A stretch of DNA of 64,000 bases, taken from positions 1,652,001 through 1,716,000 of the forward strand of contig NZ_CP023449.1 in NCBI RefSeq assembly GCF_002355275.1, given 5' to 3'. Of the stretch, positions 1 through 64,000 are shown piece after piece. Numbering within the stretch: position 1 is the first letter of the stretch; every line of letters starts with the position of its first letter. The notes beneath the pieces are model-generated. The model searched no databases. It had not been told where the DNA came from and was given only the letters and a program-made list of their open reading frames with translations. The stretch comes from Rhizorhabdus dicambivorans (GTDB taxonomy: Bacteria > Pseudomonadota > Alphaproteobacteria > Sphingomonadales > Sphingomonadaceae). The translations under genes were made by a program, and so were the position numbers.

Positions 1-518
1 AGCGCGGTCGCGCCCTTGGGCAGGGTGATCTGCGACAGGTGGATGTTCTCGCCCACGTCGAGGCCCTTCAGCGAGACGGCGATCTCGTCGGGGATCTCGG
101 CCGCGTCGACCGACAGGCCGAGGTCATGGACGACGATGTTCAGCACGCCGCCGCGCTTGATGCCGGGCGACTGGTCCTCATCCTTGAAGTGGACCGGAAC
201 GTTGACGTTGACCTTGCTGTGCTCGCCGATGCGCAGGAAGTCGGCATGGAGCGGGCGATCGGTCACCGGATGGAACTGGACGTCCTTCGGCAGGGTCCGG
301 ACCTTCTTGCCGGCGACGTCGAGCATCACCACGCTGTTGAAGAAGTGGCCGGTATGCAGGGCCTTCATGAGGACCTTTTCCTCGATGTGGATCGAGGCGG
401 GTTCCTGCTTCTCGCCGTAGATCACGGCGGGGACGCGGCCTTCGCGGCGGATGGCGCGGGAGGCTCCCTTGCCAGCCCGCTCACGCACCTCGGCCACAAG
501 ATCGAGCACTTCGCTCAT
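1..518 (-). CDS. rplY: 50S ribosomal protein L25 (CTC/general stress form), 3' end cut by window edge
   Basis: Reading leftward from the ATG at 516-518 gives an open frame to the window edge: about 172 residues, without the C-terminus. It starts [20 protein letters not shown] and contains [12 protein letters not shown] and the ADFLRIG segment typical of bL25, which binds 5S rRNA in the large subunit. The reading continues into the beta-barrel TL5/CTC domain ([17 protein letters not shown]), so it is the long CTC form, not the short E. coli form. rplY is often followed by pth; that would lie beyond the left edge (inference). Confidence 0.95.
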
Positions 519-662
519 AACTTGTCTCCAGTTCGTATGAGTTTCACAAACCCGTACCGCCTCCAGGGATGACCGGAACGGGATGGGCGCGCATAGCGGC
601 GCGGGCCCGATAAAGCAAGGAAGACTCTTTGCAGCGGGGGCCGCGCGTGCAAGGGAGGCGCG

Positions 663-1322
663 ATGCTGGACGAACATATCCTCTTCATCGACGGCGAGGC
701 GATGGTGATCGACAAGCCCTCGGGCCTGCCCGTCGATCCGCCGCGCGACGGCAGCATCAGCCTGGAGAACCACCTCCAGTCGCTGAGCTTCGGCTTCAAG
801 CGCTGGCCGAGCGCGGTCCACCGGCTCGATCGCGACACCTCCGGCTGCCTGCTGCTCGCGCGCAATCCCAAGGCGCACCGGCGCTTCGCGCTGGCCTTCG
901 AGGAAGGCAGGGTCGAGAAGAGCTATCTCGCCATTCTCGATGGCGTGCCTGAGACGGAACAGGGCGTGGTCGACCTGCCGCTCGCCAAGGTTTCGACCCG
1001 CGAAAGGGGCTGGCGGATGGTCGGCAACCCGAAGGGCAAGCCCGCCATCACCAGCTGGCGCACCATCGCGGTGGTCGGCGGCAAGGCGCTGGTCGAGTTC
1101 CGCCCGGCCACGGGCCGCACCCACCAGATCCGCGTCCATGCCGAAAGCGGCATCGGCGTGCCGATCCTGGGCGATCCGGTCTATGGCCGGGGCGGGGCGG
1201 GGGGCGTGACCCTGCTCCACGCATCGCGCCTCGTCGTCCCGCGCGAGGGCAAGGGCGCGATCGAGGCGCACGCCCCGCTTCCGGAACGGTTCACGGCACT
1301 GGGTTTCGGGGAGCCCGGCTGA
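663..1322 (+). CDS. RluA-family pseudouridine synthase (23S rRNA/tRNA)
   Basis: A 219-residue single-domain pseudouridine synthase. The catalytic motif [14 protein letters not shown] lies near residues 54-67, with the essential Asp in it. [13 protein letters not shown] and PILGDPVYG are the later conserved motifs of the RluA/RluC/RluD group. There is no N-terminal S4 domain, so it resembles RluA or TruC rather than RluC/RluD. It would isomerise uridine in 23S rRNA or tRNA; the exact site cannot be read from sequence. An ATG preceded by GGGAGGCGCG supports the start. It stands alone, upstream of a small DUF2171 gene. Confidence 0.9.
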
Positions 1323-1377
1323 CAGGGCACGCGCAGCGATCGCGCGCGTTCTACCATCCCCCATAAGGAGATGAAGC

Positions 1378-1626
1378 ATGGCCGATCTCAGCAACATCAA
1401 GGAACATGCCGAAGTCATCGGCGCCGATGGCGTCCATGTCGGAACCGTCGATCATGTCGTCGGCAACCGCATCAAGCTGACGAAGAAGGACAGCGGCCAG
1501 GGCGAGCATAAGGGCCATCATCATTATATCTCCGGCGGCCTGGTCGCCGGGGTCGAGGATGGCGTGGTGCGGCTCAGCGCCAATGCCGATGTGGCGGTAA
1601 CCTTCGAGGAAGAGGAGGCCGGCTAA
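1378..1626 (+). CDS. DUF2171 domain protein
   Basis: An 82-residue acidic, soluble protein. It matches the PRC-barrel-like DUF2171 pattern: an N-terminal [21 protein letters not shown], a central KLTKKDS, then HHHYI. The function is unknown; relatives occur widely in alphaproteobacteria as small standalone proteins. The ribosome-binding site AAGGAG sits just before the ATG. Its stop codon overlaps the stop codon of convergent arfB (1623-1626), so the two 3' ends interlock. Confidence 0.75.
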
Positions 1627-2045
1627 TCGAAATTCCTGCCGCGCAGGCTTTTGACGGCCGAGCGCTTCGCCTTGCCGTCCATCCGCCGCGCCTTGGCGGC
1701 CTTGGACGGCTTGGTGGGCTTGCGCTTCTTCGGTACAAAGGTCGCCTCGCGGATCAGGTCGAACAGCCGCTCGCGGATCTCCTGGCGGTTGAGCGCCTGC
1801 GAACGCGCGCCCTCGCTGCGCAGGATTAGGACGCCATCGCGCGTCAGCCGGCTTCCCGCCAGCGCTTCGAGCCTGATCTTCACCGCCTCGGGCAGGTTGG
1901 GCGAGTTGCGCACGTCGAAGCGCAGCAGCACCGCGCTGTCGGTGGTGTTGACATGCTGGCCGCCGGCCCCGCCGGACCGGGTAAAATTTTCCTCGATCTC
2001 ATCGCTGTCGATCGCGATCGAGCGGGTGACGGGAATGAGCGGCAT
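1623..2045 (-). CDS. arfB: Alternative ribosome-rescue factor ArfB (YaeJ/ICT1 family)
   Basis: A 140-residue class-I release-factor-like hydrolase. The catalytic GGQ is in TRSGGAGGQHVNTTDSAV (about residues 23-40). The C-terminus is a basic tail rich in Lys/Arg (KKRKPTKPSKAAKARR), which in this family inserts into the empty mRNA channel of stalled ribosomes. There is no codon-recognition domain, so this is not RF1/RF2. It would hydrolyse peptidyl-tRNA on non-stop ribosomes. Length and both signatures fit the family exactly. Confidence 0.93.
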   Translation of the reverse strand: MPLIPVTRSIAIDSDEIEENFTRSGGAGGQHVNTTDSAVLLRFDVRNSPNLPEAVKIRLEALAGSRLTRDGVLILRSEGARSQALNRQEIRERLFDLIREATFVPKKRKPTKPSKAAKARRMDGKAKRSAVKSLRGRNFD

Positions 2046-2083
2046 GGCACCGACCCTATCGGCGTGGATGGCCCTTGGCCAGA

Positions 2084-2560
2084 TCAGACGCCACCGACAT
2101 GATAGATGCCGACCGCCGCGACCAGCGCCATGAAGGCGCCGCCGATCGCGATCGCGCCCGCCAGCGCCTTGCAGCCGATCTGCCGTTCGGCGAGCGCCGC
2201 CTGCCAGATCGCGAGCGACAGCGGCAGATAGATCAGCGCGCCGGTGATCAGCCCGGGCGAATGGCGGTCATGCGCGGGCACCGCGATCAGATGATAGACG
2301 AAGTTCCAGAACTGGTTCCCCGCCGCCCAGGCGAGCAACCAGAACATCGCCGCCGGCTTGCGCGTCTTAGCCGCCCACCATGTCAGCAGCGCCATGATCG
2401 CGACGAACAGGATGTTGGGGCCAAGAAACATCGGCAGCGCCATCGGATGGCCGGTCACCGCCGCGGCATAGGCGGGATAGCCGGTGCAATATTCCTCGAC
2501 CAGGTGCAGCGCGAAGGCGACCGGCAGCAGCCAGATCAGGCGGTAGAAGGATATCGTCAT
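2084..2560 (-). CDS. HXXEE-domain membrane protein
   Basis: A 158-residue integral membrane protein with about five hydrophobic segments. The HLVEE motif at residues 18-22 defines the HXXEE family (function unknown, possibly metal-dependent). I chose the ATG at 2558-2560 because GGGGAGG lies directly upstream; a longer in-frame extension has no comparable site. A second polar patch (FWNFVYHLIAVPAHDRH) lies mid-protein. It ends 38 bp before the arfB start, so the two may share a transcript. Confidence 0.7.
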   Translation of the reverse strand: MTISFYRLIWLLPVAFALHLVEEYCTGYPAYAAAVTGHPMALPMFLGPNILFVAIMALLTWWAAKTRKPAAMFWLLAWAAGNQFWNFVYHLIAVPAHDRHSPGLITGALIYLPLSLAIWQAALAERQIGCKALAGAIAIGGAFMALVAAVGIYHVGGV

Positions 2561-2630
2561 GGCAAGCCTCCCCAAGCTCGATGCATCACGATAGGGGAAC
2601 CGGCTTGAAGCGCAAGCAAGGCTGGGCCAG

Positions 2631-3128
2631 ATGGGGGCCATGTACAAGTTCGACATCGACAAGCATGGCGACAAGAGCATCCTGTATGCCGATCTGTCCG
2701 CGGCGCTCGCCGCGCTGACGGCGGACGAGCCCGACGCCATCGCCAACATGGCCAATGCCGCCGCGCTGATCTGGGAATATCTGCCCGATCTCAACTGGGC
2801 GGGCTTCTACCGCGCTGTCGATGGCGAACTGGTGCTCGGCCCGTTCCAGGGCAAGACGGCCTGCATCCGCATTCCGTTCGGCAAGGGCGTGTGCGGCACG
2901 GCAGCGGCGACCCATGAGCCGCAATGCGTCGAGGACGTCCACGCCTTCCCCGGCCATATCGCCTGTGACGCCGCGTCGGCCTCCGAACTGGTGATGCCGA
3001 TCGTCCACCAGGGCCGGCTGATCGGCGTGCTCGATCTCGACAGCCCGGTGAAGGGGCGGTTCGATGCGGCCGATGTGACGGGGTGCGCGGAGCTTATGGC
3101 GGTGCTGGGGCCGAGGGTCACAGGGTAA
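2631..3128 (+). CDS. msrC: Free methionine-(R)-sulfoxide reductase (GAF-domain MsrC/fRMsr)
   Basis: A 165-residue GAF-domain protein. Cysteines at residues 78, 88 and 112 lie in GKTACIRIPFGKGVCG and FPGHIACD. Their spacing (10 and 24) equals that of the redox cysteines of E. coli YebR/MsrC (84, 94, 118). It should reduce free Met-R-SO in the cytoplasm using thioredoxin. An in-frame ATG at 2640 is an alternative start; the 2631 ATG has an AAGG at a normal distance. The gene stands alone and is followed by palindromic repeats. Confidence 0.88.
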   Translation: MGAMYKFDIDKHGDKSILYADLSAALAALTADEPDAIANMANAAALIWEYLPDLNWAGFYRAVDGELVLGPFQGKTACIRIPFGKGVCGTAAATHEPQCVEDVHAFPGHIACDAASASELVMPIVHQGRLIGVLDLDSPVKGRFDAADVTGCAELMAVLGPRVTG

Positions 3129-3135
3129 TCCTGCC

Positions 3136-3223
3136 GTCGCCCCGGCGGAGGCCGGGGCCGTCACGGGCTCATGCGGCGCGCTTGTCGCGAATCTCTTTCG
3201 GCCCCGGCCTCCGCCGGGGCGAC
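3136..3223. repeat. Perfect 25-bp inverted repeat (REP-like element)
   Basis: The arms 3136-3160 and 3199-3223 are exact reverse complements (25 of 25) around a 38-nt loop; the arm begins GTCGCCCCGGCGG. It lies in the spacer between msrC and the convergent uspA gene. It is probably a dispersed palindromic repeat of the kind common in sphingomonad intergenic DNA, and it may also terminate transcription. Confidence 0.85.
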
Positions 3224-3237
3224 GCCTGACCTCCTTC

Positions 3238-3328
3238 GTCATGCTGAACGTGATTCAGCATCCATTGCCGCAGCGCTGGAACCAGAAGCGAGCGCGTCTG
3301 GATCCTGATTTTCGTCAGGATGACGGGG
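3238..3328. repeat. Imperfect inverted repeat, CGTCATgCTGA type
   Basis: The left arm, starting CGTCATGCTGAACGTGATTC, pairs imperfectly with the right arm, which ends CGTCAGGATGACGGGG. Together they form a long stem-loop of about 90 nt just after the first palindrome. Elements framed by CGTCATnCTGA are familiar repeats in Sphingomonas intergenic regions. Whether it is mobile (REP/RAYT-like) cannot be told from one copy. Confidence 0.6.
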
Positions 3329-3349
3329 AGCGGCCGCGCGCTTTCCTGG

Positions 3350-3805
3350 TCAACTCAACCGGTCGAGCGCCTCGTCGCTGAGCGATCCGGGCACGATCAT
3401 CAGCGGGCAGGGGAGCAGCCCGGCGTCGGTACCGGCGAAATGGCTGACCAGCTTGCCGGGGTTGCCGCTGGCCGCCGCGCCCAGCACCAGCGCGGCGACA
3501 TGCGGCTGTTCGGCCAGCAATTCACGCACCACCGCCACCGGATCGCCCTGGCGGACGGTGATCGAGGGCATGACCCCGGTTTCCTCGATCAGCGCACTGG
3601 CGGCCTGGGCGACCATCGCCTCGGCGCGCAGCCGGGCCTCCTCCTCCATCGTCGCCTGGACGGCGCCCCACTGGACGAACTCCTGCTGGGGGACCAGCGC
3701 CAGTATCTCGACCGCGCCGCCCGTCTTGGTGGCGCGCCGCGCGGCGAAGCGCAGGGCGGCCCGCGCAGCGTCATTGTCATCGATGACAACCAGATAGGTA
3801 CGCAT
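3350..3805 (-). CDS. Universal stress protein (UspA family)
   Basis: A 151-residue single Usp domain. It starts MRTYLVVIDDND, the first beta strand with the acidic residues, and ends with a GAAASGNPGKLVSHFAG segment. That segment corresponds to the G-2x-G-9x-G(S/T) nucleotide loop, though the spacing is not perfect. The final strand CPLMIVPG is typical. Such proteins bind ATP or dimerise and support survival of stress; the partner is unknown. It is divergent from pdhC with about 140 bp between them. Confidence 0.82.
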   Translation of the reverse strand: MRTYLVVIDDNDAARAALRFAARRATKTGGAVEILALVPQQEFVQWGAVQATMEEEARLRAEAMVAQAASALIEETGVMPSITVRQGDPVAVVRELLAEQPHVAALVLGAAASGNPGKLVSHFAGTDAGLLPCPLMIVPGSLSDEALDRLS

Positions 3806-3942
3806 TGCCGCTTATTCCCCTCTGTTTTAACCAAACCGGCTCAAGGCCTATCGATTTGGGCATCCACCGCCCTTGACGCCGCCCGGTCGAGCGAGGATGA
3901 CGGTCCCGCATCGACCCCCTCCCGCGTCAAGGGACATAACAT

Positions 3943-5250
3943 ATGCCGATAGAGTTGAAGATGCCCGCCCTCTCTCCGACGATGGAGGAGGGTACTCTTG
4001 CCAAATGGCTGGTCAAGGAAGGTGACAAGGTCAGCTCCGGCGACCTTCTCGCCGAGATCGAGACCGACAAGGCGACGATGGAATTCGAGGCTGTCGACGA
4101 AGGCACCATCGCCCAGCTCGTTGTTGCCGAAGGCACCGAGGGGGTGAAGGTCGGCGCCGTCATCGCGCTCATCCAGGGCGAGGATGAGGACGAGGCGCCC
4201 GCCGCCAAGCCCGCGCCCAAGGCGGAGGCCAAATCCGAACCCAAGCCCGAACCCAAGGCGGAGGCTGCCGCGCCCGCCAGCGCGCCGGAGCCCGCTCCCG
4301 CGCCCGCTCCTGCCGCCAAGGCGCCCGCCGCTTCGGGCGACCGGGTGAAGGCCAGCCCGCTCGCCAAGCGCCTCGCCCAGGCGCAGGGCATCGATCTCGC
4401 CCAGGTCAGCGGCAGCGGCCCCGGCGGACGCATCGTCAAGGCCGATCTCGGCGGTGCCGCCAAGGCTGCTCCTGCTGCTGCGCCGGCCGCGGCGCCCGCT
4501 TCGCCGGCTTCCGCCCCGGCCGCTGCGCCTACGCCGGCGCCCGTGGTCGCGCAGGACGATATCCCGCACGAGGTCGTCAAGCTGTCGAACATGCGCAAGG
4601 TGATCGCGCGTCGCCTGACCGAATCGATGCAGCAGAGCCCGCACATCTTCCTGACCGTCGACATCGTGCTCGATCCGCTGCTCAAGCTGCGCGGCGAGCT
4701 CAACAAGGCGATCGAGCAGAGCGGCGTGAAGCTGTCGGTCAACGACATGCTGATCAAGGCGCTGGCCAAGGCGCTGATCGAGGTGCCCGAATGCAACGTC
4801 TCCTTCGCGGGGGACACGATGATCCAGTACAAGCGTGCCGACATCTCGGTCGCGGTGGCGATCCCGGGCGGGCTGATCACCCCGATCATCAAGGGAGCCG
4901 ACACCAAGAGCATCGGCACGATCGCGGCCGAGGCCAAGGATCTCGCCCAGCGCGCCAAGGACGGCAAGCTGCAGCCCAGTGAATATCAGGGCGGCACCGC
5001 CTCGATCTCCAACATGGGCATGTTCGGCATCAAGCAGTTCACGGCGGTGATCAACCCGCCGCAGGCGATGATCATGGCGATCGGCGCCGGCGAGAAGCGC
5101 CCCTATGTGGTCGACGACGCGCTCTCCACGGCGACGGTGATGTCGGCCACGGGCAGCTTCGATCATCGTGCGATCGATGGCGCGCTGGCGGCGCAGCTGA
5201 TGCAGGCGTTCAAGCGGCTGGTCGAAAACCCGCTCGGCCTGCTGGCCTGA
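3943..5250 (+). CDS. pdhC: Pyruvate dehydrogenase E2, dihydrolipoamide acetyltransferase
   Basis: 435 residues in the classical E2 order. One lipoyl domain (1-80) has its attachment lysine at K43 in ETDKATMEF. An Ala/Pro/Lys-rich linker (about 86-126) leads to a peripheral-subunit-binding domain (about 130-165, [20 protein letters not shown]). A second Ala/Pro linker leads to the catalytic domain, which ends [17 protein letters not shown] with the active-site His/Asp. It transfers acetyl groups from E1 to CoA. The E1 genes (pdhA, pdhB) are not adjacent. It ends 1 bp before the thioesterase gene and is two genes before E3. Confidence 0.96.
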
Positions 5251-5251
5251 C

Positions 5252-5641
5252 ATGGCCGACATCGCAGAGGTGCCGCCGGAAGGTCATCCCGCGATCCGCG
5301 TGGTGGCCATGCCGGCGGACACCAATGCGAATGGCGACATCTTCGGCGGCTGGCTCGTCAGCATGATGGACCTTGCCGCCGGGACGGTCGCCTCGCAGCA
5401 CAGCAAGGGGCGGGCGGCGACGATTGCCATCGACGGTATGATGTTTCACCGGCCGGTGCAGATCGGCGACACCGTATCGGTCTATGCCGATCTGATCGGA
5501 GTCGGGCGGACATCGATGAAGATCGACGTCACCGCCTGGCGCCGGTCGCGTGACGGCGCCGAACATAACCGGGTTACCCACGCGACGTTCACCTTCGTCG
5601 CGATCGACGACCAGGGGCGACCGCGCCCCGTCGGCGACTAG
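5252..5641 (+). CDS. Acyl-CoA thioesterase, hotdog fold (YciA-like)
   Basis: A 129-residue single hotdog domain. PADTNANGDIFGGWLVSMMD is the classic YciA/BFIT motif carrying the catalytic Asn/Asp region, and a following TIAIDGMMFHRPVQIGD strand is typical. It should hydrolyse acyl-CoA to free acid and CoA. Its ATG comes 1 bp after the pdhC stop and it ends 18 bp before lpdA, so it is co-transcribed between E2 and E3. This suggests a role in acetyl-CoA or CoA homeostasis around pyruvate dehydrogenase (inference). Confidence 0.88.
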   Translation: MADIAEVPPEGHPAIRVVAMPADTNANGDIFGGWLVSMMDLAAGTVASQHSKGRAATIAIDGMMFHRPVQIGDTVSVYADLIGVGRTSMKIDVTAWRRSRDGAEHNRVTHATFTFVAIDDQGRPRPVGD

Positions 5642-5659
5642 ATTTTCAAGGAGCAGACA

Positions 5660-7057
5660 GTGGCTGAGACCTATGATCTGATCGTGCTTGGCTCCGGGCC
5701 GGGCGGCTATGTGGCGGCGATCCGCGCCGCGCAGCTTGGGCTGAAGACCGCGATCGTCGAGCGGGAGCTGCTTGGCGGCATCTGCCTCAACTGGGGATGC
5801 ATCCCGACCAAGGCGCTGCTGCGCTCGGCCGAGATATACCATCATATGAACCATGCCGAGGCGTTCGGCCTCGCGGCGGTGAAGCCGGGCTTTGATCTCC
5901 AGAATGTCGTGCAGCGCTCGCGCGGCGTCGCCAAGCAGCTGAACCAGGGCGTCACCGGCCTGATGAAGAAGCACAAGATCGCGGTGCATTTCGGCGACGG
6001 CAAGCTGACCGACAAGGGCAAGCTGACCGTCACCAGGGACGGCCAGATCACCGAACTTTCGGCGAAGAACATCATCATCGCCACCGGCGCCCGCGCCCGC
6101 GACCTGCCTTTCGCCAAGGCGGACGGTGAGCGGATCTGGACCTATCGCCACGCGATGACGCCCAAGGAGATGCCGAGCAAGCTGCTGGTGATCGGATCGG
6201 GCGCGATCGGGCTGGAGTTCGCCAGCTTCTACAGCGATTTCGGCGCCGAGGTGACCGTGGTCGAGATGCTCGACCGCATCCTGCCGGTAGAGGATGAGGA
6301 GATCAGCACCTTCATGACCAAGGCGCTGACCAAGCAGGGGATGAAGATCCGCCCGTCGACCGGCGTGCAGAAGCTCACCCCCTCCGCCAAGGGCGTGACC
6401 GCCGAGATCAAGGACAAGGACGGCAAGGTCACCACCGAGGAGTATAGCCACGTCATCGTCGCGGTCGGCATCGTCCCCAATGTCGAGAATATCGGGCTGG
6501 AGACGGTCGGGGTCGAGCCCGACAAGCGCTTCCACATCAAGACCGACGAATATTGCCGCACCAACGTGCCCGGCATCTACGCGATCGGCGACGTCACCGA
6601 TGGCCCCTGGCTGGCGCACAAGGCGATGCACGAGGCGGTGATCGCCGCCGAGCATATCGCCGGCCAGCATCCGCACGCGATGGACAAGCGCAACATCCCG
6701 GGCTGCACCTATTGCCGCCCGCAGGTGGCGTCGGTCGGCCTGACCGAGGCAAAGGCGAAGGAAGCCGGCTACAAGGTGAAGGTCGGCAAATTCCCCTTCA
6801 TCGGCAACGGCAAGGCGATCGCGCTGGGCGAGCCAGAGGGCTTCGTGAAGACGATATTCGACGAGGCGACCGGCGAGCTGCTCGGCGCCCACATGGTCGG
6901 CGCCGAAGTGACCGAGATGATCCAGGGCTACACCATCGGCAAGACGCTGGAGACCACGGAGGCCGAACTGATGGGCACCGTCTTCCCGCATCCGACGATC
7001 AGCGAAGCGATGCACGAAAGCGTCCTCGCGGCGTATGGGCGCACGCTGCACATGTAG
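5660..7057 (+). CDS. lpdA: Dihydrolipoamide dehydrogenase (E3)
   Basis: A 465-residue flavoprotein disulfide reductase. The FAD dinucleotide loop is GSGPGG (11-16). The redox disulfide C42/C47 is in GGICLNWGCIPTKALL. The NAD loop is GSGAIGLEFASF, and the dimer-interface His is in FPHPTISEAMHES near the C-terminus. It reoxidises the lipoyl arms of PDH and sibling complexes. The start is a GTG with AAGGAG at 5648-5653. It is the third gene of the pdhC-thioesterase-lpdA set. Confidence 0.96.
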   Translation: MAETYDLIVLGSGPGGYVAAIRAAQLGLKTAIVERELLGGICLNWGCIPTKALLRSAEIYHHMNHAEAFGLAAVKPGFDLQNVVQRSRGVAKQLNQGVTGLMKKHKIAVHFGDGKLTDKGKLTVTRDGQITELSAKNIIIATGARARDLPFAKADGERIWTYRHAMTPKEMPSKLLVIGSGAIGLEFASFYSDFGAEVTVVEMLDRILPVEDEEISTFMTKALTKQGMKIRPSTGVQKLTPSAKGVTAEIKDKDGKVTTEEYSHVIVAVGIVPNVENIGLETVGVEPDKRFHIKTDEYCRTNVPGIYAIGDVTDGPWLAHKAMHEAVIAAEHIAGQHPHAMDKRNIPGCTYCRPQVASVGLTEAKAKEAGYKVKVGKFPFIGNGKAIALGEPEGFVKTIFDEATGELLGAHMVGAEVTEMIQGYTIGKTLETTEAELMGTVFPHPTISEAMHESVLAAYGRTLHM

Positions 7058-7101
7058 CTTTCAGGATCCAACCGCCCACGGGAGCGCCGAGCGGGATATC
7101 C

Positions 7102-7434
7102 ATGTCGTTTGTCGATGCTCCACGTCGTTCGCCGACGGGGCATCCCGCGGACGTAACGGTATCCGCTATCCTTCGCGCCGCGAGAAGACGTCAAAGGGAG
7201 GCGGCTTTGGGCTTGGGACGGACGATTATCATTGGCGGCCTCGCGCTCATGGCCATAGGCGGCCATGAGCTGCTCGCCTGTGAACTGAGCCAGGCGCCGA
7301 GGCCCGTGGCGGCAGCTGCGGCGGCGACGGTGGCGCGCAAGCCGATGAGACTGGTGCTGCCCGAGCGCTTCCGCACCGAGCGCCGCGAACCCGCTTATGC
7401 GTCGCTGCCAAGCCGGCGCATCATCCTTCAGTAA
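7102..7434 (+). CDS. Hypothetical small protein with one membrane segment
   Basis: A possible 110-residue protein starting MSFVDAPRRS. It has an Arg-rich stretch followed by a hydrophobic segment (about 45-62, GRTIIIGGLALMAIGG) and an Ala-rich then basic tail. No family is recognised. It lies 44 bp after lpdA in the same direction, and its stop abuts the terminator of the opposite gene. The upstream ribosome-binding site is weak (GAGCGGGAT), so expression is uncertain. Confidence 0.4.
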   Translation: MSFVDAPRRSPTGHPADVTVSAILRAARRRQREAALGLGRTIIIGGLALMAIGGHELLACELSQAPRPVAAAAAATVARKPMRLVLPERFRTERREPAYASLPSRRIILQ

Positions 7435-7464
7435 AAGAAAAAGGACGGACCTTGCGGCCCGTCC
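7431..7464 (-). terminator. Rho-independent terminator of the D,D-carboxypeptidase gene
   Basis: Read on the minus strand, GGACGG pairs with CCGTCC (arms 7443-7448 and 7459-7464) and is followed by TTTTTCTTTT. It lies about 85 bp after the stop of the minus-strand carboxypeptidase gene and touches the end of the small plus-strand ORF. Confidence 0.7.
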
Positions 7465-7548
7465 CATTCTACCCACCCCAGTGTCGCGTCGGCCACGGCC
7501 TCGGCGCACGCCCCCTCTTTTTGGCGGAGGGACTTGGAGCCCAGGAGA

Positions 7549-8511
7549 TTATTCGCCGTCGCCCTCCTCGACGTCGACCGCGGCGATGCGCGGGGCCGAG
7601 CGGAGGCTGCGGTTGAGCGCGAAGCCCGAACTGGCGAGCAGCGCCGGCATGTCCTCCGCCCCGCCGCCGCGGCGGATGTCGAGCGCGGTGAAGCCGGCAT
7701 TGAGCAGCGAGGTGACATCGCGGTCGCGCTGCCAGCCCGAAGGCGATCCCATCACCACCGCGATCAGGCGACGGCCGCCGCGTACCGCCGATGCGGTGAG
7801 GGTGAAGCCGCTGTCGTTGGTGAAGCCGGTCTTGATCCCGTCGACGCCGGGCACGTTGCCGAGCAGCTTGTTATGGTTCGCCATCCGCAGCTTGCCATAG
7901 CTGAAGATCTGATCCGAAAAGACGCGATAGCGGCTCGGATGGTTGCGGATCATCGCGGCGGACAGAATCGCGATGTCCTGCGCCGAGGTGAAATGCGCGG
8001 GATTGGGCAGGCCGCTGGCGTTGGAGAAGACCGTCTGGCGCATGCCGAGCTGGCGCGCCTTGGCGGTCATCATCCGGGCAAAACCATCCTCGGTCCCGCC
8101 GATCTTCTCGGCCAGGGCCACCGCGACGTCATTGGCCGACTTGACCGCGATCACGCCGATCGCATCGGCGACCGACAGCGACTGGCCGACGCCAAGGCCC
8201 AGCTTCGACGGACGCTGGCTGACCGCGCGGGACGACATGACGATGCGGTCGTCGAGCCGCAGCCGCCCGGCGTCGAGCGCGTCGAACGCCAGATACAGCG
8301 TCATCACCTTGGTGATCGAGGCGGGGTGGCGGATGGCGGTCGCCTGTTCGGCGAACAATATCTCGTTGGTGTCGGCGTCCATCAGCACGGCGGCGAAGCG
8401 CGGCATGCCGAGCGGGCTTGCCGCCGCGACGGGGGCCGAAGGGACGGCCATCGTCGCCGAGACGCCAAGCGCCACGCAAGCAAGCCATCGAACGAACGCA
8501 GATCCAGCCAC
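7549..8511 (-). CDS. D-alanyl-D-alanine carboxypeptidase (peptidase S11, low-mass PBP)
   Basis: 320 residues with a signal peptide (about 1-30, ending PSAPVAAA). The three S11 motifs are present: SITK (catalytic Ser/Lys, in HPASITKVMT), SAN (in VKSANDVAVALAE) and KTG (in DGIKTGFTNDSG). It would trim the terminal D-Ala of peptidoglycan pentapeptides in the periplasm. It is shorter than PBP5 and appears to lack the membrane-anchoring C-terminal domain. It precedes two L,D-transpeptidase genes, which use the tetrapeptides such an enzyme makes. Confidence 0.92.
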   Translation of the reverse strand: MAGSAFVRWLACVALGVSATMAVPSAPVAAASPLGMPRFAAVLMDADTNEILFAEQATAIRHPASITKVMTLYLAFDALDAGRLRLDDRIVMSSRAVSQRPSKLGLGVGQSLSVADAIGVIAVKSANDVAVALAEKIGGTEDGFARMMTAKARQLGMRQTVFSNASGLPNPAHFTSAQDIAILSAAMIRNHPSRYRVFSDQIFSYGKLRMANHNKLLGNVPGVDGIKTGFTNDSGFTLTASAVRGGRRLIAVVMGSPSGWQRDRDVTSLLNAGFTALDIRRGGGAEDMPALLASSGFALNRSLRSAPRIAAVDVEEGDGE

Positions 8512-8613
8512 TATCCAGTCCCCTCTTTATCGACCAGATGGGGTTGAATCTAAAGCATTTTCTGGAATCGCGACAGCCGCCTTCACGCCCTGTTTCATGC
8601 GCTTCGACTCATT

Positions 8614-9252
8614 TTAGGCACGGTCGACCTTGTCGGCGTAGATCAGGCGGCCCGGCCCGAGCCGTGCCATCACCTGCGCCAGATCGCTCGAACCGAAGGC
8701 GAAGCAGCCCTCGGACCGGCCCAATTTGCCGTGCTGCGCGATCATCTGCCGTTCGGCATACCAGGCGCCGTGGATCACCACCGCGCGGCTACGGGCATTG
8801 CTGTTGGTGGGATCGAGCCCGTCGATCCGCCGCGAGCGGCCGTGATTGCCATAATATTCCTCGGCGGTGACGAAGGCCCCGCTCGACGACGCGGCCGAGC
8901 CGACCTCGTTCGAGAAGCGCTTGAGCCAGCCGGTATGCGCCGGATCCGACCCGCGGCCATGCGCGACCAGCAGGCTGTCGACCTTGCCCGAGGCGACGTC
9001 GAGCAGATGGAAGCGTGGCGTTGCGGAAGGATCGTCGAAGTCACAGATCCCGATCAGGTCGCGATGTTTGATCCGGCCGATATGGCGGCTCATCGCGGCA
9101 AGCGCCCGCTGGCGCACCTCGGGCCGAAGACGCGGCGCAGGGATGAGGGGCGCCGCGACCGAAGTCCCGCCTGCCGCCAATGCCAGTCCGCCGAAAATCC
9201 CCGCACCCAGCAATCCGCGCCGGTTCACCGGCGTGTCGATGATATCCTGCAA
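8614..9252 (-). CDS. Murein L,D-transpeptidase catalytic-domain protein (YkuD_2 type), Tat-like signal
   Basis: 212 residues. The N-terminus NRRGLLGAGIFGGLALAAGG looks like a twin-arginine or lipoprotein-like export signal. The catalytic region reads VIHGAWYAER, then GRSEGCFAFGSSD, giving the His and Cys of the YkuD_2 family. This family is distinct from classical ErfK/YbiS enzymes and is common in proteobacteria. It is predicted to cross-link or modify peptidoglycan stems. It lies 102 bp upstream (in minus-strand order) of the carboxypeptidase gene. Confidence 0.85.
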   Translation of the reverse strand: MQDIIDTPVNRRGLLGAGIFGGLALAAGGTSVAAPLIPAPRLRPEVRQRALAAMSRHIGRIKHRDLIGICDFDDPSATPRFHLLDVASGKVDSLLVAHGRGSDPAHTGWLKRFSNEVGSAASSSGAFVTAEEYYGNHGRSRRIDGLDPTNSNARSRAVVIHGAWYAERQMIAQHGKLGRSEGCFAFGSSDLAQVMARLGPGRLIYADKVDRA

Positions 9253-9411
9253 ATGCCCAACCCGCTCTTTACGCTACTGATCTGCATAAAGTAGCAGAGC
9301 GGGTTAACTATTTCATGGGCCGAGTCGACATTTGTTCCGGCTTATTCCCGATTCGGCCCCATCCTTTGCACGGTTCATCGTGATGGCCGCGAACGATTGC
9401 GAAACTCAGCG

Positions 9412-10692
9412 TTACCGAGCCGCCATCTGCACCGCGCCGCTGCCCGGCCCGCCAAGTTGCCTGAGCAGCGCGGCGTCCCGGCCATAGGGGTCTCCAACGA
9501 AGCGGATCGAGCCGTCCCGTTCGGCCTGCGCGGTAAAGTAGACCAGATAGACGGGTATGCTCCTTCCCAACTGGAAGGTGCGGGTCTTGCTCGGCTCGGC
9601 AAGCGCATCGTCGAGGCCGTCGCCGCCTTGGAGCAGCGCGGCGAGCTCCTGGATGTTCTGGACGCGCACGCAGCCATGGCTCAGCGCGCGGTTCTCGCGG
9701 TCGAACACGGCATGGTTGGGGGTGTCGTGCAGATAGATGGCATGCGGGTTGGGCATGTCGATCTTGATCCGGCCGAGCGCGTTGGTCGGCCCGGGCGCCT
9801 GGACGGCGCGGACGCTGCCATCGGGGTTGCGGGTGTATCGGAAACCCTTGCCGCGCACCCCGCCCGCCTTGATGATGCTCTGCGGCACCGTCCAGCTGGG
9901 GTTGGCGACGATCGACTGGGCGTGGAGCGCGAGCTGCGGGGTCGGCGTCTTAGGGGCGCCCACCACGACATTATAGGATGCCTCCTCGGTGCCGTCGTTC
10001 ATCACCGAAAGCCGGTAGCTCGGCACGTTGACGTAGATATAGCGATCGCCCAGGTCGCGGGGCATCCAGCGCCAGCGTTCGAGATTGGCGCGCAGCTGGG
10101 CGCGCATCGCCTCGTCGCCCACGGCCTGCGCATAGGCCGCCTTGAGCGCGCGATACTGCTCGTGGTCAGGCAGCAGGCCGCGCAGCCATTTGCCCAACCG
10201 GTCGCGATCGAGCGCGTCGTTCAGGCCGGTGGCCAGCGCGTTCGAATCCAGCGGCGGCGTCATGTGCCAGTCGAAGCGTTCCTTGTCGTCGATCCGGCCA
10301 TCGGCATAATCAAGGGCGACGCGAAGCGCGATCGACGTGGCCAGCGCGTCGAGCGCGGGGCTCTGCTGGTTGGCGTTGGCCGCGGCGCGAAGCGCATCGG
10401 CATTATAGGCCGTCGGATCGAGGCCCTCCGCCGCGCTTTCGTCGATCACCGCGATCAGGTCGCGGATCTGCGCCACCGACCAGCGGGCCCGTTCCTGCGG
10501 CGCCACGATCCCCGCCGAATCCTCTGGCGTGATTCCTGCCGGCGCAGTGCCGTTGAAGGTGAACCCGGCGACCAGCAGCAGCGGAAGCGTCGCCAGCCAC
10601 CGCTTCGCGCTTGGGGGTCGCCGTCCAGCACGGCGGAAGGCCCGGTTCCACGAAGGGCTTGACGGGGTGGATTGATTGCCGATAAACAACAT
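9412..10692 (-). CDS. L,D-transpeptidase (YcbB/LdtD-like)
   Basis: 426 residues. An N-terminal membrane or signal segment (about 33-50, WLATLPLLLVAGFTF) precedes a helical scaffold domain. The C-terminal YkuD catalytic domain carries NHAVFDRENRALSHGCVRVQ, with the catalytic Cys in SHGCVRV. It makes 3-3 cross-links between tetrapeptide stems in the periplasm. It is shorter than E. coli YcbB (615) and I see no clear peptidoglycan-binding domain. AGGGAG upstream supports the ATG at 10690-10692. Confidence 0.88.
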   Translation of the reverse strand: MLFIGNQSTPSSPSWNRAFRRAGRRPPSAKRWLATLPLLLVAGFTFNGTAPAGITPEDSAGIVAPQERARWSVAQIRDLIAVIDESAAEGLDPTAYNADALRAAANANQQSPALDALATSIALRVALDYADGRIDDKERFDWHMTPPLDSNALATGLNDALDRDRLGKWLRGLLPDHEQYRALKAAYAQAVGDEAMRAQLRANLERWRWMPRDLGDRYIYVNVPSYRLSVMNDGTEEASYNVVVGAPKTPTPQLALHAQSIVANPSWTVPQSIIKAGGVRGKGFRYTRNPDGSVRAVQAPGPTNALGRIKIDMPNPHAIYLHDTPNHAVFDRENRALSHGCVRVQNIQELAALLQGGDGLDDALAEPSKTRTFQLGRSIPVYLVYFTAQAERDGSIRFVGDPYGRDAALLRQLGGPGSGAVQMAAR

Positions 10693-10848
10693 GGCACAAC
10701 TCCCTGACTCTGCCCGCTGAAACGGTCGAGACCGTTCGGGCGATCCATCGGCACATCGAAATTTCGACTGCGGGAACGCGGGAACCTTTTGCTCGTTTCG
10801 CCTGTGGAAAGGGTGCGGCCTGTCCGCCGTCGCCGTTCAGGGAGCCCG

Positions 10849-11760
10849 ATGACCGAACCCCCGGAAAGCCGGCTGATCCTGTTTGCGGCGCTGGCTGCTA
10901 ATCTGGGCATCGCGATCGCCAAATTCGTGGCGGCCGGGGTAAGCGGATCGTCGGCGATGCTGACCGAGGGTTTCCACTCGGTGGTCGACAGCCTCAATCA
11001 GCTGCTGCTGCTCTATGGCCAGAAGCGCGCCTCGCGCCCGCCCGACGAGCGCCATCCGCTCGGCTATGGCCGCGAGCTCTATTTCTGGAGCTTCGTTGTC
11101 GCGATCCTGATCTTCTCGACCGGCGCCGGCCTGTCGATCTACGAGGGCATCCTTCACATCCGGCACCCCGAGCCGATCCGCACGCCATGGATCAACTATG
11201 TCGTGCTTGCCGTCTCGCTGCTGCTCGAAGGCACGAGCTGGGTGATAGCGGTGCGCGAGTTCGGCAGCGCCAAGGGCGACCATGGCTGGTGGGAGGCGGT
11301 GCGGCGGTCGAAGGACCCGGCGAGCTTCATCGTGCTGTTCGAGGATTCGGCGGCGATCTTCGGCCTGTTCATCGCCGGCGTCGGCATCACGCTCAGCCTC
11401 GTCACCGGCGATCCGCGCTGGGACGGGGCGGCGTCGGTGGTGATCGGCCTCGCGCTGGCGGGAGTCGCCCTGGCGCTGGCACGGGAATCGAAGGATCTGC
11501 TGATCGGCGAGCCGGCCGATCCGCTGCTGGAGGCGGCGGTCCGCGCTGCGGTCGATCGCTGGCCCGAGGTGACCGGGGTGAACGAGATCACCACCATCCA
11601 TATCGGCCCGCGCAACATCTTCGTCGGGCTGTCGGTCGATTTCGAGGATCGCGTGCCGGTGGGCCGGATCGAGGAGATGATCGCCGAGGCCGAGACGGAG
11701 CTGCGCGCGCGCTGGCCCTCGATCCGCGCTATCTATATCAAGCCCCAGGCGAGGCCGTAG
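10849..11760 (+). CDS. Cation diffusion facilitator (CDF) metal transporter
   Basis: 303 residues from the ATG at 10849, chosen because AGGGAGCCCG lies upstream; a longer 5' extension is Arg-rich and unlikely. About five or six membrane helices. HSVVD in helix II (TEGFHSVVDSLNQ) is the HxxxD metal-site motif, and HPLGYGRELYFWS is the conserved loop. The cytoplasmic C-terminal domain (about 215-303) is the usual ferredoxin-like dimer domain. It exports divalent metal by proton antiport; which metal is not readable. cutA follows at once. Confidence 0.88.
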   Translation: MTEPPESRLILFAALAANLGIAIAKFVAAGVSGSSAMLTEGFHSVVDSLNQLLLLYGQKRASRPPDERHPLGYGRELYFWSFVVAILIFSTGAGLSIYEGILHIRHPEPIRTPWINYVVLAVSLLLEGTSWVIAVREFGSAKGDHGWWEAVRRSKDPASFIVLFEDSAAIFGLFIAGVGITLSLVTGDPRWDGAASVVIGLALAGVALALARESKDLLIGEPADPLLEAAVRAAVDRWPEVTGVNEITTIHIGPRNIFVGLSVDFEDRVPVGRIEEMIAEAETELRARWPSIRAIYIKPQARP

Positions 11761-11786
11761 CGTCGCAACATGACGGGGAACCCTGG

Positions 11787-12104
11787 ATGATCGTGATCCT
11801 CACCGCGTGCGGTTCGGCGGAGGACGCCGATCGGATCGCCGCCGCCCTGGTGGAGGAGCGGCTGGCCGCCTGCGTCCAGATCGTGCCCGTGCGCAGCGTC
11901 TATCGCTGGCAGGGCCGGATCGAGCGGGCGGGGGAGTGGCAGCTCCAGATCAAGACCCGCGCCGCGCTGGCCGATGCGGTGGAGGCGCGGATCAAGGCGC
12001 TTCATGGCTATGAACTCCCCGAGATCGTCGCGCTGCCGGTGGCGGCGGGATCGTCCGACTATATCGGCTGGGTGCATGCCGAGACGGCGGAGCCGTCCCG
12101 ATAG
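11787..12104 (+). CDS. cutA: Divalent-cation tolerance protein CutA
   Basis: 105 residues, the usual length. CutA signatures ERLAACVQIVP and SVYRWQGRIE, then GYELPEIVALPV, where the His before it (LHGYELPE) is conserved. It is a trimeric PII-like cytoplasmic protein linked to copper and divalent-metal tolerance. GGGGAA precedes the ATG. It lies 26 bp after the CDF transporter, so both probably form a metal-related operon. Confidence 0.93.
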   Translation: MIVILTACGSAEDADRIAAALVEERLAACVQIVPVRSVYRWQGRIERAGEWQLQIKTRAALADAVEARIKALHGYELPEIVALPVAAGSSDYIGWVHAETAEPSR

Positions 12105-12137
12105 CGGCTCATCCGCGAAATCCGGGGGTTCGCCCGG

Positions 12138-12166
12138 TTGACCCGCTCCGACTCCTTCTCTATAGG
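12138..12166 (+). promoter_or_regulatory. Sigma-70 type promoter of the str operon
   Basis: TTGACC at 12138-12143, a 17-nt spacer, then TATAGG at 12161-12166. This is a near-consensus housekeeping promoter, about 190 nt upstream of rpsL and the only strong one seen in this spacer. Confidence 0.7.
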
Positions 12167-12247
12167 CGCGCCCTGCTCAGGGGCGGTCCGCCGTTTTTGG
12201 GCAAGCTTGAACATTGCTGATGCGTGTGAAGGCCTAGGAGGTCGGAA

Positions 12248-12337
12248 ATGACCGCCGGGGCTTTCGTGCATTTCCGTCGTCCGGGTCTCCGGCCCGCGGA
12301 AAGCAAGTCGGGCATCGGTAAAGTAACACTCTCTTAG
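12248..12337 (+). CDS. Possible 29-residue leader ORF upstream of rpsL
   Basis: ATG at 12248 to TAG at 12335-12337. An ideal ribosome-binding site AGGAGGT (12236-12242) lies 5 nt upstream. The peptide begins [16 protein letters not shown]. It stops 14 nt before the rpsL ATG, so rpsL translation could be coupled to it. It lies on the transcript from the TTGACC/TATAGG promoter. No homologue is recognised; a chance ORF with a good site remains possible. Confidence 0.4.
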
Positions 12338-12351
12338 AGGTGAAGGGCTTC

Positions 12352-12723
12352 ATGCCAACGATCAACCAGCTGATCCGCAAGGGTCGCGAACCGCAGAAGG
12401 CCAAATCGAAGGTCCCTGCGATGGAAAAGAACCCGCAGAAGCGCGGCGTTTGCACGCGCGTCTACACGACGACCCCGAAGAAGCCGAACTCGGCGCTGCG
12501 CAAGGTGGCCAAGGTCCGCCTGACCAACAGCCGCGAAGTGATCAGCTACATTCCGGGCGAAGGCCATAACCTCCAGGAGCACTCTGTGGTCCTGATCCGC
12601 GGCGGCCGTGTGCGCGACCTTCCCGGTGTGCGCTACCACGTCCTTCGCGGTGTGCTCGACACGCAGGGTGTCAAGGATCGCAAGCAGAGCCGTTCGAAGT
12701 ACGGCGCCAAGCGTCCCAAGTAA
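12352..12723 (+). CDS. rpsL: 30S ribosomal protein S12
   Basis: 123 residues starting [16 protein letters not shown]. The decoding-centre loop [19 protein letters not shown] carries K43. The second loop reads [13 protein letters not shown], so residue 88 (codon 12613-12615, CGC) is Arg where E. coli and many others have Lys. Position 88 is a known streptomycin-resistance site. I chose ATG 12352 over an in-frame GTG at 12340 on family length. First gene of str; rpsG follows after 13 bp. Confidence 0.98.
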
Positions 12724-12736
12724 GAGGTAGATCGAT

Positions 12737-13207
12737 ATGGCTCGTCGTCGTCGTCCCGAAAAGCGCGAAATTCTTCCCGATCCCAAATTCGGGGATGTCG
12801 TGCTCAGCAAATTCATGAACAGCGTCATGCTCGACGGCAAGAAGTCCGTCGCCGAGGGCATCGTCTATGGCGCCCTGGAAACCGTCGAAACCCGCGCCAA
12901 GCGCGAGCCGCTCGGCGTGTTCCATGACGCGCTCAACAATGTGAAGCCGGGCATCGAGGTCCGCAGCCGCCGCGTCGGTGGTGCGACCTACCAGGTTCCC
13001 GTCGAGGTTCGTCCGGAGCGCTCGCAGGCGCTGGCGATCCGCTGGCTGATCTCGGCCGCGCGCGCGCGTTCGGAGCACACCATGGCCGGCCGCCTGTCGG
13101 GCGAGCTGATGGATGCCGCGAACAACCGCGGCAATGCGGTCAAGAAGCGTGAGGACACGCACCGCATGGCCGAAGCGAACCGCGCCTTCAGCCACTACCG
13201 CTGGTAA
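12737..13207 (+). CDS. rpsG: 30S ribosomal protein S7
   Basis: 156 residues, the family's usual length. It starts [37 protein letters not shown] and the C-terminal [20 protein letters not shown] are diagnostic of uS7. It nucleates the 30S head on 16S rRNA and contacts the exit-site tRNA. In enterobacteria S7 also represses str translation; no clear equivalent mRNA site was identified here. fusA follows after 64 bp. Confidence 0.98.
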
Positions 13208-13271
13208 CAATCCTGTCCATTCAGCCGGGGTAGGGGCACAGGCCCTTCCCCGGCATCGGAGTTTTCAGATC

Positions 13272-15344
<2,073 letters not shown>

Positions 15345-15420
15345 TTAAAAATTTCTGGTTATGGGCGCGTCCGCAACGGGCGGCGAGTCCGGCAATTGAT
15401 TCGAAAAGAAGAGGCGAAAA

Positions 15421-16611
15421 ATGGCTAAGGCTAAGTTTGAGCGGACCAAGCCGCACTGCAACATCGGCACCATCGGTCACGTCGACCATGGCAAGACCTC
15501 GCTGACGGCTGCCATCACCAAGGTGCTCGCCGAGACCGGCGGCGCGACCTTCGTCGACTATGCCAACATCGACAAGGCTCCCGAGGAGCGCGAGCGCGGC
15601 ATCACCATCTCGACCGCCCATGTCGAGTATGAGACCGAGAAGCGCCACTATGCGCACGTCGATTGCCCCGGCCACGCCGACTATGTGAAGAACATGATCA
15701 CCGGCGCCGCGCAGATGGACGGCGGCATCCTGGTCGTGTCGGCCACCGACGGCCCGATGCCGCAGACCCGTGAGCACATCCTGCTCGCCCGCCAGGTCGG
15801 CGTGCCCGCGCTTGTCGTGTTCATGAACAAGGTCGATCTGGTCGACGATCCCGAGATCCTGGAGCTCGTCGAGCTCGAGATCCGCGAGCTGCTGTCGTCC
15901 TACGACTTCCCGGGCGACGACATCCCCGTCATCCAGGGTTCGGCGGTCAAGGCGCTCGACGGTTCGAACGACGAGATCGGCAAGAACGCCGTCCTCAAGC
16001 TGATGGCCGCCGTCGACGAATATATCCCGCAGCCCGATCGTCCGCTCGACAAGCCCTTCCTGATGCCGATCGAAGACGTGTTCTCGATCTCGGGTCGCGG
16101 CACGGTCGTCACCGGCCGCGTCGAGACCGGCCAGGTCAAGGTCGGCGAGGAAGTCGAGATCGTCGGCATCAAGGACACCCGCAAGACCACCGTCACCGGT
16201 GTAGAGATGTTCCGCAAGCTGCTCGACAGCGGCCAGGCGGGCGACAACATCGGCGCGCTGATCCGCGGCGTCGGCCGTGAAGAGGTCGAGCGTGGCCAGG
16301 TTCTCTGCAAGCCGGGTTCGATCAAGCCGCACACCGACTTCTCGTCGGAGGTCTATGTGCTGTCGAAGGAAGAGGGTGGCCGTCACACGCCGTTCTTCGC
16401 GAACTATCGTCCGCAGTTCTACTTCCGCACGACCGACGTCACCGGCACCGTCGAACTGCCCGAGGGCACCGAGATGGTCATGCCCGGCGACAATGTTAAG
16501 CTCGGCGTCAAGCTGATCGCTCCGATCGCGATGGAAGAGGGTCTCCGCTTCTCGATCCGCGAAGGCGGCCGTACCGTCGGCGCCGGGGTTGTCAGCTCCA
16601 TCGCGAAGTAA
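15421..16611 (+). CDS. tuf: Elongation factor Tu
   Basis: 396 residues. [21 protein letters not shown]-loop [16 protein letters not shown] switch II, NKVD specificity motif, then the two beta-barrel domains ending [11 protein letters not shown]. It delivers aminoacyl-tRNA to the ribosome. AAGAAGAGG precedes the ATG. A 76-bp AT-rich spacer separates it from fusA, and a strong terminator-like hairpin follows it. Confidence 0.98.
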
Positions 16612-16632
16612 TATAGGCACACAGGAATCGGG

Positions 16633-16672
16633 CCGGCCGGCCCCCCTCGCGGGGTCGGCCGGTTCCTTTTTT
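16633..16672 (+). terminator. Strong intrinsic terminator or attenuator after tuf
   Basis: Arms 16633-16644 and 16651-16662 form a 12-bp GC-rich stem with one G-U pair and a 6-nt loop. TTCCTTTTTT follows directly (16663-16672). It lies between tuf and rpsJ, where it would end str or attenuate read-through into S10. Confidence 0.85.
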
Positions 16673-16686
16673 GACTATTAATAGAA

Positions 16687-16702
16687 GCGACGGAAACGTC
16701 GC
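16687..16702 (+). promoter_or_regulatory. GAAA-tetraloop hairpin in the rpsJ leader
   Basis: GCGACG (16687-16692), GAAA loop, CGTCGC (16697-16702): a perfect 6-bp stem closed by a GNRA tetraloop, 26 nt before the rpsJ start. It could be part of an S10-operon regulatory leader or a transcript-stabilising hairpin. Confidence 0.5.
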
Positions 16703-16728
16703 ACGGCTCTTTCGCATCGGTGTAGGAC

Positions 16729-17040
16729 ATGGAAACGCAGAATATCCGCATTCGCCTGAAGGCATTCGACCATCGCGTGCTCGATCAGGCCACCGGCGAC
16801 ATCGCCGACACCGCCCGCCGTACCGGCGCCCTCATCCGTGGTCCTATCCCGCTGCCCACCCGCATCGAGAAGTTCACCGTCAACCGCGGTCCGCACATCG
16901 ACAAGAAGTCGCGTGAGCAGTTCGAGGTGCGCACCTACAAGCGGCTGCTGGACATCGTGCAGCCCACCCCGCAGACCGTCGACGCGCTGATGAAGCTCGA
17001 TCTCGCCGCGGGTGTTGATGTCGAGATCAAACTGGCCTAA
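16729..17040 (+). CDS. rpsJ: 30S ribosomal protein S10 (NusE)
   Basis: 103 residues, standard length, starting [40 protein letters not shown] and the [20 protein letters not shown] end are diagnostic. It is a 30S head protein and, with NusB, part of the antitermination complex. It is the first gene of S10, but set apart from rplC by an unusually long 271-nt spacer and from tuf by a terminator. Confidence 0.98.
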
Positions 17041-17052
17041 GAGGCCGGCTCC

Positions 17053-17113
17053 ACGCGGGGATGATTCGTCCCCGCGTTCGTCATTTCCGTATCCTTGGGA
17101 TCGGGAAATGACG
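17053..17113 (+). promoter_or_regulatory. Two stacked hairpins after rpsJ
   Basis: The first has arms 17053-17061 and 17069-17077 (perfect 9 bp, 7-nt loop). The second has arms 17079-17088 and 17104-17113 (perfect 10 bp). They begin 12 nt after the rpsJ stop. Neither is followed by a good T-run, so they look more like mRNA structure or processing/attenuation elements than simple terminators. Confidence 0.6.
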
Positions 17114-17233
17114 GAAAAGTAGGGATACCGACCGGCCTGGTTCCTCGGAACGTTGCCGGTGCCCTGGTCCCCGCCTTTTCGCAGTGATGCGGAAGAACCG
17201 AGCCCGGGCGGGGGCAATCGAAATTGGGCTGGA

Positions 17234-17261
17234 AGCTTCGGTTTATGCCGAGGCTTTTTTC
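17234..17261 (+). terminator. Terminator-like hairpin before rplC
   Basis: AGCTTCGG pairs with CCGAGGCT (8 bp, one G-U, 6-nt loop) and is followed by TTTTTTCG. It lies about 50 nt upstream of rplC. It either attenuates S10 read-through or ends the rpsJ transcript; a separate rplC promoter was not clearly seen. Confidence 0.7.
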
Positions 17262-17311
17262 GTTGGCACGCTCGCCGCTAACGCGAGCCTCTGTTGTGGA
17301 AGGAGCAGATC

Positions 17312-18067
17312 ATGCGCACTGGCGTGATCGCGAAGAAGATGGGGATGACCCGCCTGTTCCAGGAAGACGGTCGGCACGTGCCGGTCACCGTCCTGGCGCT
17401 GGAGAATGTACAGGTCGTGGCTCGCCGCGAAGTCGACCGTGACGGCTATGCCGCCGTCCAGCTCGGCGCCGGCTCGGCCAAGCCGAAGAATCTCACCAAG
17501 CCGGAGCGCGGCCATTTCGGCAAGGCCGAAGTGGAGCCGAAGGCGATCCTCGTCGAGTTCCGCGTGTCGGAAGACGGCCTGCTGGACGTTGGCGCCGAAC
17601 TGTCGGCCGACCATTTCGTCGCGGGCCAGCTCGTCGACATCTCGGGCAAGACCCAGGGCAAGGGTTTCGCGGGCGGCATGAAGCGCTGGGGCTTCGGCGG
17701 TCTGCGCGCCACCCACGGCGTCTCGGTCTCGCACCGTTCGCTCGGTTCAACCGGTAACCGCCAGGATCCGGGCCGCGTCTTCAAGAACAAGAAGATGGCC
17801 GGTCACATGGGTGACAAGAACCGCACCCAGCAGAACCTCGAAATCGTCCAGACCGACGCCGAGCGCGGCCTCCTCTTCGTCCGCGGCTCGGTCCCGGGCT
17901 CGAAGGGCACCTGGCTCCTCGTCAAGGACTCGGTCAAGGTTCCGGCGCACAAGGATGCGCCGTACCCGGCCGGTCTGAAGGCTGCGGCCAACAGCAACAA
18001 CGCGCCCGCCGAGACGCCTGCGGAAGAGACCGCAGCTCCCGAAGCGGCCGAAGGCCAGGAGGGCTGA
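17312..18067 (+). CDS. rplC: 50S ribosomal protein L3
   Basis: 251 residues from ATG 17312 (AAGGAGC at 17300-17306; an upstream in-frame GTG is rejected). Starts [16 protein letters not shown]; the [15 protein letters not shown] loop reaches toward the peptidyl-transferase centre. The C-terminus carries a roughly 25-residue acidic, Ala/Pro/Glu-rich tail ([20 protein letters not shown]) absent from E. coli L3. First gene of the compact rplC-rpmD block. Confidence 0.97.
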
Positions 18068-18069
18068 TC

Positions 18070-18696
18070 ATGAAGGTCAAGGTTCAGACCCTCGACGCCA
18101 AGGCATCGGGCGACATCGAGCTCAACGACGAGATTTTCGCTCTCGAGCCGCGTGCGGACATCCTCCACCGCGTCGTCACCTGGCAGCTCGAAAAGCGCCG
18201 CGGCACCGCCCGCGCCGCCCGCGAGCGTTCGGACGTCGCCCGTTCGGGCAAGAAGTTCGGTCGCCAGAAGGGCGGCGGTACCGCTCGTCACGGCGATCGC
18301 CGCGCCCCGATCTTCATCGGCGGCGGTAAAGCCCATGGTCCCCGCGTTCGCGACTTCAACCCGTCGCTGAACAAGAAGGTTCGTGCGCTCGGCCTGAAGA
18401 TGGCGCTCTCGTCGAAGGCCAAGGACGGCAAGCTGCTGATCCTGGACACGCTGACGGTCAAGGAGTTCAAGACGAAGTCGCTGCTCGCGCAGATCGGCAA
18501 GCTGGGCTTCGGCAACACCACCCTCGTGATCGATGGCGACATGGTCGACAACGGTTTCGCGCTGGCGTCTTCGAACATCCCGAAGCTCAATGTGATGCCC
18601 GCCGTCGGTGCCAATGTGTACGACATTCTGAAGCATGAAACGCTGGTGCTGACGCGCGCCGCGGTCGAGAAGCTGGAGGCGCGTTTCAATGGCTAA
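18070..18696 (+). CDS. rplD: 50S ribosomal protein L4
   Basis: 208 residues with the exit-tunnel extension [21 protein letters not shown], a site where macrolide-resistance changes occur elsewhere; no odd residue is evident. In enterobacteria L4 represses the S10 operon through its leader. Here the candidate leaders are the hairpins around rpsJ. It begins 2 bp after rplC and overlaps rplW by 8 bp. Confidence 0.97.
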
Positions 18697-19003
18697 GAAG
18701 CAGGAAGCCGTGGTGGACAACCGCCATTATGATGTGGTGCTGCGGCCGCACATCACCGAAAAGACGACGCTGCTCTCCGAGCATAACGCCGTGGTGTTCC
18801 AGGTTGCCGGCGATGCCAGCAAGCCGGAGATCAAGGCCGCGATCGAGGCGCTGTTCAACGTCAAGGTCACTGGCGTGAACACGATCGTCTCCAAGGGCAA
18901 GACGAAGCGCTGGAAGGGCACGCCCTACAAGCGCTCCGACGTGAAGAAGGCGATCGTGACGCTGGCCGAAGGCCAGTCCATCGACGTGACGACGGGAATC
19001 TGA
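18689..19003 (+). CDS. rplW: 50S ribosomal protein L23
   Basis: 104 residues. [21 protein letters not shown] and [20 protein letters not shown] are uL23 hallmarks. It sits at the tunnel exit and docks trigger factor and SRP. Its ATG lies inside the end of rplD (8-bp overlap), indicating translational coupling; rplB starts 4 bp later. Confidence 0.97.
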
Positions 19004-19007
19004 CGCC

Positions 19008-19844
19008 ATGGCGCTGAAGCATTATAACCCGACGAGCCCGGCCCGCCGCGGCCTGATCCTCGTCGACAAGTCGAGCCTGTTCAAGGGCAAGCCGGTCAAG
19101 GCGCTGACCGAAGGCAAGCGCAAGTCGGGTGGCCGCAACAACCAGGGCCACGCCACCGCGCGCGGCATCGCTGGCGGCCACAAGCAGAAGTACCGGATCA
19201 TCGACTTCAAGCGTCGCAAGTGGGATCAGCCCGCGACCGTCGAGCATCTGGAATATGACCCCAACCGTTCGGCCTTCATCGCGCTGGTGAAGTATGAGGA
19301 CGGCGAGGTGGCCTACATCATCGCGCCGCAGCGTCTGGCGGCCGGCGACGTCATCGTCGCGGGCAAGAAGACCGACACCAAGCCGGGCAACGCGATGGAG
19401 ATCGGCCAGGCTCCGGTCGGCACGATCGTCCACAATGTCGAGATGAAGCCCGGCAAGGGCGGTCAGATCGCGCGTGCGGCGGGCACCTATGTGCAGATCG
19501 TCGGCCGCGACAAGGGCATGGTGATGGTCCGCCTGAACTCGGGCGAGCAGCGTTACATCCGCTCGGACTGCATGTGCACCGTCGGTGCCGTGTCCAACCC
19601 GGACAACGCCAACCAGAACCTGGCCAAGGCCGGCCGCAACCGCTGGCTGGGCAAGCGCCCGCTGACGCGCGGCGTCGCCAAGAACCCGGTCGACCACCCG
19701 CATGGCGGCGGTGAAGGCCGCACCTCGGGCGGCCGTCATCCGGTCACCCCGTGGGGCAAGCCCACTAAGGGTGCGCGGACCCGCCACAACAAGGCGACCG
19801 ACAAGTTCATCATCCGTTCGCGCCACGCGAAGAAGAAGAGGTAA
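19008..19844 (+). CDS. rplB: 50S ribosomal protein L2
   Basis: 278 residues, family length. [20 protein letters not shown] near the N-terminus and [20 protein letters not shown] near the C-terminus, which holds the conserved His at the peptidyl-transferase centre. L2 helps subunit joining. It is placed in canonical order after rplW. Confidence 0.98.
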
Positions 19845-19847
19845 TCC

Positions 19848-20120
19848 ATGGCCCGTTCCGTCTGGAAAGGTCCGTTCGTCGATCTCCACCTTCTCCGGAA
19901 GGCGGAAGGCGCTCAGGACAGTGGCGCGCGCGCTCCGATCAAGACCTGGTCGCGTCGCTCGACCATCCTGCCGCAGTTCGTTGGGCTCACGTTCAACGTC
20001 TACAACGGCCGCAAGTTCGTGCCTGTCTCGGTCAACGAGGACATGGTTGGTCACAAGCTGGGTGAGTTCGCGCCGACGCGCTACTTCCCCGGTCACGCCG
20101 ACAAGAAGGGTAAGCGCTGA
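19848..20120 (+). CDS. rpsS: 30S ribosomal protein S19
   Basis: 90 residues. [20 protein letters not shown], then [20 protein letters not shown] and the [20 protein letters not shown] end. It binds 16S rRNA with S13 in the 30S head. Its stop TGA overlaps the rplV ATG by one base (TGATG), suggesting re-initiation coupling. Confidence 0.97.
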
Positions 20121-20503
20121 TGTCGAAGCCCGCAGCTCCGCGCCGGGTCGGTGAGAAGGAGGCCCTTGCGGTCGCCACCACCGTTCGCGGCAGCCCGTAC
20201 AAGCTCAATCTCGTCGCGGGCCTGATCCGCGGCAAGAAGGCCGGCGACGCGCTCAACATCCTCTCCTTCTCGACGAAGGCGATGGCTGTGGACGTGCGCA
20301 AGGTGCTCGCCTCGGCGATCGCCAATGCCGAGAACAACCACAATCTCGACGTCGACGCGCTCGTCGTGAAGGAAGCTTCGGTCGGCAAGTCGATCGTCAT
20401 GAAGCGCTTCGCCACCCGCGGCCGCGGCAAGTCGACCCGCATCATCAAGCCGTTCGCGCGCCTCCGGGTCGTCGTTCGCGAGCAGCAGGAAGAGGCTGAA
20501 TAA
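20120..20503 (+). CDS. rplV: 50S ribosomal protein L22
   Basis: 127 residues. [20 protein letters not shown] and the C-terminal loop [20 protein letters not shown], which lines the exit tunnel; no deletion typical of macrolide resistance is seen. It begins on the last base of rpsS and ends 1 bp before rpsC. Confidence 0.97.
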
Positions 20504-20504
20504 C

Positions 20505-21200
20505 ATGGGTCAGAAGTCCAACCCCATCGGCATGCGGCTGCAGATCAACCGCACCTGGGACAGCCGCTGGTATGCCGACGGCGCCGACTACGGCCGCCTG
20601 CTGCTCGAGGATCTCAAGATCCGCAAGCACATCATGAAGGCGATCCCGCAGGCCGCGATCTCGAAGGTCGTGATCGAGCGTCCGGCCAAGCTGTGCCGCA
20701 TCTCGGTCTATGCCGCCCGTCCGGGCGTGATCATCGGCAAGAAGGGCGCAGACATCGAAAAACTGCGCCGCGCGCTCGGCAAGATGACCTCGTCGGAAGT
20801 CTCGCTGAACATCGTCGAGATCCGCAAGCCCGAGATCGACTCGAAGCTCGTGGCCCAGGGCGTCGCCGACCAGCTCGAGCGCCGCATCGCCTTCCGTCGC
20901 GCGATGAAGCGCGCGGTTCAGTCGGCGCTGCGTCTCGGTGCCGAGGGCATCCGCATCACCTGCGCCGGCCGCCTCGGCGGCGCGGAGATCGCGCGGACCG
21001 AATGGTATCGCGAGGGCCGTGTGCCGCTGCACACGTTGCGCGCGAATGTCGACTATGCCGAAGCCGAAGCCCACACCGCCTATGGCGTGTGCGGGATCAA
21101 GGTCTGGATCTTCAAGGGTGAGATCCTCGGCCATGATCCGCTGGCCCAGGACCGGCTCATGATGGAAGCTCAGACGTCGGGGGTCCGGCCGGCGCGGTAA
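20505..21200 (+). CDS. rpsC: 30S ribosomal protein S3
   Basis: 231 residues. [20 protein letters not shown], then a KH domain with the [14 protein letters not shown] loop, and the C-terminal S3 domain with [17 protein letters not shown]-like sequence ([20 protein letters not shown]). It lines the mRNA entry channel with S4 and S5. It is spaced 62 bp from rplP. Confidence 0.97.
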
Positions 21201-21262
21201 GGGGTCTCCCCTTACGGCGTCGCCTGATCGACCGGACAATCGGTGTCAGAAGGCGATAGAAA

Positions 21263-21694
21263 ATGCTGCAACCAAAGCGCACCAAATTCCGCAAGGCCCA
21301 TAAGGGCCGCATCCATGGCAACGCGCCGGGCGGCGCGACGCTGAACTTCGGCGCGTTCGGCCTCAAGGCCCTCGAGCCGGACCGGATCACCGCGCGCCAG
21401 ATCGAGGCGGCCCGCCGCGCGATCACCCGCCACATCAAGCGCCAGGGGCGTTTGTGGATCCGCGTGTTCCCGGACGTTCCGGTGTCGTCGAAGCCGGCCG
21501 AAGTCCGCATGGGCTCGGGTAAGGGTTCGCCGGAATTCTGGGCGGCCCGCGTCAAGCCCGGCCGTATCCTGTTCGAACTGGACGGCGTGCCCGGCCCGCT
21601 CGCCCGCGTCGCCTTCGAGCGCGCGATGGAGAAGCTGCCGATCAAGACCAAGGTCGTCGCCCGCTTCGGCGAGTCGATCTACGAGGACGCATAA
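21263..21694 (+). CDS. rplP: 50S ribosomal protein L16
   Basis: 143 residues. [20 protein letters not shown] start; [20 protein letters not shown] is the conserved segment near the A site. It organises tRNA binding on the 50S. GCGATAGAAA before the ATG is a weak ribosome-binding site. rpmC begins 1 bp after its stop. Confidence 0.97.
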
Positions 21695-21695
21695 G

Positions 21696-21899
21696 ATGGC
21701 CAAGATTGCCGATCTCACTGCCAAGACCGACGATCAGCTCGCCCAGGATCTGGGTGAACTGAAGCGCGAGCAGTTCAACCTGCGCTTCCAGGCGGCGACC
21801 AGCCAGCTCGAGAAGCCGAGCCGCGTGAAGGAGGTCCGCCGGACCATCGCGCAGATCAAGACCCTGCAGACGCAGCGTGCCGCTGCGGCCGCGAAGTAA
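21696..21899 (+). CDS. rpmC: 50S ribosomal protein L29
   Basis: 67 residues, mostly helical. LGELKREQFNLRFQAATSQL and the RRTIAQIKTLQTQRA segment are uL29. It sits beside L23 at the tunnel exit. Tightly packed between rplP and rpsQ, 12 bp before the latter. Confidence 0.96.
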   Translation: MAKIADLTAKTDDQLAQDLGELKREQFNLRFQAATSQLEKPSRVKEVRRTIAQIKTLQTQRAAAAAK

Positions 21900-21911
21900 G
21901 GAGCTCCAGCC

Positions 21912-22172
21912 ATGCCGAAGCGCGTGCTGACCGGAACGGTGGTCTCCGACAAGACCGACAAGACCGTCGTGGTGAAGGTCGAACGTCGCGTGAAGCACGC
22001 GATGTACGGCAAGATCATCAAGCGGTCGAAGAAGTATCACGCCCATGACGAGACCAATGAGTTTCGTGAGGGCGAGACGGTGCGCATCGAAGAGACCGCG
22101 CCGATTTCGAAGCTCAAGTCGTGGAAGGTGATCGGGCGGGTTGATACCCACGCGACGCCGAACCACGCCTGA
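21912..22172 (+). CDS. rpsQ: 30S ribosomal protein S17
   Basis: 86 residues. [20 protein letters not shown], then the GDTVRIEET-type OB-fold strand ([20 protein letters not shown]). It is a primary 16S rRNA binder in the 30S body. AAGGAGCTCC lies directly before the ATG. Confidence 0.97.
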
Positions 22173-22191
22173 TCAAGGAAGGGTCTGAACA

Positions 22192-22563
22192 ATGATCCAG
22201 ATGCAGACGAACCTCGACGTCGCTGACAACAGCGGTGCCAAGAGGGTGCAGTGCATCAAGGTGCTGGGCGGTTCCAAGCGTCGTTTCGCGACCGTGGGCG
22301 ACGTGATCGTCGTCTCGATCAAGGAAGCGGCTCCGCGCGGCAAGGTCAAGAAGGGTGACGTGCATCGCGCGGTCATCGTCCGCACCGCCAAGGACATCCA
22401 TCGTCCCGACGGTTCGACGATCCGGTTCGATGGCAATGCCGCCGTCCTGATCAACAAGAACAGCGGCGAGCCGATCGGCACCCGCATCTTCGGCCCGGTG
22501 GTCCGCGAGCTCCGTGCCAAGAACCACATGAAGATCATCTCGCTCGCCCCTGAGGTGCTGTGA
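22192..22563 (+). CDS. rplN: 50S ribosomal protein L14
   Basis: 123 residues. [20 protein letters not shown] and [20 protein letters not shown] ends are diagnostic. It contacts 16S rRNA at an inter-subunit bridge. First gene of the classical spc block, but nothing marks a boundary here: it is 19 bp from rpsQ, and its TGA overlaps the rplX ATG. Confidence 0.98.
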
Positions 22564-22880
22564 TGTCCGCGCTGAAGATCAAGAAGGGTGACAAAGTCGT
22601 CGTCCTGTCCGGCAAGGACAAGGGCAAGACCGGCGAAGTCACGAAGGCCTTCCCCAAGGAGGCCAAGGTGATCGTGTCGGGCGTCAACGTCTCGACCCGC
22701 CATCGCAAGCCGAGCCAGGCGAACCCGCAGGGTGGCCTGGAGCGCGTCGAGGCGCCGATGCATGTCTCGAAGGTCGCGATCGCGACCGCCGACGGCAAGC
22801 CGACCCGCGTGCGCTTCGAAGTGCAGGACGGCAAGAAGGTCCGCGTCGCGGTCAAGACCGGGGAGACGATCAATGGCTGA
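22563..22880 (+). CDS. rplX: 50S ribosomal protein L24
   Basis: 105 residues from ATG 22563, sharing one base with the rplN stop; an in-frame GTG 3 bp upstream is less likely. [20 protein letters not shown] is the KOW motif of uL24. It initiates 50S assembly. It overlaps rplE by 8 bp. Confidence 0.97.
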
Positions 22881-23454
22881 GGCCTACACCCCGCGCTTCC
22901 GGAAGCTGTATGACGAGACGATCGTCAAGGCGATGACCGAGAAGTTCGGTTACAAGAATGCCATGGAAGTGCCGAAGATCACCAAGATCGTCCTGAACAT
23001 GGGCGTTGGTGAGGCCACCCAGGACAAGAAGAAGGTCGAGCAGGCCGCGCAGGAAATGACCCTGATCGCGGGCCAGAAGGCCGTCATCACCAAGGCGAAG
23101 AAGTCGATCGCGCAGTTCAAGCTGCGCGAGGGCATGCCGATCGGCGCGAAGGTCACCCTCCGCCGCGAGCGCATGTACGAGTTCCTCGACCGGTTCGTGA
23201 CGATCGCGCTTCCGCGCGTTCGCGACTTCCGTGGTCTCAACCCCAAGTCGTTCGACGGCCGCGGCAACTATGCCACCGGCCTAAAGGAACAGCTGATCTT
23301 CCCGGAGATCAGCTACGACAAGGTCGACAAGATCCGCGGCATGGATGTCATCATCGCCACCACGGCGAAGACCGACGATGAGGCGCGCGAGCTGCTGCGC
23401 CTGTTCGGCTTCCCCTTCCCGGTGGAAAATCAGGACCAGAAGCAGGCCGCTTAA
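22873..23454 (+). CDS. rplE: 50S ribosomal protein L5
   Basis: 193 residues from ATG 22873, the family's alphaproteobacterial length. [20 protein letters not shown], then [20 protein letters not shown] and [20 protein letters not shown]. It binds 5S rRNA and touches P-site tRNA. The start lies inside rplX, so translation is coupled. Confidence 0.97.
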
Positions 23455-23485
23455 GCGGCCTGCTGGATAAGGAAGAACTTAAGTC

Positions 23486-23791
23486 ATGGCGAAACTGAGT
23501 TCGATCAACAAGAACGAGCGTCGCAAGAAGCTGGTGAAGGCTTATGCGGGCAAATATGCGCGCCTCAAGGCGATCGCGGACGACGAGAGCAAGGACGAGA
23601 CGGAGCGCCTGATCGCGCGCCTGAAGCTCGCCGAGATCCCGCGCAATGCGAACCCGACCCGTGTGCGCAACCGGTGCGAAGTGACGGGCCGTCCTCGCGC
23701 TTATTATCGCAAGTTCCGGCTTTGCCGTGTGCAGCTCCGGGAGCTGGCCAACAAGGGCCTGATCCCCGGCGTCACCAAGTCGAGCTGGTAA
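23486..23791 (+). CDS. rpsN: 30S ribosomal protein S14
   Basis: 101 residues, the long form. [20 protein letters not shown], then [20 protein letters not shown] and [13 protein letters not shown]. The CxxC zinc pairs of the short form are absent, so this is the zinc-free C-minus paralogue. It belongs to the 30S head. Confidence 0.97.
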
Positions 23792-23803
23792 GGAACCGAG
23801 AAG

Positions 23804-24199
23804 ATGGCTCTGACCGATCCCCTGGGTGACCTGCTCACCCGCATCCGCAACGGGCAGCGCGCCCGCAAGGACAGCGTGGTTTCCCCCGCGTCCAAGCTGC
23901 GCGCCCGCGTGCTCGACGTGCTTCAGCGTGAAGGCTACATCCGTGGCTACAGCGAGGAAGACGTCGCCGGCCACAATGGCCTGCGCATCGAGCTGAAATA
24001 TTTCGAAGGGCAGCCTGCGATCCAGCATGTCGCCCGTGTCTCCAAGCCGGGCCGCCGCGTCTATTCGGGTTCGAAGGAACTGCCGCGGATCCGCAACGGT
24101 CTGGGTATCAGCATCGTCTCGACGCCGAAGGGTGTTCTGTCTGACGCGGAAGCGCGCGAACAGAATGTCGGCGGCGAGGTTCTCGCGGAGGTCTTCTGA
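23804..24199 (+). CDS. rpsH: 30S ribosomal protein S8
   Basis: 131 residues. [20 protein letters not shown] and the C-terminal [19 protein letters not shown] are uS8. It binds 16S helix 21; in E. coli it also represses spc by mimicry at the L5 site, which was not looked for here. Its TGA overlaps the rplF ATG (ATGA). Confidence 0.97.
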
Positions 24200-24732
24200 T
24201 GAGCCGCATCGGTAAGAAGCCGGTCCCCGTGCCGGCGGGCGTCACCGCCGCGATCGAGGGCAAGACGCTCTCGGTCAAGGGTCCGAAGGGCACGCTCAGC
24301 ATCGCGCTGGCCGACGAGGTCAGCTATGCGGTCGAGGACGGTTCGATTTCGGTCCAGCCGATCAACGACACCAAGCGTTCGCGTTCCTTCTGGGGCATGC
24401 AGCGGACCCTGGTGCAGAACCTGATCACCGGCGTGACCGAGGGCTATTCCAAGACCCTCCAGATCACCGGCGTCGGCTACCGCGCCAATGTCCAGGGCAA
24501 GAACCTGAAGCTGCAGCTCGGCTACAGCCACGATGTCGATTTCGCGATCCCCGAGGGGATCACGATCGCCACCCCCGATCAGACCACGGTCCAGATCTCG
24601 GGCATCGACAAGCAGCAGGTTGGCCAGGTGGCCGCGGAAATCCGCCGTTGGCGCAAGCCCGAGCCGTACAAGGGCAAGGGCATCAAATACGCCGGCGAGT
24701 ATATCTTCCGCAAGGAAGGGAAGAAGAAGTAA
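24199..24732 (+). CDS. rplF: 50S ribosomal protein L6
   Basis: 177 residues, two homologous domains. [60 protein letters not shown]. It sits near the factor-binding site. Its TAA shares a base with the rplR ATG (TAATG). Confidence 0.98.
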
Positions 24733-25088
24733 TGAGCAAGGGTCTCTCTCTCTTCGAGCGCCGCCGTCGGCGCGTCCGCACCGCGCTGCGCGCCCGTGGC
24801 GGTATCCGTCCGCGCCTTTCGGTGCATCGTTCGGGCCGTCACATCTATGCCCAGGTGATCGACGACGAGGCCGGCCGCACGGTCGCCTCGGCCTCGACCC
24901 TCGACAAGGATCTGAAGGGCAAGACCGGCGCCACCACCGATGCCGCGGCTTCGGTCGGCAAGGCGGTCGCCGAGCGTGCCAAGGCGGCGGGCGTCACCCA
25001 GGTGGTGTTCGATCGCGGCGGCTTCCTGTTCCATGGTCGCGTCAAGGCGCTGGCCGATGCGGCCCGCGAAGGCGGATTGGAGTTCTAA
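24732..25088 (+). CDS. rplR: 50S ribosomal protein L18
   Basis: 118 residues from ATG 24732. [34 protein letters not shown] and [20 protein letters not shown] are the uL18 signatures. It binds 5S rRNA with L5. It is contiguous with rpsE, whose ATG follows the stop directly. Confidence 0.97.
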
Positions 25089-25805
25089 ATGGCTGACGAA
25101 ACCGAAATCCAGGCGGGCGCTCCGGCCGAAGCCATTCCCGGCGCCGAAGGCCAGGGCGAGCGTCGCGGCCGCGGTGGCCGTGGCCGTGGCGGCAACGACC
25201 GTGGTGGCCGTGGCCGTGAAGGCGGCCGTGGCCGTCGTGACGACCGCAACAAGAATGCGGACGATCAGGGCGAGGAACTGATCGAGAAGCTCGTTCACAT
25301 CAACCGCGTCTCGAAGACCGTGAAGGGCGGCAAGCGCTTCGGCTTCGCCGCGCTGGTCGTGGTCGGCGACGGCAAGGGCCGCGCGGGCTTCGGCCACGGC
25401 AAGGCCCGCGAAGTGCCGGAGGCGATCTCGAAGGCGACCGCCGCCGCCAAGAAGGCGATGGTCCGCGTGCCGCTGCGCGAGGGCCGCACCCTGCATCATG
25501 ACGGCAAGGGCCATTTCGGCGCCGGCCGCGTGACGGTCCGCACCGCGCCTCCGGGCACCGGCATCATCGCCGGCGGTCCGATGCGCGCGATCTTCGAGAG
25601 CCTGGGCGTCCATGACGTCGTGACCAAGTCGGTCGGCACCTCGAACCCCTACAACATGATCCGGGCGACCTTCGAGGCGCTCGCCGATCAGACGTCGCCG
25701 AAGTCGGTGTCGCAGCGCCGTGGCAAGAAGATCGCCGACCTGCTGGGTCGTGGCGGTGCTTCGGCCCAGGCTGCCGAGGCCGATGCGGCCGCGATCACGG
25801 AGTAA
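25089..25805 (+). CDS. rpsE: 30S ribosomal protein S5 with long Arg/Gly-rich N-terminal extension
   Basis: 238 residues; the E. coli protein has about 166. Residues 1-25 are acidic. Residues about 27-55 form an RGG/GR-rich tract ([20 protein letters not shown]). The canonical S5 domain begins near 62 ([20 protein letters not shown]) and continues to [19 protein letters not shown]. The DNA under the tract is a run of GTGGCCGTGGCC-like units (about 25165-25245). The spectinomycin loop [11 protein letters not shown] looks wild type. Confidence 0.97.
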
Positions 25806-25811
25806 TCGATC

Positions 25812-25994
25812 ATGGCTGGCAAGACCATCAAGGTGACGCAGACCGGTTCGCCGATCCGCCGTCCGACCGACCAGCGCGCAACGCTGATCGGTCTCGGCCT
25901 GAACAAGATGCACAAGACCCGCGAACTGGCCGACACCCCCGAGGTGCGCGGCATGATCGCCAAGGTCCAGCATATGGTGAAGGTCGAGGACTGA
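25812..25994 (+). CDS. rpmD: 50S ribosomal protein L30
   Basis: 60 residues. [20 protein letters not shown], then [20 protein letters not shown]. It is a small 50S surface protein near 5S/23S helices. It is followed by a hairpin before rplO. Confidence 0.97.
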
Positions 25995-26039
25995 TCCTCG
26001 ATCGATCCGCCGGTCCTTTCGGGGCTGGTCAAAAAGGTT

Positions 26040-26062
26040 GAAGGGGGCTAATCGCCCCCTTC
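26040..26062 (+). terminator. Hairpin between rpmD and rplO
   Basis: GAAGGGGGC (26040-26048) and GCCCCCTTC (26054-26062): a perfect 9-bp stem with a 5-nt loop, followed by CTCTATTCT. The T-run is poor, so it is more likely a partial attenuator or mRNA-processing structure than a full stop. Confidence 0.55.
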
Positions 26063-26102
26063 CTCTATTCTAGCGCGAACATAGCGAAAGCGAGTGCACG
26101 AT

Positions 26103-26657
26103 ATGAAACTCAACGATCTCCGCGACAATGCAGGCGCCCGCAAGGGCCGGGTCCGTGTCGGACGCGGCATCGGCTCCGGCCTGGGCAAGACCGCCGGCCG
26201 CGGCCAGAAGGGCCAGACGAGCCGCTCGGGCGTCTCGATCAACGGCTTCGAGGGCGGCCAGATGCCGCTGCACATGCGGATCCCGAAGCGCGGCTTCAAC
26301 AACATCTTCGCCAAGGACTATGCCGAGGTGAACCTGGGCGCGATCCAGAAGCTGGTCGATGGCGGCAAGCTGGAGACCGGCGGCGTGATCGACCATGAAG
26401 CGCTGAAGGCGGCCGGCGTCGCCCGTGGCGGCAAGGACGGCGTGCGCATCCTGGGCAAGGGCGAGCTCTCGGCCAAGCTGTCGTTCAAGGTGGCCGGCGT
26501 CTCCGCCGGTGCCCGCGCGGCGATCGAGAAGGCCGGTGGTTCGGTGGACGTGATCGAGGTGGTTCCGGCCGCCGAGAAGGCCGCCGCCAAGCACCGCACG
26601 GTCCAGAAGGCGCGTGCCGCCGACAAGGAAGCGAAGAAGGCGGCCAGCAAGGCCTGA
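26103..26657 (+). CDS. rplO: 50S ribosomal protein L15
   Basis: 184 residues from ATG 26103; an in-frame GTG at 26094 is possible but gives an atypical N-terminus. [20 protein letters not shown], then [20 protein letters not shown] and [14 protein letters not shown]. It has a basic Lys/Ala C-terminal tail of about 35 residues ([16 protein letters not shown]) longer than in E. coli. Late 50S assembly protein. Confidence 0.97.
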
Positions 26658-26709
26658 TCGTCGCTTCCTCATTCGGGGGCATGACAAGCCCGAACCATAG
26701 ACTATATGA

Positions 26710-26751
26710 GGCGGCGGCGTGACCAATATGGTCTGCCGCCGTTTCCTTTTT
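26710..26751 (+). terminator. Terminator-like hairpin between rplO and secY
   Basis: GGCGGC pairs with GCCGCC and, inside it, GACCA pairs with TGGTC. GTTTCCTTTTT follows (to 26751). It lies 18 nt before the secY ATG, a position suited to attenuation of secY-adk. Confidence 0.6.
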
Positions 26752-26768
26752 CGGGGTCAGAGAACAAC

Positions 26769-28136
26769 ATGGCATCCGCAGCCGAACAAATGGCCGCCAA
26801 CATCAGTCTGGGTCAGTTCGCCAAGGCGACCGAGCTCAAGAAGCGCCTATGGTTCACCCTGGGCGCGCTGATCATCTTCCGGCTGCTCAGCCATGTGCCG
26901 CTGCCGGGCCTCGACCCGCGCGTGCTCCAGTCGCTGTTCGAGACGACCAAGGGCGGCGTGCTCGATTTCTTCAACGCCTTCTCGGGCGGCTCGCTGACCC
27001 GCATGTCGCTGATCGCGCTCGGCGTGATGCCCTACATCACCGCCTCGATCGTGGTCCAGCTCGCCACCTCGCTGTCGCCGACCCTCGGCGCGCTGAAGAA
27101 GGAAGGCGAAAGCGGGCGCAAGAAGCTCAACCAGTACACCCGCTACGGCACGGTCCTGCTGACCGGCATCCAGGGCTATTTCATCGCGGTCGGCCTGGAG
27201 GGCTGGGGCGCCAGCGCCGGCATGGAGGCGGTGGTCATCGACCCCTATCTCTTCCGCCTGACGACCGTCATCTCGCTGATCGGCGGCACCATGTTCCTGA
27301 TGTGGCTCGGTGAGCAGATCACCAGCCGGGGCATCGGCAATGGCGTCTCGCTGATCATCATGGCGGGCATCGTCTCGCAGCTGCCGACCGCGCTTGCCAA
27401 TCTGTTCGAGGGCGGCCGCACCGGATCGCTCTCGGCGATGTTCATCGTCGCGGCGGTGGTCGGCGTGATCGCGCTGGTCGCGGGCATCGTCTTCATGGAG
27501 CGCGCGCAGCGCCGGGTGCTGATCCAGTATCCCAAGCGCCAGACCCAGCGCGGCATGATGCAGGCCGACAAGAGCCATCTGCCGCTCAAGATCAACACCG
27601 CCAACGTGATCCCGCCGATCTTCGCCTCGTCGCTGCTGCTGATGCCGCTGACGGTCAGCCAGTTCGCCGGTCAGCGTGCGCAGGGCGAGAGTGCCTGGGG
27701 CGACTTCATCATCTCGCTCAACCAGTATCTCCACCACGGCACGCCGCTCTACATGGGGCTCTATGCGGCGGGGATCATCTTCTTCTGCTTCTTCTACACC
27801 GCGGTTGTCTTCAACCCGGAGGAGACGGCGGACAATCTCAAGCGCCATGGCGGCTTCATTCCCGGCATCCGCCCGGGCAAGAACACCGCCGATTATCTGG
27901 ATTATGTGCTGACCCGCATCACCGTGATCGGCGCGGCCTATCTGACCTTCATCTGCCTGGTGCCCGAATGGGTCACCGCGCAATATGGGCTGGGCCTGGC
28001 GCTGGGCGGCACCAGCCTGCTGATCGTCGTCAACGTCACCATCGACACGGTAACGCAGATCCAGAGCCACCTTCTCGCGCACCAATATGGTGACCTCATC
28101 AAGAAAGCCAAACTCAAGGGGGGAATGCGCCGTTGA
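26769..28136 (+). CDS. secY: Preprotein translocase subunit SecY
   Basis: 455 residues from ATG 26769; the upstream in-frame stretch runs through the hairpin and is rejected. Ten membrane helices are visible. LGVMPYITASIVVQL, GIGNGVSLIIMAGI and the cytoplasmic loop FNPEETADNLKRHGGFIPGI are diagnostic. It is the channel of the Sec translocon, acting with SecE/SecG and SecA. Its stop overlaps the TTG start of adk. Confidence 0.98.
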   Translation: MASAAEQMAANISLGQFAKATELKKRLWFTLGALIIFRLLSHVPLPGLDPRVLQSLFETTKGGVLDFFNAFSGGSLTRMSLIALGVMPYITASIVVQLATSLSPTLGALKKEGESGRKKLNQYTRYGTVLLTGIQGYFIAVGLEGWGASAGMEAVVIDPYLFRLTTVISLIGGTMFLMWLGEQITSRGIGNGVSLIIMAGIVSQLPTALANLFEGGRTGSLSAMFIVAAVVGVIALVAGIVFMERAQRRVLIQYPKRQTQRGMMQADKSHLPLKINTANVIPPIFASSLLLMPLTVSQFAGQRAQGESAWGDFIISLNQYLHHGTPLYMGLYAAGIIFFCFFYTAVVFNPEETADNLKRHGGFIPGIRPGKNTADYLDYVLTRITVIGAAYLTFICLVPEWVTAQYGLGLALGGTSLLIVVNVTIDTVTQIQSHLLAHQYGDLIKKAKLKGGMRR

Positions 28137-28780
28137 ATATCATCCTGCTGGGACCGCCCGGCGCCGGTAAGGGTACCCAGGCGTCGAAACTCGTGGCCGA
28201 TCGCGGCATGGTGCAGCTCTCCACCGGAGACATGCTGCGCGCGGCGGTGAAGGCGGGTACGCCGATCGGCCTGAAGGCCAAGGCTGTCATGGATGCCGGA
28301 GAACTGGTTTCGGACGAGATCGTCTCGGGCCTGATCGGCGAGAAGCTCGATAGCATGGCGGCCGGCGAGGGCGCGATCTTCGACGGCTATCCGCGCACCG
28401 AGGCGCAGGCCGTTTCGCTGGACGAGATCCTCAAGAGCCGGGGTCGCGGCCTCGATCATGTGATCGAGCTCGAGGTCGACGAGGATGCGCTCGTCGAACG
28501 CATCACCGGGCGCTACACCTGCGCCCAGTGCGGCGAAGGCTATCACGACCGGTTCAAGCAGCCCCGGGCCGCCGGCACCTGCGACAAGTGCGGTTCGACC
28601 GAGTTCAAGCGCCGTCCCGACGACAATGAGGCGACGGTGCGTACCCGCATGGCGGAGTATCGCGCGAAGACCGCGCCGATCCTGCCGATCTACGAGGCAC
28701 GCGGCCTGGTGAAGCGGGTCGACGGCATGGCCGAGATGGACCAGGTCTCGGCGGCCGTCGTGGCCATCCTCGACAGCTGA
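28133..28780 (+). CDS. adk: Adenylate kinase with zinc-type LID
   Basis: 215 residues. P-loop GPPGAGKGTQ (7-16), DGYPRTEAQA, and a LID with four cysteines (CAQC ... CDKC) as in zinc-binding long forms. It interconverts AMP+ATP and 2 ADP. The start is a TTG that overlaps the secY stop (CGTTGA); AAGGGGGGAA lies upstream. secY-adk is the usual end of spc. Confidence 0.96.
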   Translation: MNIILLGPPGAGKGTQASKLVADRGMVQLSTGDMLRAAVKAGTPIGLKAKAVMDAGELVSDEIVSGLIGEKLDSMAAGEGAIFDGYPRTEAQAVSLDEILKSRGRGLDHVIELEVDEDALVERITGRYTCAQCGEGYHDRFKQPRAAGTCDKCGSTEFKRRPDDNEATVRTRMAEYRAKTAPILPIYEARGLVKRVDGMAEMDQVSAAVVAILDS

Positions 28781-28787
28781 TCTCATG

Positions 28788-28811
28788 GCGTTCCGGCAAT
28801 CGCCGGAACGC
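28788..28811 (+). terminator. Hairpin after adk
   Basis: GCGTTCCGGC and GCCGGAACGC form a perfect 10-bp stem with a 4-nt loop (AATC), 7 nt after the adk stop. There is no T-run. It is a plausible spc 3' end, probably Rho-assisted. Confidence 0.55.
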
Positions 28812-28867
28812 TCGAGCCCCAGCCGGGCGGGATTGCCGAAGCGGCATCCGTCGGGCCTGGATCGCTT

Positions 28868-29140
28868 ATGGACACAAAGCCGCTTTGGCTTTGCATCCAC
28901 TTGGTGCATGGTTCCTTCCGCATGGAACAGCAACCGGTCAGGCGGCGGCGAAGGAGACGGCGGCGGGCCTCATCGGCCCAGCGCGAAACCGTCGCGTGGC
29001 TGACCCTGTTGTTCAGCCTTTTCCAGCGCGCCTATCACTGGGCGGCGCTGCTGCTCATCCTGGCGGTGATCCTCTATATCGGCCTTGGCGCCCCGGTCAC
29101 GGTGCTGGACAGCATCCTCAGCTTCTGGGGCCACTGGTAG
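28868..29140 (+). CDS. Hypothetical small membrane protein with nine consecutive arginines
   Basis: 90 residues, or 72 if the start is the ATG at 28922. A run of nine Arg follows PV, then one or two hydrophobic helices (WAALLLILAVILYIGLGAP) and the end LSFWGHW. The Arg tract before a helix should anchor it with the N-terminus in the cytoplasm. No family is recognised. Ribosome-binding sites are weak at either start, so both start and expression are uncertain. Confidence 0.4.
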   Translation: MDTKPLWLCIHLVHGSFRMEQQPVRRRRRRRRRASSAQRETVAWLTLLFSLFQRAYHWAALLLILAVILYIGLGAPVTVLDSILSFWGHW

Positions 29141-29329
29141 CATCGCGCGATGCTTTTCTGACGAAATGGTTTCGGGGGCGTGGCAATTCGGCCCAAGGGG
29201 CTGAAAAAACACATGCAAATGGCTGCTGAAAGTCCTTGCTCAGGCGCGTGAATCGCGGGATGCCTAGCGTCCACGGATGCCGAGTCCCACGGGACAGGGC
29301 TTGGATCTGAGGAGCAGGGGAAAAATCAT

Positions 29330-30691
29330 ATGGCCGTTTCAGATCATGTCGACCTCGCGGGATTCGTCGAGGGGGTGAAGAAGCGCAATCCGGGGCAGCC
29401 GGAATTCGCGCAGGCGGTGCAGGAAGTCGCCGAAGATATTTTCGATTTCATCGCCGACAAGGAACAGTATCACAAATATCAGATCCTGCGCCGCATCGCG
29501 GAGCCGGACCGGGTGATCAGCTTCCGCGTGTGCTGGGAAGACGACAAGGGCAATATCCGCGTCCAGCGCGGTTGGCGCGTCCAGAACAACAATTCGATCG
29601 GGCCCTATAAGGGCGGCATCCGCTTCCACCCCTCGGTGACCGAGAGCGTGCTGAAGTTCCTCGCCTTCGAGCAGACCTTCAAGAACGCGCTGACCGGCCT
29701 GCCCATGGGCGGCGGCAAGGGCGGATCGAACTTCAACCCGAAGGGCAAGAGCCCCAATGAGGTGATGCGCTTCTGCCAGAGCTTCATGAACGAGCTCTAT
29801 CGCCACATCGGCGCGGACGTTGACGTTCCCGCCGGCGACATCGGCGTGGGTGGCCGCGAGATCGGCTACATGTTCGGCCAGTATAAGCGCCTGACCAACG
29901 AGTTCACCGGCGTGCTGACCGGCAAGGGCCTCGAATATGGCGGCTCGCTGATCCGCACCGAGGCGACCGGCTATGGCGCGGTCTACTTCCTGCACGAGAT
30001 GCTCAAGCACAAGGGCAAGGATCTGGTCGGCCTCAATGCCGTCGTCTCGGGCTCGGGCAACGTCGCGACCCATGCGGCGGAGAAGATCAACCAGCTCGGC
30101 GGCAAGGTGCTGACCCTGTCGGACTCCGAAGGCTATATCTACGATCCGGAGGGCATCACCCAGGAGAAGGTGAACTGGGTCAAGGAGCTCAAGAATGTCC
30201 GCCGCGGCCGCATTTCCGAATATGTGAAGGAGTTCAAGGGCGCCGAGTTCCACGGCAATGGCGCGCGTCCCTGGGGCGTGCCCTGCGACGTGGCGGTGCC
30301 CTGCGCGACGCAGAACGAGCTGAATGAGGAAGAGGCCAAGACCCTGGTCAAGAACGGCGTCATCGCGGTTGCCGAGGGCGCCAACATGCCGACCACGCTT
30401 GAAGGCACCCATGTCTTCAAGAAGGCCAAGGTGCTGTTCGCGCCGGGCAAGGCCGCCAATGCCGGCGGCGTCGCGGTCTCGGGCCTCGAGATGAGCCAGA
30501 ACTCGGCCCGCATCTCGTGGAAGGAGGAGGAGCTTCAGCGCCTCCTGCTGGACATCATGCAGGGCATCCATGGCCGCTGCCTCGAATATGGCGGCTCGGC
30601 CGGCACCGATCACATCGATTATGTGAAGGGCGCCAACATCGCCGGCTTCAAGAAGGTGGCCGACGCGATGCTCGCCTATGGCGTCGTCTGA
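29330..30691 (+). CDS. gdhA: NADP-specific glutamate dehydrogenase (hexameric)
   Basis: 453 residues, the length of the small hexameric class. QNNNSIGPYKGGIRFHPSV, then GLPMGGGKGGSNFNPKGKS with the catalytic lysine region, and the Rossmann motif SGSGNVATHAAEKINQLGG. It fixes ammonium onto 2-oxoglutarate using NADPH. It is monocistronic, with GAGCAGGGG before the ATG. It lies between spc and alpha, where ribosomal genes are usually contiguous. Confidence 0.96.
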   Translation: MAVSDHVDLAGFVEGVKKRNPGQPEFAQAVQEVAEDIFDFIADKEQYHKYQILRRIAEPDRVISFRVCWEDDKGNIRVQRGWRVQNNNSIGPYKGGIRFHPSVTESVLKFLAFEQTFKNALTGLPMGGGKGGSNFNPKGKSPNEVMRFCQSFMNELYRHIGADVDVPAGDIGVGGREIGYMFGQYKRLTNEFTGVLTGKGLEYGGSLIRTEATGYGAVYFLHEMLKHKGKDLVGLNAVVSGSGNVATHAAEKINQLGGKVLTLSDSEGYIYDPEGITQEKVNWVKELKNVRRGRISEYVKEFKGAEFHGNGARPWGVPCDVAVPCATQNELNEEEAKTLVKNGVIAVAEGANMPTTLEGTHVFKKAKVLFAPGKAANAGGVAVSGLEMSQNSARISWKEEELQRLLLDIMQGIHGRCLEYGGSAGTDHIDYVKGANIAGFKKVADAMLAYGVV

Positions 30692-30717
30692 TCCGTCGCC
30701 GAATTGCTGAACAGGAA

Positions 30718-30750
30718 GGGGCGTCCGCTTTACGAAGCGGGCGCCTCTTT
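30718..30750. terminator. Bidirectional terminator between gdhA and the acyltransferase gene
   Basis: Arms 30718-30730 and 30735-30747 form a 13-bp stem with two wobble pairs and a TACG loop, followed by TTTCCTTT. The left half meets the stop codon of the convergent gene at 30730, so both convergent genes share it. Confidence 0.75.
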
Positions 30751-31857
30751 CCTTTCGGGCCCGTGCCGCGCCGGCTTGCGGCCATGCGGCAGGAAGTGGC
30801 GCTCGACCAGCCACCAGCTCGCCACCCCGGCGCCCAGCGCCAGCGCCATCGACAGCAGGATGAACGACGCGAAGGGCAGGGCGGTGGTCGCGACCAGCAT
30901 CTGCTGGATGGTGTAGGCGTAGAGATAGGTGCCGTAGGAGAAGTCGCCGAAGCGCGCGGCGCGGCTGAGGTCGATCCGCGGGTGATAGGCGAGCCAGAAG
31001 ACCGCATAGGCGATGGCGGGCGGGCCGAGCAGATGCGCGGCGATGAGGCCGGCGGGGCGGTGGCCGCCGAGATGGAAGCCCAGCAAGGCGCCCGCCAGCA
31101 ATGCCGCCAGCAGCGCGGTCGAGCGCGGTATGTGAGCCCGCCAATGATAGACGATCATCCCCGCGAGGAAATTGGGCAGCACCCGGAACCAGGCGTAGGG
31201 CCAGCCGATCGCCTCGCGCAGCCAGTCGGGCCCACCCGGCTTGCGGCCGGTGACATCGAGCCAGCACCAGGTCAGGACGATCGCGACATAGACCAGCGGC
31301 AGGACATGCCGGCGCAGCCGCAGCGCGACCAGCCCGCTCAGGGCTACCCCGATATAGCAGAGGAATTCGAACCGGATGCTCCACAGCGCGCCGTTGACGG
31401 CGGGAACCGGGTTGCCGGCGAACAGGTCCGGGATCGGGAAATGATTGGCGAGCAGCAGGTTGGCGCCGATCGTCCGCGCCGCCTCGGCCGCGGTCAGCGA
31501 CCAGCCCGGGGGGGCGAACAGCGGCGTCACCAGGAAGGCGCAGGCCGAGGTGGCAACCAGATAAGCCGGATAAATGCGTCTGATCCGCTTGGCCGCATAG
31601 CTGCCGATCGACGTCGACCGCTCATGGCTGTGCGCGATCAGGAAACCGCTGATGACGAAGAACACCCACACGCCGACATTGCCGCTGTTGTAATGGCCGT
31701 TGGTGGCCAGCGACATCGGCTCGAAATCCTCGGTGCCGAACCGCAGCGCGAAGCTGTGCGAGAACACCACCAGCAGGGCCATGGCAAGTCGGATCGCGTC
31801 GAAATTGTTCCGATAGAAGCGCCCGCGCTCGGCGGGGATGAGCAACGCCCGCGCCAC
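30730..31857 (-). CDS. Acyltransferase 3 family membrane protein (OafA/YrhL-type)
   Basis: 375 residues with about ten membrane helices. The N-terminus RNNFDAIRLAMALLVVFSHS holds the conserved Arg and His of the Acyl_transf_3 fold. It is likely to O-acylate a surface glycan or lipid; the acceptor cannot be told. No polysaccharide genes are nearby, and it lies in an otherwise ribosomal region, so it may be a later insertion. Confidence 0.88.
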   Translation of the reverse strand: MARALLIPAERGRFYRNNFDAIRLAMALLVVFSHSFALRFGTEDFEPMSLATNGHYNSGNVGVWVFFVISGFLIAHSHERSTSIGSYAAKRIRRIYPAYLVATSACAFLVTPLFAPPGWSLTAAEAARTIGANLLLANHFPIPDLFAGNPVPAVNGALWSIRFEFLCYIGVALSGLVALRLRRHVLPLVYVAIVLTWCWLDVTGRKPGGPDWLREAIGWPYAWFRVLPNFLAGMIVYHWRAHIPRSTALLAALLAGALLGFHLGGHRPAGLIAAHLLGPPAIAYAVFWLAYHPRIDLSRAARFGDFSYGTYLYAYTIQQMLVATTALPFASFILLSMALALGAGVASWWLVERHFLPHGRKPARHGPERKEAPAS

Positions 31858-31861
31858 CGGC

Positions 31862-32221
31862 TAGCGGCCCGTCACGGCGCCGGCGGCGGATGGAACGGCA
31901 TATGTCCACGCCCATCCGAGCCCGCCGATCCCCATAGCCATTCCTTTCGCCATCGTTTCGTCTTATAAGCAGGGAAACCCGTCCCTCCCAAGCCGGCACC
32001 TGCTTGCGTGCCGAGGGCGGGCGATGCAGATTCGCTCCTGCCACGCGCTTGACAGCTGTTGTCGCGCGCTTTAGTGACGCTCGCTCCCATACCGCTCCGC
32101 CCGGTGCCGCTACGTGCGCGTGCCGTCGTTCTTGCGTTGTGGGAGGCGGCCCCGGTCCGATGGGGCGAGCGTCGAGATGGGGCGGCAAGCCAACCGCCCC
32201 GTGGAGCAGGAGAATAGCACA
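31862..32221. other. 360-bp intergenic region upstream of rpsM
   Basis: No convincing gene. It holds the leader and promoter of the alpha operon on the plus strand and the 5' side of the minus-strand acyltransferase gene. GC is high, and only weak overlapping open frames are present. Confidence 0.6.
32049..32076 (+). promoter_or_regulatory. Promoter of the alpha operon
   Basis: A consensus TTGACA at 32049-32054, a 16-nt spacer, then TTTAGT at 32071-32076 (4 of 6 with TATAAT). It lies about 145 nt before rpsM, leaving room for a regulatory leader. Confidence 0.6.
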
Positions 32222-32590
32222 GTGGCACGTATTGCGGGTGTCAATATCCCGACCAACAAGCGCGTCGAAATCGCGCTGACCTATATCCACGGCATTGGTT
32301 CGGCCAAGGCCAAGGAAATCACCACCAAGCTGGGCATCGAGCGCCAGCGCCGCGTCCAGGACCTGAGCGATCAGGAGATCCTGCAGATCCGTGAAGCCAT
32401 CGACGCCGGTTACACCGTCGAGGGCGATCTGCGCCGCCAGGTGGCGATGAACATCAAGCGCCTGATGGACCTGGCCTGCTATCGCGGCCTGCGTCACCGC
32501 AAGGGCCTGCCGGTCCGTGGCCAGCGCACGCACACCAATGCGCGCACCCGCAAGGGCAAGGCCAAGCCGATCGCCGGCAAGAAGAAGTAA
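32222..32590 (+). CDS. rpsM: 30S ribosomal protein S13
   Basis: 122 residues from GTG 32222 with AGGAGAAT upstream; the longer in-frame extension is rejected. [20 protein letters not shown], then [20 protein letters not shown] and a basic tail. It binds in the 30S head and touches P-site tRNA. First gene of alpha here, detached from secY-adk. Confidence 0.97.
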
Positions 32591-32675
32591 GACGTCGGGA
32601 GACGTTTTACTCCGCCGGAGGCAGGCGCAGCGAGCGGCCACTTCGGTGTCACGAGATTAGGTCAGGAACGAACAG

Positions 32676-33065
32676 ATGGCACGTGAACCTCAGCGCATTC
32701 GCCGTCGCGAGCGCAAGAACATCACCGCCGGCGTCGCCCATGTGAACGCCAGCTTCAACAACACCATGATCACCATCACCGACGCGCAGGGCAATGCGAT
32801 CGCTTGGTCGTCGGCGGGCATGATGGGCTTCAAGGGCAGCCGCAAGTCGACCCCCTATGCCGCGCAGGTCGCGGCCGAGGATGCCGGCAAGAAGGCCGCC
32901 GAGCATGGCGTCCGCACCCTCGAGGTCGAGGTCAAGGGCCCCGGTTCGGGTCGTGAGTCGGCGCTGCGCGCGCTGCAGGCGGTCGGCTTCCACATCACGT
33001 CGATCCGCGACGTGACGCCGATCCCGCACAACGGCGTCCGCCCGTCGAAGCGCCGCCGCGTCTGA
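32676..33065 (+). CDS. rpsK: 30S ribosomal protein S11
   Basis: 129 residues. [40 protein letters not shown]-like sequence, and the end [15 protein letters not shown]. It forms the platform near the E site. 85 bp after rpsM, and followed by a GC hairpin before rpoA. Confidence 0.98.
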
Positions 33066-33087
33066 TCCTGCGGGTCCGACCTGGCAA

Positions 33088-33104
33088 GGGGGGCTGGGCC
33101 CCCC
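33088..33104 (+). terminator. Hairpin between rpsK and rpoA
   Basis: GGGGGGC (33088-33094), TGG loop, GCCCCCC (33098-33104), followed by ACTAATTTCTCC. A 7-bp all-GC stem 23 nt after the rpsK stop. Its weak T-run suggests attenuation or processing between S11 and RNA polymerase alpha. Confidence 0.5.
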
Positions 33105-33169
33105 ACTAATTTCTCCAGTTTTTCCGGCAGGCGGCCTCCCGCTTCCTGCCATACCCCGAGGGGAACACA

Positions 33170-34231
33170 GTGGCTGTCAACGCAAAGAACTGGCAGGAAC
33201 TCAAGAAGCCGAACGGCCTCGAAAAGAAGTCGGGCGGCGATGGCAAGCGCAAGGCGACCTTCGTCGCCGAGCCGCTCGAGCGCGGCTTTGGCCTGACGCT
33301 GGGCAACTCGTTGCGCCGCGTGCTGCTGTCCTCGCTGCAGGGCGCGGCCGTCACCTCGATCAAGATCGAGAATGTGCTGCATGAGTTCTCGAGCCTCGCC
33401 GGCGTCCGCGAGGACGTCACCGATATCGTGCTGAACGTCAAGCAGATCGCCCTGCGGATGCAGGGCGACGGTCCGAAGCGCCTCCAGCTTTCGGCGACCG
33501 GCCCGGCCGAGGTCACCGCGGGCATGATCGCGGCGACCGGCGACATCGAGGTGATGAACTCCGATCTGGTGATCTGCCATCTCGACGATGGCGCGACGCT
33601 GAACATGGAACTCACCGCCGACGTCGGCAAGGGCTATGTCACCGCGGCGGCGAACCGTCCGGTCGACGCGCCGATCGGCCTGATCCCGGTCGACTCGCTC
33701 TACTCGCCGGTCCGTCAGGTCGCCTACAAGGTGGAGAACACCCGCGTCGGCCAGGAGCTTGATTACGACAAGCTCACCCTGACGATCGAGACCGACGGCA
33801 CCGTCACCCCGGAGGACGCGCTGGCCTATTCGGCGCGCATCCTGCAGGACCAGCTCCAGCTGTTCGTCCATTTCGACGACGGTATGGCGCTGTCGGCCCC
33901 GCAGGCCGGTGCCGCCGCCTCGGTGCAGGGCGGCGCGGAGCCGGAAGGCGATGCCAACCAGCTCAACCGTTACCTGCTCAAGAAGGTCGACGAGCTGGAG
34001 CTCAGCGTCCGTTCGGCCAACTGCCTCAAGAACGACAACATCATCTACATCGGCGATCTGGTCCAGAAGACCGAGGCCGAGATGCTGCGCACGCCGAACT
34101 TCGGCCGCAAGTCGCTCAACGAGATCAAGGAGGTCCTCGCCTCGATGGGGCTGCGCCTGGGCATGGAAATCCCCGGCTGGCCGCCCGAGAATATTGAGGA
34201 AATGGCCAAGAAGCTCGAACAGGAATTCTGA
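33170..34231 (+). CDS. rpoA: RNA polymerase alpha subunit
   Basis: 353 residues from a GTG start; GGGGAAC lies upstream. N-terminal assembly domain (about 20-250; [20 protein letters not shown]), linker, then the C-terminal DNA-binding domain (about 265-345; [20 protein letters not shown]) that contacts UP elements and activators. Standard place between rpsK and rplQ. Confidence 0.98.
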
Positions 34232-34372
34232 TCGGGCGGTATCGCTCAGCGCCGCACCCGCTTCACCGGGGCGGCGTCGAGGGCCGAAGAGACAGGGTAA
34301 GGGCGGTGCCCTCAATCACCGCCTGGCTTGGGGTACCTCGCACGGCCCCCTGACGAACGAAGGAAAGATACC

Positions 34373-34795
34373 ATGCGCCATCGCGTTGGCGGTCGTAAGC
34401 TTCAGCGGACCGCATCCCATCGTACCGCCCTGTTCCGCAACCAGTCGGCGGCGCTCATCAAGCATGAGCAGATCCTCACCACCCTCGCCAAGGCGAAGGA
34501 GCTTCGCCCCTATGTCGAGAAGCTGGTGACGCTGGCCAAGAAGGGCGGTCTCGCCAATCGCCGCCTCGCCCATGCGCGGCTGCTCGACGACACCCAGCTG
34601 AAGAAGCTGTTCGAGGTGCTGGCCGAGCGCTACGCGTCGCGCAACGGCGGCTACACCCGCGTCATCAAGGCCGGCATCCGCGCCTCGGACGCCGCCCCGA
34701 TGGCGATCATCGAGTTCGTCGACCGCGACGTGTCGGCCAAGGGCCAGGATTCGGGCCCGGTCGCCGGTGACGATGATTTCGCCGACGCGGCGTGA
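34373..34795 (+). CDS. rplQ: 50S ribosomal protein L17
   Basis: 140 residues from ATG 34373 with AAGGAAAG upstream. [20 protein letters not shown] is diagnostic. It sits at the tunnel exit. It has an acidic tail ([11 protein letters not shown]). Last gene of alpha, followed by a strong terminator. Confidence 0.97.
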
Positions 34796-34835
34796 TCCCG
34801 GGCCCCGCAGGGGGCCTGCCTAAGCCATTGCAAAG

Positions 34836-34868
34836 AGAGCCGTGAGCGTTACGCTTGCGGCTCTTTTT
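34836..34868 (+). terminator. Terminator of the alpha operon
   Basis: AGAGCCG pairs with CGGCTCT (34836-34842 and 34858-34864). The stem continues to 13 bp with two wobbles around a TTA loop, and TTTTTCG follows. A textbook intrinsic terminator 40 nt after rplQ. Confidence 0.9.
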
Positions 34869-34892
34869 CGTTGCGTGGGAGGGGGGAGTCGG

Positions 34893-37031
34893 ATGCCGCC
34901 GCACGGGTTGCGTTCCACTCTGCTCGCCTGTCTCGCGCTCGGCCTCGCGGTGTCGGCCGCCGCGTCCGATCCGATCGCCTATCCCGAGACGCGCCGTACC
35001 GACATTGTCGACACCCGGTTCGGGGAGGCGATCGCCGATGCCTATCGCTGGCTGGAGAATGATGTGCGCGGCGATCCCGAGGTCGCCGAATGGGTGCGCC
35101 GGGAAAACGCCGTTACCAACAGCTATCTCGACACGCTGGCCAGCCGCGCCGCGATCCGCACGCGCCTCAGGACGCTATGGAATTATGAACGCTACGGCGT
35201 GCCCCGCAAGCGCGGCGGGCGCTATTTCTACACCTGTAACAGCGGCCTGCAGAACCAGTCGGTGCTGCTTGTGCGCGACGGGCTGGATGGGAAGGAGCGC
35301 GAATTGCTCGATCCCAATGGCTGGTCGCGCGACGGCGCCACCGCACTCGACGAATGGCGGCCTTCGAACGATGGCGATCTGTTGCTCTATTCGATCCAGG
35401 ACGGCGGCAGCGACTGGCGGACCCTGCGCGTGCTCGACGTGCGGACCGGCAAGCTGCTCGACGATCGCATCGACTGGGTCAAATTCTCCGCGCTCGCCTG
35501 GGACGGCGACGGCCGGGGCTTCTTCTATTCGCGCTTTCCCGAGCCGCGCAGGGGCGCCGATTATCAGGCCCTCAATCTCAACCAGCAGGTCTATTATCAC
35601 CGGATCGGCACGCCCCAGTCGGCAGACCGGCTGCTCTATGCGACCCCCGGCCGGCCCCGGCTCAACCATCGCGTCGAAACCACCCAGGACGGCCGCTACG
35701 CGCTCGTCACCTCCAGCGAGGGGACCGACGAGCGTTTCGAACTGACCCTGTTCGATCTCGCCGATGCGGACCCGGAACCCCGCAGGCTGGTACGCGGCCT
35801 CACCAACCAGTGGGCGCTGGCGGGAAGCATCGGCAGCCGCTTCTACTTCCGCACCAATCTCGAAGCGCCCCGGCAGCGCGTGGTGATGATCGATGTCGCC
35901 GCACGGAAGCCCAAGCCCGTCGAGGTCATCCCCCAGGGCCTTGACGATCTGGTCGGGGCGACCCTGGTCGGCAACCGGCTGATCGTCGCCTATCTGGGCG
36001 ACGCCAAGACCGAAGCCGTGCTCTACGAACTGACCGGCCAGCCCGCCGGTGCGATCAACCTGCCCGATATCGGCACTGGCGCGGGGTTCGGCGGTCGGGT
36101 CGGCGATCCCGAGACCTTCTTTGCCTTCTCCAGCTTCGCGACGCCCTCGACCATCTACCGCTTCAACACCGCGACGCGGAAGATGGAGGCGTTCATCAAG
36201 CCCAAGCTCGCCTTCGATCCGGACGACTATCTCGTCGACCAGAAATTCTACCGCTCGAAGGACGGGACCGAGGTGCCGATGTTCGTGGTGCGCAGGCGGA
36301 CCACCCAGCCGGGCGCGCCGGCGCTGCTCTATGGCTATGGCGGCTTCAACATCTCGATGACCCCCGGCTTCTCGCCAGCGATCCTGGGCTGGATGGAGAT
36401 GGGCGGGGTCTATGCGGTCGCCAATCTCCGCGGCGGCGGCGAATATGGCAAGCTGTGGCACGAGGCCGGCCGGCTCGAGCGCAAGCAGAATGTGTTCGAC
36501 GATTTCATCGCGGCCGGCGAATATCTGATCTCCAGCGGAATCAGCGCCAAGGGGCGGCTTGCCGCGATGGGCCGGTCGAACGGCGGGCTGCTGGTCGGCG
36601 CGGTGGTGAATCAGCGGCCAGACCTGTTCGCCGCTGCCAGCCCGGCTGTCGGGGTGATGGACATGCTGCGCTTCACCCGCTTCACCGCCGGCCGCTACTG
36701 GATCGACGATTATGGCGATCCCGACAGGGAAGCCGATTTCCACGTGCTGCGCGGCTATTCGCCCTATCACAATATCCGGTCCGGGGCGGACTATCCGGCG
36801 ATCCTGGTCACCACGGCCGACACCGACGACCGCGTGGTGCCGGGCCACAGCTTCAAATATGCGGCCGCGCTCCAGGCCGCCGATATCGGGCCCCGGCCGC
36901 ACCTGATCCGGGTGGAGACCCGCGCCGGGCATGGATCGGGCAAGCCCACCGACAAGCTGATCGAGGAATATACCGATCTCTGGGCCTTTCTGGGCCACTG
37001 GACCGGCCTGCCGGCGCCCGACAAACAATAA
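34893..37031 (+). CDS. Prolyl oligopeptidase family serine peptidase (exported)
   Basis: 712 residues with a signal peptide (1 to about 25, LLACLALGLAVSAAAS). Seven-bladed propeller (about 60-430), then an alpha/beta-hydrolase domain. The likely triad is Ser562 (GRSNGG), Asp645 (DTDDRVVPGHS) and His680 (AGHGSGKP), spaced as in porcine POP (554, 641, 680). It would cut short proline peptides in the periplasm. I chose ATG 34893 because GGGAGTCGG is upstream and it yields the signal. Confidence 0.93.
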   Translation: MPPHGLRSTLLACLALGLAVSAAASDPIAYPETRRTDIVDTRFGEAIADAYRWLENDVRGDPEVAEWVRRENAVTNSYLDTLASRAAIRTRLRTLWNYERYGVPRKRGGRYFYTCNSGLQNQSVLLVRDGLDGKERELLDPNGWSRDGATALDEWRPSNDGDLLLYSIQDGGSDWRTLRVLDVRTGKLLDDRIDWVKFSALAWDGDGRGFFYSRFPEPRRGADYQALNLNQQVYYHRIGTPQSADRLLYATPGRPRLNHRVETTQDGRYALVTSSEGTDERFELTLFDLADADPEPRRLVRGLTNQWALAGSIGSRFYFRTNLEAPRQRVVMIDVAARKPKPVEVIPQGLDDLVGATLVGNRLIVAYLGDAKTEAVLYELTGQPAGAINLPDIGTGAGFGGRVGDPETFFAFSSFATPSTIYRFNTATRKMEAFIKPKLAFDPDDYLVDQKFYRSKDGTEVPMFVVRRRTTQPGAPALLYGYGGFNISMTPGFSPAILGWMEMGGVYAVANLRGGGEYGKLWHEAGRLERKQNVFDDFIAAGEYLISSGISAKGRLAAMGRSNGGLLVGAVVNQRPDLFAAASPAVGVMDMLRFTRFTAGRYWIDDYGDPDREADFHVLRGYSPYHNIRSGADYPAILVTTADTDDRVVPGHSFKYAAALQAADIGPRPHLIRVETRAGHGSGKPTDKLIEEYTDLWAFLGHWTGLPAPDKQ

Positions 37032-37126
37032 ACGCCAGCGAAACAACCTATTCAGCTTACCGCAATCCGCTGGCGGTTAATCGCAATCTCCATCATGTTT
37101 TGCGTGGCATTAGTTGGGGCAGTGAG

Positions 37127-37591
37127 ATGATCAGGAAGCTCATCGGTTCGGCAGCGGTATTGGCTCTGGTGGCGGGGACGGCGGCCCCGGCGGCGGCCCG
37201 GCCCTATTGGGGCCATCACCATCATCGCGGTGGCGGCGATACCTTCGGCAACATTCTGCTCGGCGCGGTGATCGGCGGTGGCCTGATCGCGGTCGCCAGC
37301 TCGGCCAACAAGAACAAGGGCACGCCCTCCCGGCGCAATGTCGATCAGCGCGACGATCTTCGCGAGGATGGCGAGGACGCGCGCGAGGTCGCCTCGCTCT
37401 GCTCGAACGCGATCGAGAATATGGCGCGCGGCCCCGTCTCGTCGGTCGATTCGGTCGGCCGTGACGGCAAGGATGGCTGGCGGGTCGAAGGCGTCGTCCG
37501 TGGCGAGCGCGGCGACCGCAGCTTCCGCTGCGCGGTCCAGGAAGGCCAGATCGAGATGATCGACCTGGGCGAACGGCTGGCGGCGCGCTGA
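37127..37591 (+). CDS. Hypothetical secreted protein
   Basis: 154 residues. Clear signal peptide (1 to about 24, ending APAAARP), then a His-rich patch WGHHHHRGGG, a glycine-rich hydrophobic stretch (ILLGAVIGGGLIAVASS) that could be a glycine-zipper segment, and a C-terminal soluble domain with two Cys (SLCSNAIENM, SFRCAVQEGQ). No named family is recognised. It lies 95 bp after the peptidase, and its stop is 18 bp before the IS481 element. Confidence 0.75.
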   Translation: MIRKLIGSAAVLALVAGTAAPAAARPYWGHHHHRGGGDTFGNILLGAVIGGGLIAVASSANKNKGTPSRRNVDQRDDLREDGEDAREVASLCSNAIENMARGPVSSVDSVGRDGKDGWRVEGVVRGERGDRSFRCAVQEGQIEMIDLGERLAAR

Positions 37592-37609
37592 CCTGGAGCG
37601 ATTTCTAGA

Positions 37610-38667
37610 TGTGAGCTTTCAGGAGGTTGTTCATCCGGCGTGACCGGATCAGACTGATGTTGCGACACGTCAGGTCTGGAGGAACGACCGGATGAACATC
37701 CACAAGAATGCCCGAACCACGCCCTTCAGTCGAGCCGAGATCGTCCGGCGCGTGATGGTTCTGCGCGAGACGCCCAGGGCGGTCGCGACCGCCCTGGGCG
37801 TCTCGGAGCGAACCGTAGCCAAGTGGCTGGCACGTTATCGGATCGAAGGCGAAGCCGGTCTCGTCGACCGCAGCTCGCGCCCACACGCCATGCCCCGCGC
37901 CACGCCCGCCGACCGCATCGAGCAGGTCATCGCCCTGCGCCGTCAGCGCCTCTGCGGCAAGCAGATCGCCGCCACGCTGAAGCTCTCGCCAGCCACTGTC
38001 AGCCGGATACTGCGCAACGCACGCTTGAGCCGAATGCGCGATCTCGATCCTCCCGAGCCCATCCGTCGCTATGAGCGCGCGCACCCCGGCGAGCTGATCC
38101 ACATCGACATCAAGAAGCTCGGCCGCTTCGAACGCGTCGGCCATCGCATCACCGGCAATCGGACAAAGCAGAGCAGCACTCGCGGCAGCCGTGCTGGCGA
38201 GCGCTACGGCGCGGGCTGGGAGTTCGTCCACGTCTGCATCGACGATGCCTCGCGCATCGCCTTCAGCCAGATCCTCCCCGACGAAAAGAAGGAAAGCGCA
38301 ACCGCCTTCCTCTTCGCCGCCATCGCCTATTATCAAAGCCTCGGCATCACTGTCTCGCGCGTCATGACCGACAACGGCGCCTGCTACAAAAGCTTCGCCT
38401 TCCGCGACGCCTGCAAAGCACTCGGCCTCAAGCACATCCGCACCAAACCCTACACGCCCAAGACTAACGGCAAGGCCGAACGCTTCATCCAGACCAGCTT
38501 ACGCGAATGGGCATATGCTCGCGCCTATCCAACCTCCGAGCACCGCAAACGCGCCCTCAGTCCATGGCTCCATAATTATAACTGGCACCGCCCCCACGGC
38601 AGCTTACAATCACAACCGCCCATCAGCCGACTACGTCAGCCAATGAATAACCTGTTGAGGCTCCACA
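37610..38667. mobile_element. IS481-family insertion sequence, complete, with 6-bp target duplication
   Basis: 1,058 bp from TGTGAGC (left) to CTCCACA (right). The ends are imperfect inverted repeats; reading 31 nt from TCTAGATGTG on each side, about 22-23 positions agree. TCTAGA flanks both sides (37604-37609 and 38668-38673), fitting the NCTAGN duplication known for IS481. Because TCTAGA is itself a palindrome, the element boundary could be placed 6 bp further out. One intact transposase. Confidence 0.88.
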
Positions 38668-38672
38668 TCTAG
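37692..38672 (+). CDS. IS481-family transposase
   Basis: 326 residues. Helix-turn-helix (RAVATALGVSERTVAKWLAR), then a DDE integrase core: first Asp in ELIHIDIKKL, second Asp in VMTDNGACYKS, Glu in NGKAERFIQTSL, and the HNYNWHRPHGSL end typical of IS481/IS3-like enzymes. Strong GGAGGAACGACC site before the ATG. It appears intact and potentially active; its stop lies at the right end of the element. Confidence 0.92.
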   Translation: MNIHKNARTTPFSRAEIVRRVMVLRETPRAVATALGVSERTVAKWLARYRIEGEAGLVDRSSRPHAMPRATPADRIEQVIALRRQRLCGKQIAATLKLSPATVSRILRNARLSRMRDLDPPEPIRRYERAHPGELIHIDIKKLGRFERVGHRITGNRTKQSSTRGSRAGERYGAGWEFVHVCIDDASRIAFSQILPDEKKESATAFLFAAIAYYQSLGITVSRVMTDNGACYKSFAFRDACKALGLKHIRTKPYTPKTNGKAERFIQTSLREWAYARAYPTSEHRKRALSPWLHNYNWHRPHGSLQSQPPISRLRQPMNNLLRLHI

Positions 38673-38823
38673 AGCCTGATCGGTTGAGGTGGAAGCGCTT
38701 CGCGCTTCCGCCGATGGCGTGAATCAGGCTCTATCAAGGTCTAGGCGGATGGAACATCCGCCGACTCGGAAATCGCGGTAAAACCAAGAGCTAGCGCGGT
38801 CGATCCAAGCGGATCGACCGCGC
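38671..38823. repeat. Cluster of three palindromes beside IS481
   Basis: Palindrome 1: outer arms 38671-38680 / 38723-38732 (AGAGCCTGAT) around inner arms 38691-38698 / 38702-38709. Palindrome 2: 38744-38751 / 38755-38762 (GGCGGATG). Palindrome 3: 38794-38806 / 38811-38823 (perfect 13 bp). The third also ends 8 nt before the stop of the minus-strand gene and may terminate it. The IS481 target lies at the rim of palindrome 1. Confidence 0.7.
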
Positions 38824-38830
38824 CATGGCT

Positions 38831-39871
38831 TCAGCGCAGCTCCACATAGCTGGACGACACCGTGCGGAGCGCCTGTGACGGATCGGCGCCGGCGGCGAGA
38901 TCGTCGGCGGCGATGATCATCACCTCAAGCCTGAGCTGGCCCAGATCGCCCGAAATCGCCTCCTGGTAGATTTCGCGCGCGGCGACGCTGCGCCCGCTCT
39001 GGCCGATGAACATCGCCACCAGCTTCTCGCCGTCCTTCTCCTTCATCCGGCGCAGCCACAGGCCGCGCTGGCGCGCCCGCTCCTCCAGCGCGGCGAGATC
39101 CGTCGCGCTGCCCGCGACGATGAACCCCGCCATCAGGAAGGCGGTGTCATAGCCCCGCACATGGATGGCGATGTCGCCGGGCTCGGGCGCCGCCGCCTCC
39201 CGCTGCGGCCAGCCGATATTGCTGATCAGCTCGGCCAGCTCGGGCTGATAGTCGTAATCGGCCGGGCTGGTCGCCCGATAGGCGATCTGCCAGTCCCCGG
39301 CGACATAGCAGAACAGCGCCAGTTCCGATCGCAGCGCCATGCGCCGTCCCCGGAACTTGGCCTTCATCTCATAGACGGCACGCAGGCCGGTCGCGGCATC
39401 CGATCCGGCCGGAGGCGGCGCCTTGGTCCGCTCGATCAGCTTGGCCGAGGGGTGGATCTTCTTGAGCTGCAGTTCGCGCCGTTCGAAGTCCCGATAGCAG
39501 TTGGTCTCGCGTGCCGCGCTCACCGCCTCTGGTGTAGCGCCGATCGCGGGTGCCGCCTCGGACACGAACAGCGACACGGCCACCCGGCTCGGCGTCATCA
39601 GCTCATAGGCAACCGCCAGATTCTGTCCCTGGTCGCCATAGCGCCGCGCTCCGGCGCGCCGGAACAGGCCGAGCTCGTTCATGAACATCAGCCCCGGCCC
39701 GGCGCTGATCAGCGGCTGCTCCATCCGTTCGCCGCCCTTTTCGGAAGCGCCGTCGGCCTGCTCCTCTCCGCTCAGGTCGACACCGGACAGATCGGTGGTC
39801 GGAACCGCCGCGGCGACCCCGGAGGCCAGTGCCAGCCATGCGCTCAGGAAAACGGCTTTCCGCACCGACAC
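38831..39871 (-). CDS. Hypothetical exported protein
   Basis: 346 residues. Signal peptide (1 to about 22, LSAWLALASGVAAAVP), then a mixed alpha/beta protein with scattered charged segments and two Cys (RETNCYRDFE, LALFCYVAGD). No family is recognised and no catalytic motif is obvious. High-GC codon use fits its chromosomal neighbours, so it looks resident, not acquired. Convergent with the IS481-side palindromes and divergent from guaA. Confidence 0.75.
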   Translation of the reverse strand: MSVRKAVFLSAWLALASGVAAAVPTTDLSGVDLSGEEQADGASEKGGERMEQPLISAGPGLMFMNELGLFRRAGARRYGDQGQNLAVAYELMTPSRVAVSLFVSEAAPAIGATPEAVSAARETNCYRDFERRELQLKKIHPSAKLIERTKAPPPAGSDAATGLRAVYEMKAKFRGRRMALRSELALFCYVAGDWQIAYRATSPADYDYQPELAELISNIGWPQREAAAPEPGDIAIHVRGYDTAFLMAGFIVAGSATDLAALEERARQRGLWLRRMKEKDGEKLVAMFIGQSGRSVAAREIYQEAISGDLGQLRLEVMIIAADDLAAGADPSQALRTVSSSYVELR

Positions 39872-39995
39872 TGTCCCCCGCGTCCATGTCGTTACGGTCT
39901 AGGCCGATGCGGAAGGGGAGGCAATGTACTCGCGTTGCTGTCCGTCATCGCACTGCCCGCTGGACAGGCGCGCTCCGGGCCTTTATCGGCTCGGC

Positions 39996-41594
39996 ATGAC
40001 AGCCCAGCTTCCCGCCACATCCGCCCCGAAGCCCAGCAGCCAGCCGCAGGAAACGATCCTGATCGTCGATTTCGGCAGTCAGGTCACCCAGCTCATCGCC
40101 AGACGCGTGCGCGAGGCCGGCGTCTACAGCGAGATCGCGCCCTTCAACGCCGCCGATGCGGCCTTCGACCGGCTCCAGCCCAAGGGCATCATCCTCGGCG
40201 GCGGCCCCGCCTCGGTCGCCGATATCGGCAGCCCGCGCGCGCCCCAGCGCTTCTTCGAGGCGGGCGTGCCGATCCTCGGCATCTGCTACGGCCAGCAGAC
40301 CATGTGCCAGCAGCTCGGCGGGTCGGTCACCCCCGGCCATGACAGCCGCGAGTTCGGCCGCGCCTTCATCGAGATCAGGGACCGCTCGGCGCTCTTCGAC
40401 GGCCTGTGGAAGGAAGGTGAGAGCCATCAGGTCTGGATGAGCCATGGCGACAAGGTCGATGCGCTACCGGCCGGCTTCTCGCCGATCGCGGTGTCGGAAG
40501 GCGCGCCCTTCGCCGTCACCTCGGACGAGAAGCGCCGCTTCTACGGCGTCCAGTTCCACCCCGAGGTGGTCCACACTCCCGACGGCGGCAAGCTGATCGC
40601 CAATTTCGTGCGCCATGTCTGCGGCCTTTCCGGCGACTGGACGATGGCCGAGTTCCGCGCGACGAAGATCGCCGAAATCCGCAAGCAGGTCGGCTCGGGC
40701 CGGGTGATCTGCGGGCTTTCGGGCGGCGTCGACAGCGCGGTCGCGGCGGTGCTGATCCATGAGGCGATCGGCGACCAGCTGACCTGCGTGTTCGTCGACC
40801 ATGGCCTGATGCGGATGGGCGAGGCCGATCAGGTCGTCGGCCTGTTCCGCGAGCATTATGGCATCCCGCTGGTCCATGTGAATGCCGAGACGCTGTTCCT
40901 CAACGGTCTCAAGGGCGTCACCGATCCTGAGGCCAAGCGCAAGTTCATCGGCAAGACCTTCATCGAGGTGTTCGAGGCCGAGGCGAACAAGATCGGCGGC
41001 GCCGATTTCCTGGCACAGGGCACGCTTTACCCGGACGTGATCGAAAGCGTCAGCTTCACCGGCGGCCCGTCGGTGACGATCAAGAGCCACCACAATGTCG
41101 GCGGCCTGCCCGAGCGGATGAACATGAAGCTGGTCGAGCCGCTGCGCGAGCTGTTCAAGGACGAGGTCCGCGCGCTCGGCCGCGAACTGGGCCTGCCCGA
41201 CATCTTCGTCGGCCGCCATCCTTTTCCGGGGCCGGGCCTCGCCATCCGCATCCCGGGCGAGGTGACCAAGGAGCGCTGCGACATCCTGCGCAAGGCCGAC
41301 GCCGTCTATCTCGACGAGATCCGCCGCGCCGGCCTCTATGATGCGATCTGGCAGGCCTTCGCGGTGCTGCTGCCGGTCCGCACTGTCGGCGTGATGGGCG
41401 ACGGCCGCACCTATGATTCGGTCTGCGCGCTGCGCGCCGTCACCTCGACCGACGGCATGACCGCCGACATCTATCCGTTCGACGCCGCCTTCCTCAGCCG
41501 CGTCGCCACCCGCATCGTCAACGAGGTGCAGGGCATCAACCGGGTGACCTACGACTATACCTCGAAGCCGCCTGGGACGATCGAATGGGAGTAA
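39996..41594 (+). CDS. guaA: GMP synthase (glutamine-hydrolysing)
   Basis: 532 residues from ATG 39996; a longer in-frame start at 39924 is not typical of the family. Class-I glutamine amidotransferase (about 20-220): [20 protein letters not shown], Cys in [19 protein letters not shown]-pyrophosphatase domain with [10 protein letters not shown], then the dimerisation domain ending [16 protein letters not shown]. It makes GMP from XMP. Its 3' end is a known integration hotspot; the accessory island begins directly after. Confidence 0.97.
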
Positions 41595-41725
41595 ATCGGA
41601 GCAATCCGGCGATATACGGAAACGCGCCGAATTACGACCTAACCAGCTGATATAGATATGATTTTCTGCTGGCAGCAATCGGCCCCCATAGATCGCGTGT
41701 GAGGGCGCGAACGGCGGTATACGCG

Positions 41726-42185
41726 ATGTTGCGTATCGCAGCGAGACGACACACCGTCACTCCTTGTCAAGCGGTTGACGAGGTTGCGATACCGGCAGGC
41801 CGTGTGTGGGACATCATTGGAGATTTTGGAGGCCTGTCTAAATGGGCCACCAGGGTCAAATGTGAGCGGATTGAAGATCGGCCCGAAGATACGTACCGGA
41901 TTATTACCACCAAATGGTAACATTTATCAAGAGCGGCTCGTCCGCAGCGGCGATGCCTCCTACACATATTCGGTGGAGCGGACCGGCACGGATCACTATG
42001 AGACAACGATAGCCGTGGAAAGTCTCGGCGAGGATAAAACCAAAATCTTACTGATGGTCGAGTTCGAACCACAGGTGGATGTCAATGCCGATGCTCTCTC
42101 GGAAGATATATCGGTCTTTTTTCGCGGTTGCCTAAAGGCAATGACCAAAGCGCTCAATTCGAGTCTGCCCCACACTGAGCATTAA
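41726..42185 (+). pseudogene. SRPBCC (polyketide cyclase-like) gene broken by a frameshift
   Basis: Two frames join into one SRPBCC protein. The first gives VDEVAIPAGRVWDIIGDFGG and LSKWATRVKCERIEDRPED, and stops at 41918-41920 just after TTKW. The second resumes at NIYQERLVRSGDASYTYSVE and runs to 42185. Removing one T near 41918 would restore the frame. Such lipid- or ligand-binding START-like proteins are about 145 residues, as here when joined. The upstream start is uncertain. A sequencing error is an alternative. Confidence 0.7.
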
Positions 42186-42482
42186 CGGCTATGGGGAAAA
42201 TCCCTCCAACGGCTGAATAGGCTGGTCGTTGATCGGCCGAGGCCGACCACCAATCGCTACCGCTTGCATTATCTCCCGCCGGTTGGTTGTTGCGCATACA
42301 CTTTGTCGCCGGGAGAGCCAGTCGCTCGCCTAAGTGCAATGTCTAATCACCGCAGCAGGTCGCGGGGAGACCGTTTTTCACGCCCTTCACAAGCTCCGAC
42401 GCTCCTCTGGCATAGGATTTGCGTAACCCACTCGGTCAAGGCGCAGGACTGCGCTCAAACCTGCTAGGGGTATCACATCCAA
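42186..42482. other. Intergenic region before the island's first thiolase
   Basis: About 300 bp of lower-GC sequence. No convincing gene, tRNA, repeat or clear promoter was recognised. It presumably holds the control region of the rightward gene set. Confidence 0.5.
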
Positions 42483-43721
42483 ATGAGCGAAGCATATATT
42501 ATTGATGCGTGCAGAACACCGCGCGGCGTCGGCAAGGTTGGAAAGGGCGCCCTGGCGGATATTCATCCGCAGCGCCTTGCGGCAACCGTGTTGCGAGCGA
42601 TTGCTGAGCGCAATGGTATAAACACCGGTCAAATCGACGACATCATATGGGGCACGTCGACCCAAGTGGGAAAGCAGGGCGGCGATCTTGGCCGAATGGC
42701 GGCTCTGGATGCAGGCTATGATGTCCGAGCCAGCGGCGTCACGCTCGACCGCTACTGCGGCTCCGGCATCACTGCTGTTAGCCTTGCGGCGGCACAGGTC
42801 AAAGCCGGGATGGAAGATCTGGTCGTCGCAGGCGGAACGGAAATGATGTCGTTCACGCCTTCGACGCGCGATCCCAACAAGCCGACGATGATGGATCGTG
42901 ACAATCTTCACCTGCGTTCCGTTCATCCTCAATCGCACCAAGGGCTTTGCGCAGACGCCATCGCGACCATGGAAGGAATCAGTCGCGAGGCATGCGACGA
43001 ATTGGCGTTCAACAGCCAGCAGCGTGCGGGTGTAGCGATCAAGGAAGGTCGGTTCGCCAAGAGCCTGATCCCAGTTTATAAGGACGACGGTTCGCTTGCG
43101 CTCGATCAGGAGGAGTATCCGCGACCGCAGACGACGCTTGAGGCTTTGGCCGGTCTGAAGCCGGCGTTCGAGGCCGTCGCTAATGTGCAGCTCAATGAGG
43201 ATGGCCTCACCTATGCGGGCCTCATTCATCAGGCGTACCCGGATCTCGAAATCAAGCATGTTCATCATGCTGGAAACTCGTCGGGCGTTGTCGATGGCGC
43301 CGCCGCCGTGCTTCTGGCTTCGAAGAGCTATGCCGACAAAAATGGTCTGAAGCCCCGCGCTCGCATCGTCGCAACGGCTAATATCGGGGACTGCCCAACG
43401 TTGATGCTCAATGCTCCGGTTCCTGCGGCCCGCAAAGTTTTGGCGAAGGCGGGCCTGTCGGTCGATGATATCGACCTGTTTGAGATTAACGAAGCGTTCG
43501 CAGCGGTGGCCGAAAAGTTCATCCGCGACCTCAAGCTCGATCGTGACAAGGTTAACGTCAACGGCGGTGCGATGGCGCTCGGTCATCCGATTGGCGCGAC
43601 CGGTGCCATTCTGATCGGAACTATTCTCGACGAGCTCGAGCGTCGCGACCTCCGGCGAGGTCTTGTGACGATGTGCGCCGCCGGAGGTATGGGACCGGCG
43701 ATCATCATCGAACGAATCTAA
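42483..43721 (+). CDS. Acetyl-CoA acetyltransferase / 3-oxoacyl-CoA thiolase
   Basis: 412 residues, full thiolase. Nucleophilic Cys92 in LDRYCGSGITAVS, His in NGGAMALGHPIGATGA, and the second Cys in MCAAGGMGPA. It releases acetyl-CoA from (or condenses) 3-oxoacyl-CoA. Chain specificity is not readable. It is the first gene of the rightward island set; a 184-bp spacer separates it from the MFS gene. Codon use has more A/T in third positions than genes before 41.6 kb. Confidence 0.9.
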   Translation: MSEAYIIDACRTPRGVGKVGKGALADIHPQRLAATVLRAIAERNGINTGQIDDIIWGTSTQVGKQGGDLGRMAALDAGYDVRASGVTLDRYCGSGITAVSLAAAQVKAGMEDLVVAGGTEMMSFTPSTRDPNKPTMMDRDNLHLRSVHPQSHQGLCADAIATMEGISREACDELAFNSQQRAGVAIKEGRFAKSLIPVYKDDGSLALDQEEYPRPQTTLEALAGLKPAFEAVANVQLNEDGLTYAGLIHQAYPDLEIKHVHHAGNSSGVVDGAAAVLLASKSYADKNGLKPRARIVATANIGDCPTLMLNAPVPAARKVLAKAGLSVDDIDLFEINEAFAAVAEKFIRDLKLDRDKVNVNGGAMALGHPIGATGAILIGTILDELERRDLRRGLVTMCAAGGMGPAIIIERI

Positions 43722-43905
43722 TACAACGAGGCGACGTGCCCCGGCGTGTCGCCTCGCAGGGCTACCGTCTTGAGAATGCGGCGTTCACCCTGGGGGAGAG
43801 CGCCGCAACTCCCGCTCGAAAGGGCAACGATCTACAAATGAGCGCAGTGCAGGCCCTGTTTTCAACATTGCGCACCGTCAAACCGGGTGGTGAGAACTAA
43901 TAGTT

Positions 43906-45582
43906 GTGACCGACGAGTTGAACGAGGAGGCCGTGCCGCCGACCATGTCCGCCCGGTCTCCTCTTCGTTTCCCGACATTTCGTAGCCTTTGGTTTGCTAA
44001 TCTTGTCACTGGCATTGGCTACATGATCCAGTCGGTCGGGGCATCCTGGCTGATGCTGGAGCTGACGTCGTCGCCATCGATGGTCGCCCTTGTACAAACG
44101 TCGATCACGCTCCCGATAATGCTATTCTCCGTACTAGCCGGAGCAACGGCCGACAGCTGGGATCGACGGCGCCTTATGCTGTGGTCGCAGACCTTCATGA
44201 TGGCTGTCTCTATCGGTCTGGCGGTCCTGACGCATATTAACCTCGCATCGCCCTACATGCTCCTGGCATTCACCTTCCTCATTGGCTGCGGCAACGCATT
44301 CAATGCACCTGCCTGGCAAGCATCCGTTGGCGACATGGTTCCGAAAGCCTTGCTCCCCGATGCGGTTGCATTGAACAGTGCCGCGTTCAACACGGCGCGA
44401 AGCGCCGGGCCGGCCTTGGGCGGGGCAATCGTTGCTGCCGCGGGGGCCACGACCGCTTTTATGGTGAATTGCGCGACCTATCCGCTGCTCATCATCACGC
44501 TCCTGCGATGGCATCCAAAGCCAGATCCGTCAGCATTGCCTGCCGAGCGGATAGCCGGCGCGATTGCAAGCGGGGTACGCTATGTGTTCATGTCGCCTGA
44601 TCTGCTAAAGACGATCGCTCGGGCCATGCTGATCTCGGTATGCGTGAGTTCGATCCCGTCTCTGCTGCCCATAATTGTCCGTGACGGTCTCAATGGCGCC
44701 GCAACCACCTACGGACTGCTCCTTGCCGCCTTCGGGGCCGGTGCAGTGACGGGTGCCCTCGTCAGCGCACCGCTCAGAAGCCGGTACTCGGTCAATCGCA
44801 TCATTTCCGCCGCTATTGGCCTCGGGGTTCTGGGACTTACTCTTACCGCTCTGTCAACATCTCCTGCCCTAACCGTGCTCGCACTGATCATCGCTGGTGG
44901 CGGTTGGATACTCGCCCTCTCCACGCTCAACGTTACCATGCAGCTCGCTACGCCGCGATGGGTGCTCGCGAGGGCACTCTCGCTTTATCAAATGGCAGCG
45001 TTTGGCGGAATTGCGGTCGGTAGCAGCGTCTTCGGCGCCATTTCGTCGTTGATAGGCGTCAGCAGCGCCATGATTGCGGCGGCCATGCTCTTGTCGATCG
45101 GCCTCGCGGCCGGATTTCTGGACCCGCTTCCCGATCTCGATGGTCTAGATCTCGATCCGTTGCGCAAATGGCAGGAACCTGAAGCGGGACCGTTGATCGA
45201 AGCGAACAGCGGCCCGATCTCGATCACAATCCACTATGAGATCGATACTGTGGAGGCCGCCGCTTTCATAGCGCTCATGCGGGAACGGCGGCGGATCCGC
45301 CGTCGGGATGGGGCGCGAAACTGGGTGCTTCTGCGAGACGTTAGCCAGCCAAACCTTTGGATCGAGCGCTATCAGGTGGCGACATGGCTAGAGTATGTCC
45401 GGCACAACCAACGCAGGACACAGGCCGACGCCGTTAATATCGCGGCAATTACAGCACTTCATACGGCTCCCGGACCTCCGAAAATTTACCGTCGCATCCA
45501 GGTCGATCCGCATAGTCGCCAGCCTGATAGCGCGGAGCAACGAGAACCGCTTTTTCAGCAGGTGATACCGGGCGCTCCATAG
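43906..45582 (+). CDS. MFS transporter of the EntS/MFS_3 (transmembrane secretion effector) type
   Basis: 558 residues from a GTG; alternative starts are GTG 43933 or ATG 43945, near GAGGAGG. Twelve membrane helices (about 25-410), with LAGATADSWDRRRLMLWSQ as the MFS loop A motif. The C-terminal soluble region (about 440-540; RRIRRRDGARNWVLLRDVSQ) is the extra domain found in this subfamily. It likely exports a small molecule or intermediate. It lies between the thiolase and an SDR. Confidence 0.85.
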   Translation: MTDELNEEAVPPTMSARSPLRFPTFRSLWFANLVTGIGYMIQSVGASWLMLELTSSPSMVALVQTSITLPIMLFSVLAGATADSWDRRRLMLWSQTFMMAVSIGLAVLTHINLASPYMLLAFTFLIGCGNAFNAPAWQASVGDMVPKALLPDAVALNSAAFNTARSAGPALGGAIVAAAGATTAFMVNCATYPLLIITLLRWHPKPDPSALPAERIAGAIASGVRYVFMSPDLLKTIARAMLISVCVSSIPSLLPIIVRDGLNGAATTYGLLLAAFGAGAVTGALVSAPLRSRYSVNRIISAAIGLGVLGLTLTALSTSPALTVLALIIAGGGWILALSTLNVTMQLATPRWVLARALSLYQMAAFGGIAVGSSVFGAISSLIGVSSAMIAAAMLLSIGLAAGFLDPLPDLDGLDLDPLRKWQEPEAGPLIEANSGPISITIHYEIDTVEAAAFIALMRERRRIRRRDGARNWVLLRDVSQPNLWIERYQVATWLEYVRHNQRRTQADAVNIAAITALHTAPGPPKIYRRIQVDPHSRQPDSAEQREPLFQQVIPGAP

Positions 45583-45611
45583 CAAGCAGGCAGAAACAAA
45601 GGAGAGACGAG

Positions 45612-46400
45612 ATGCTGGACTTCGAGGGAAGGGTCGCCGTGGTGACCGGCGCGGCTGGCGGCGTAGGTACCGCCTTGTGTCGCAAGCTTGCGGAGCGCGG
45701 AGCCACTATCATCGGCATCGGCCGGACTGAGTCGAAGCTTGCTCAGGTTCGGTCAGCTATTCATCAAACGGGCGGGCAAATGCGCACCGTGGTGGGAGAC
45801 ATCACCGATGCAGCCACAGCCGAGCAGATCGACCAAGCATGTGAGGATGCCGGTGGCATCGACTTGCTGATCAACAATGCGGCCGTCGGCTATTCCTACG
45901 AACGGACTCGGCCCGGCAGCATGGCTATCATTACCGAGCAGTCGGCTGACTCGTGGCGCGAGGTGGTCGACATCAATCTCAACGGCCCTGCCGCCATCAC
46001 GCGCTCGCTCGTTCCAAGGCTTCTCAGACGGGGTCAGGGGGCCAGTATCGTCTTCATCTCAAGCATATTAAGCTTGGGTGGCCATACCAATGCTCATGCC
46101 TACAGCGCATCAAAGGCGGGGATCAATAATCTCGTGCAGTCCCTTGCTGTCACCTATGGCCCGAAAGGTTTGCGCACCAACTGCGTGGCCCCGGGGCTTA
46201 TCGAGACCGAGATGGTCGAGGCGGTGTTGGATTCCGGATTTCTGGATTGCGACGAAAGTCGCTTCGCCTTCTGCCCGCTCGGGCGCGCCGCGCAGGCTGA
46301 TGAGGTCGCAAACGCCGCTCTCTTTCTCGCATCACCGGCTGCCTCTTACATCAACGGCGCCATTCTCACTGTCGATGGGGGCACGTCCGCTAAGGCCTGA
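45612..46400 (+). CDS. Short-chain dehydrogenase/reductase
   Basis: 262 residues, classical SDR. Cofactor loop TGAAGGVG (12-19), NNAA, catalytic Ser then YSASK, and the end FLASPAASYINGAILTVDGG. It oxidises or reduces a hydroxyl/keto group with NAD(P). Candidate roles are an alcohol or a 3-hydroxyacyl-CoA dehydrogenase. GGAGAGACGAG precedes the ATG, 29 bp after the MFS stop. Confidence 0.88.
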   Translation: MLDFEGRVAVVTGAAGGVGTALCRKLAERGATIIGIGRTESKLAQVRSAIHQTGGQMRTVVGDITDAATAEQIDQACEDAGGIDLLINNAAVGYSYERTRPGSMAIITEQSADSWREVVDINLNGPAAITRSLVPRLLRRGQGASIVFISSILSLGGHTNAHAYSASKAGINNLVQSLAVTYGPKGLRTNCVAPGLIETEMVEAVLDSGFLDCDESRFAFCPLGRAAQADEVANAALFLASPAASYINGAILTVDGGTSAKA

Positions 46401-46446
46401 CGCAACGGTCCGGGCATTCGCAAAGTAAAGGAAAGGATGAGGCAGC

Positions 46447-47580
46447 ATGAAGGATACATTTGAGGGGCTGCAGCTCCGATCCACCGTGGACCCATCTGGC
46501 GTGCTTCGCCTCGAACTGGTCGAAATAACAGTATCCGACCCTGCACCCGACGAGGTCATTGTCCGTGTCGAGGCCAGCCCGATCAATCCTTCGGATCTCG
46601 CCGTCCTGCTGGGGGCCGCGACCGCTCCGGCCGACCTCGACACGCTCGAGGTTACAGGATCAGATGAACGGCCCATTGTCCTCGCCAAGGTGCCGCCTGA
46701 GTCGATCGGCGCGCTGAGCGCGAGGATCGGGATTGGGATCACGCCAGGTGCCGAGGGTGCAGGGTCGGTCGTGGCGGCGGGCGAAAATGCCCGGCATCTC
46801 CTTGGTCGTCGGGTAGGAATGCGCGGCGGCGCGATGTACGCGCACTATCGAAAGCTGGGAATGGCCGATTGTGTCCTGCTGCCCGAAGATGTGGAGCCCG
46901 CGGCGGGCGCAGCCATGTTCGTCAATCCGCTCACGGCTCTGGGATTCGTCGAGACCATGCGAACGGAGGGATTTAGCGGAATTGTTCATCTCGCTGCTGC
47001 ATCCAATCTTGGTCAGATGCTCAATCGAATTTGCGTCACTGACCATATCCCGCTCATCAACGTCGTGCGATCAGGTGAACAAGCGAAGCTTCTCATGAAT
47101 CAGGGCGCGCGCTACGTGTTCGACAGCTCGTCGCCCGATTATGAAGAGCAGCTCCGCTCAGCCCTTTACGAGACGAAGATCACGCTTGCTTTCGATCCCA
47201 TCGGGGGCGGAACTCAAGCGAGCCAGGTGCTCGCCGCCATGGAGGCCGCCGCAGCCCGAGACGTAAGCGCCTATAACCGCTACGGGACCGAAGTTTTCAA
47301 GCAACTTTATATCTATGGCATGCTCAACCCATCCCCAACGGTCCTAGATCGTTGGGTCGGGTTTGCATGGTCCGTCGGCGGGTGGCTTCTTACCCACCGG
47401 CTCAAACAAATGGGGAAAGACGACGAAGCTAGGCTGCTAGATAGGGTGCGGAACGAGCTCACGACAACCTTTGCCAGCCACTATACGGCGCGCATGGGGT
47501 TACAGGAAATCCTGCACCCAGATAATATCCGCTCTTTCAGCCGCAAAGCGACCGGCGCGAAGTACCTCGTCACGCCATAG
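46447..47580 (+). CDS. MDR-superfamily oxidoreductase, zinc-independent type
   Basis: 377 residues. GroES-like N-terminal half (PDEVIVRVEASPINPSDLAV), then a Rossmann half with a degenerate cofactor loop (LAAASNLGQMLNRIC) in place of GxGxxG. The catalytic-zinc GHE motif is absent, so it is more like a quinone or enoyl reductase than an alcohol dehydrogenase. It has a long, unusual C-terminal segment (about 280-377). Substrate unknown. Last gene of the rightward set. Confidence 0.75.
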   Translation: MKDTFEGLQLRSTVDPSGVLRLELVEITVSDPAPDEVIVRVEASPINPSDLAVLLGAATAPADLDTLEVTGSDERPIVLAKVPPESIGALSARIGIGITPGAEGAGSVVAAGENARHLLGRRVGMRGGAMYAHYRKLGMADCVLLPEDVEPAAGAAMFVNPLTALGFVETMRTEGFSGIVHLAAASNLGQMLNRICVTDHIPLINVVRSGEQAKLLMNQGARYVFDSSSPDYEEQLRSALYETKITLAFDPIGGGTQASQVLAAMEAAAARDVSAYNRYGTEVFKQLYIYGMLNPSPTVLDRWVGFAWSVGGWLLTHRLKQMGKDDEARLLDRVRNELTTTFASHYTARMGLQEILHPDNIRSFSRKATGAKYLVTP

Positions 47581-47598
47581 AGCGGGCTGCGCATTCAT

Positions 47599-48000
47599 CT
47601 ATGCAGCAAAATAGCCTTTGAGCCAGGCGAGCGCTTCCTGCTCCTCGGTGAAGAAGGCAATGTTCTGCAATCGAACGCTCATGCGCCCGGTCTGACTCTT
47701 CTGGATCTTCGACGGCGAAAGAATGACTGCCGCAGGATTGCTTGTTGGCCACTCATTCTCAGTGACCTCCTGCATCGCTTCCGCTGTATCTTTAGGGAGG
47801 ATTGCTTGCTCCCGAAGATCTACCAACGCACCGATTGTCGCGGGAAACCGTCCCCCGGCTTTGAGGCTCGATATCTGTGCTACGAGCGCCGTCCGATAGG
47901 ACCGAACAGTGGAACTGTCCCAAAGTCCGGTCATCCGCACGACAAGCAGCTGGCGCTCCGGGTCGAACTCCAACTGATAAGCACCGCTGGTGACCGACAT
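47599..48000 (-). CDS. Hypothetical STAS/SpoIIAA-like protein
   Basis: 133 residues from ATG 47998-48000, with GGAGGAGAG upstream; an upstream in-frame extension to 48057 is less likely. The pattern (YQLEFDPERQLLVVRMTGLW, then a Val/Leu beta strand, and FFTEEQEALAWLKGYFA at the end) resembles the STAS/SpoIIAA-like fold of small proteins often near lipid or aromatic catabolic genes. The family call is tentative. It is convergent with the MDR gene (18 bp between stops). Confidence 0.6.
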   Translation of the reverse strand: MSVTSGAYQLEFDPERQLLVVRMTGLWDSSTVRSYRTALVAQISSLKAGGRFPATIGALVDLREQAILPKDTAEAMQEVTENEWPTSNPAAVILSPSKIQKSQTGRMSVRLQNIAFFTEEQEALAWLKGYFAA

Positions 48001-48113
48001 GCTTCTCTCCTCCATCATATGATGTCGTAGGGCCGCAGTCATATCGACTTCATACATGTTTGGGGAGATGGTGCTGGTTTCTCCCGAGGATGCCGGGCGA
48101 AGCGGGTTGAATT

Positions 48114-48953
48114 TCAGGGGCGATTGAGCTCAGCACTTATACGGTCGATCTCGCATTCCCCAGTAAGCGTCTGACCGCCAATCTCCAGGAAGCGCATCAT
48201 ATTTTGCCGAGCATCTTTCGTTCGAAGCAGTTGGCGAAATAGGAACACCTCCTCAAGGAGACCTTCCTTCTTACCAAGCTCAGCTGCATCGACCGCGGCC
48301 TTGGCGAGACGGACTGCATCGGGCGGAAAAGATGCAATGCGATCAGCAAGCATGGCAACCTGGGTTCCGATCGCATCGGGTGCGAAAGCACGGTTCAGAT
48401 AGCCCCAGCGTTCCGCCGTTTCGGCATCGAGATCGCTCCCGCTTAGGATGATCTCCAACGCCCGAGCTCGTCCCATAAGTTGCGGCATCTGCTGCGTTCC
48501 GGTGCCGCCTGGAAGGATTCCAAGAGGCACTTCCATCTGATTGATCATCGTTTTTCCGACCACGCCAAAGCGCATGTCGAAGTTCATGATAAGCTCGCTG
48601 CCCACCCCGCCGACTCTGCCCTCGACTTGCGCAATCGTGATCTTGTCCATCGATCGGAAGCGCTCGCACATCGCATGATAGGCGCTGTCCCCCGAGCGAG
48701 GGCGCTCTGCTGCTGCCTCAATCGGAAGGTCGAGGATGCGTTCAATATCGAAGTGAGCAAGAAAGAACTGCGGATTTGCGCTTTTCAGCACGAAGACAAG
48801 GGTATCTGGATCCTTCTCCAGCTCTACGCTCAGCGCGATGAGCTCGGCCATCAACGCTCCTGTCACAAGGTTGAACGGCGGGCTGTTCACCGTCGCGGTC
48901 ATGACACGGCCGACCTTTTCTAAGACAATAAACTTATAGTCTGAATATGTCAT
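48114..48953 (-). CDS. Enoyl-CoA hydratase/isomerase family protein
   Basis: 279 residues from ATG 48951-48953; an in-frame TTG at 48965 gives four more. Crotonase fold, with NPQFFLAHFDIERIL, GRVGGVGSELIMNFDMRFG (oxyanion region) and PLGILPGGTGTQQMPQLMGR. The second Glu of the hydratase pair is not clearly at its usual place (GGTGTQ), so it may be an isomerase or another crotonase type. Separate from its neighbours by about 110 bp each side. Confidence 0.82.
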   Translation of the reverse strand: MTYSDYKFIVLEKVGRVMTATVNSPPFNLVTGALMAELIALSVELEKDPDTLVFVLKSANPQFFLAHFDIERILDLPIEAAAERPRSGDSAYHAMCERFRSMDKITIAQVEGRVGGVGSELIMNFDMRFGVVGKTMINQMEVPLGILPGGTGTQQMPQLMGRARALEIILSGSDLDAETAERWGYLNRAFAPDAIGTQVAMLADRIASFPPDAVRLAKAAVDAAELGKKEGLLEEVFLFRQLLRTKDARQNMMRFLEIGGQTLTGECEIDRISAELNRP

Positions 48954-49077
48954 AGCCGCACCCAAGCGATTTCCTATCTTAGCTCAGCAGATCTTCTCGC
49001 ATCTCATTTGCAGGCCTGCACTGACCATGTCTTTGGTGTCGCAGCTGCCAACCGGTGATCGACCGCGGCCATCCGCC

Positions 49078-49368
49078 TCAGCTCGCCGCGATAGGGCTCA
49101 GCACCAATGCGGTGCGATCAGCCAGTTCGTGGATCTTCGACAGATAGTGGAGAAAATGCGGCGAAGCGCGGTGCGCCGCCACCGCCGCATCGTCCTCGTA
49201 AAGCTCATCGAGCAGGAGGCGGTTCAGATCGGCCTCATCCTGCCAAATGTCCCAGCGCAGATTGCCCGGTTCAGCCCGGCTCGCTGCCAACACTCCGTCC
49301 AATAGGCTGCGTAACGCATCCGCTTTCCCGGGCTTGGCAGTAAGAATCGCGACGATTTTTATGGCCAT
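49078..49368 (-). CDS. Antibiotic-biosynthesis-monooxygenase (ABM) domain protein
   Basis: 96 residues from ATG 49366-49368. A ferredoxin-like ABM fold: KIVAILTAKPGKADALRSLL, EPGNLRWDIWQDEADLNRLL and the FHL-type HASPHFLHYLSK segment. Small dimeric cofactor-free or heme-dependent oxygenases of this type include quinol monooxygenases (YgiN). It may oxidise an aromatic or quinol intermediate. It lies 44 bp downstream of the PcaF-like thiolase, in the same direction. Confidence 0.8.
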   Translation of the reverse strand: MAIKIVAILTAKPGKADALRSLLDGVLAASRAEPGNLRWDIWQDEADLNRLLLDELYEDDAAVAAHRASPHFLHYLSKIHELADRTALVLSPIAAS

Positions 49369-49412
49369 GGTCGGGCTTTGTCCTTGGTTGCGCCGCCAGC
49401 CGGCTATCGTCG

Positions 49413-50621
49413 TCATACCCGCTCGATTGCGATGGCGAGACCTTGGCCAACGCCAATGCACATTGTGATCAACGCCCGGTTGCCGCCACGCTGCTCTAGT
49501 GCGCGCGCGGCAGTGAGAACCAGCCGCGCGCCTGACATGCCTAGAGGATGTCCTAGGGCGATGGCGCCGCCATGCGGATTTACCTTCTCACTAAACGGGT
49601 CGACGTGCAGCTTCCGTAATGACGCGATTACCTGCGAGGCGAATGCCTCATTGAGTTCGATCAGATCGAAGTCGTCAATGCCAAGGCCCAGCCGTTGCAT
49701 CAGCTTTTCGCTCGCGGGCGCCGGTCCTATCCCCATCACCTTGGGGGGGACTCCGGCGGTTGCCATTCCGAGGAACCTCGCCCTGGGTTTCAGGCCGTGA
49801 CGCTTCACTGCGCTTTCCGAGGCGATGAACATCGCCGCCGACCCGTCATTGACCCCCGAGGCATTGCCGGCGGTTACCGTGCCACCCTCGCGAACCACGG
49901 GACGTAGACCGCTCAGGGACTCGGGAGTGGTATTAGCCCTCGGATGTTCGTCCATCGATACGGCAGTCTCGCTCTTCTTTGCCGTGATCGTGACCGGGGT
50001 GATCTCCTCCGAAAAAAAGCCCTGTTGCTGCGCCTTCGCTGCAAGCTGCTGGCTTCTAAGAGCGAAGGCATCCTGCTCCTCACGGCTGACGCCGTGCATA
50101 ACTGCGACGTTTTCCGCTGTCTCCGGCATGGAATCGACGCCATGGGTCTTCTTCATCACTGGATTGATGAAGCGCCAGCCGATCGTGGTGTCCTCGATGC
50201 TAGCCGAACGAGACCAGGCGGTTTCGGCCTTACCAATCACGAACGGAGCTCGCGACATGGATTCGACCCCGCCGGCAATGGCGAAGTCAATCTGGCCGGA
50301 CATGATTGCGCGCGCTGCGTAACCTACTGCATCAGCGCCGCTCGCACAGAGGCGATTGATTGTCGAGCCCGGGACTGACGTCGGCAAGCCGGCCAGCAGG
50401 GCTGCCATGCGAGCCACGTTCCTGTTATCTTCTCCAGCCTGGTTCGCGCAGCCTAATATGACCTCGTCTATCGCGGCCGGATCGATTGCGGGATTCTGTT
50501 CGAGCAATGCCCTGATCGGCACAGCCGCAAGATCGTCTGTTCTTATGGAAGCCAAGGCGCCGCCAAAGCGGCCGATCGGTGTCCGCAGACCCTCGCAAAT
50601 GAAAGCATTGATCAAAGCCAT
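49413..50621 (-). CDS. 3-oxoadipyl-CoA-type thiolase (PcaF/PaaJ-like)
   Basis: 402 residues. STINRLCASGADAVGYAARA carries the nucleophile in the PcaF-like form, followed by VNPHGGAIALGHPLGMSGAR and MCIGVGQGLAIAIERV. PcaF and PaaJ cleave 3-oxoadipyl-CoA to succinyl-CoA and acetyl-CoA. The overall sequence favours that subgroup over biosynthetic thiolases, though a 3-oxopimelyl- or other dioyl-CoA is possible. AAGGA lies before the ATG. Part of the leftward set. Confidence 0.85.
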   Translation of the reverse strand: MALINAFICEGLRTPIGRFGGALASIRTDDLAAVPIRALLEQNPAIDPAAIDEVILGCANQAGEDNRNVARMAALLAGLPTSVPGSTINRLCASGADAVGYAARAIMSGQIDFAIAGGVESMSRAPFVIGKAETAWSRSASIEDTTIGWRFINPVMKKTHGVDSMPETAENVAVMHGVSREEQDAFALRSQQLAAKAQQQGFFSEEITPVTITAKKSETAVSMDEHPRANTTPESLSGLRPVVREGGTVTAGNASGVNDGSAAMFIASESAVKRHGLKPRARFLGMATAGVPPKVMGIGPAPASEKLMQRLGLGIDDFDLIELNEAFASQVIASLRKLHVDPFSEKVNPHGGAIALGHPLGMSGARLVLTAARALEQRGGNRALITMCIGVGQGLAIAIERV

Positions 50622-50694
50622 ATTCCTTGCCGAACCGTGTTCATCGGCTGAAGGGCGGCCGCTGAACCATCCATATTATTCTGCGCCATGCCGC

Positions 50695-52125
50695 CTAGGG
50701 GGCGGGCTCGAAGCCGATGACCGCCTTCGTCTCCAGGAATTCATGAAATGCGAACTCGCCCCATTCACGGCCGTTGCCCGACATCTTGTAGCCCCCAAAG
50801 GGGGCGTTGAGATCAGGCGGTGAGCCATTGATATGAATCTGGCCGGCTCTGATCTGGCGCATTACTCGACGCGCATTGTCGATACTGCCGCTCTGTACAT
50901 AGCCTGCGAGACCATAAGGCGTGTCGTTCGCGATCCGAATGGCGTCGGCCTCATCTTCATAGGGGATGATCGCCAGCACCGGCCCGAAAATCTCCTCGCG
51001 CGCGATCGTCATGCCCGGATCGACATCCGCGAAGATAGTAGGCTTCACATAGTAGCCCGTCTCAAGATCATCCGGCCGTCCGCTGCCGCCCGATACCAAG
51101 GTTGCGCCTTCATCGATCCCGACCTGTATCAGCGACTGGATCTTGGACCATTGTGCTTGCGAGACAACGGGTCCGATTGTCACCTCTCTGTCCGGGGCCC
51201 CTACCGAGATTGCTTCGGCCGCTGTCCGGGCAATTGCTTTGACGCGCTCGCTAAGGGCCACAGGGACCAGCATTCGCGTTGGAGCGGTGCAGGTCTGACC
51301 GGAATTGTTCATAACTGCTCGAACGCCACGGGTGACGGCTTCTTCGAGGTTGGCGTCGGGTAGAATGATGTTGGGGGATTTGCCGCCAAGCTCCTGGTGG
51401 ACGCGTTTCACGGTTGCGGCGGCCTCGCGCGCGACTTCGATGCCGGCCCGCGTCGATCCGGTGAAACTGATGAGGTCGACATCCGGATGGCGCGACAAAG
51501 CGGCCCCAACCGTAGGCCCGTCGCCATTGAGGAGATTGAACACGCCGGCCGGCACGCCCGCTGCGTCAAGTATCTCGGTCCAAATCTGGGCCGAGAAGGG
51601 GGCGATTTCGGAAGGCTTCAGCACCATGGTGCAGCCCACGGCGAGCGCCGGCACGACCTTGCAGGCGATCTGATTTATCGGCCAGTTCCATGGTGTGATC
51701 AGCGCACACACGCCGATTGGCTCTTTGGCGATCAGCGTCGTGCCTTTCTGCTCTTCGAAGGCGAAATGCTCGAGTATCTTGATCGCTGTCTTAAGATGCC
51801 CGGCGCCCAGGGCCGCCTGCGGGCCTTTGGCGAGCCAGGCCGGAGCCCCCATTTCTTCGGAAATCGCTGCTGCCACGTCGCCAATCCGCCGTTGATATTC
51901 CGAAGCAATCGCCTTGAGAAGGTCAATCCGTTCCTCGCGCGTCGTTGAGGAGTAGGCCGGAAAAGCGGCGCGTGCTGCGGCGACGGCGGCATCGACGTCC
52001 GCCTGGGTGCCCAAACTGATTACCCCGGCGCTCTTTTCCGTAGCCGGATTGATAACCTCAACGGTGTTTGCCAACTGCGGCTCCACCCAGCGTCCGCCAA
52101 TATAAAATTTCCGATAGTCGCGCAT
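50695..52125 (-). CDS. Aldehyde dehydrogenase (NAD(P)-dependent)
   Basis: 476 residues, full ALDH. ITPWNWPINQIACKV, the Glu in HQELGGKSPNIILPDANLEE, Cys in NNSGQTCTAPTRM, and the end LNAPFGGYKMSGNGREWGEF. It oxidises an aldehyde to an acid; a role on an omega-oxo acid would fit its neighbours. 94 bp from the BVMO gene (both leftward). Confidence 0.92.
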   Translation of the reverse strand: MRDYRKFYIGGRWVEPQLANTVEVINPATEKSAGVISLGTQADVDAAVAAARAAFPAYSSTTREERIDLLKAIASEYQRRIGDVAAAISEEMGAPAWLAKGPQAALGAGHLKTAIKILEHFAFEEQKGTTLIAKEPIGVCALITPWNWPINQIACKVVPALAVGCTMVLKPSEIAPFSAQIWTEILDAAGVPAGVFNLLNGDGPTVGAALSRHPDVDLISFTGSTRAGIEVAREAAATVKRVHQELGGKSPNIILPDANLEEAVTRGVRAVMNNSGQTCTAPTRMLVPVALSERVKAIARTAAEAISVGAPDREVTIGPVVSQAQWSKIQSLIQVGIDEGATLVSGGSGRPDDLETGYYVKPTIFADVDPGMTIAREEIFGPVLAIIPYEDEADAIRIANDTPYGLAGYVQSGSIDNARRVMRQIRAGQIHINGSPPDLNAPFGGYKMSGNGREWGEFAFHEFLETKAVIGFEPAP

Positions 52126-52219
52126 GATTTTTCTCCACGGATCGGCTATGTTCCGCTCCGACTAAGTCATTCCGCAGTCGAGCAACTTGGAGCCATCAGC
52201 TCCGGTGCGTCTGGTTCAA

Positions 52220-53716
52220 TCATTGTCTGGCGTAGACAAACTCCGAACCGGTAAGGTCGATGTAAGGAATTTCATCACGCTCGGCCCAGTAATCCTGATT
52301 GTGCCGCCATTCTGGCTTGTCGCCGCTGCGCGGCATTTGGCCAAGTCCGCGAACAAGATAATTGGGGCTGAAGTTGTCCTCGTCGATCCAGGGCAGCAGG
52401 GGCATGTCGCGATCCTCTTGCCGTAGCACGACATCGACGCGCTTAGCACCGACTGCATCCATGTGGTTCAGCAGCCTGCAGACGAAGTGGCCGAGCATAT
52501 CGACGCGCAGTGTCCAGCTCGCCCGGAAGTAGCCCATCACCCACACGAGGTTGGGAACACCCGTAAACATCATGCCGCGATAGGTGACCGTGCTGTTCCA
52601 ATCGACAGGCTGTTCATCGACGGTGAAACGGATGCCGCCCATCATGAGAAGGTTGAACCCGGTGGCGGCAACGATGATGTCGGCCTCGATCAATTCGCCC
52701 GACTTCGTGCGAACTCCTTCTTCCGTGAAGGTGTCGATTTCATCGGTGACGACTGTCAACTGACCGGCGACCGCCGCTTTGAAGATGTCACCACCGGGGC
52801 AGAAGGCGAGACGCTGCTGCCATAGGCGATATCGCGGCGTGAAATGCGGCTCAAACTCGAAGTCCTGTTTGCCCGTAAATGTTCGGACGCGCTCCTTCAG
52901 CTCTTCGAAGACGATATCGGGCTCGGTCAAGCACCGGTTCGTCATCACATTCTGGTCGTGCAGGATCTGGGCGCGCACGACGCGGTGAATCGTCGGCGCA
53001 TCAATGCCGATTTCGCGCAACCGTTCGGCAAGCTCGTTTCGATTTTCCGCGCAAAAGAAATAGGTCGGCGAACGCTGCAGCATGGTCACATGAGCAGCTC
53101 GCTTCGCGAATTCGGGGATGACGGTCGCAGCGGTAGCGCCAGACCCGATAACGAGCACCTTCTTGCCCTCATAATCGATCGAGCGATCCCACTGTTGCGC
53201 GTGGACCAGAAGCCCATTGAAGTTCGCCGTTCCTGGCCAGTCGGGAAGATAGGGTTTCTGGTGATCGTAGTAGCCTTGGCACATCCAGAGGAAGTTGCAG
53301 GTGTACGTCAGGCTCGCGCCATCAGCCTTGCGGACTGCGTTGACTGTCCAGAGATTAGATTGGCTGTCCCATCCACATTCGGTGACGCTGTGGCCAAAGC
53401 GAATGTGCTGGCCAATCCCGTTCTCTTCGATCACTTCACCAAGATAATCGAGGATAGCCTGGCCCGAAGCGATGGGGCTGCCGAGCCATGGTTTGAACTC
53501 GTAACCGAAGGTGTGCAGATCAGAGTCCGAGCGGACCCCAGGATATTTGTGAGTGTCCCACGTCCCTCCGAAACTGTCCTTGGCCTCAAGGATCGCATAG
53601 GACTTGCCCGGTGCCTGCGTCTGAAGGTGATAAGCAGACCCGAGCCCGGAAATCCCGGCTCCAATGATGAGCACATCCACATGCTCGGACCTGTTCTCGT
53701 TCAACCTGCTCTCCAT
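52220..53716 (-). CDS. Flavin-dependent Baeyer-Villiger monooxygenase (EthA-like)
   Basis: 498 residues. FAD loop GAGISGLG (18-25) and NADP loop GSGATAAT flank the BVMO fingerprint FNGLLVHAQQWD (F-x-G-x3-H-x3-W-D/P). SFGGTWDTHKYPGVRSDSDL is the conserved FAD segment. It inserts oxygen next to a ketone, giving an ester or lactone, or oxidises S/N. Overall sequence is nearest to the EthA-type group, not classical cyclohexanone monooxygenase, so the substrate is open. Confidence 0.9.
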   Translation of the reverse strand: MESRLNENRSEHVDVLIIGAGISGLGSAYHLQTQAPGKSYAILEAKDSFGGTWDTHKYPGVRSDSDLHTFGYEFKPWLGSPIASGQAILDYLGEVIEENGIGQHIRFGHSVTECGWDSQSNLWTVNAVRKADGASLTYTCNFLWMCQGYYDHQKPYLPDWPGTANFNGLLVHAQQWDRSIDYEGKKVLVIGSGATAATVIPEFAKRAAHVTMLQRSPTYFFCAENRNELAERLREIGIDAPTIHRVVRAQILHDQNVMTNRCLTEPDIVFEELKERVRTFTGKQDFEFEPHFTPRYRLWQQRLAFCPGGDIFKAAVAGQLTVVTDEIDTFTEEGVRTKSGELIEADIIVAATGFNLLMMGGIRFTVDEQPVDWNSTVTYRGMMFTGVPNLVWVMGYFRASWTLRVDMLGHFVCRLLNHMDAVGAKRVDVVLRQEDRDMPLLPWIDEDNFSPNYLVRGLGQMPRSGDKPEWRHNQDYWAERDEIPYIDLTGSEFVYARQ

Positions 53717-53943
53717 TCCGTTCTCAGCTTTTGACCGGACGCTCCCTGGCTACGAGCGCGGATCCCGCCGCCACATCAAAAGCGCCATCTTGCGCCAAGC
53801 AAGCGACATGCCAGTCTGCCTTGCCACAAAAGTCTGCGCCATTATGGGCTTCACCCATGGACGTGCCGCATGCGGGGCCGATCTTGTCTTTCAGGCGGCC
53901 ACAGGCCGGGCCCGATTGTATTCTTCGACGGCAGGCCTGGGAT

Positions 53944-54972
53944 TCATGGGACGAGCACCGCGCGGCCGTGGACGCGTCCTTCGCGCAGCCGCTGATAAAC
54001 ATCGAGGGCATCGTTGAGGGGAAAAGTCTCCACCTCGGCTTTGATGCGGCCGGCTTGAGCGAGAGCGATGACCTCGATCAGCTCGGTGCGCGAGCCCCAA
54101 TAGGGTAGGTCGATGCTGTACGCATAGGGTTTTATGACGGGCAGGGCGATGGTCCCACCGCCCATGCCTACCACGCTGATCCGCCCACCGCGTCCGACGA
54201 TGCTCGTGCACAGCTTGATCGTGGGCTGGATGGCTACGAAATCGAACGCTACCTTCACCCCGCGCCCGCCGACGATATCGAGGATCTGCGCTCTTGCCGC
54301 TTCTCCGTCACTGGTGTTGACGACGTAGGTTGCGCCAAGCTCTCGGGCGTGGGCCAGCTTGCTATCGTCCACATCGCAGGCGATCACCTGAGCGGGGCAT
54401 AGTGCCGACAGAATCTGTACCGCCATATGTCCCAGCCCGCCCACGCCTACCACGACGGCGGTCGCATCGGGGGTCAGCAAGGGGAGTGCATTCTTGATCG
54501 CGTGATAGGGCGTCAACGCTGCGTCGCTGAGTGGGGCGGCGGCTGCGGGGTCAAGTCCACCAAGCGGTACGAGCAACCGGGGGGAAGGAACGATCATATA
54601 GTCTGCCATCCCCCCATCGGAGCCCAGACCTCCGCCGAACGAGGGAAGGCTCGCATGATGCTCGCAATGATTTTCCGCAGATCCCTGACAAGCATGACAG
54701 CTTCCGCAGCCCCAGGGACCGTACACGGCCACTGCGTCACCTTCCTTCCAGCCGCTTACACCGTCGCCCAGTTCGGCAATCCAGCCGGCGTTTTCATGTC
54801 CCAAGGTGAAGGCGGGTAAACTGCGGGGTCCTTCATCGAGGATATGCAGATCCGAATGGCAAACCCCTGCGCCGCCGACCTTGATCAGCACTTCTCCGGG
54901 GCGTGGGCTCGGTTTTGCAACGTCAATGATCTCGGGCGGTCGGCCGGATTCGATGAAACGGACTGCTCTCAT
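53944..54972 (-). CDS. Zinc-dependent alcohol dehydrogenase
   Basis: 342 residues from ATG 54970-54972 (AGGGAGAGC upstream; the longer in-frame start is rejected). Catalytic zinc ligands in GAGVCHSDLH and GHENAGWI; structural zinc cluster CGSCHACQGSAENHC; NAD loop GVGGLGHMAVQI. It oxidises a primary or secondary alcohol. It is 227 bp downstream of nothing but spacer, and the BVMO follows it leftward. Confidence 0.93.
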   Translation of the reverse strand: MRAVRFIESGRPPEIIDVAKPSPRPGEVLIKVGGAGVCHSDLHILDEGPRSLPAFTLGHENAGWIAELGDGVSGWKEGDAVAVYGPWGCGSCHACQGSAENHCEHHASLPSFGGGLGSDGGMADYMIVPSPRLLVPLGGLDPAAAAPLSDAALTPYHAIKNALPLLTPDATAVVVGVGGLGHMAVQILSALCPAQVIACDVDDSKLAHARELGATYVVNTSDGEAARAQILDIVGGRGVKVAFDFVAIQPTIKLCTSIVGRGGRISVVGMGGGTIALPVIKPYAYSIDLPYWGSRTELIEVIALAQAGRIKAEVETFPLNDALDVYQRLREGRVHGRAVLVP

Positions 54973-55001
54973 ATGAGCTGCTCTCCCTGTGCTCGTTCGC
55001 G

Positions 55002-55790
55002 TCACGCGGCGGTCATTCCGCCATCGATGACGAGCTCGCTCCCGGTTACCCAATTCGCTTCATCGGATGCGAGGTAAAGGCAGCCATAGGCGACGTCGGA
55101 AGGATGTCCGAACCGTCGCAGAGGCGTTGCCTCCATCCGCTTTCTACCCACTTCTCCATTATGACCCGTTCTGGCCAAAGGAGTATCCACAAAGCCGGGA
55201 TGTACTGAATTCACCCGAATCTTATCCGCTGCATATTGAAGCGCCGCTGCCTTGGAGAACAGGCGAACGGCACCTTTGGAGGCGTTGTAGGCTGCGTTTC
55301 CAAAGGAGCCCACGAGTCCGCAGATTGACGACATGTTTATGATCGAGCCGCCGCCCGACCTGGCCATCGCGCCGTGGACGCTCTTAGTCCCCAGGAATAC
55401 GCCGTCCGCATTGACCCGCATAACCTCCGTCCAGGCATCGAGAGGTAAACCCGGGAGGTCCATCACGACCATCTCGCGGGTTACCGGATCAATACCGCGT
55501 GCAATGCCGGCGATGTTGCACAAGATGTCCAATCGCCCATGGGCCTCTTCCACATATTGGACTAGGGCGCTCCACGCGCCTTCCCGCGTGACGTCGAGAC
55601 TGCGATATTCAGCGATCCCGCCGTCGCTGACGATCGAAGCTGAAACCTCAATGCCCATAGCGTCTTGCCGGTCACACAGCACGACCGTGGCGCCGTGCCG
55701 CGCAAAAAGACGCGCGGTTTCTGCGCCGATTCCTGATGCTGCTCCCGTTACGATGGCGACTTTCCCGGGCAGCCGTTTGCCTGGTTCCAA
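55002..55790 (-). CDS. Short-chain dehydrogenase/reductase
   Basis: 262 residues from a TTG at 55788-55790: AGGAG lies 6 nt upstream, and an in-frame stop just before leaves no better start. TGAASGIG (15-22), NIAG, YNASK, and the end VTGSELVIDGGMTAA. It is a classical SDR with an Asp (LCDRQD) after strand two, favouring NAD. A cyclic-alcohol dehydrogenase is plausible here. 29 bp upstream of the zinc alcohol dehydrogenase. Confidence 0.88.
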   Translation of the reverse strand: MEPGKRLPGKVAIVTGAASGIGAETARLFARHGATVVLCDRQDAMGIEVSASIVSDGGIAEYRSLDVTREGAWSALVQYVEEAHGRLDILCNIAGIARGIDPVTREMVVMDLPGLPLDAWTEVMRVNADGVFLGTKSVHGAMARSGGGSIINMSSICGLVGSFGNAAYNASKGAVRLFSKAAALQYAADKIRVNSVHPGFVDTPLARTGHNGEVGRKRMEATPLRRFGHPSDVAYGCLYLASDEANWVTGSELVIDGGMTAA

Positions 55791-56053
55791 ATCCAGCTCC
55801 TATTCTTTCGGCGGCACCGGTCCGGCCGCTTCGCGGTTGAACAGTATGCAACAACGGTGCCAGTCAGGCTCAATCTGGCATGACGCTTGCTATGAGCTAC
55901 GGGCTCTTCGCATAATTGGAGAGGAGCGGGATGATCTCGCGCGTATTGATCGCGTGGCGACCATCGGAGAGGAAAGTTGAAAGCAGCCCCGATGACAATC
56001 GACCTGACAAAGCACTGCCGCGCGTCCTCCCTGAAGCCCGCGCGAGCGTCACT
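55791..56053. other. Divergent control region between SDR and MFS genes
   Basis: 263 bp between a leftward SDR and a rightward MFS fragment. It holds a plus-strand promoter candidate (see 55887-55916) and the leftward AGGAG site; no gene is convincing. Confidence 0.55.
55887..55916 (+). promoter_or_regulatory. Promoter candidate for the MFS gene
   Basis: TTGCTA at 55887-55892, an 18-nt spacer, CATAAT at 55911-55916, five of six matching TATAAT. The MFS ATG lies about 138 nt downstream. Confidence 0.45.
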
Positions 56054-56350
56054 ATGAGTGATCAAGTGATGGTAACGAGGTCGCCAGCGTCGGCCGAGCG
56101 TGACGGCTGGTATTCCTATTACGTCCTGGTGGTTCTGCTGCTGGTTTACATCTTCAACTTTGTGGACAGGCAGATCCTCGCCATCCTCGCGGAAGACATC
56201 AAGGCGGATCTGGGCATATCCGATTCCCAGCTCGGGTTTCTTTACGGAACGGCCTTTGCGATGTTCTACGCCACGTTTGGCATTGCATTCGGACGCCTGA
56301 GAACACCGGGAATAAAAGGGGCCACGGATCGGCCAGTCTCACCGGATTAA
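56054..56350 (+). pseudogene. MFS transporter, truncated by IS21 insertion (N-terminal 81 residues only)
   Basis: Native sequence runs from ATG 56054 to about 56297: first helix VLVVLLLVYIFNFVDRQILA, then LGISDSQLGFLYGTAFAMFY and the start of FGIAFGRL. This is the N-terminus of an aromatic-acid/hexuronate-type MFS, normally about 430 residues. The frame then enters the IS and ends after about 17 foreign residues. The rest is not found on the other side of the element, so about 1 kb is lost. Confidence 0.85.
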
Positions 56351-56397
56351 AAAGGGGCCAGTCCTGCTAGACCTCCGTTTTTGGGCGGAGGTGGAGG

Positions 56398-57918
56398 ATG
56401 AAGAGAGTGGAGCTTTATCAGAAGGTCCGCCGCGCCGTGCTGATTGACGGGATGAGCCGTCGCGCTGCCGCCCGGTATTTTGGGATCAATCGCAAGACCG
56501 TCGACAAGATGCTGTGCTTTCCAGAGCCAGCAGCGCACGGCCGGAGCGGGCAAACCTACAGCCGCAAGCTGTCCGGATTTACCGACATCATTGACCAAAT
56601 CCTGGTGGATGACCGCAAGGTTCACATCAAACAGCGACACACTGCCGCGCGTATTTTCGAGCGTCTGCGCGATGAACATGGCTTCACCGGCGGCATCACC
56701 ATTGTTCGCGACTATGTGGCGGGCGCCAAGTTGCGCAGCCGCGAGGTGTTCATACCATTGAGCCACAAGCCGGGGCATGCGCAGGTGGATTTTGGTGAGG
56801 CGGACGGGATCATCGACGGCAAGTTGGTGCGGTTCCACTATTTCTGCATGGACCTGCCGCACAGCGATGCGCCGTTCGTTAAAGCCTATCCTGCCGAGGT
56901 GGCTGAGGCATTTTGCGAAGGGCACGTGGCGGCCTTTGCCTTCTTCGGCGGCATCCCGCAGTCGATCCTGTATGACAACACCAAGCTGGCAGTGGCGCAG
57001 ATCCTGGGCGACGGGAAGCGCGAGCGCAGCCGGATGTTCTCGACCCTCCAGAGCCATTACCTGTTCGAAGACAAATTCGGGCGCCCCGGCAAGGGTAACG
57101 ACAAGGGCAAGGTCGAGGGGCTGGTCGGTTATTCCCGGCGCCACTTCATGGTGCCGAGGCCAGAGGCGCCCAGCTTTGATGCGCTGAACGCGCGCTTTGT
57201 CGAACAATGCATGGAGCGACGACAGGCCATCTTGCGCGGGCATGAGCGCAGCATCGGTGACAGGCTGGTGGCTGATCTGGCGGCCTTTATGCCGCTACCG
57301 GCGGTGCCGTTCGATCCCTGCCATATGGTGACGGGGCGGGCCTCGTCGATGTCGCTGGTGCGCTATCGTACCAATGATTATTCGGTGCCGACGGCCTATG
57401 CCCACCAGGAGGTCGTAATCAAAGGCTATGTCGATCGGGTTGCGATCATCTGTGGCGGGGAGCTGATCGCAGTGCATCCGCGCAGCTATGAGCGGGAGGA
57501 CTTCATTGCCAACCCGCTGCACTATCTGGCGCTGTTAGAACAGAAACCCCGCGCGCTTGATCAGGCAGCGCCGCTCGATGGCTGGGTGCTGGCTGAACCG
57601 ATGCATCGCATCCGACGACTGATGGAGGCGCGCAGCGGCAAAGAGGGACGGCGCGAGTTCATCCAGGTGCTGCGGCTATGCGAACGCTTCGAGCAGTCCC
57701 TGGTGGAATGGGCAGTGGCCCGCGCGCTGGAGATGGGGGCAATCAGCTTCGATGCGATCAAGATGATCGCGCTGGCCCGCCTCGAACAGCGTGTGCCGCG
57801 CCTCGATCTGCAATTTTACCCGCATTTGCCGCGCGCGAATGTCGGGCGTACCGATCCGCGCACCTACATGGGCCTGCTCTCGCAGGCAGGCACTCCAGCG
57901 ACGGGAGTGGCAGCATGA
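56398..57918 (+). CDS. istA: IS21 transposase IstA
   Basis: 506 residues. HTH region (GMSRRAAARYFGINRKTVDK), then a DDE core: HAQVDFGEADGIIDGKLV with the first Asp, SILYDNTKLAVAQI with the second, and a Glu in GKVEGLVGYSRRHFM. A C-terminal DNA-binding part follows. GGTGGAGG precedes the ATG. It overlaps istB by 4 bp (ATGA). Confidence 0.95.
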   Translation: MKRVELYQKVRRAVLIDGMSRRAAARYFGINRKTVDKMLCFPEPAAHGRSGQTYSRKLSGFTDIIDQILVDDRKVHIKQRHTAARIFERLRDEHGFTGGITIVRDYVAGAKLRSREVFIPLSHKPGHAQVDFGEADGIIDGKLVRFHYFCMDLPHSDAPFVKAYPAEVAEAFCEGHVAAFAFFGGIPQSILYDNTKLAVAQILGDGKRERSRMFSTLQSHYLFEDKFGRPGKGNDKGKVEGLVGYSRRHFMVPRPEAPSFDALNARFVEQCMERRQAILRGHERSIGDRLVADLAAFMPLPAVPFDPCHMVTGRASSMSLVRYRTNDYSVPTAYAHQEVVIKGYVDRVAIICGGELIAVHPRSYEREDFIANPLHYLALLEQKPRALDQAAPLDGWVLAEPMHRIRRLMEARSGKEGRREFIQVLRLCERFEQSLVEWAVARALEMGAISFDAIKMIALARLEQRVPRLDLQFYPHLPRANVGRTDPRTYMGLLSQAGTPATGVAA

Positions 57919-58730
57919 GTGATCCCATGATGCCGCTGCCAGCCATCGAGGCCGAACCCACCAGCGTGCCGCCCGCTGTACTACTGGCCAACCATCTCAA
58001 AGCGCTCAAGCTGCCCACCTTTGTGCGCGAGTATGAGAAGGTCGCCTTCGAGGCCGCGCAGGATCGGGCCGATTACCCCCGCTATCTGCTGCGCCTGTGC
58101 GAACTTGAACGGATTGATCGCGAGCGCCGGATGGTGGAGCGCCGTATCCGCATGGCTCGCTTCCCGCACACCAAGAGCTTTGACACCTTCGACTTTGCAG
58201 CCCAGCCATCACTGAACAAGGCCTTGGTTCTGGAACTGGCGCGCGGTGAATGGATCGAGCGGCGGCGTAATGTCATTGCGCTGGGCCCCAGCGGCACCGG
58301 TAAGACCCACACCGCCCTCGCGCTAGGACTGGCTGCGTGCCAGAAAGGGCACAGCGTGGCCTTCACAACGGCCGCGGCGTTGGTCCATGACCTGATGGAG
58401 GCTCGCGACGAGCGTCGCTTGCGCAGCCTGCAAAAGCATCTGGCATCTGTAAAGCTGCTGATCCTCGACGAGTTGGGATATGTACCATTCACCGCCGTGG
58501 GCGGCGAGTTGCTGTTCGAGGTACTCAGCCAGCGCTATGAACGCGGCAGCACGCTGATCACCAGCAATCTGCCCTTCGATGAATGGACATCGGTGTTCGG
58601 CTCCGAACGCCTGACCGGCGCCCTGCTCGACCGGCTGACACACCACGTCCACATTCTCGAGATGAATGGTGACAGCTTCCGTCTCGCCAGCAGCCGCAAG
58701 CGCCAGAAGGACAAGGGGGAGGATAAATGA
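57915..58730 (+). CDS. istB: IS21 helper ATPase IstB
   Basis: 271 residues from ATG 57915. AAA+ DnaC-like ATPase: Walker A GPSGTGKTHTALAL, Walker B LLILDELGYVPF, sensor ITSNLPFDEW. It regulates target choice by IstA. Intact, and the ATGA overlap with istA suggests coupled translation. Confidence 0.95.
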   Translation: MSDPMMPLPAIEAEPTSVPPAVLLANHLKALKLPTFVREYEKVAFEAAQDRADYPRYLLRLCELERIDRERRMVERRIRMARFPHTKSFDTFDFAAQPSLNKALVLELARGEWIERRRNVIALGPSGTGKTHTALALGLAACQKGHSVAFTTAAALVHDLMEARDERRLRSLQKHLASVKLLILDELGYVPFTAVGGELLFEVLSQRYERGSTLITSNLPFDEWTSVFGSERLTGALLDRLTHHVHILEMNGDSFRLASSRKRQKDKGEDK

Positions 58731-58746
58731 CCTAAGAACGGGCGGC

Positions 58747-58803
58747 CATCGGCAGCGGGAAATCGGCTTCCGCTCCGCTCCAGCCGCTTCCCCGCTGCCG
58801 ATG
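58747..58803 (+). terminator. Inverted repeat downstream of istB
   Basis: CATCGGCAGCGGG (58747-58759) and its exact complement (58791-58803) form a 13-bp stem with a 31-nt loop, 16 nt after the istB stop and inside the IS. There is no long T-run directly after it, so terminator function is tentative. Confidence 0.5.
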
Positions 58804-58876
58804 CTGCCCAGCCTCAACCTTGGGGCTTTTTGTTCAAACCAACTGGCCCCATTTTAAACCGGTGCCTGGCCCGTTT

Positions 58877-59635
58877 TTATCCCGGCGTTGACACCGGGCC
58901 GGCGCTGAGTTCGGAAAACAGCTGCGAGTCGATCGCCATCATGTCGGTGTAGCTGCCCAGCGCGCCGAAGCGCCAAAGCATCTGCCGGGTGACGGCCACG
59001 GCCACCGGCGACGTCCATTCGGCAATCTCCAACGCCAGCTGTCGGGCGCGTGACAGCAGGTTGTCGGCACCCACTATTTCCGATACGAGGCCCGCACCGA
59101 GCGCCTCCTGGCTGCCGAATGTTCGACCGGTCAGGCACCATTGGAGGGCTTTGCTCGTGCCGACGATCTGGGGCAGGAACCACGCGCTGCCGACCTCGGG
59201 CGTCACTCCTCTTCGGGTGAAGGCAAACGCGAAACGTGCCGTGTCTGAGCAGATGCGGAAGTCGAGAGGCAAGGTGATCGTGGCGCCGATGCCAATGGCC
59301 GCGCCATTGATGGCCGCGATCGAGGGCTTCCGCGCGTTAAACACGGCATCGACGTACAGGCGCTCGGCGTTGGGCTGCGAGGCGTCGGAGGGCGTGGCGC
59401 TCTTGAAGTTGTCGCCGCCCGGAGACAGATCCGCACCTGCGCAAAACGCGCGTTGTCCGGCAGCGGTCAGGATGATGACCCGGACATCGTCATCGCAATC
59501 GGCCGTCAGGAATGCGTCGCGCACTTCCAGTATCATCGGCCTGACATAAGCATTCATCCGGTCGGGCCGGTTGAGCGTGATGGTCGCGATCGGGCCATCG
59601 ATCTGATACAGAATATGTTCATAGGCTAACGGCAT
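58877..59635 (-). CDS. Enoyl-CoA hydratase/isomerase, C-terminus clipped by IS21
   Basis: 252 residues. [14 protein letters not shown] and [20 protein letters not shown] (oxyanion hole), then [20 protein letters not shown] with a Glu in the hydratase/isomerase position. The normal sequence ends at about SELSAGP; the last residues VSTPG and the stop (58877-58879) are encoded by the IS21 right end. Relatives usually have roughly 10-20 more residues, so function may or may not survive. Overlaps the next gene's stop by 10 bp. Confidence 0.85.
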
Positions 59636-61074
59636 GCTTCGTCCTTCAGAGCGCGCCGAAGGCCCAAGGAGACACGGTAGCGAGGATCATGGGTGAGCTC
59701 GAAGATCGAGTCGATGACCAGAGTGATCCGGCCAAGCCCCACCCTTTTGGCCCACTCGATGGGACCAAGCGGATAGTTCACGCCGAAGCGCATCGCCGAA
59801 TCAATTTCTGCCTCTTCCGCCACGCCGTGGAGAAGCGCTTCGAAGGCTTCGTTGGCGAGCATTGCAACCGTCCGCATTGCGACGAGGCCGGGCCAGTCGG
59901 GAAGGCGCGTGGCTCGTTTGCCGGCGCGACCGGCTGTCGCGACAAACCGGTCGGCATGAACATCCGACACATCTTGCGAGGTGCAAAATCCAATCCTGTT
60001 CGATGACCCCGGATCGAGCATGAGATCGAACAGGATCACCGGCCGGCCCTCGGCGTGTGCTCGGTCAGCCGCAGTTCGTCCGTCAGTAAGAGCGATCAAT
60101 ACGCCATCGACGATCGTCTCGCTGCTGAAGGCGGGGGCGTCGTAGGGTTCCGCATCCGAGCATGCCGCGACGGTGTGCGGTTCTTCAATCGGAGAGCCTT
60201 GCCCGTAGTCGTAAAATCCCCGCCCGGATTTTCGTCCGAGCCAACCTGCCTGGACCAACTCGAGCTGCACGAGCGACGGCCGATACCGCGGATCGCCATA
60301 GAAGGCGTCGAACACCGAGCGGCTGACCGCATAGTTAACGTCATGGCCGATCAAATCCATGAGTGCAAAAGGCCCCATGCGAAAGCCAGCCGATCCCGTC
60401 AGAATAGCGTCTATCGCCGCCGGACCGGCGACTTGCTCTTCATAGAGGCGAAGTGCCTCAGCGTAATAAGGGCGCGCCACCCGGTTCACGATGAAGCCGG
60501 GTGTGGAACGTGCCTTGACCGTCGTCTTTCCCCATGAACGCGCCGTCGCGACCAGGCACGCCATCGTGGCGGGAGTGGTCGCGAGACCGCTCACCACTTC
60601 GACGAGCCGCATTACCGGCGCAGGATTGAAAAAATGCAGACCGGCAAAACGGCTAGGCTCATTGAGCTCAGCGCCGATAGCCGTGATCGAGATGGACGAC
60701 GTATTGGACGCAAGGAGCGCATCGGGCGCCACGATAGACTCAAGGCGGGCGAACAAGGCGCGCTTGATTTCCAGATCCTCGACGATCGCCTCGATGGTCA
60801 ACCGCGCAGGTGCGAGGTCATCAATAGTGTCGCAAGGTGTGATGCGCGAGGCAATCGCGTCGGCGTCCTCCGGCGACATCCGACCCTTCTCCGCGCTACT
60901 CTTGAGTTGCGCCCTGGTCCGCTCGCATGCTTCCTGTGCGGCTGCCTCGCGTGAATCGAACAGAAGCACTTTGTGGCCCGCCGCGGCGGCGACATGCGCA
61001 ATGCCCGCGCCCATTGTTCCGGCGCCGATTACTGCGACAATGGCCGAAGCCGGCAAAGCTCCATGCGACGTCAT
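59626..61074 (-). CDS. 3-hydroxyacyl-CoA dehydrogenase, two-module PaaH-like
   Basis: 482 residues from ATG 61072-61074, with GGAGAGGAGGTCGCC upstream. NAD loop [18 protein letters not shown]; catalytic His in [31 protein letters not shown] second C-terminal 3HCDH module (about 390-475, [20 protein letters not shown]) as in PaaH, the 3-hydroxyadipyl-CoA dehydrogenase of phenylacetate degradation. It makes a 3-oxoacyl-CoA. It overlaps the ECH gene by 10 bp and follows the quinone-reductase-like gene. Confidence 0.9.
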
Positions 61075-61093
61075 GGCGACCTCCTCTCCGGGG

Positions 61094-62083
61094 TTATGGC
61101 TCAAGGATCACCTTCCCCTGGACCCGGCTGTGGCGAAGATCTTCCAAAGCCTCCTCAAAGCGGGCGAGCGGCAGTTTCTTAGAGATGTGAGGCTTGAGCT
61201 TGCCCTCCTCCCAGAGCTGGAAAATCTTCTGCTGGGCGACGCGCACACCTTCAGGGTCGCGCTCGCGGTAGTCCGACCACTGAAGGCCCGCGACCGCGAT
61301 ATTTTTCACCAACAGATAGTTTGTCTTGATCGTCGGGATGTTACCTGAGGCAAAGCCGATGATTACCATGCGACCGCACCAGGCAAGCCCGCGCAATGCG
61401 GCCGCGTTGGCTTCGCCGCCGACCGGATCGATGACGACGTCGCAGCCCTTGCCGCTCGTTACGCCATAAACGGCCTCGCGCAGCCCATCCCGTAGGTCTG
61501 CCGCGGCAAGATCGACGACATGGTCGCAACCGAGCGCAGTGGCGACCTGCATATTCTCCGCACCCAGAACGCCGCCGATAACGACCGAAGCACCCATCGC
61601 TTTGGCGAGTTGCACCGCCGCGGACCCGACGCCGCCAGACGCTCCCAGAACGAGCACGCTGTCGCCCGGTTTGAACGATGCTCGATGAACAAGGGCGAAG
61701 TAGGAGGTCTGGTAGACGAGGCCAAGCGCAGCAGCGACATCAAACGGCATGGCTTCGGGCAGACGGAATGCGGATCGGTGCGGAACAATCAGCTGTTCGG
61801 CATAGGCGCCATATTCGACTTGGGCGGCTACCCTACTTCCGATCGCGAAGCCCTCTACATTCGCGCCGGCGGCGGTGACTATTCCAGCGGCCGCTTTACC
61901 CGGAGAAAAGGGCAGGGGCGGCTTGATCTGGTACTTGCCTTCCATCACCAGAAGGTCGGGATAATTTGCTTCGCTCGCGCGCACTTCGATGAGAAGATCG
62001 TCGTTCCCAGGGAGAGGAGCAGCTACCTCCGTGTATCGCGCATTGCCAATCGGCCCGAATTCATTGACCAGTACAGCTTTCAT
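61094..62083 (-). CDS. NADPH:quinone oxidoreductase-like MDR enzyme
   Basis: 329 residues. GroES-like N-terminus ([20 protein letters not shown]), then the cofactor loop [20 protein letters not shown] of the QOR group; no zinc ligands. The end [19 protein letters not shown] is typical. It could reduce a quinone, an enone or an acryloyl-CoA-type double bond. It starts 39 bp downstream of the BadI-like gene and ends 19 bp before the hydroxyacyl-CoA dehydrogenase. Confidence 0.87.
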
Positions 62084-62122
62084 CCCGTCTTCCTCGTCAG
62101 CCTTTCCACGCGCTTGCGTTCG

Positions 62123-62902
62123 TCAGTGCCCGAATTTCGATCCGTCGGGCTTGCGGCGCTCGGCGAAGCTGGCCGACAGCTCCTTGGCTTCATCAGTCCC
62201 GAGATATTGGCGCAACAAAAGGTCGTGGGTCACCCGTGAGAGTCCGGCGACGCCACCGTGACGTGCGTTAAACGCGCCCTTGATCGACGCGAGGGCGAAG
62301 GCGCCGCGATCAGCGACATCCAGGGCGAATTCCATGGTCTTCTGCTTGAGCTCCGCATCGGGAACGACGCGGTTTATAAGTCCGATGGACTGAGCTTCGG
62401 CGGCGCTCAGCTTGATGTTGGTATACCACATCTCCTTCGCCTTCTTCTTGCCGACGAGGTCCTCGAGGTACCAGGTGCCATAACCCGCATCGAACGAGCC
62501 CATCATCGGACCGACCTGTCGGAACACCGCGCTTTCCTTGGCGATCGTGAGATCACAAACCATTTGAAGGACGTTGCCGCCGCCGACCGCAAATCCATTC
62601 ACGCTGGCAATGACGGGCTTCTGTAGCCGATCGATCGCTTCGTACATCTCTAGCGTCGGCAGCACGCCAGCATAGAGATTGGTATCTTCCATCCCGTCCT
62701 TGCGGCCGCCGATGCAGAAGAACTTGTCGCCGGCGCCGGTAAGGACAACCACGCGGGTCCTCGTTTCCCGACGAATTTGCTCGATGCAGTCCCGCAGCTC
62801 ATGGCACATGGTTTCAGTGAACATGTTCCCGTCGTCAGGGCGATTGAGGGTGATAACGCCGACCGGCCCAACCTCTTCGTAAAGAATCTCGGTAAAGCTC
62901 AT
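62123..62902 (-). CDS. Crotonase of the BadI/MenB clade (ring-opening or ring-closing type)
   Basis: 259 residues. SVNGFAVGGGNVLQMVCDLT, then RQVGPMMGSFDAGYGTWYLE and KKKAKEMWYTN match BadI (2-ketocyclohexanecarboxyl-CoA hydrolase) and MenB (naphthoyl-CoA synthase) more than ordinary hydratases, including the VGPkMGSvDpGYGt block and the Asp/Tyr region. In BadI this fold hydrolyses a cyclic beta-keto thioester and opens the ring. GGAGAAG precedes the ATG. First of the IS-side operon after the CoA-transferase. Confidence 0.85.
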   Translation of the reverse strand: MSFTEILYEEVGPVGVITLNRPDDGNMFTETMCHELRDCIEQIRRETRTRVVVLTGAGDKFFCIGGRKDGMEDTNLYAGVLPTLEMYEAIDRLQKPVIASVNGFAVGGGNVLQMVCDLTIAKESAVFRQVGPMMGSFDAGYGTWYLEDLVGKKKAKEMWYTNIKLSAAEAQSIGLINRVVPDAELKQKTMEFALDVADRGAFALASIKGAFNARHGGVAGLSRVTHDLLLRQYLGTDEAKELSASFAERRKPDGSKFGH

Positions 62903-62927
62903 TATATCTTCTCCAGCGTCGTTCTAA

Positions 62928-64000
62928 TCATGCCGTCAGGCCGGTTGTGGCCAGCGCCACATACTCTTTCGAATGTTGGCCGAGGCGGGGCGGGGCCGAA
63001 CAGGGCGTCGCGATCTTACCGTCTATGCGTATTCCCAGCCCAATCTGCGGGACCTGGCGTTCGCCATCGCGAAGCGTGAAAAGAAAGCCGCGGTCGTGCA
63101 GCGCCGTGTCCGCCGCAAGGTCCTCTACGCTGTTGATGGGGCCAGCCGGCACGCGAGCAGATGCGAAGATTGCGAGCCAATGGTCTCGCGATTCCGTGAG
63201 GAGAATGGCCTGAATTCTCTGGACGATCTCCGTTCGACAGTCTCGCCTGGCGGCGTTGCTGTGGAATTCGGGCCGCGCGCCAAAGCCAGGATCTCCCATA
63301 GCCTGCCAGAAGCGACGCCAGATGGCGTCGTTCCCGAGGCCCAGAGTGAGCGGCTGATCGCTGGTCTCGAACTGCTGGTATATTGCGATGACGCTGTCAG
63401 TGCCGCCGGACCTGACAGGAGCTTCCCCGGCCCCAAGATAGGGAGAGACACGGCAGCACAGAAATCGCGTCATGCTTTCAACGAGACTGACGTCGATCAG
63501 ATGGCCTTTCCCCGTGCGCATCCGGTCGAACAATGCGGTGACGGTCGCCATCGCCGCATCCTGCCCCGCGAGCATGTCGGCGGCAGGGGCCCCAACCTTC
63601 TGGGGCGGCCCAGCGGGATCCCCTGTAATGTCCATGATACCAGAATAGCCTTCCGCGATCAGATCGTAGCACGTCAGGTCCGATCGCTGACCGGTCAGTC
63701 CGAAGCCGGTTATGGACGTGAAGATTATGTCGGGCCGCAACTGCGTAAAGCTCTCGTAATCCAGTCCCAGCTTCCTTTGCGCTGCCGGCGGTTGATTGGT
63801 GATAACCACGTCAGCCAGACGCGCCAGGTTGCGAAGGACCTCGCGGTCCTTGCTGTCCTGTAAGTCGAGAACGACGCTCTTCTTGTTGCGGTTGACGGCG
63901 GTGAACCACAACGATTCGCCCTCGAGAAACGGTGGACCCCATTTGCGCGCATCGTCGCCGTCGGGCCTCTCGATCTTGATGATCTCCGCGCCGAAGTCCG
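62928..64000 (-). CDS. CaiB/BaiF family CoA-transferase, 5' end cut by window edge
   Basis: About 356 residues visible; the N-terminus lies beyond 64000. The frame is open at the edge (DFGAEIIKIERPDGDDARKW). Family III signatures: FTAVNRNKKSVVLDLQDSKD, SITGFGLTGQRSD, and the catalytic-Asp segment GAPAADMLAGQDA. It moves CoA from a donor thioester to an acid, activating the substrate or an intermediate. It lies 25 bp before the BadI-like gene, probably in one operon. Confidence 0.93.
   Translation of the reverse strand, partial: DFGAEIIKIERPDGDDARKWGPPFLEGESLWFTAVNRNKKSVVLDLQDSKDREVLRNLARLADVVITNQPPAAQRKLGLDYESFTQLRPDIIFTSITGFGLTGQRSDLTCYDLIAEGYSGIMDITGDPAGPPQKVGAPAADMLAGQDAAMATVTALFDRMRTGKGHLIDVSLVESMTRFLCCRVSPYLGAGEAPVRSGGTDSVIAIYQQFETSDQPLTLGLGNDAIWRRFWQAMGDPGFGARPEFHSNAARRDCRTEIVQRIQAILLTESRDHWLAIFASARVPAGPINSVEDLAADTALHDRGFLFTLRDGERQVPQIGLGIRIDGKIATPCSAPPRLGQHSKEYVALATTGLTA

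Follow-up and report, generated by a model that had tools for sequence, protein, structure and literature searches.

Downstream of guaA in Rhizorhabdus dicambivorans, two modules of catabolic genes meet at a copy of an IS21-family element. We consider it somewhat probable that they constitute a horizontally acquired island for alicyclic compounds, that the island is one sigma-54 regulon under the activator encoded at 65542-67251, and that it has been damaged by IS21. One predicted sigma-54 regulon would then link a Baeyer-Villiger monooxygenase (BVMO) module with a BadI-like ring hydrolase. The window is the whole stretch of 64,000 nucleotides that was analyzed (contig NZ_CP023449.1); coordinates past 64 kb continue its numbering, that is, contig position minus 1652000.

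Gene content of the island

The left module has the order thiolase, MFS, SDR, MDR, then SDR-ZnADH-BVMO-ALDH-PcaF-ABM-ECH, and the right module the order ECH-PaaH-PIG3-BadI-like-CaiB, with a TetR gene and the gene for the sigma-54 activator just beyond 64 kb. The features are listed below; percentages are identities to the counterparts in Sphingobium sp. AP50.

42408..42423, + strand: sigma-54 promoter-like site before thiolase A (2 mismatches; 15/16 bases as in AP50, at the same place)
42483..43721, + strand: thiolase A, PRK06025 subfamily (779.9 bits, cut-off 568; 92%)
43906..45582, + strand: MFS transporter (family scan; 79%)
45612..46400, + strand: SDR oxidoreductase 1 (family scan; 76%)
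46447..47580, + strand: MDR-type oxidoreductase (family scans; 82%)
48114..48965, - strand: crotonase ECH1 (family scan; 77%)
49078..49461, - strand: ABM-domain protein (Pfam ABM; start probably near 49368; 81%)
49413..50621, - strand: PcaF, 3-oxoadipyl-CoA thiolase (TIGR02430, 661.5 bits, above the cut-off of 597; 86%)
50695..52125, - strand: aldehyde dehydrogenase, ALDH (best HpaE, 411 bits, below the cut-off of 638; 91%)
52220..53716, - strand: type I BVMO, 498 aa (two BVMO motifs, FMO-like; 90%)
53798..53813, - strand: sigma-54 promoter-like site before the BVMO gene (1 mismatch; 16/16 identical in AP50)
53944..54972, longest frame to 55053, - strand: zinc alcohol dehydrogenase, ZnADH (family scan; 85%)
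55002..55790, - strand: SDR oxidoreductase 2, SDR2 (PRK07231 subfamily, 230 bits against 215; 86%)
55847..55862, - strand: sigma-54 promoter-like site before SDR2 (0 mismatches)
55876..55891, + strand: sigma-54 promoter-like site before the broken MFS2 (1 mismatch)
55916..56350, + strand: transporter MFS2, 5' fragment (cut by IS21; intact in AP50, 535 aa)
56298..58893, + strand: IS21-family element (istA 56398-57918, istB within 57678-58730; no target duplication)
58877..59635, - strand: enoyl-CoA hydratase ECH2 (3' end replaced by IS21; 252 aa here, 283 aa in AP50)
59626..61104, - strand: PaaH-like 3-hydroxyacyl-CoA dehydrogenase (PRK08268, 603.5 bits, above 508)
61094..62083, - strand: PIG3-like NADPH:quinone/enoyl reductase (205.6 bits, below the cut-off of 296.8)
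62123..62902, - strand: BadI/MenB-like crotonase, probable ring hydrolase (family scores, alignments)
62928..64000, past the window end to 64148, - strand: CaiB/BaiF family III CoA-transferase (SucGlutTfsCaiB best, 278 bits, below the cut-off of 750; 64148 ends the longest frame, start probably near 64127)
64199-64214, outside the window, - strand: sigma-54 site before CaiB (12/16 bases common with AP50)
64377-65093, outside the window, - strand: TetR regulator (family scan)
65542-67251, outside the window, + strand: sigma-54 activator (AAA+ and Fis-type HTH domains)

The genes named in an earlier sequence-only reading are present as open frames on which the family scans agree, and its PcaF/PaaJ-like thiolase is borne out by the TIGR02430 score. 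Its enoyl-CoA hydratases are represented by the ECH genes, but the gene at 62123-62902 encodes a BadI/MenB-type crotonase. That reading also listed a lactonase, an acyl-CoA dehydrogenase and a regulator as missing; reading on by eye to 74 kb, we likewise saw neither of the two enzymes, but the TetR and activator genes lie directly past the window. Four + strand genes belong to the set as well: another thiolase (42483), an MFS transporter, an SDR and an MDR. The BadI-like ring hydrolase and the IS21 split were absent from the earlier gene list.

No specific curated cut-off is passed by the BVMO, ALDH, BadI-like or CaiB proteins, and the PaaH-like protein scores 591.6 bits against PaaH (TIGR02279), below the cut-off of 669.4. 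The BadI-like gene product scores 211 bits against BadI (TIGR03210) and 215 bits against MenB (TIGR01929), below the respective cut-offs of 467.6 and 342.7; it was aligned to MenB structures. A GSxD active-site segment and a C-terminal tyrosine are hallmarks of BadI/MenB-type crotonases, and the corresponding residues (G135, S136, D138 and Y233) are present here and invariant in 16 sequences. Judged by these residues and scores, the protein is probably a ring hydrolase.

Type I BVMOs carry the fingerprint FxGxxxHxxxW[DP] and a second motif, [AG]GxWxxxx[FY]P[GM]xxxD. Both type I motifs are found here, FNGLLVHAQQWD at residue 166 and GGTWDTHKYPGVRSD at residue 50, as the sequence-only reading had it for the enzyme class; the second motif occurs in 30/30 relatives and the strict form of the fingerprint in 7 of the 30 checked; in several of the others the first F is replaced by Y. 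The PDB matches are PAMO and CHMO, with the best stretches in the N-terminal half (within residues 6-273); the protein passes no NCBIfam cut-off, and no close relation to the characterized CHMO (ChnB) was found. Relatives with 60-76% identity abound in the family, and 20 of their neighborhoods contain no relatives of ALDH, ZnADH or SDR2, so the BVMO cannot be tied to cyclic ketones. Thus, of the proposed conversion of a cyclic ketone to a dicarboxyl-CoA, the latter part agrees with PcaF, the PaaH-like gene and PimC/D-like genes in AP50, whereas the cyclic ketone does not follow from the BVMO.

Extent of the island, synteny and IS21

Two relatives lack the region at the same place: about 30 kb (41.6-71 kb) downstream of guaA is absent, and guaA is joined to the sequence at 71.2 and 73.8 kb. 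GC content is low across the island up to about 68 kb; the island was probably acquired horizontally. No repeat of the guaA 3' end that could mark an attachment site turned up in an exact 12-base search, and ARAGORN predicted no tRNA gene, either within the window or between 62 and 82 kb. A plasmid origin was considered and rejected: megablast of 42-64 kb against PLSDB matched 27 records, each over less than 80% of the query, and the matches listed (20 of 27) are to IS21 or short gene pieces.

The search for the same gene set in other genomes that the sequence-only reading had proposed found it conserved in one other genome. In Sphingobium sp. AP50, 11 left-module genes (76-92% identity) and 7 right-module genes (77-97%) are colinear with those here, on two separate contigs, so the gene groups are more than a chance occurrence; AP50 is the only other genome in which the left set was found. 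A genome designated G691 has ALDH (79%), SDR2-like (44%) and ECH2-like (52%) genes close together and no BVMO in 37 kb, and another, G767, has the BVMO (67%) without the rest of the set. Beside the right module, AP50 encodes an esterase, PimC/PimD-like dehydrogenases (scoring best against TIGR03204 and TIGR03203 without reaching either cut-off) and a ligase, so candidates for the missing steps accompany the same genes there. Because PimC/D-like pairs (40-50% and 32-39% identity) also occur elsewhere in the window genome, the acyl-CoA dehydrogenase step need not be missing, and we rejected its absence from the genome. Our literature search found nothing on AP50 or on a cyclohexanone-to-adipyl-CoA route.

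The IS21 element splits the gene set and truncates MFS2 and ECH2. It is one of 20 near-full copies in the genome; since no target duplication flanks 11 of the 15 copies read, little weight attaches to the lack of one here. No IS21 was recognized at the corresponding AP50 gene ends in the stretches read, and the AP50 stretch after MFS2 has no match in the window genome beyond two 110-base pieces. An IS-linked deletion between the modules is plausible, but because they are on different contigs in AP50, their original adjacency is conjectural, as are the direction and extent of gene loss. Recombination at IS21 would have truncated both MFS2 and ECH2, probably with loss of a stretch of DNA between the modules; the cluster here would therefore be damaged, although with acyl-CoA dehydrogenase pairs elsewhere in the genome the pathway may still run. 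An IS element can thus leave a catabolic cluster seemingly near-complete despite cut genes.

Sigma-54 sites, predicted route and alternatives

Sigma-54 sites with at most one mismatch number 4 in the island, against 0.585 expected from first-order Markov sequences (at least 4 in 1 of 200 random sequences). With at most two mismatches the island has 6; mononucleotide shuffles give 5.64, and the flanking segments 7, 8 and 9. Because such sites are no commoner than in these controls, we retain the one before thiolase A solely on its conservation in AP50. The site before the BVMO gene is fully conserved there, and the neighboring upstream bases are just 22/60 identical. Among 63 loci, AP50 included, a site precedes CaiB in 27, about 1.4 being expected. 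With -24/-12 promoters before operons of both modules, here and in AP50, and an activator with AAA+ and Fis-type HTH domains, there is good evidence that both modules belong to one predicted sigma-54 regulon. No enhancer dyad common to the regions before the promoters was found; the sole dyad in four regions stems from two overlapping divergent ones. The activator would presumably act on these promoters.

In the proposed route, each reaction and substrate of which is predicted from gene content, SDR2 or ZnADH would oxidize a ring alcohol to the ketone and the BVMO would convert the ketone to a lactone, to be opened by a hydrolase of which none was recognized in the island. ADH and ALDH would give the dicarboxylate and CaiB would load it with CoA; the dicarboxyl-CoA would then be shortened by an acyl-CoA dehydrogenase, which the island lacks, together with ECH, PaaH and either PcaF or thiolase A. 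The BadI-like enzyme would hydrolyze a 2-oxo-cycloalkane-carboxyl-CoA, arising either from another ring or from a branch for ring acids, and the activator would drive the whole regulon.

Because BVMOs of the EthA and AlmA types act on linear ketones, the BVMO might open no ring and instead serve linear or side-chain ketones, taking a secondary alcohol via ketone and ester to an alcohol and an acid, with ALDH and the beta-oxidation genes finishing the chain. A BVMO relative (46%) on a Sphingobium sp. TomMM15 plasmid, which adjoins genes annotated as ligase, acyl-CoA dehydrogenase, 3-hydroxyacyl-CoA dehydrogenase and thiolase, fits such a function; however, PcaF above its cut-off and the PimC/D-like genes point to dicarboxylates, and the ring hydrolase shares the predicted regulon, so we regard this as a minor possibility. 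That ADH, BVMO, ALDH and PcaF genes follow one another on one strand would suit a cyclohexanol (chn-type) pathway ending at adipyl-CoA; this is very unlikely, given that no lactonase was recognized among the island frames, that the similarity of the BVMO to CHMO structures lies in its N-terminal half, and that the BadI-like, CaiB and PIG3 genes would be superfluous to it.

The two modules could also be unrelated, a BVMO module and an alicyclic-acid module akin to the CaiB-BadI cluster joined by chance via IS21. Their separate contigs in AP50 are consistent with this, as is a comparison of 82 BadI-like loci (flanks of at most 10-12 kb per side): no BVMO relative occurs in the fetched flanks, AP50's own included, and ALDH-like and PcaF-like genes occur in 5 each. 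Ligase (72), ECH (66), ACAD (66), SDR (64), HCDH (62), CaiB (62), PIG3 (35), sigma-54 activator (34) and PaaH (18) genes are found in these loci. Yet in both genomes operons of both modules follow promoters of the same type, AP50 has the two modules with no IS21 recognized at the matching gene ends in the stretches read, and the ligase-ECH-SDR-ACAD-HCDH block that usually accompanies BadI is missing at that place in either genome; we judge a chance junction unlikely. As an extension of the single-regulon reading, we tentatively raise, as possible rather than probable, a hybrid route for a bicyclic or side-chained alicyclic compound (e.g., a terpenoid), in which a single activator would control two modes of ring opening, Baeyer-Villiger oxidation for one ring and thioester hydrolysis by the BadI-like enzyme for the other; the sigma-54-CaiB-BadI cassette would then be a widespread uncharacterized class of alicyclic ring cleavage separate from bad-ali.

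Relation to known systems

The chn cyclohexanol pathway of Acinetobacter comprises ADH, BVMO, ALDH and an adipyl-CoA type thiolase, all shared with the island; it differs in that here no lactonase was recognized, the BVMO is of another subgroup, and BadI-like and CoA-transferase genes and sigma-54 sites are present.

The bad-ali cyclohexanecarboxylate pathway of Rhodopseudomonas palustris and Aromatoleum sp. CIB, in the portion of the report consulted, likewise combines a BadI-type ring hydrolase with dicarboxyl-CoA beta-oxidation (PMC9795900). Here, in contrast, the score falls below the BadI cut-off, badH, aliA, aliB and badK are not beside the BadI-like gene in the window, its neighbors are PIG3 and CaiB, a BVMO module is added, and a sigma-54 activator and TetR occur where Gram-negative clusters have the MarR-type BadR (PMC9795900). 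The mrc monoterpene ring-cleavage genes of Castellaniella defragrans, likened by their description, share a BadI-like hydrolase (MrcE, 88% identical to an Azoarcus BadI), a genomic island and an alicyclic substrate; that system is oxygen-independent, and no BVMO is reported in the portion consulted (PMC4109377). The anthraquinone plasmid cluster of Sphingobium sp. AntQ-1, also likened by description, shares a Sphingobium BVMO for which ring-ketone opening has been proposed and differs in its aromatic substrate and in the pairing of BVMO with a hydrolase, as far as the part consulted describes it (PMC9836352).

CaiB-BadI-ligase-ECH-SDR-ACAD clusters, e.g., on Celeribacter indicus pP73A and Aminobacter aminovorans pAA02, encode BadI proteins 77-86% identical to the one here (named loci other than AP50); most keep ligase, ECH, ACAD, SDR and HCDH, with no BVMO relative in the fetched flanks. 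The CaiB-BadI cassette is found repeatedly in Proteobacteria, frequently together with a sigma-54 site; the titles and abstract openings surveyed contain no description of it.

Extent and gene content of the island

The genes named for the catabolic set in the sequence-only reading are confirmed: their open frames and translations match, with identities from NCBIfam and Pfam scans. At 42 kb of the window the GC content drops from ~65% to 58–62%, and it remains low to ~68 kb (coordinates beyond 64 kb continue the window's numbering). The upstream gene guaA is present in 14/14 genomes of the genus, including that of R. dicambivorans (5.54 Mb), where the window occupies G000:C1:1652001-1716000. 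Among four longer stretches compared, in G174 and G114 the sequence resumes ~1.5 kb after guaA at window coordinates 71.2 and 73.8 kb, so ~30 kb is extra in R. dicambivorans; in G257 the 71.2 kb sequence follows guaA after ~12 kb, and in G289 only the 72.5 kb piece is matched, so the site downstream of guaA is variable. Neither a tRNA gene nor an attachment repeat was found at the island, and no integrase was recognized for it.

The CaiB gene extends across the window end, and regulator genes, not in view in the sequence-only reading, lie directly beyond it; a lactonase and an acyl-CoA dehydrogenase, likewise not in view there, were not recognized by eye in the frames read to 74 kb.

64377-65093, TetR, next after CaiB
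65542-67251, sigma-54 activator, beyond TetR

Upstream of guaA, ~2.3 kb (window 37592-39955) is also extra in R. dicambivorans, because the sequences at ~37591 and ~39955 lie within ~100 bases of each other in the loci of 8 of 13 relatives. It contains two frames:

37692-38672, IS481-type transposase frame
38831-39871, unassigned frame

Window 13–35 kb is core chromosome (genes for EF-G, EF-Tu, ribosomal L3 and L2, SecY, RpoA, and glutamate dehydrogenase).

Conservation of the modules and the IS21 break

A GTDB contig scan for the BadI-like protein yielded 199 relatives; among the 80 kept, the closest (98%) is from Sphingobium sp. AP50. There the right module (ECH2-PaaH-PIG3-BadI-like-CaiB) has the same gene order as in the window; the genome also carries the BVMO at 90%, in a left module whose order and orientation match the window's across 11 genes (76–92%), plus an intact MFS2. 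Both modules are thus present in AP50, on separate contigs. A 152-aa frame (window 47599-48057) has no Pfam or NCBIfam match and no counterpart among the AP50 frames called at the corresponding position.

The BVMO is common (213/298 family genomes at E 1e-80, R. dicambivorans counted; best other relative in the family search, 76%). The BVMO-ZnADH-SDR2 DNA was matched whole only in R. dicambivorans among 397 family genomes (E 1e-200, two first-look candidates scored per genome), and its BVMO part alone in 18 others; in the AP50 genus (94 genomes, three candidates scored per genome), only AP50 covers the ALDH-to-SDR2 stretch. No relatives of ALDH, ZnADH, or SDR2 (38% identity, half coverage) occur in 20 BVMO neighborhoods, three of which contain an ECH2-like gene and three a PcaF-like gene.

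Between the modules, IS21 (56298-58893) reduces MFS2 to its N-terminal part and truncates ECH2 (252 aa vs 283 in AP50), the tail of which is encoded by the element. A plasmid of Sphingobium sp. JS3065 carries an element with 100% identity to the window copy; the R. dicambivorans genome has 20 near-full copies at 99–100% identity, this one counted, plus one partial copy. A 5-base duplication borders 4 of the 15 copies with flanks read, and the window copy is without one. The 20 near-identical copies, with 11/15 lacking a target duplication, suggest recent activity and rearrangement.

In AP50, ECH2 is adjoined by a beta-lactamase-fold esterase (Pfam), PimD- and PimC-like dehydrogenases, and a ligase and, farther along, by an HSL-type esterase and a pair comprising a thiolase-like gene and one that we take to be DUF35-like; MFS2 is followed by genes named by eye from sequence as a TonB receptor, two acyl-CoA dehydrogenases, an SDR, and ligases. 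In DNA searches of R. dicambivorans, matches to the AP50 stretch after MFS2 are limited to two of 110 bases, and those to the stretch beside ECH2 to eight weak ones (66–78% identity), which reach 554 bases at most (at 66%). On protein-level reading, 5 of these 8 loci, at four places, have a PimC-like gene (40–50%) adjoining a PimD-like gene (32–39%), and two overlapping loci have the ligase at 38%. Outside the island, the genome has adjacent PimC- and PimD-like acyl-CoA dehydrogenase genes at four places:

G000:C1 near 1159784
G000:C1 near 1231101
G000:C1 near 4044391
G000:C1 near 4177218

Thus, the genome searches did not recover the AP50 block itself at another place, but its dehydrogenase step has paralogues. 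The window arrangement fits a deletion between IS21 copies; instead, once distant modules may have been fused.

Sigma-54 promoter-like sites

A scan for TGGCAC-N5-TTGCW (GG and GC cores fixed) located four sites with at most one mismatch in the 26.8 kb island, before BVMO, SDR2, MFS2, and CaiB, all on the right strands; random sequences average 0.585, with four or more in 1 of 200. At this stringency the rest of the window has two and 68.3–142 kb has one. With two mismatches allowed, the island has six sites, compared with 5.64 for shuffled sequence, and the flanking segments have 7, 8, and 9; the additional two are the thiolase A site, shared with AP50, and one inside PcaF.

AP50 contig C69 (40 kb) has seven sites with at most one mismatch (mean 1.21 and never above 5 over 100 random runs), one of which, inside a ligase gene, is probably due to chance; contig C57 has three (random mean 0.49, highest 3), and that before ALDH2 falls within the longest ALDH2 frame called. 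Compared with AP50, the promoter 16-mers of thiolase A, BVMO, SDR2, MFS2, and CaiB match at 15, 16, 15, 16, and 12 bases, and the 60 upstream bases (ungapped) at 23, 22, 42, 43, and 23, the SDR2 and MFS2 upstream regions overlapping one another.

In 27 of the 63 loci (of 80, AP50 counted) that contain a CaiB hit together with DNA upstream of it, a site lies within ~350 bases before CaiB, vs ~1.4 expected from site density in the same loci; it occurs in 19/29 loci with the activator and 8/34 without. For three of the 63, the CaiB hit is a paralogue (30–32% identity), and none of these has the site.

The pathway and the BadI-like gene

In the proposed route from a cyclic ketone to a dicarboxyl-CoA, PcaF supports the dicarboxyl-CoA end. 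That the BVMO opens a ring is plausible but unproven, because related enzymes act on linear ketones.

BadI-like relatives (71–80% identity) occur in 7 of 384 other class genomes sampled (E 1e-80). We surveyed the neighbors in 82 named loci (the 80 from the GTDB scan plus L041 and L042); many loci are short, so the counts are lower bounds: CoA ligase, at least 72; ECH and ACAD, at least 66 each; SDR, at least 64; CaiB and HCDH, at least 62 each; CaiB2, at least 47; PIG3, at least 35; sigma-54 activator, at least 34; PaaH, at least 18; and ALDH-like and PcaF-like, at least 5 each. The count for BVMO in these often short loci is 0. The window and AP50 lack the ligase-to-HCDH block at this position; in both, PIG3-PaaH-ECH2 follow BadI. 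A second BadI/MenB-type paralogue (43% identity) is located at G000:C1:4234724-4235512.

The titles and abstract openings that we met do not describe a sigma-54-controlled BadI-CaiB cluster, which is a weak statement of absence. In the portions of two papers that we consulted, BadI-type hydrolases are placed in cyclohexanecarboxylate (PMC9795900) and monoterpene (PMC4109377) routes.
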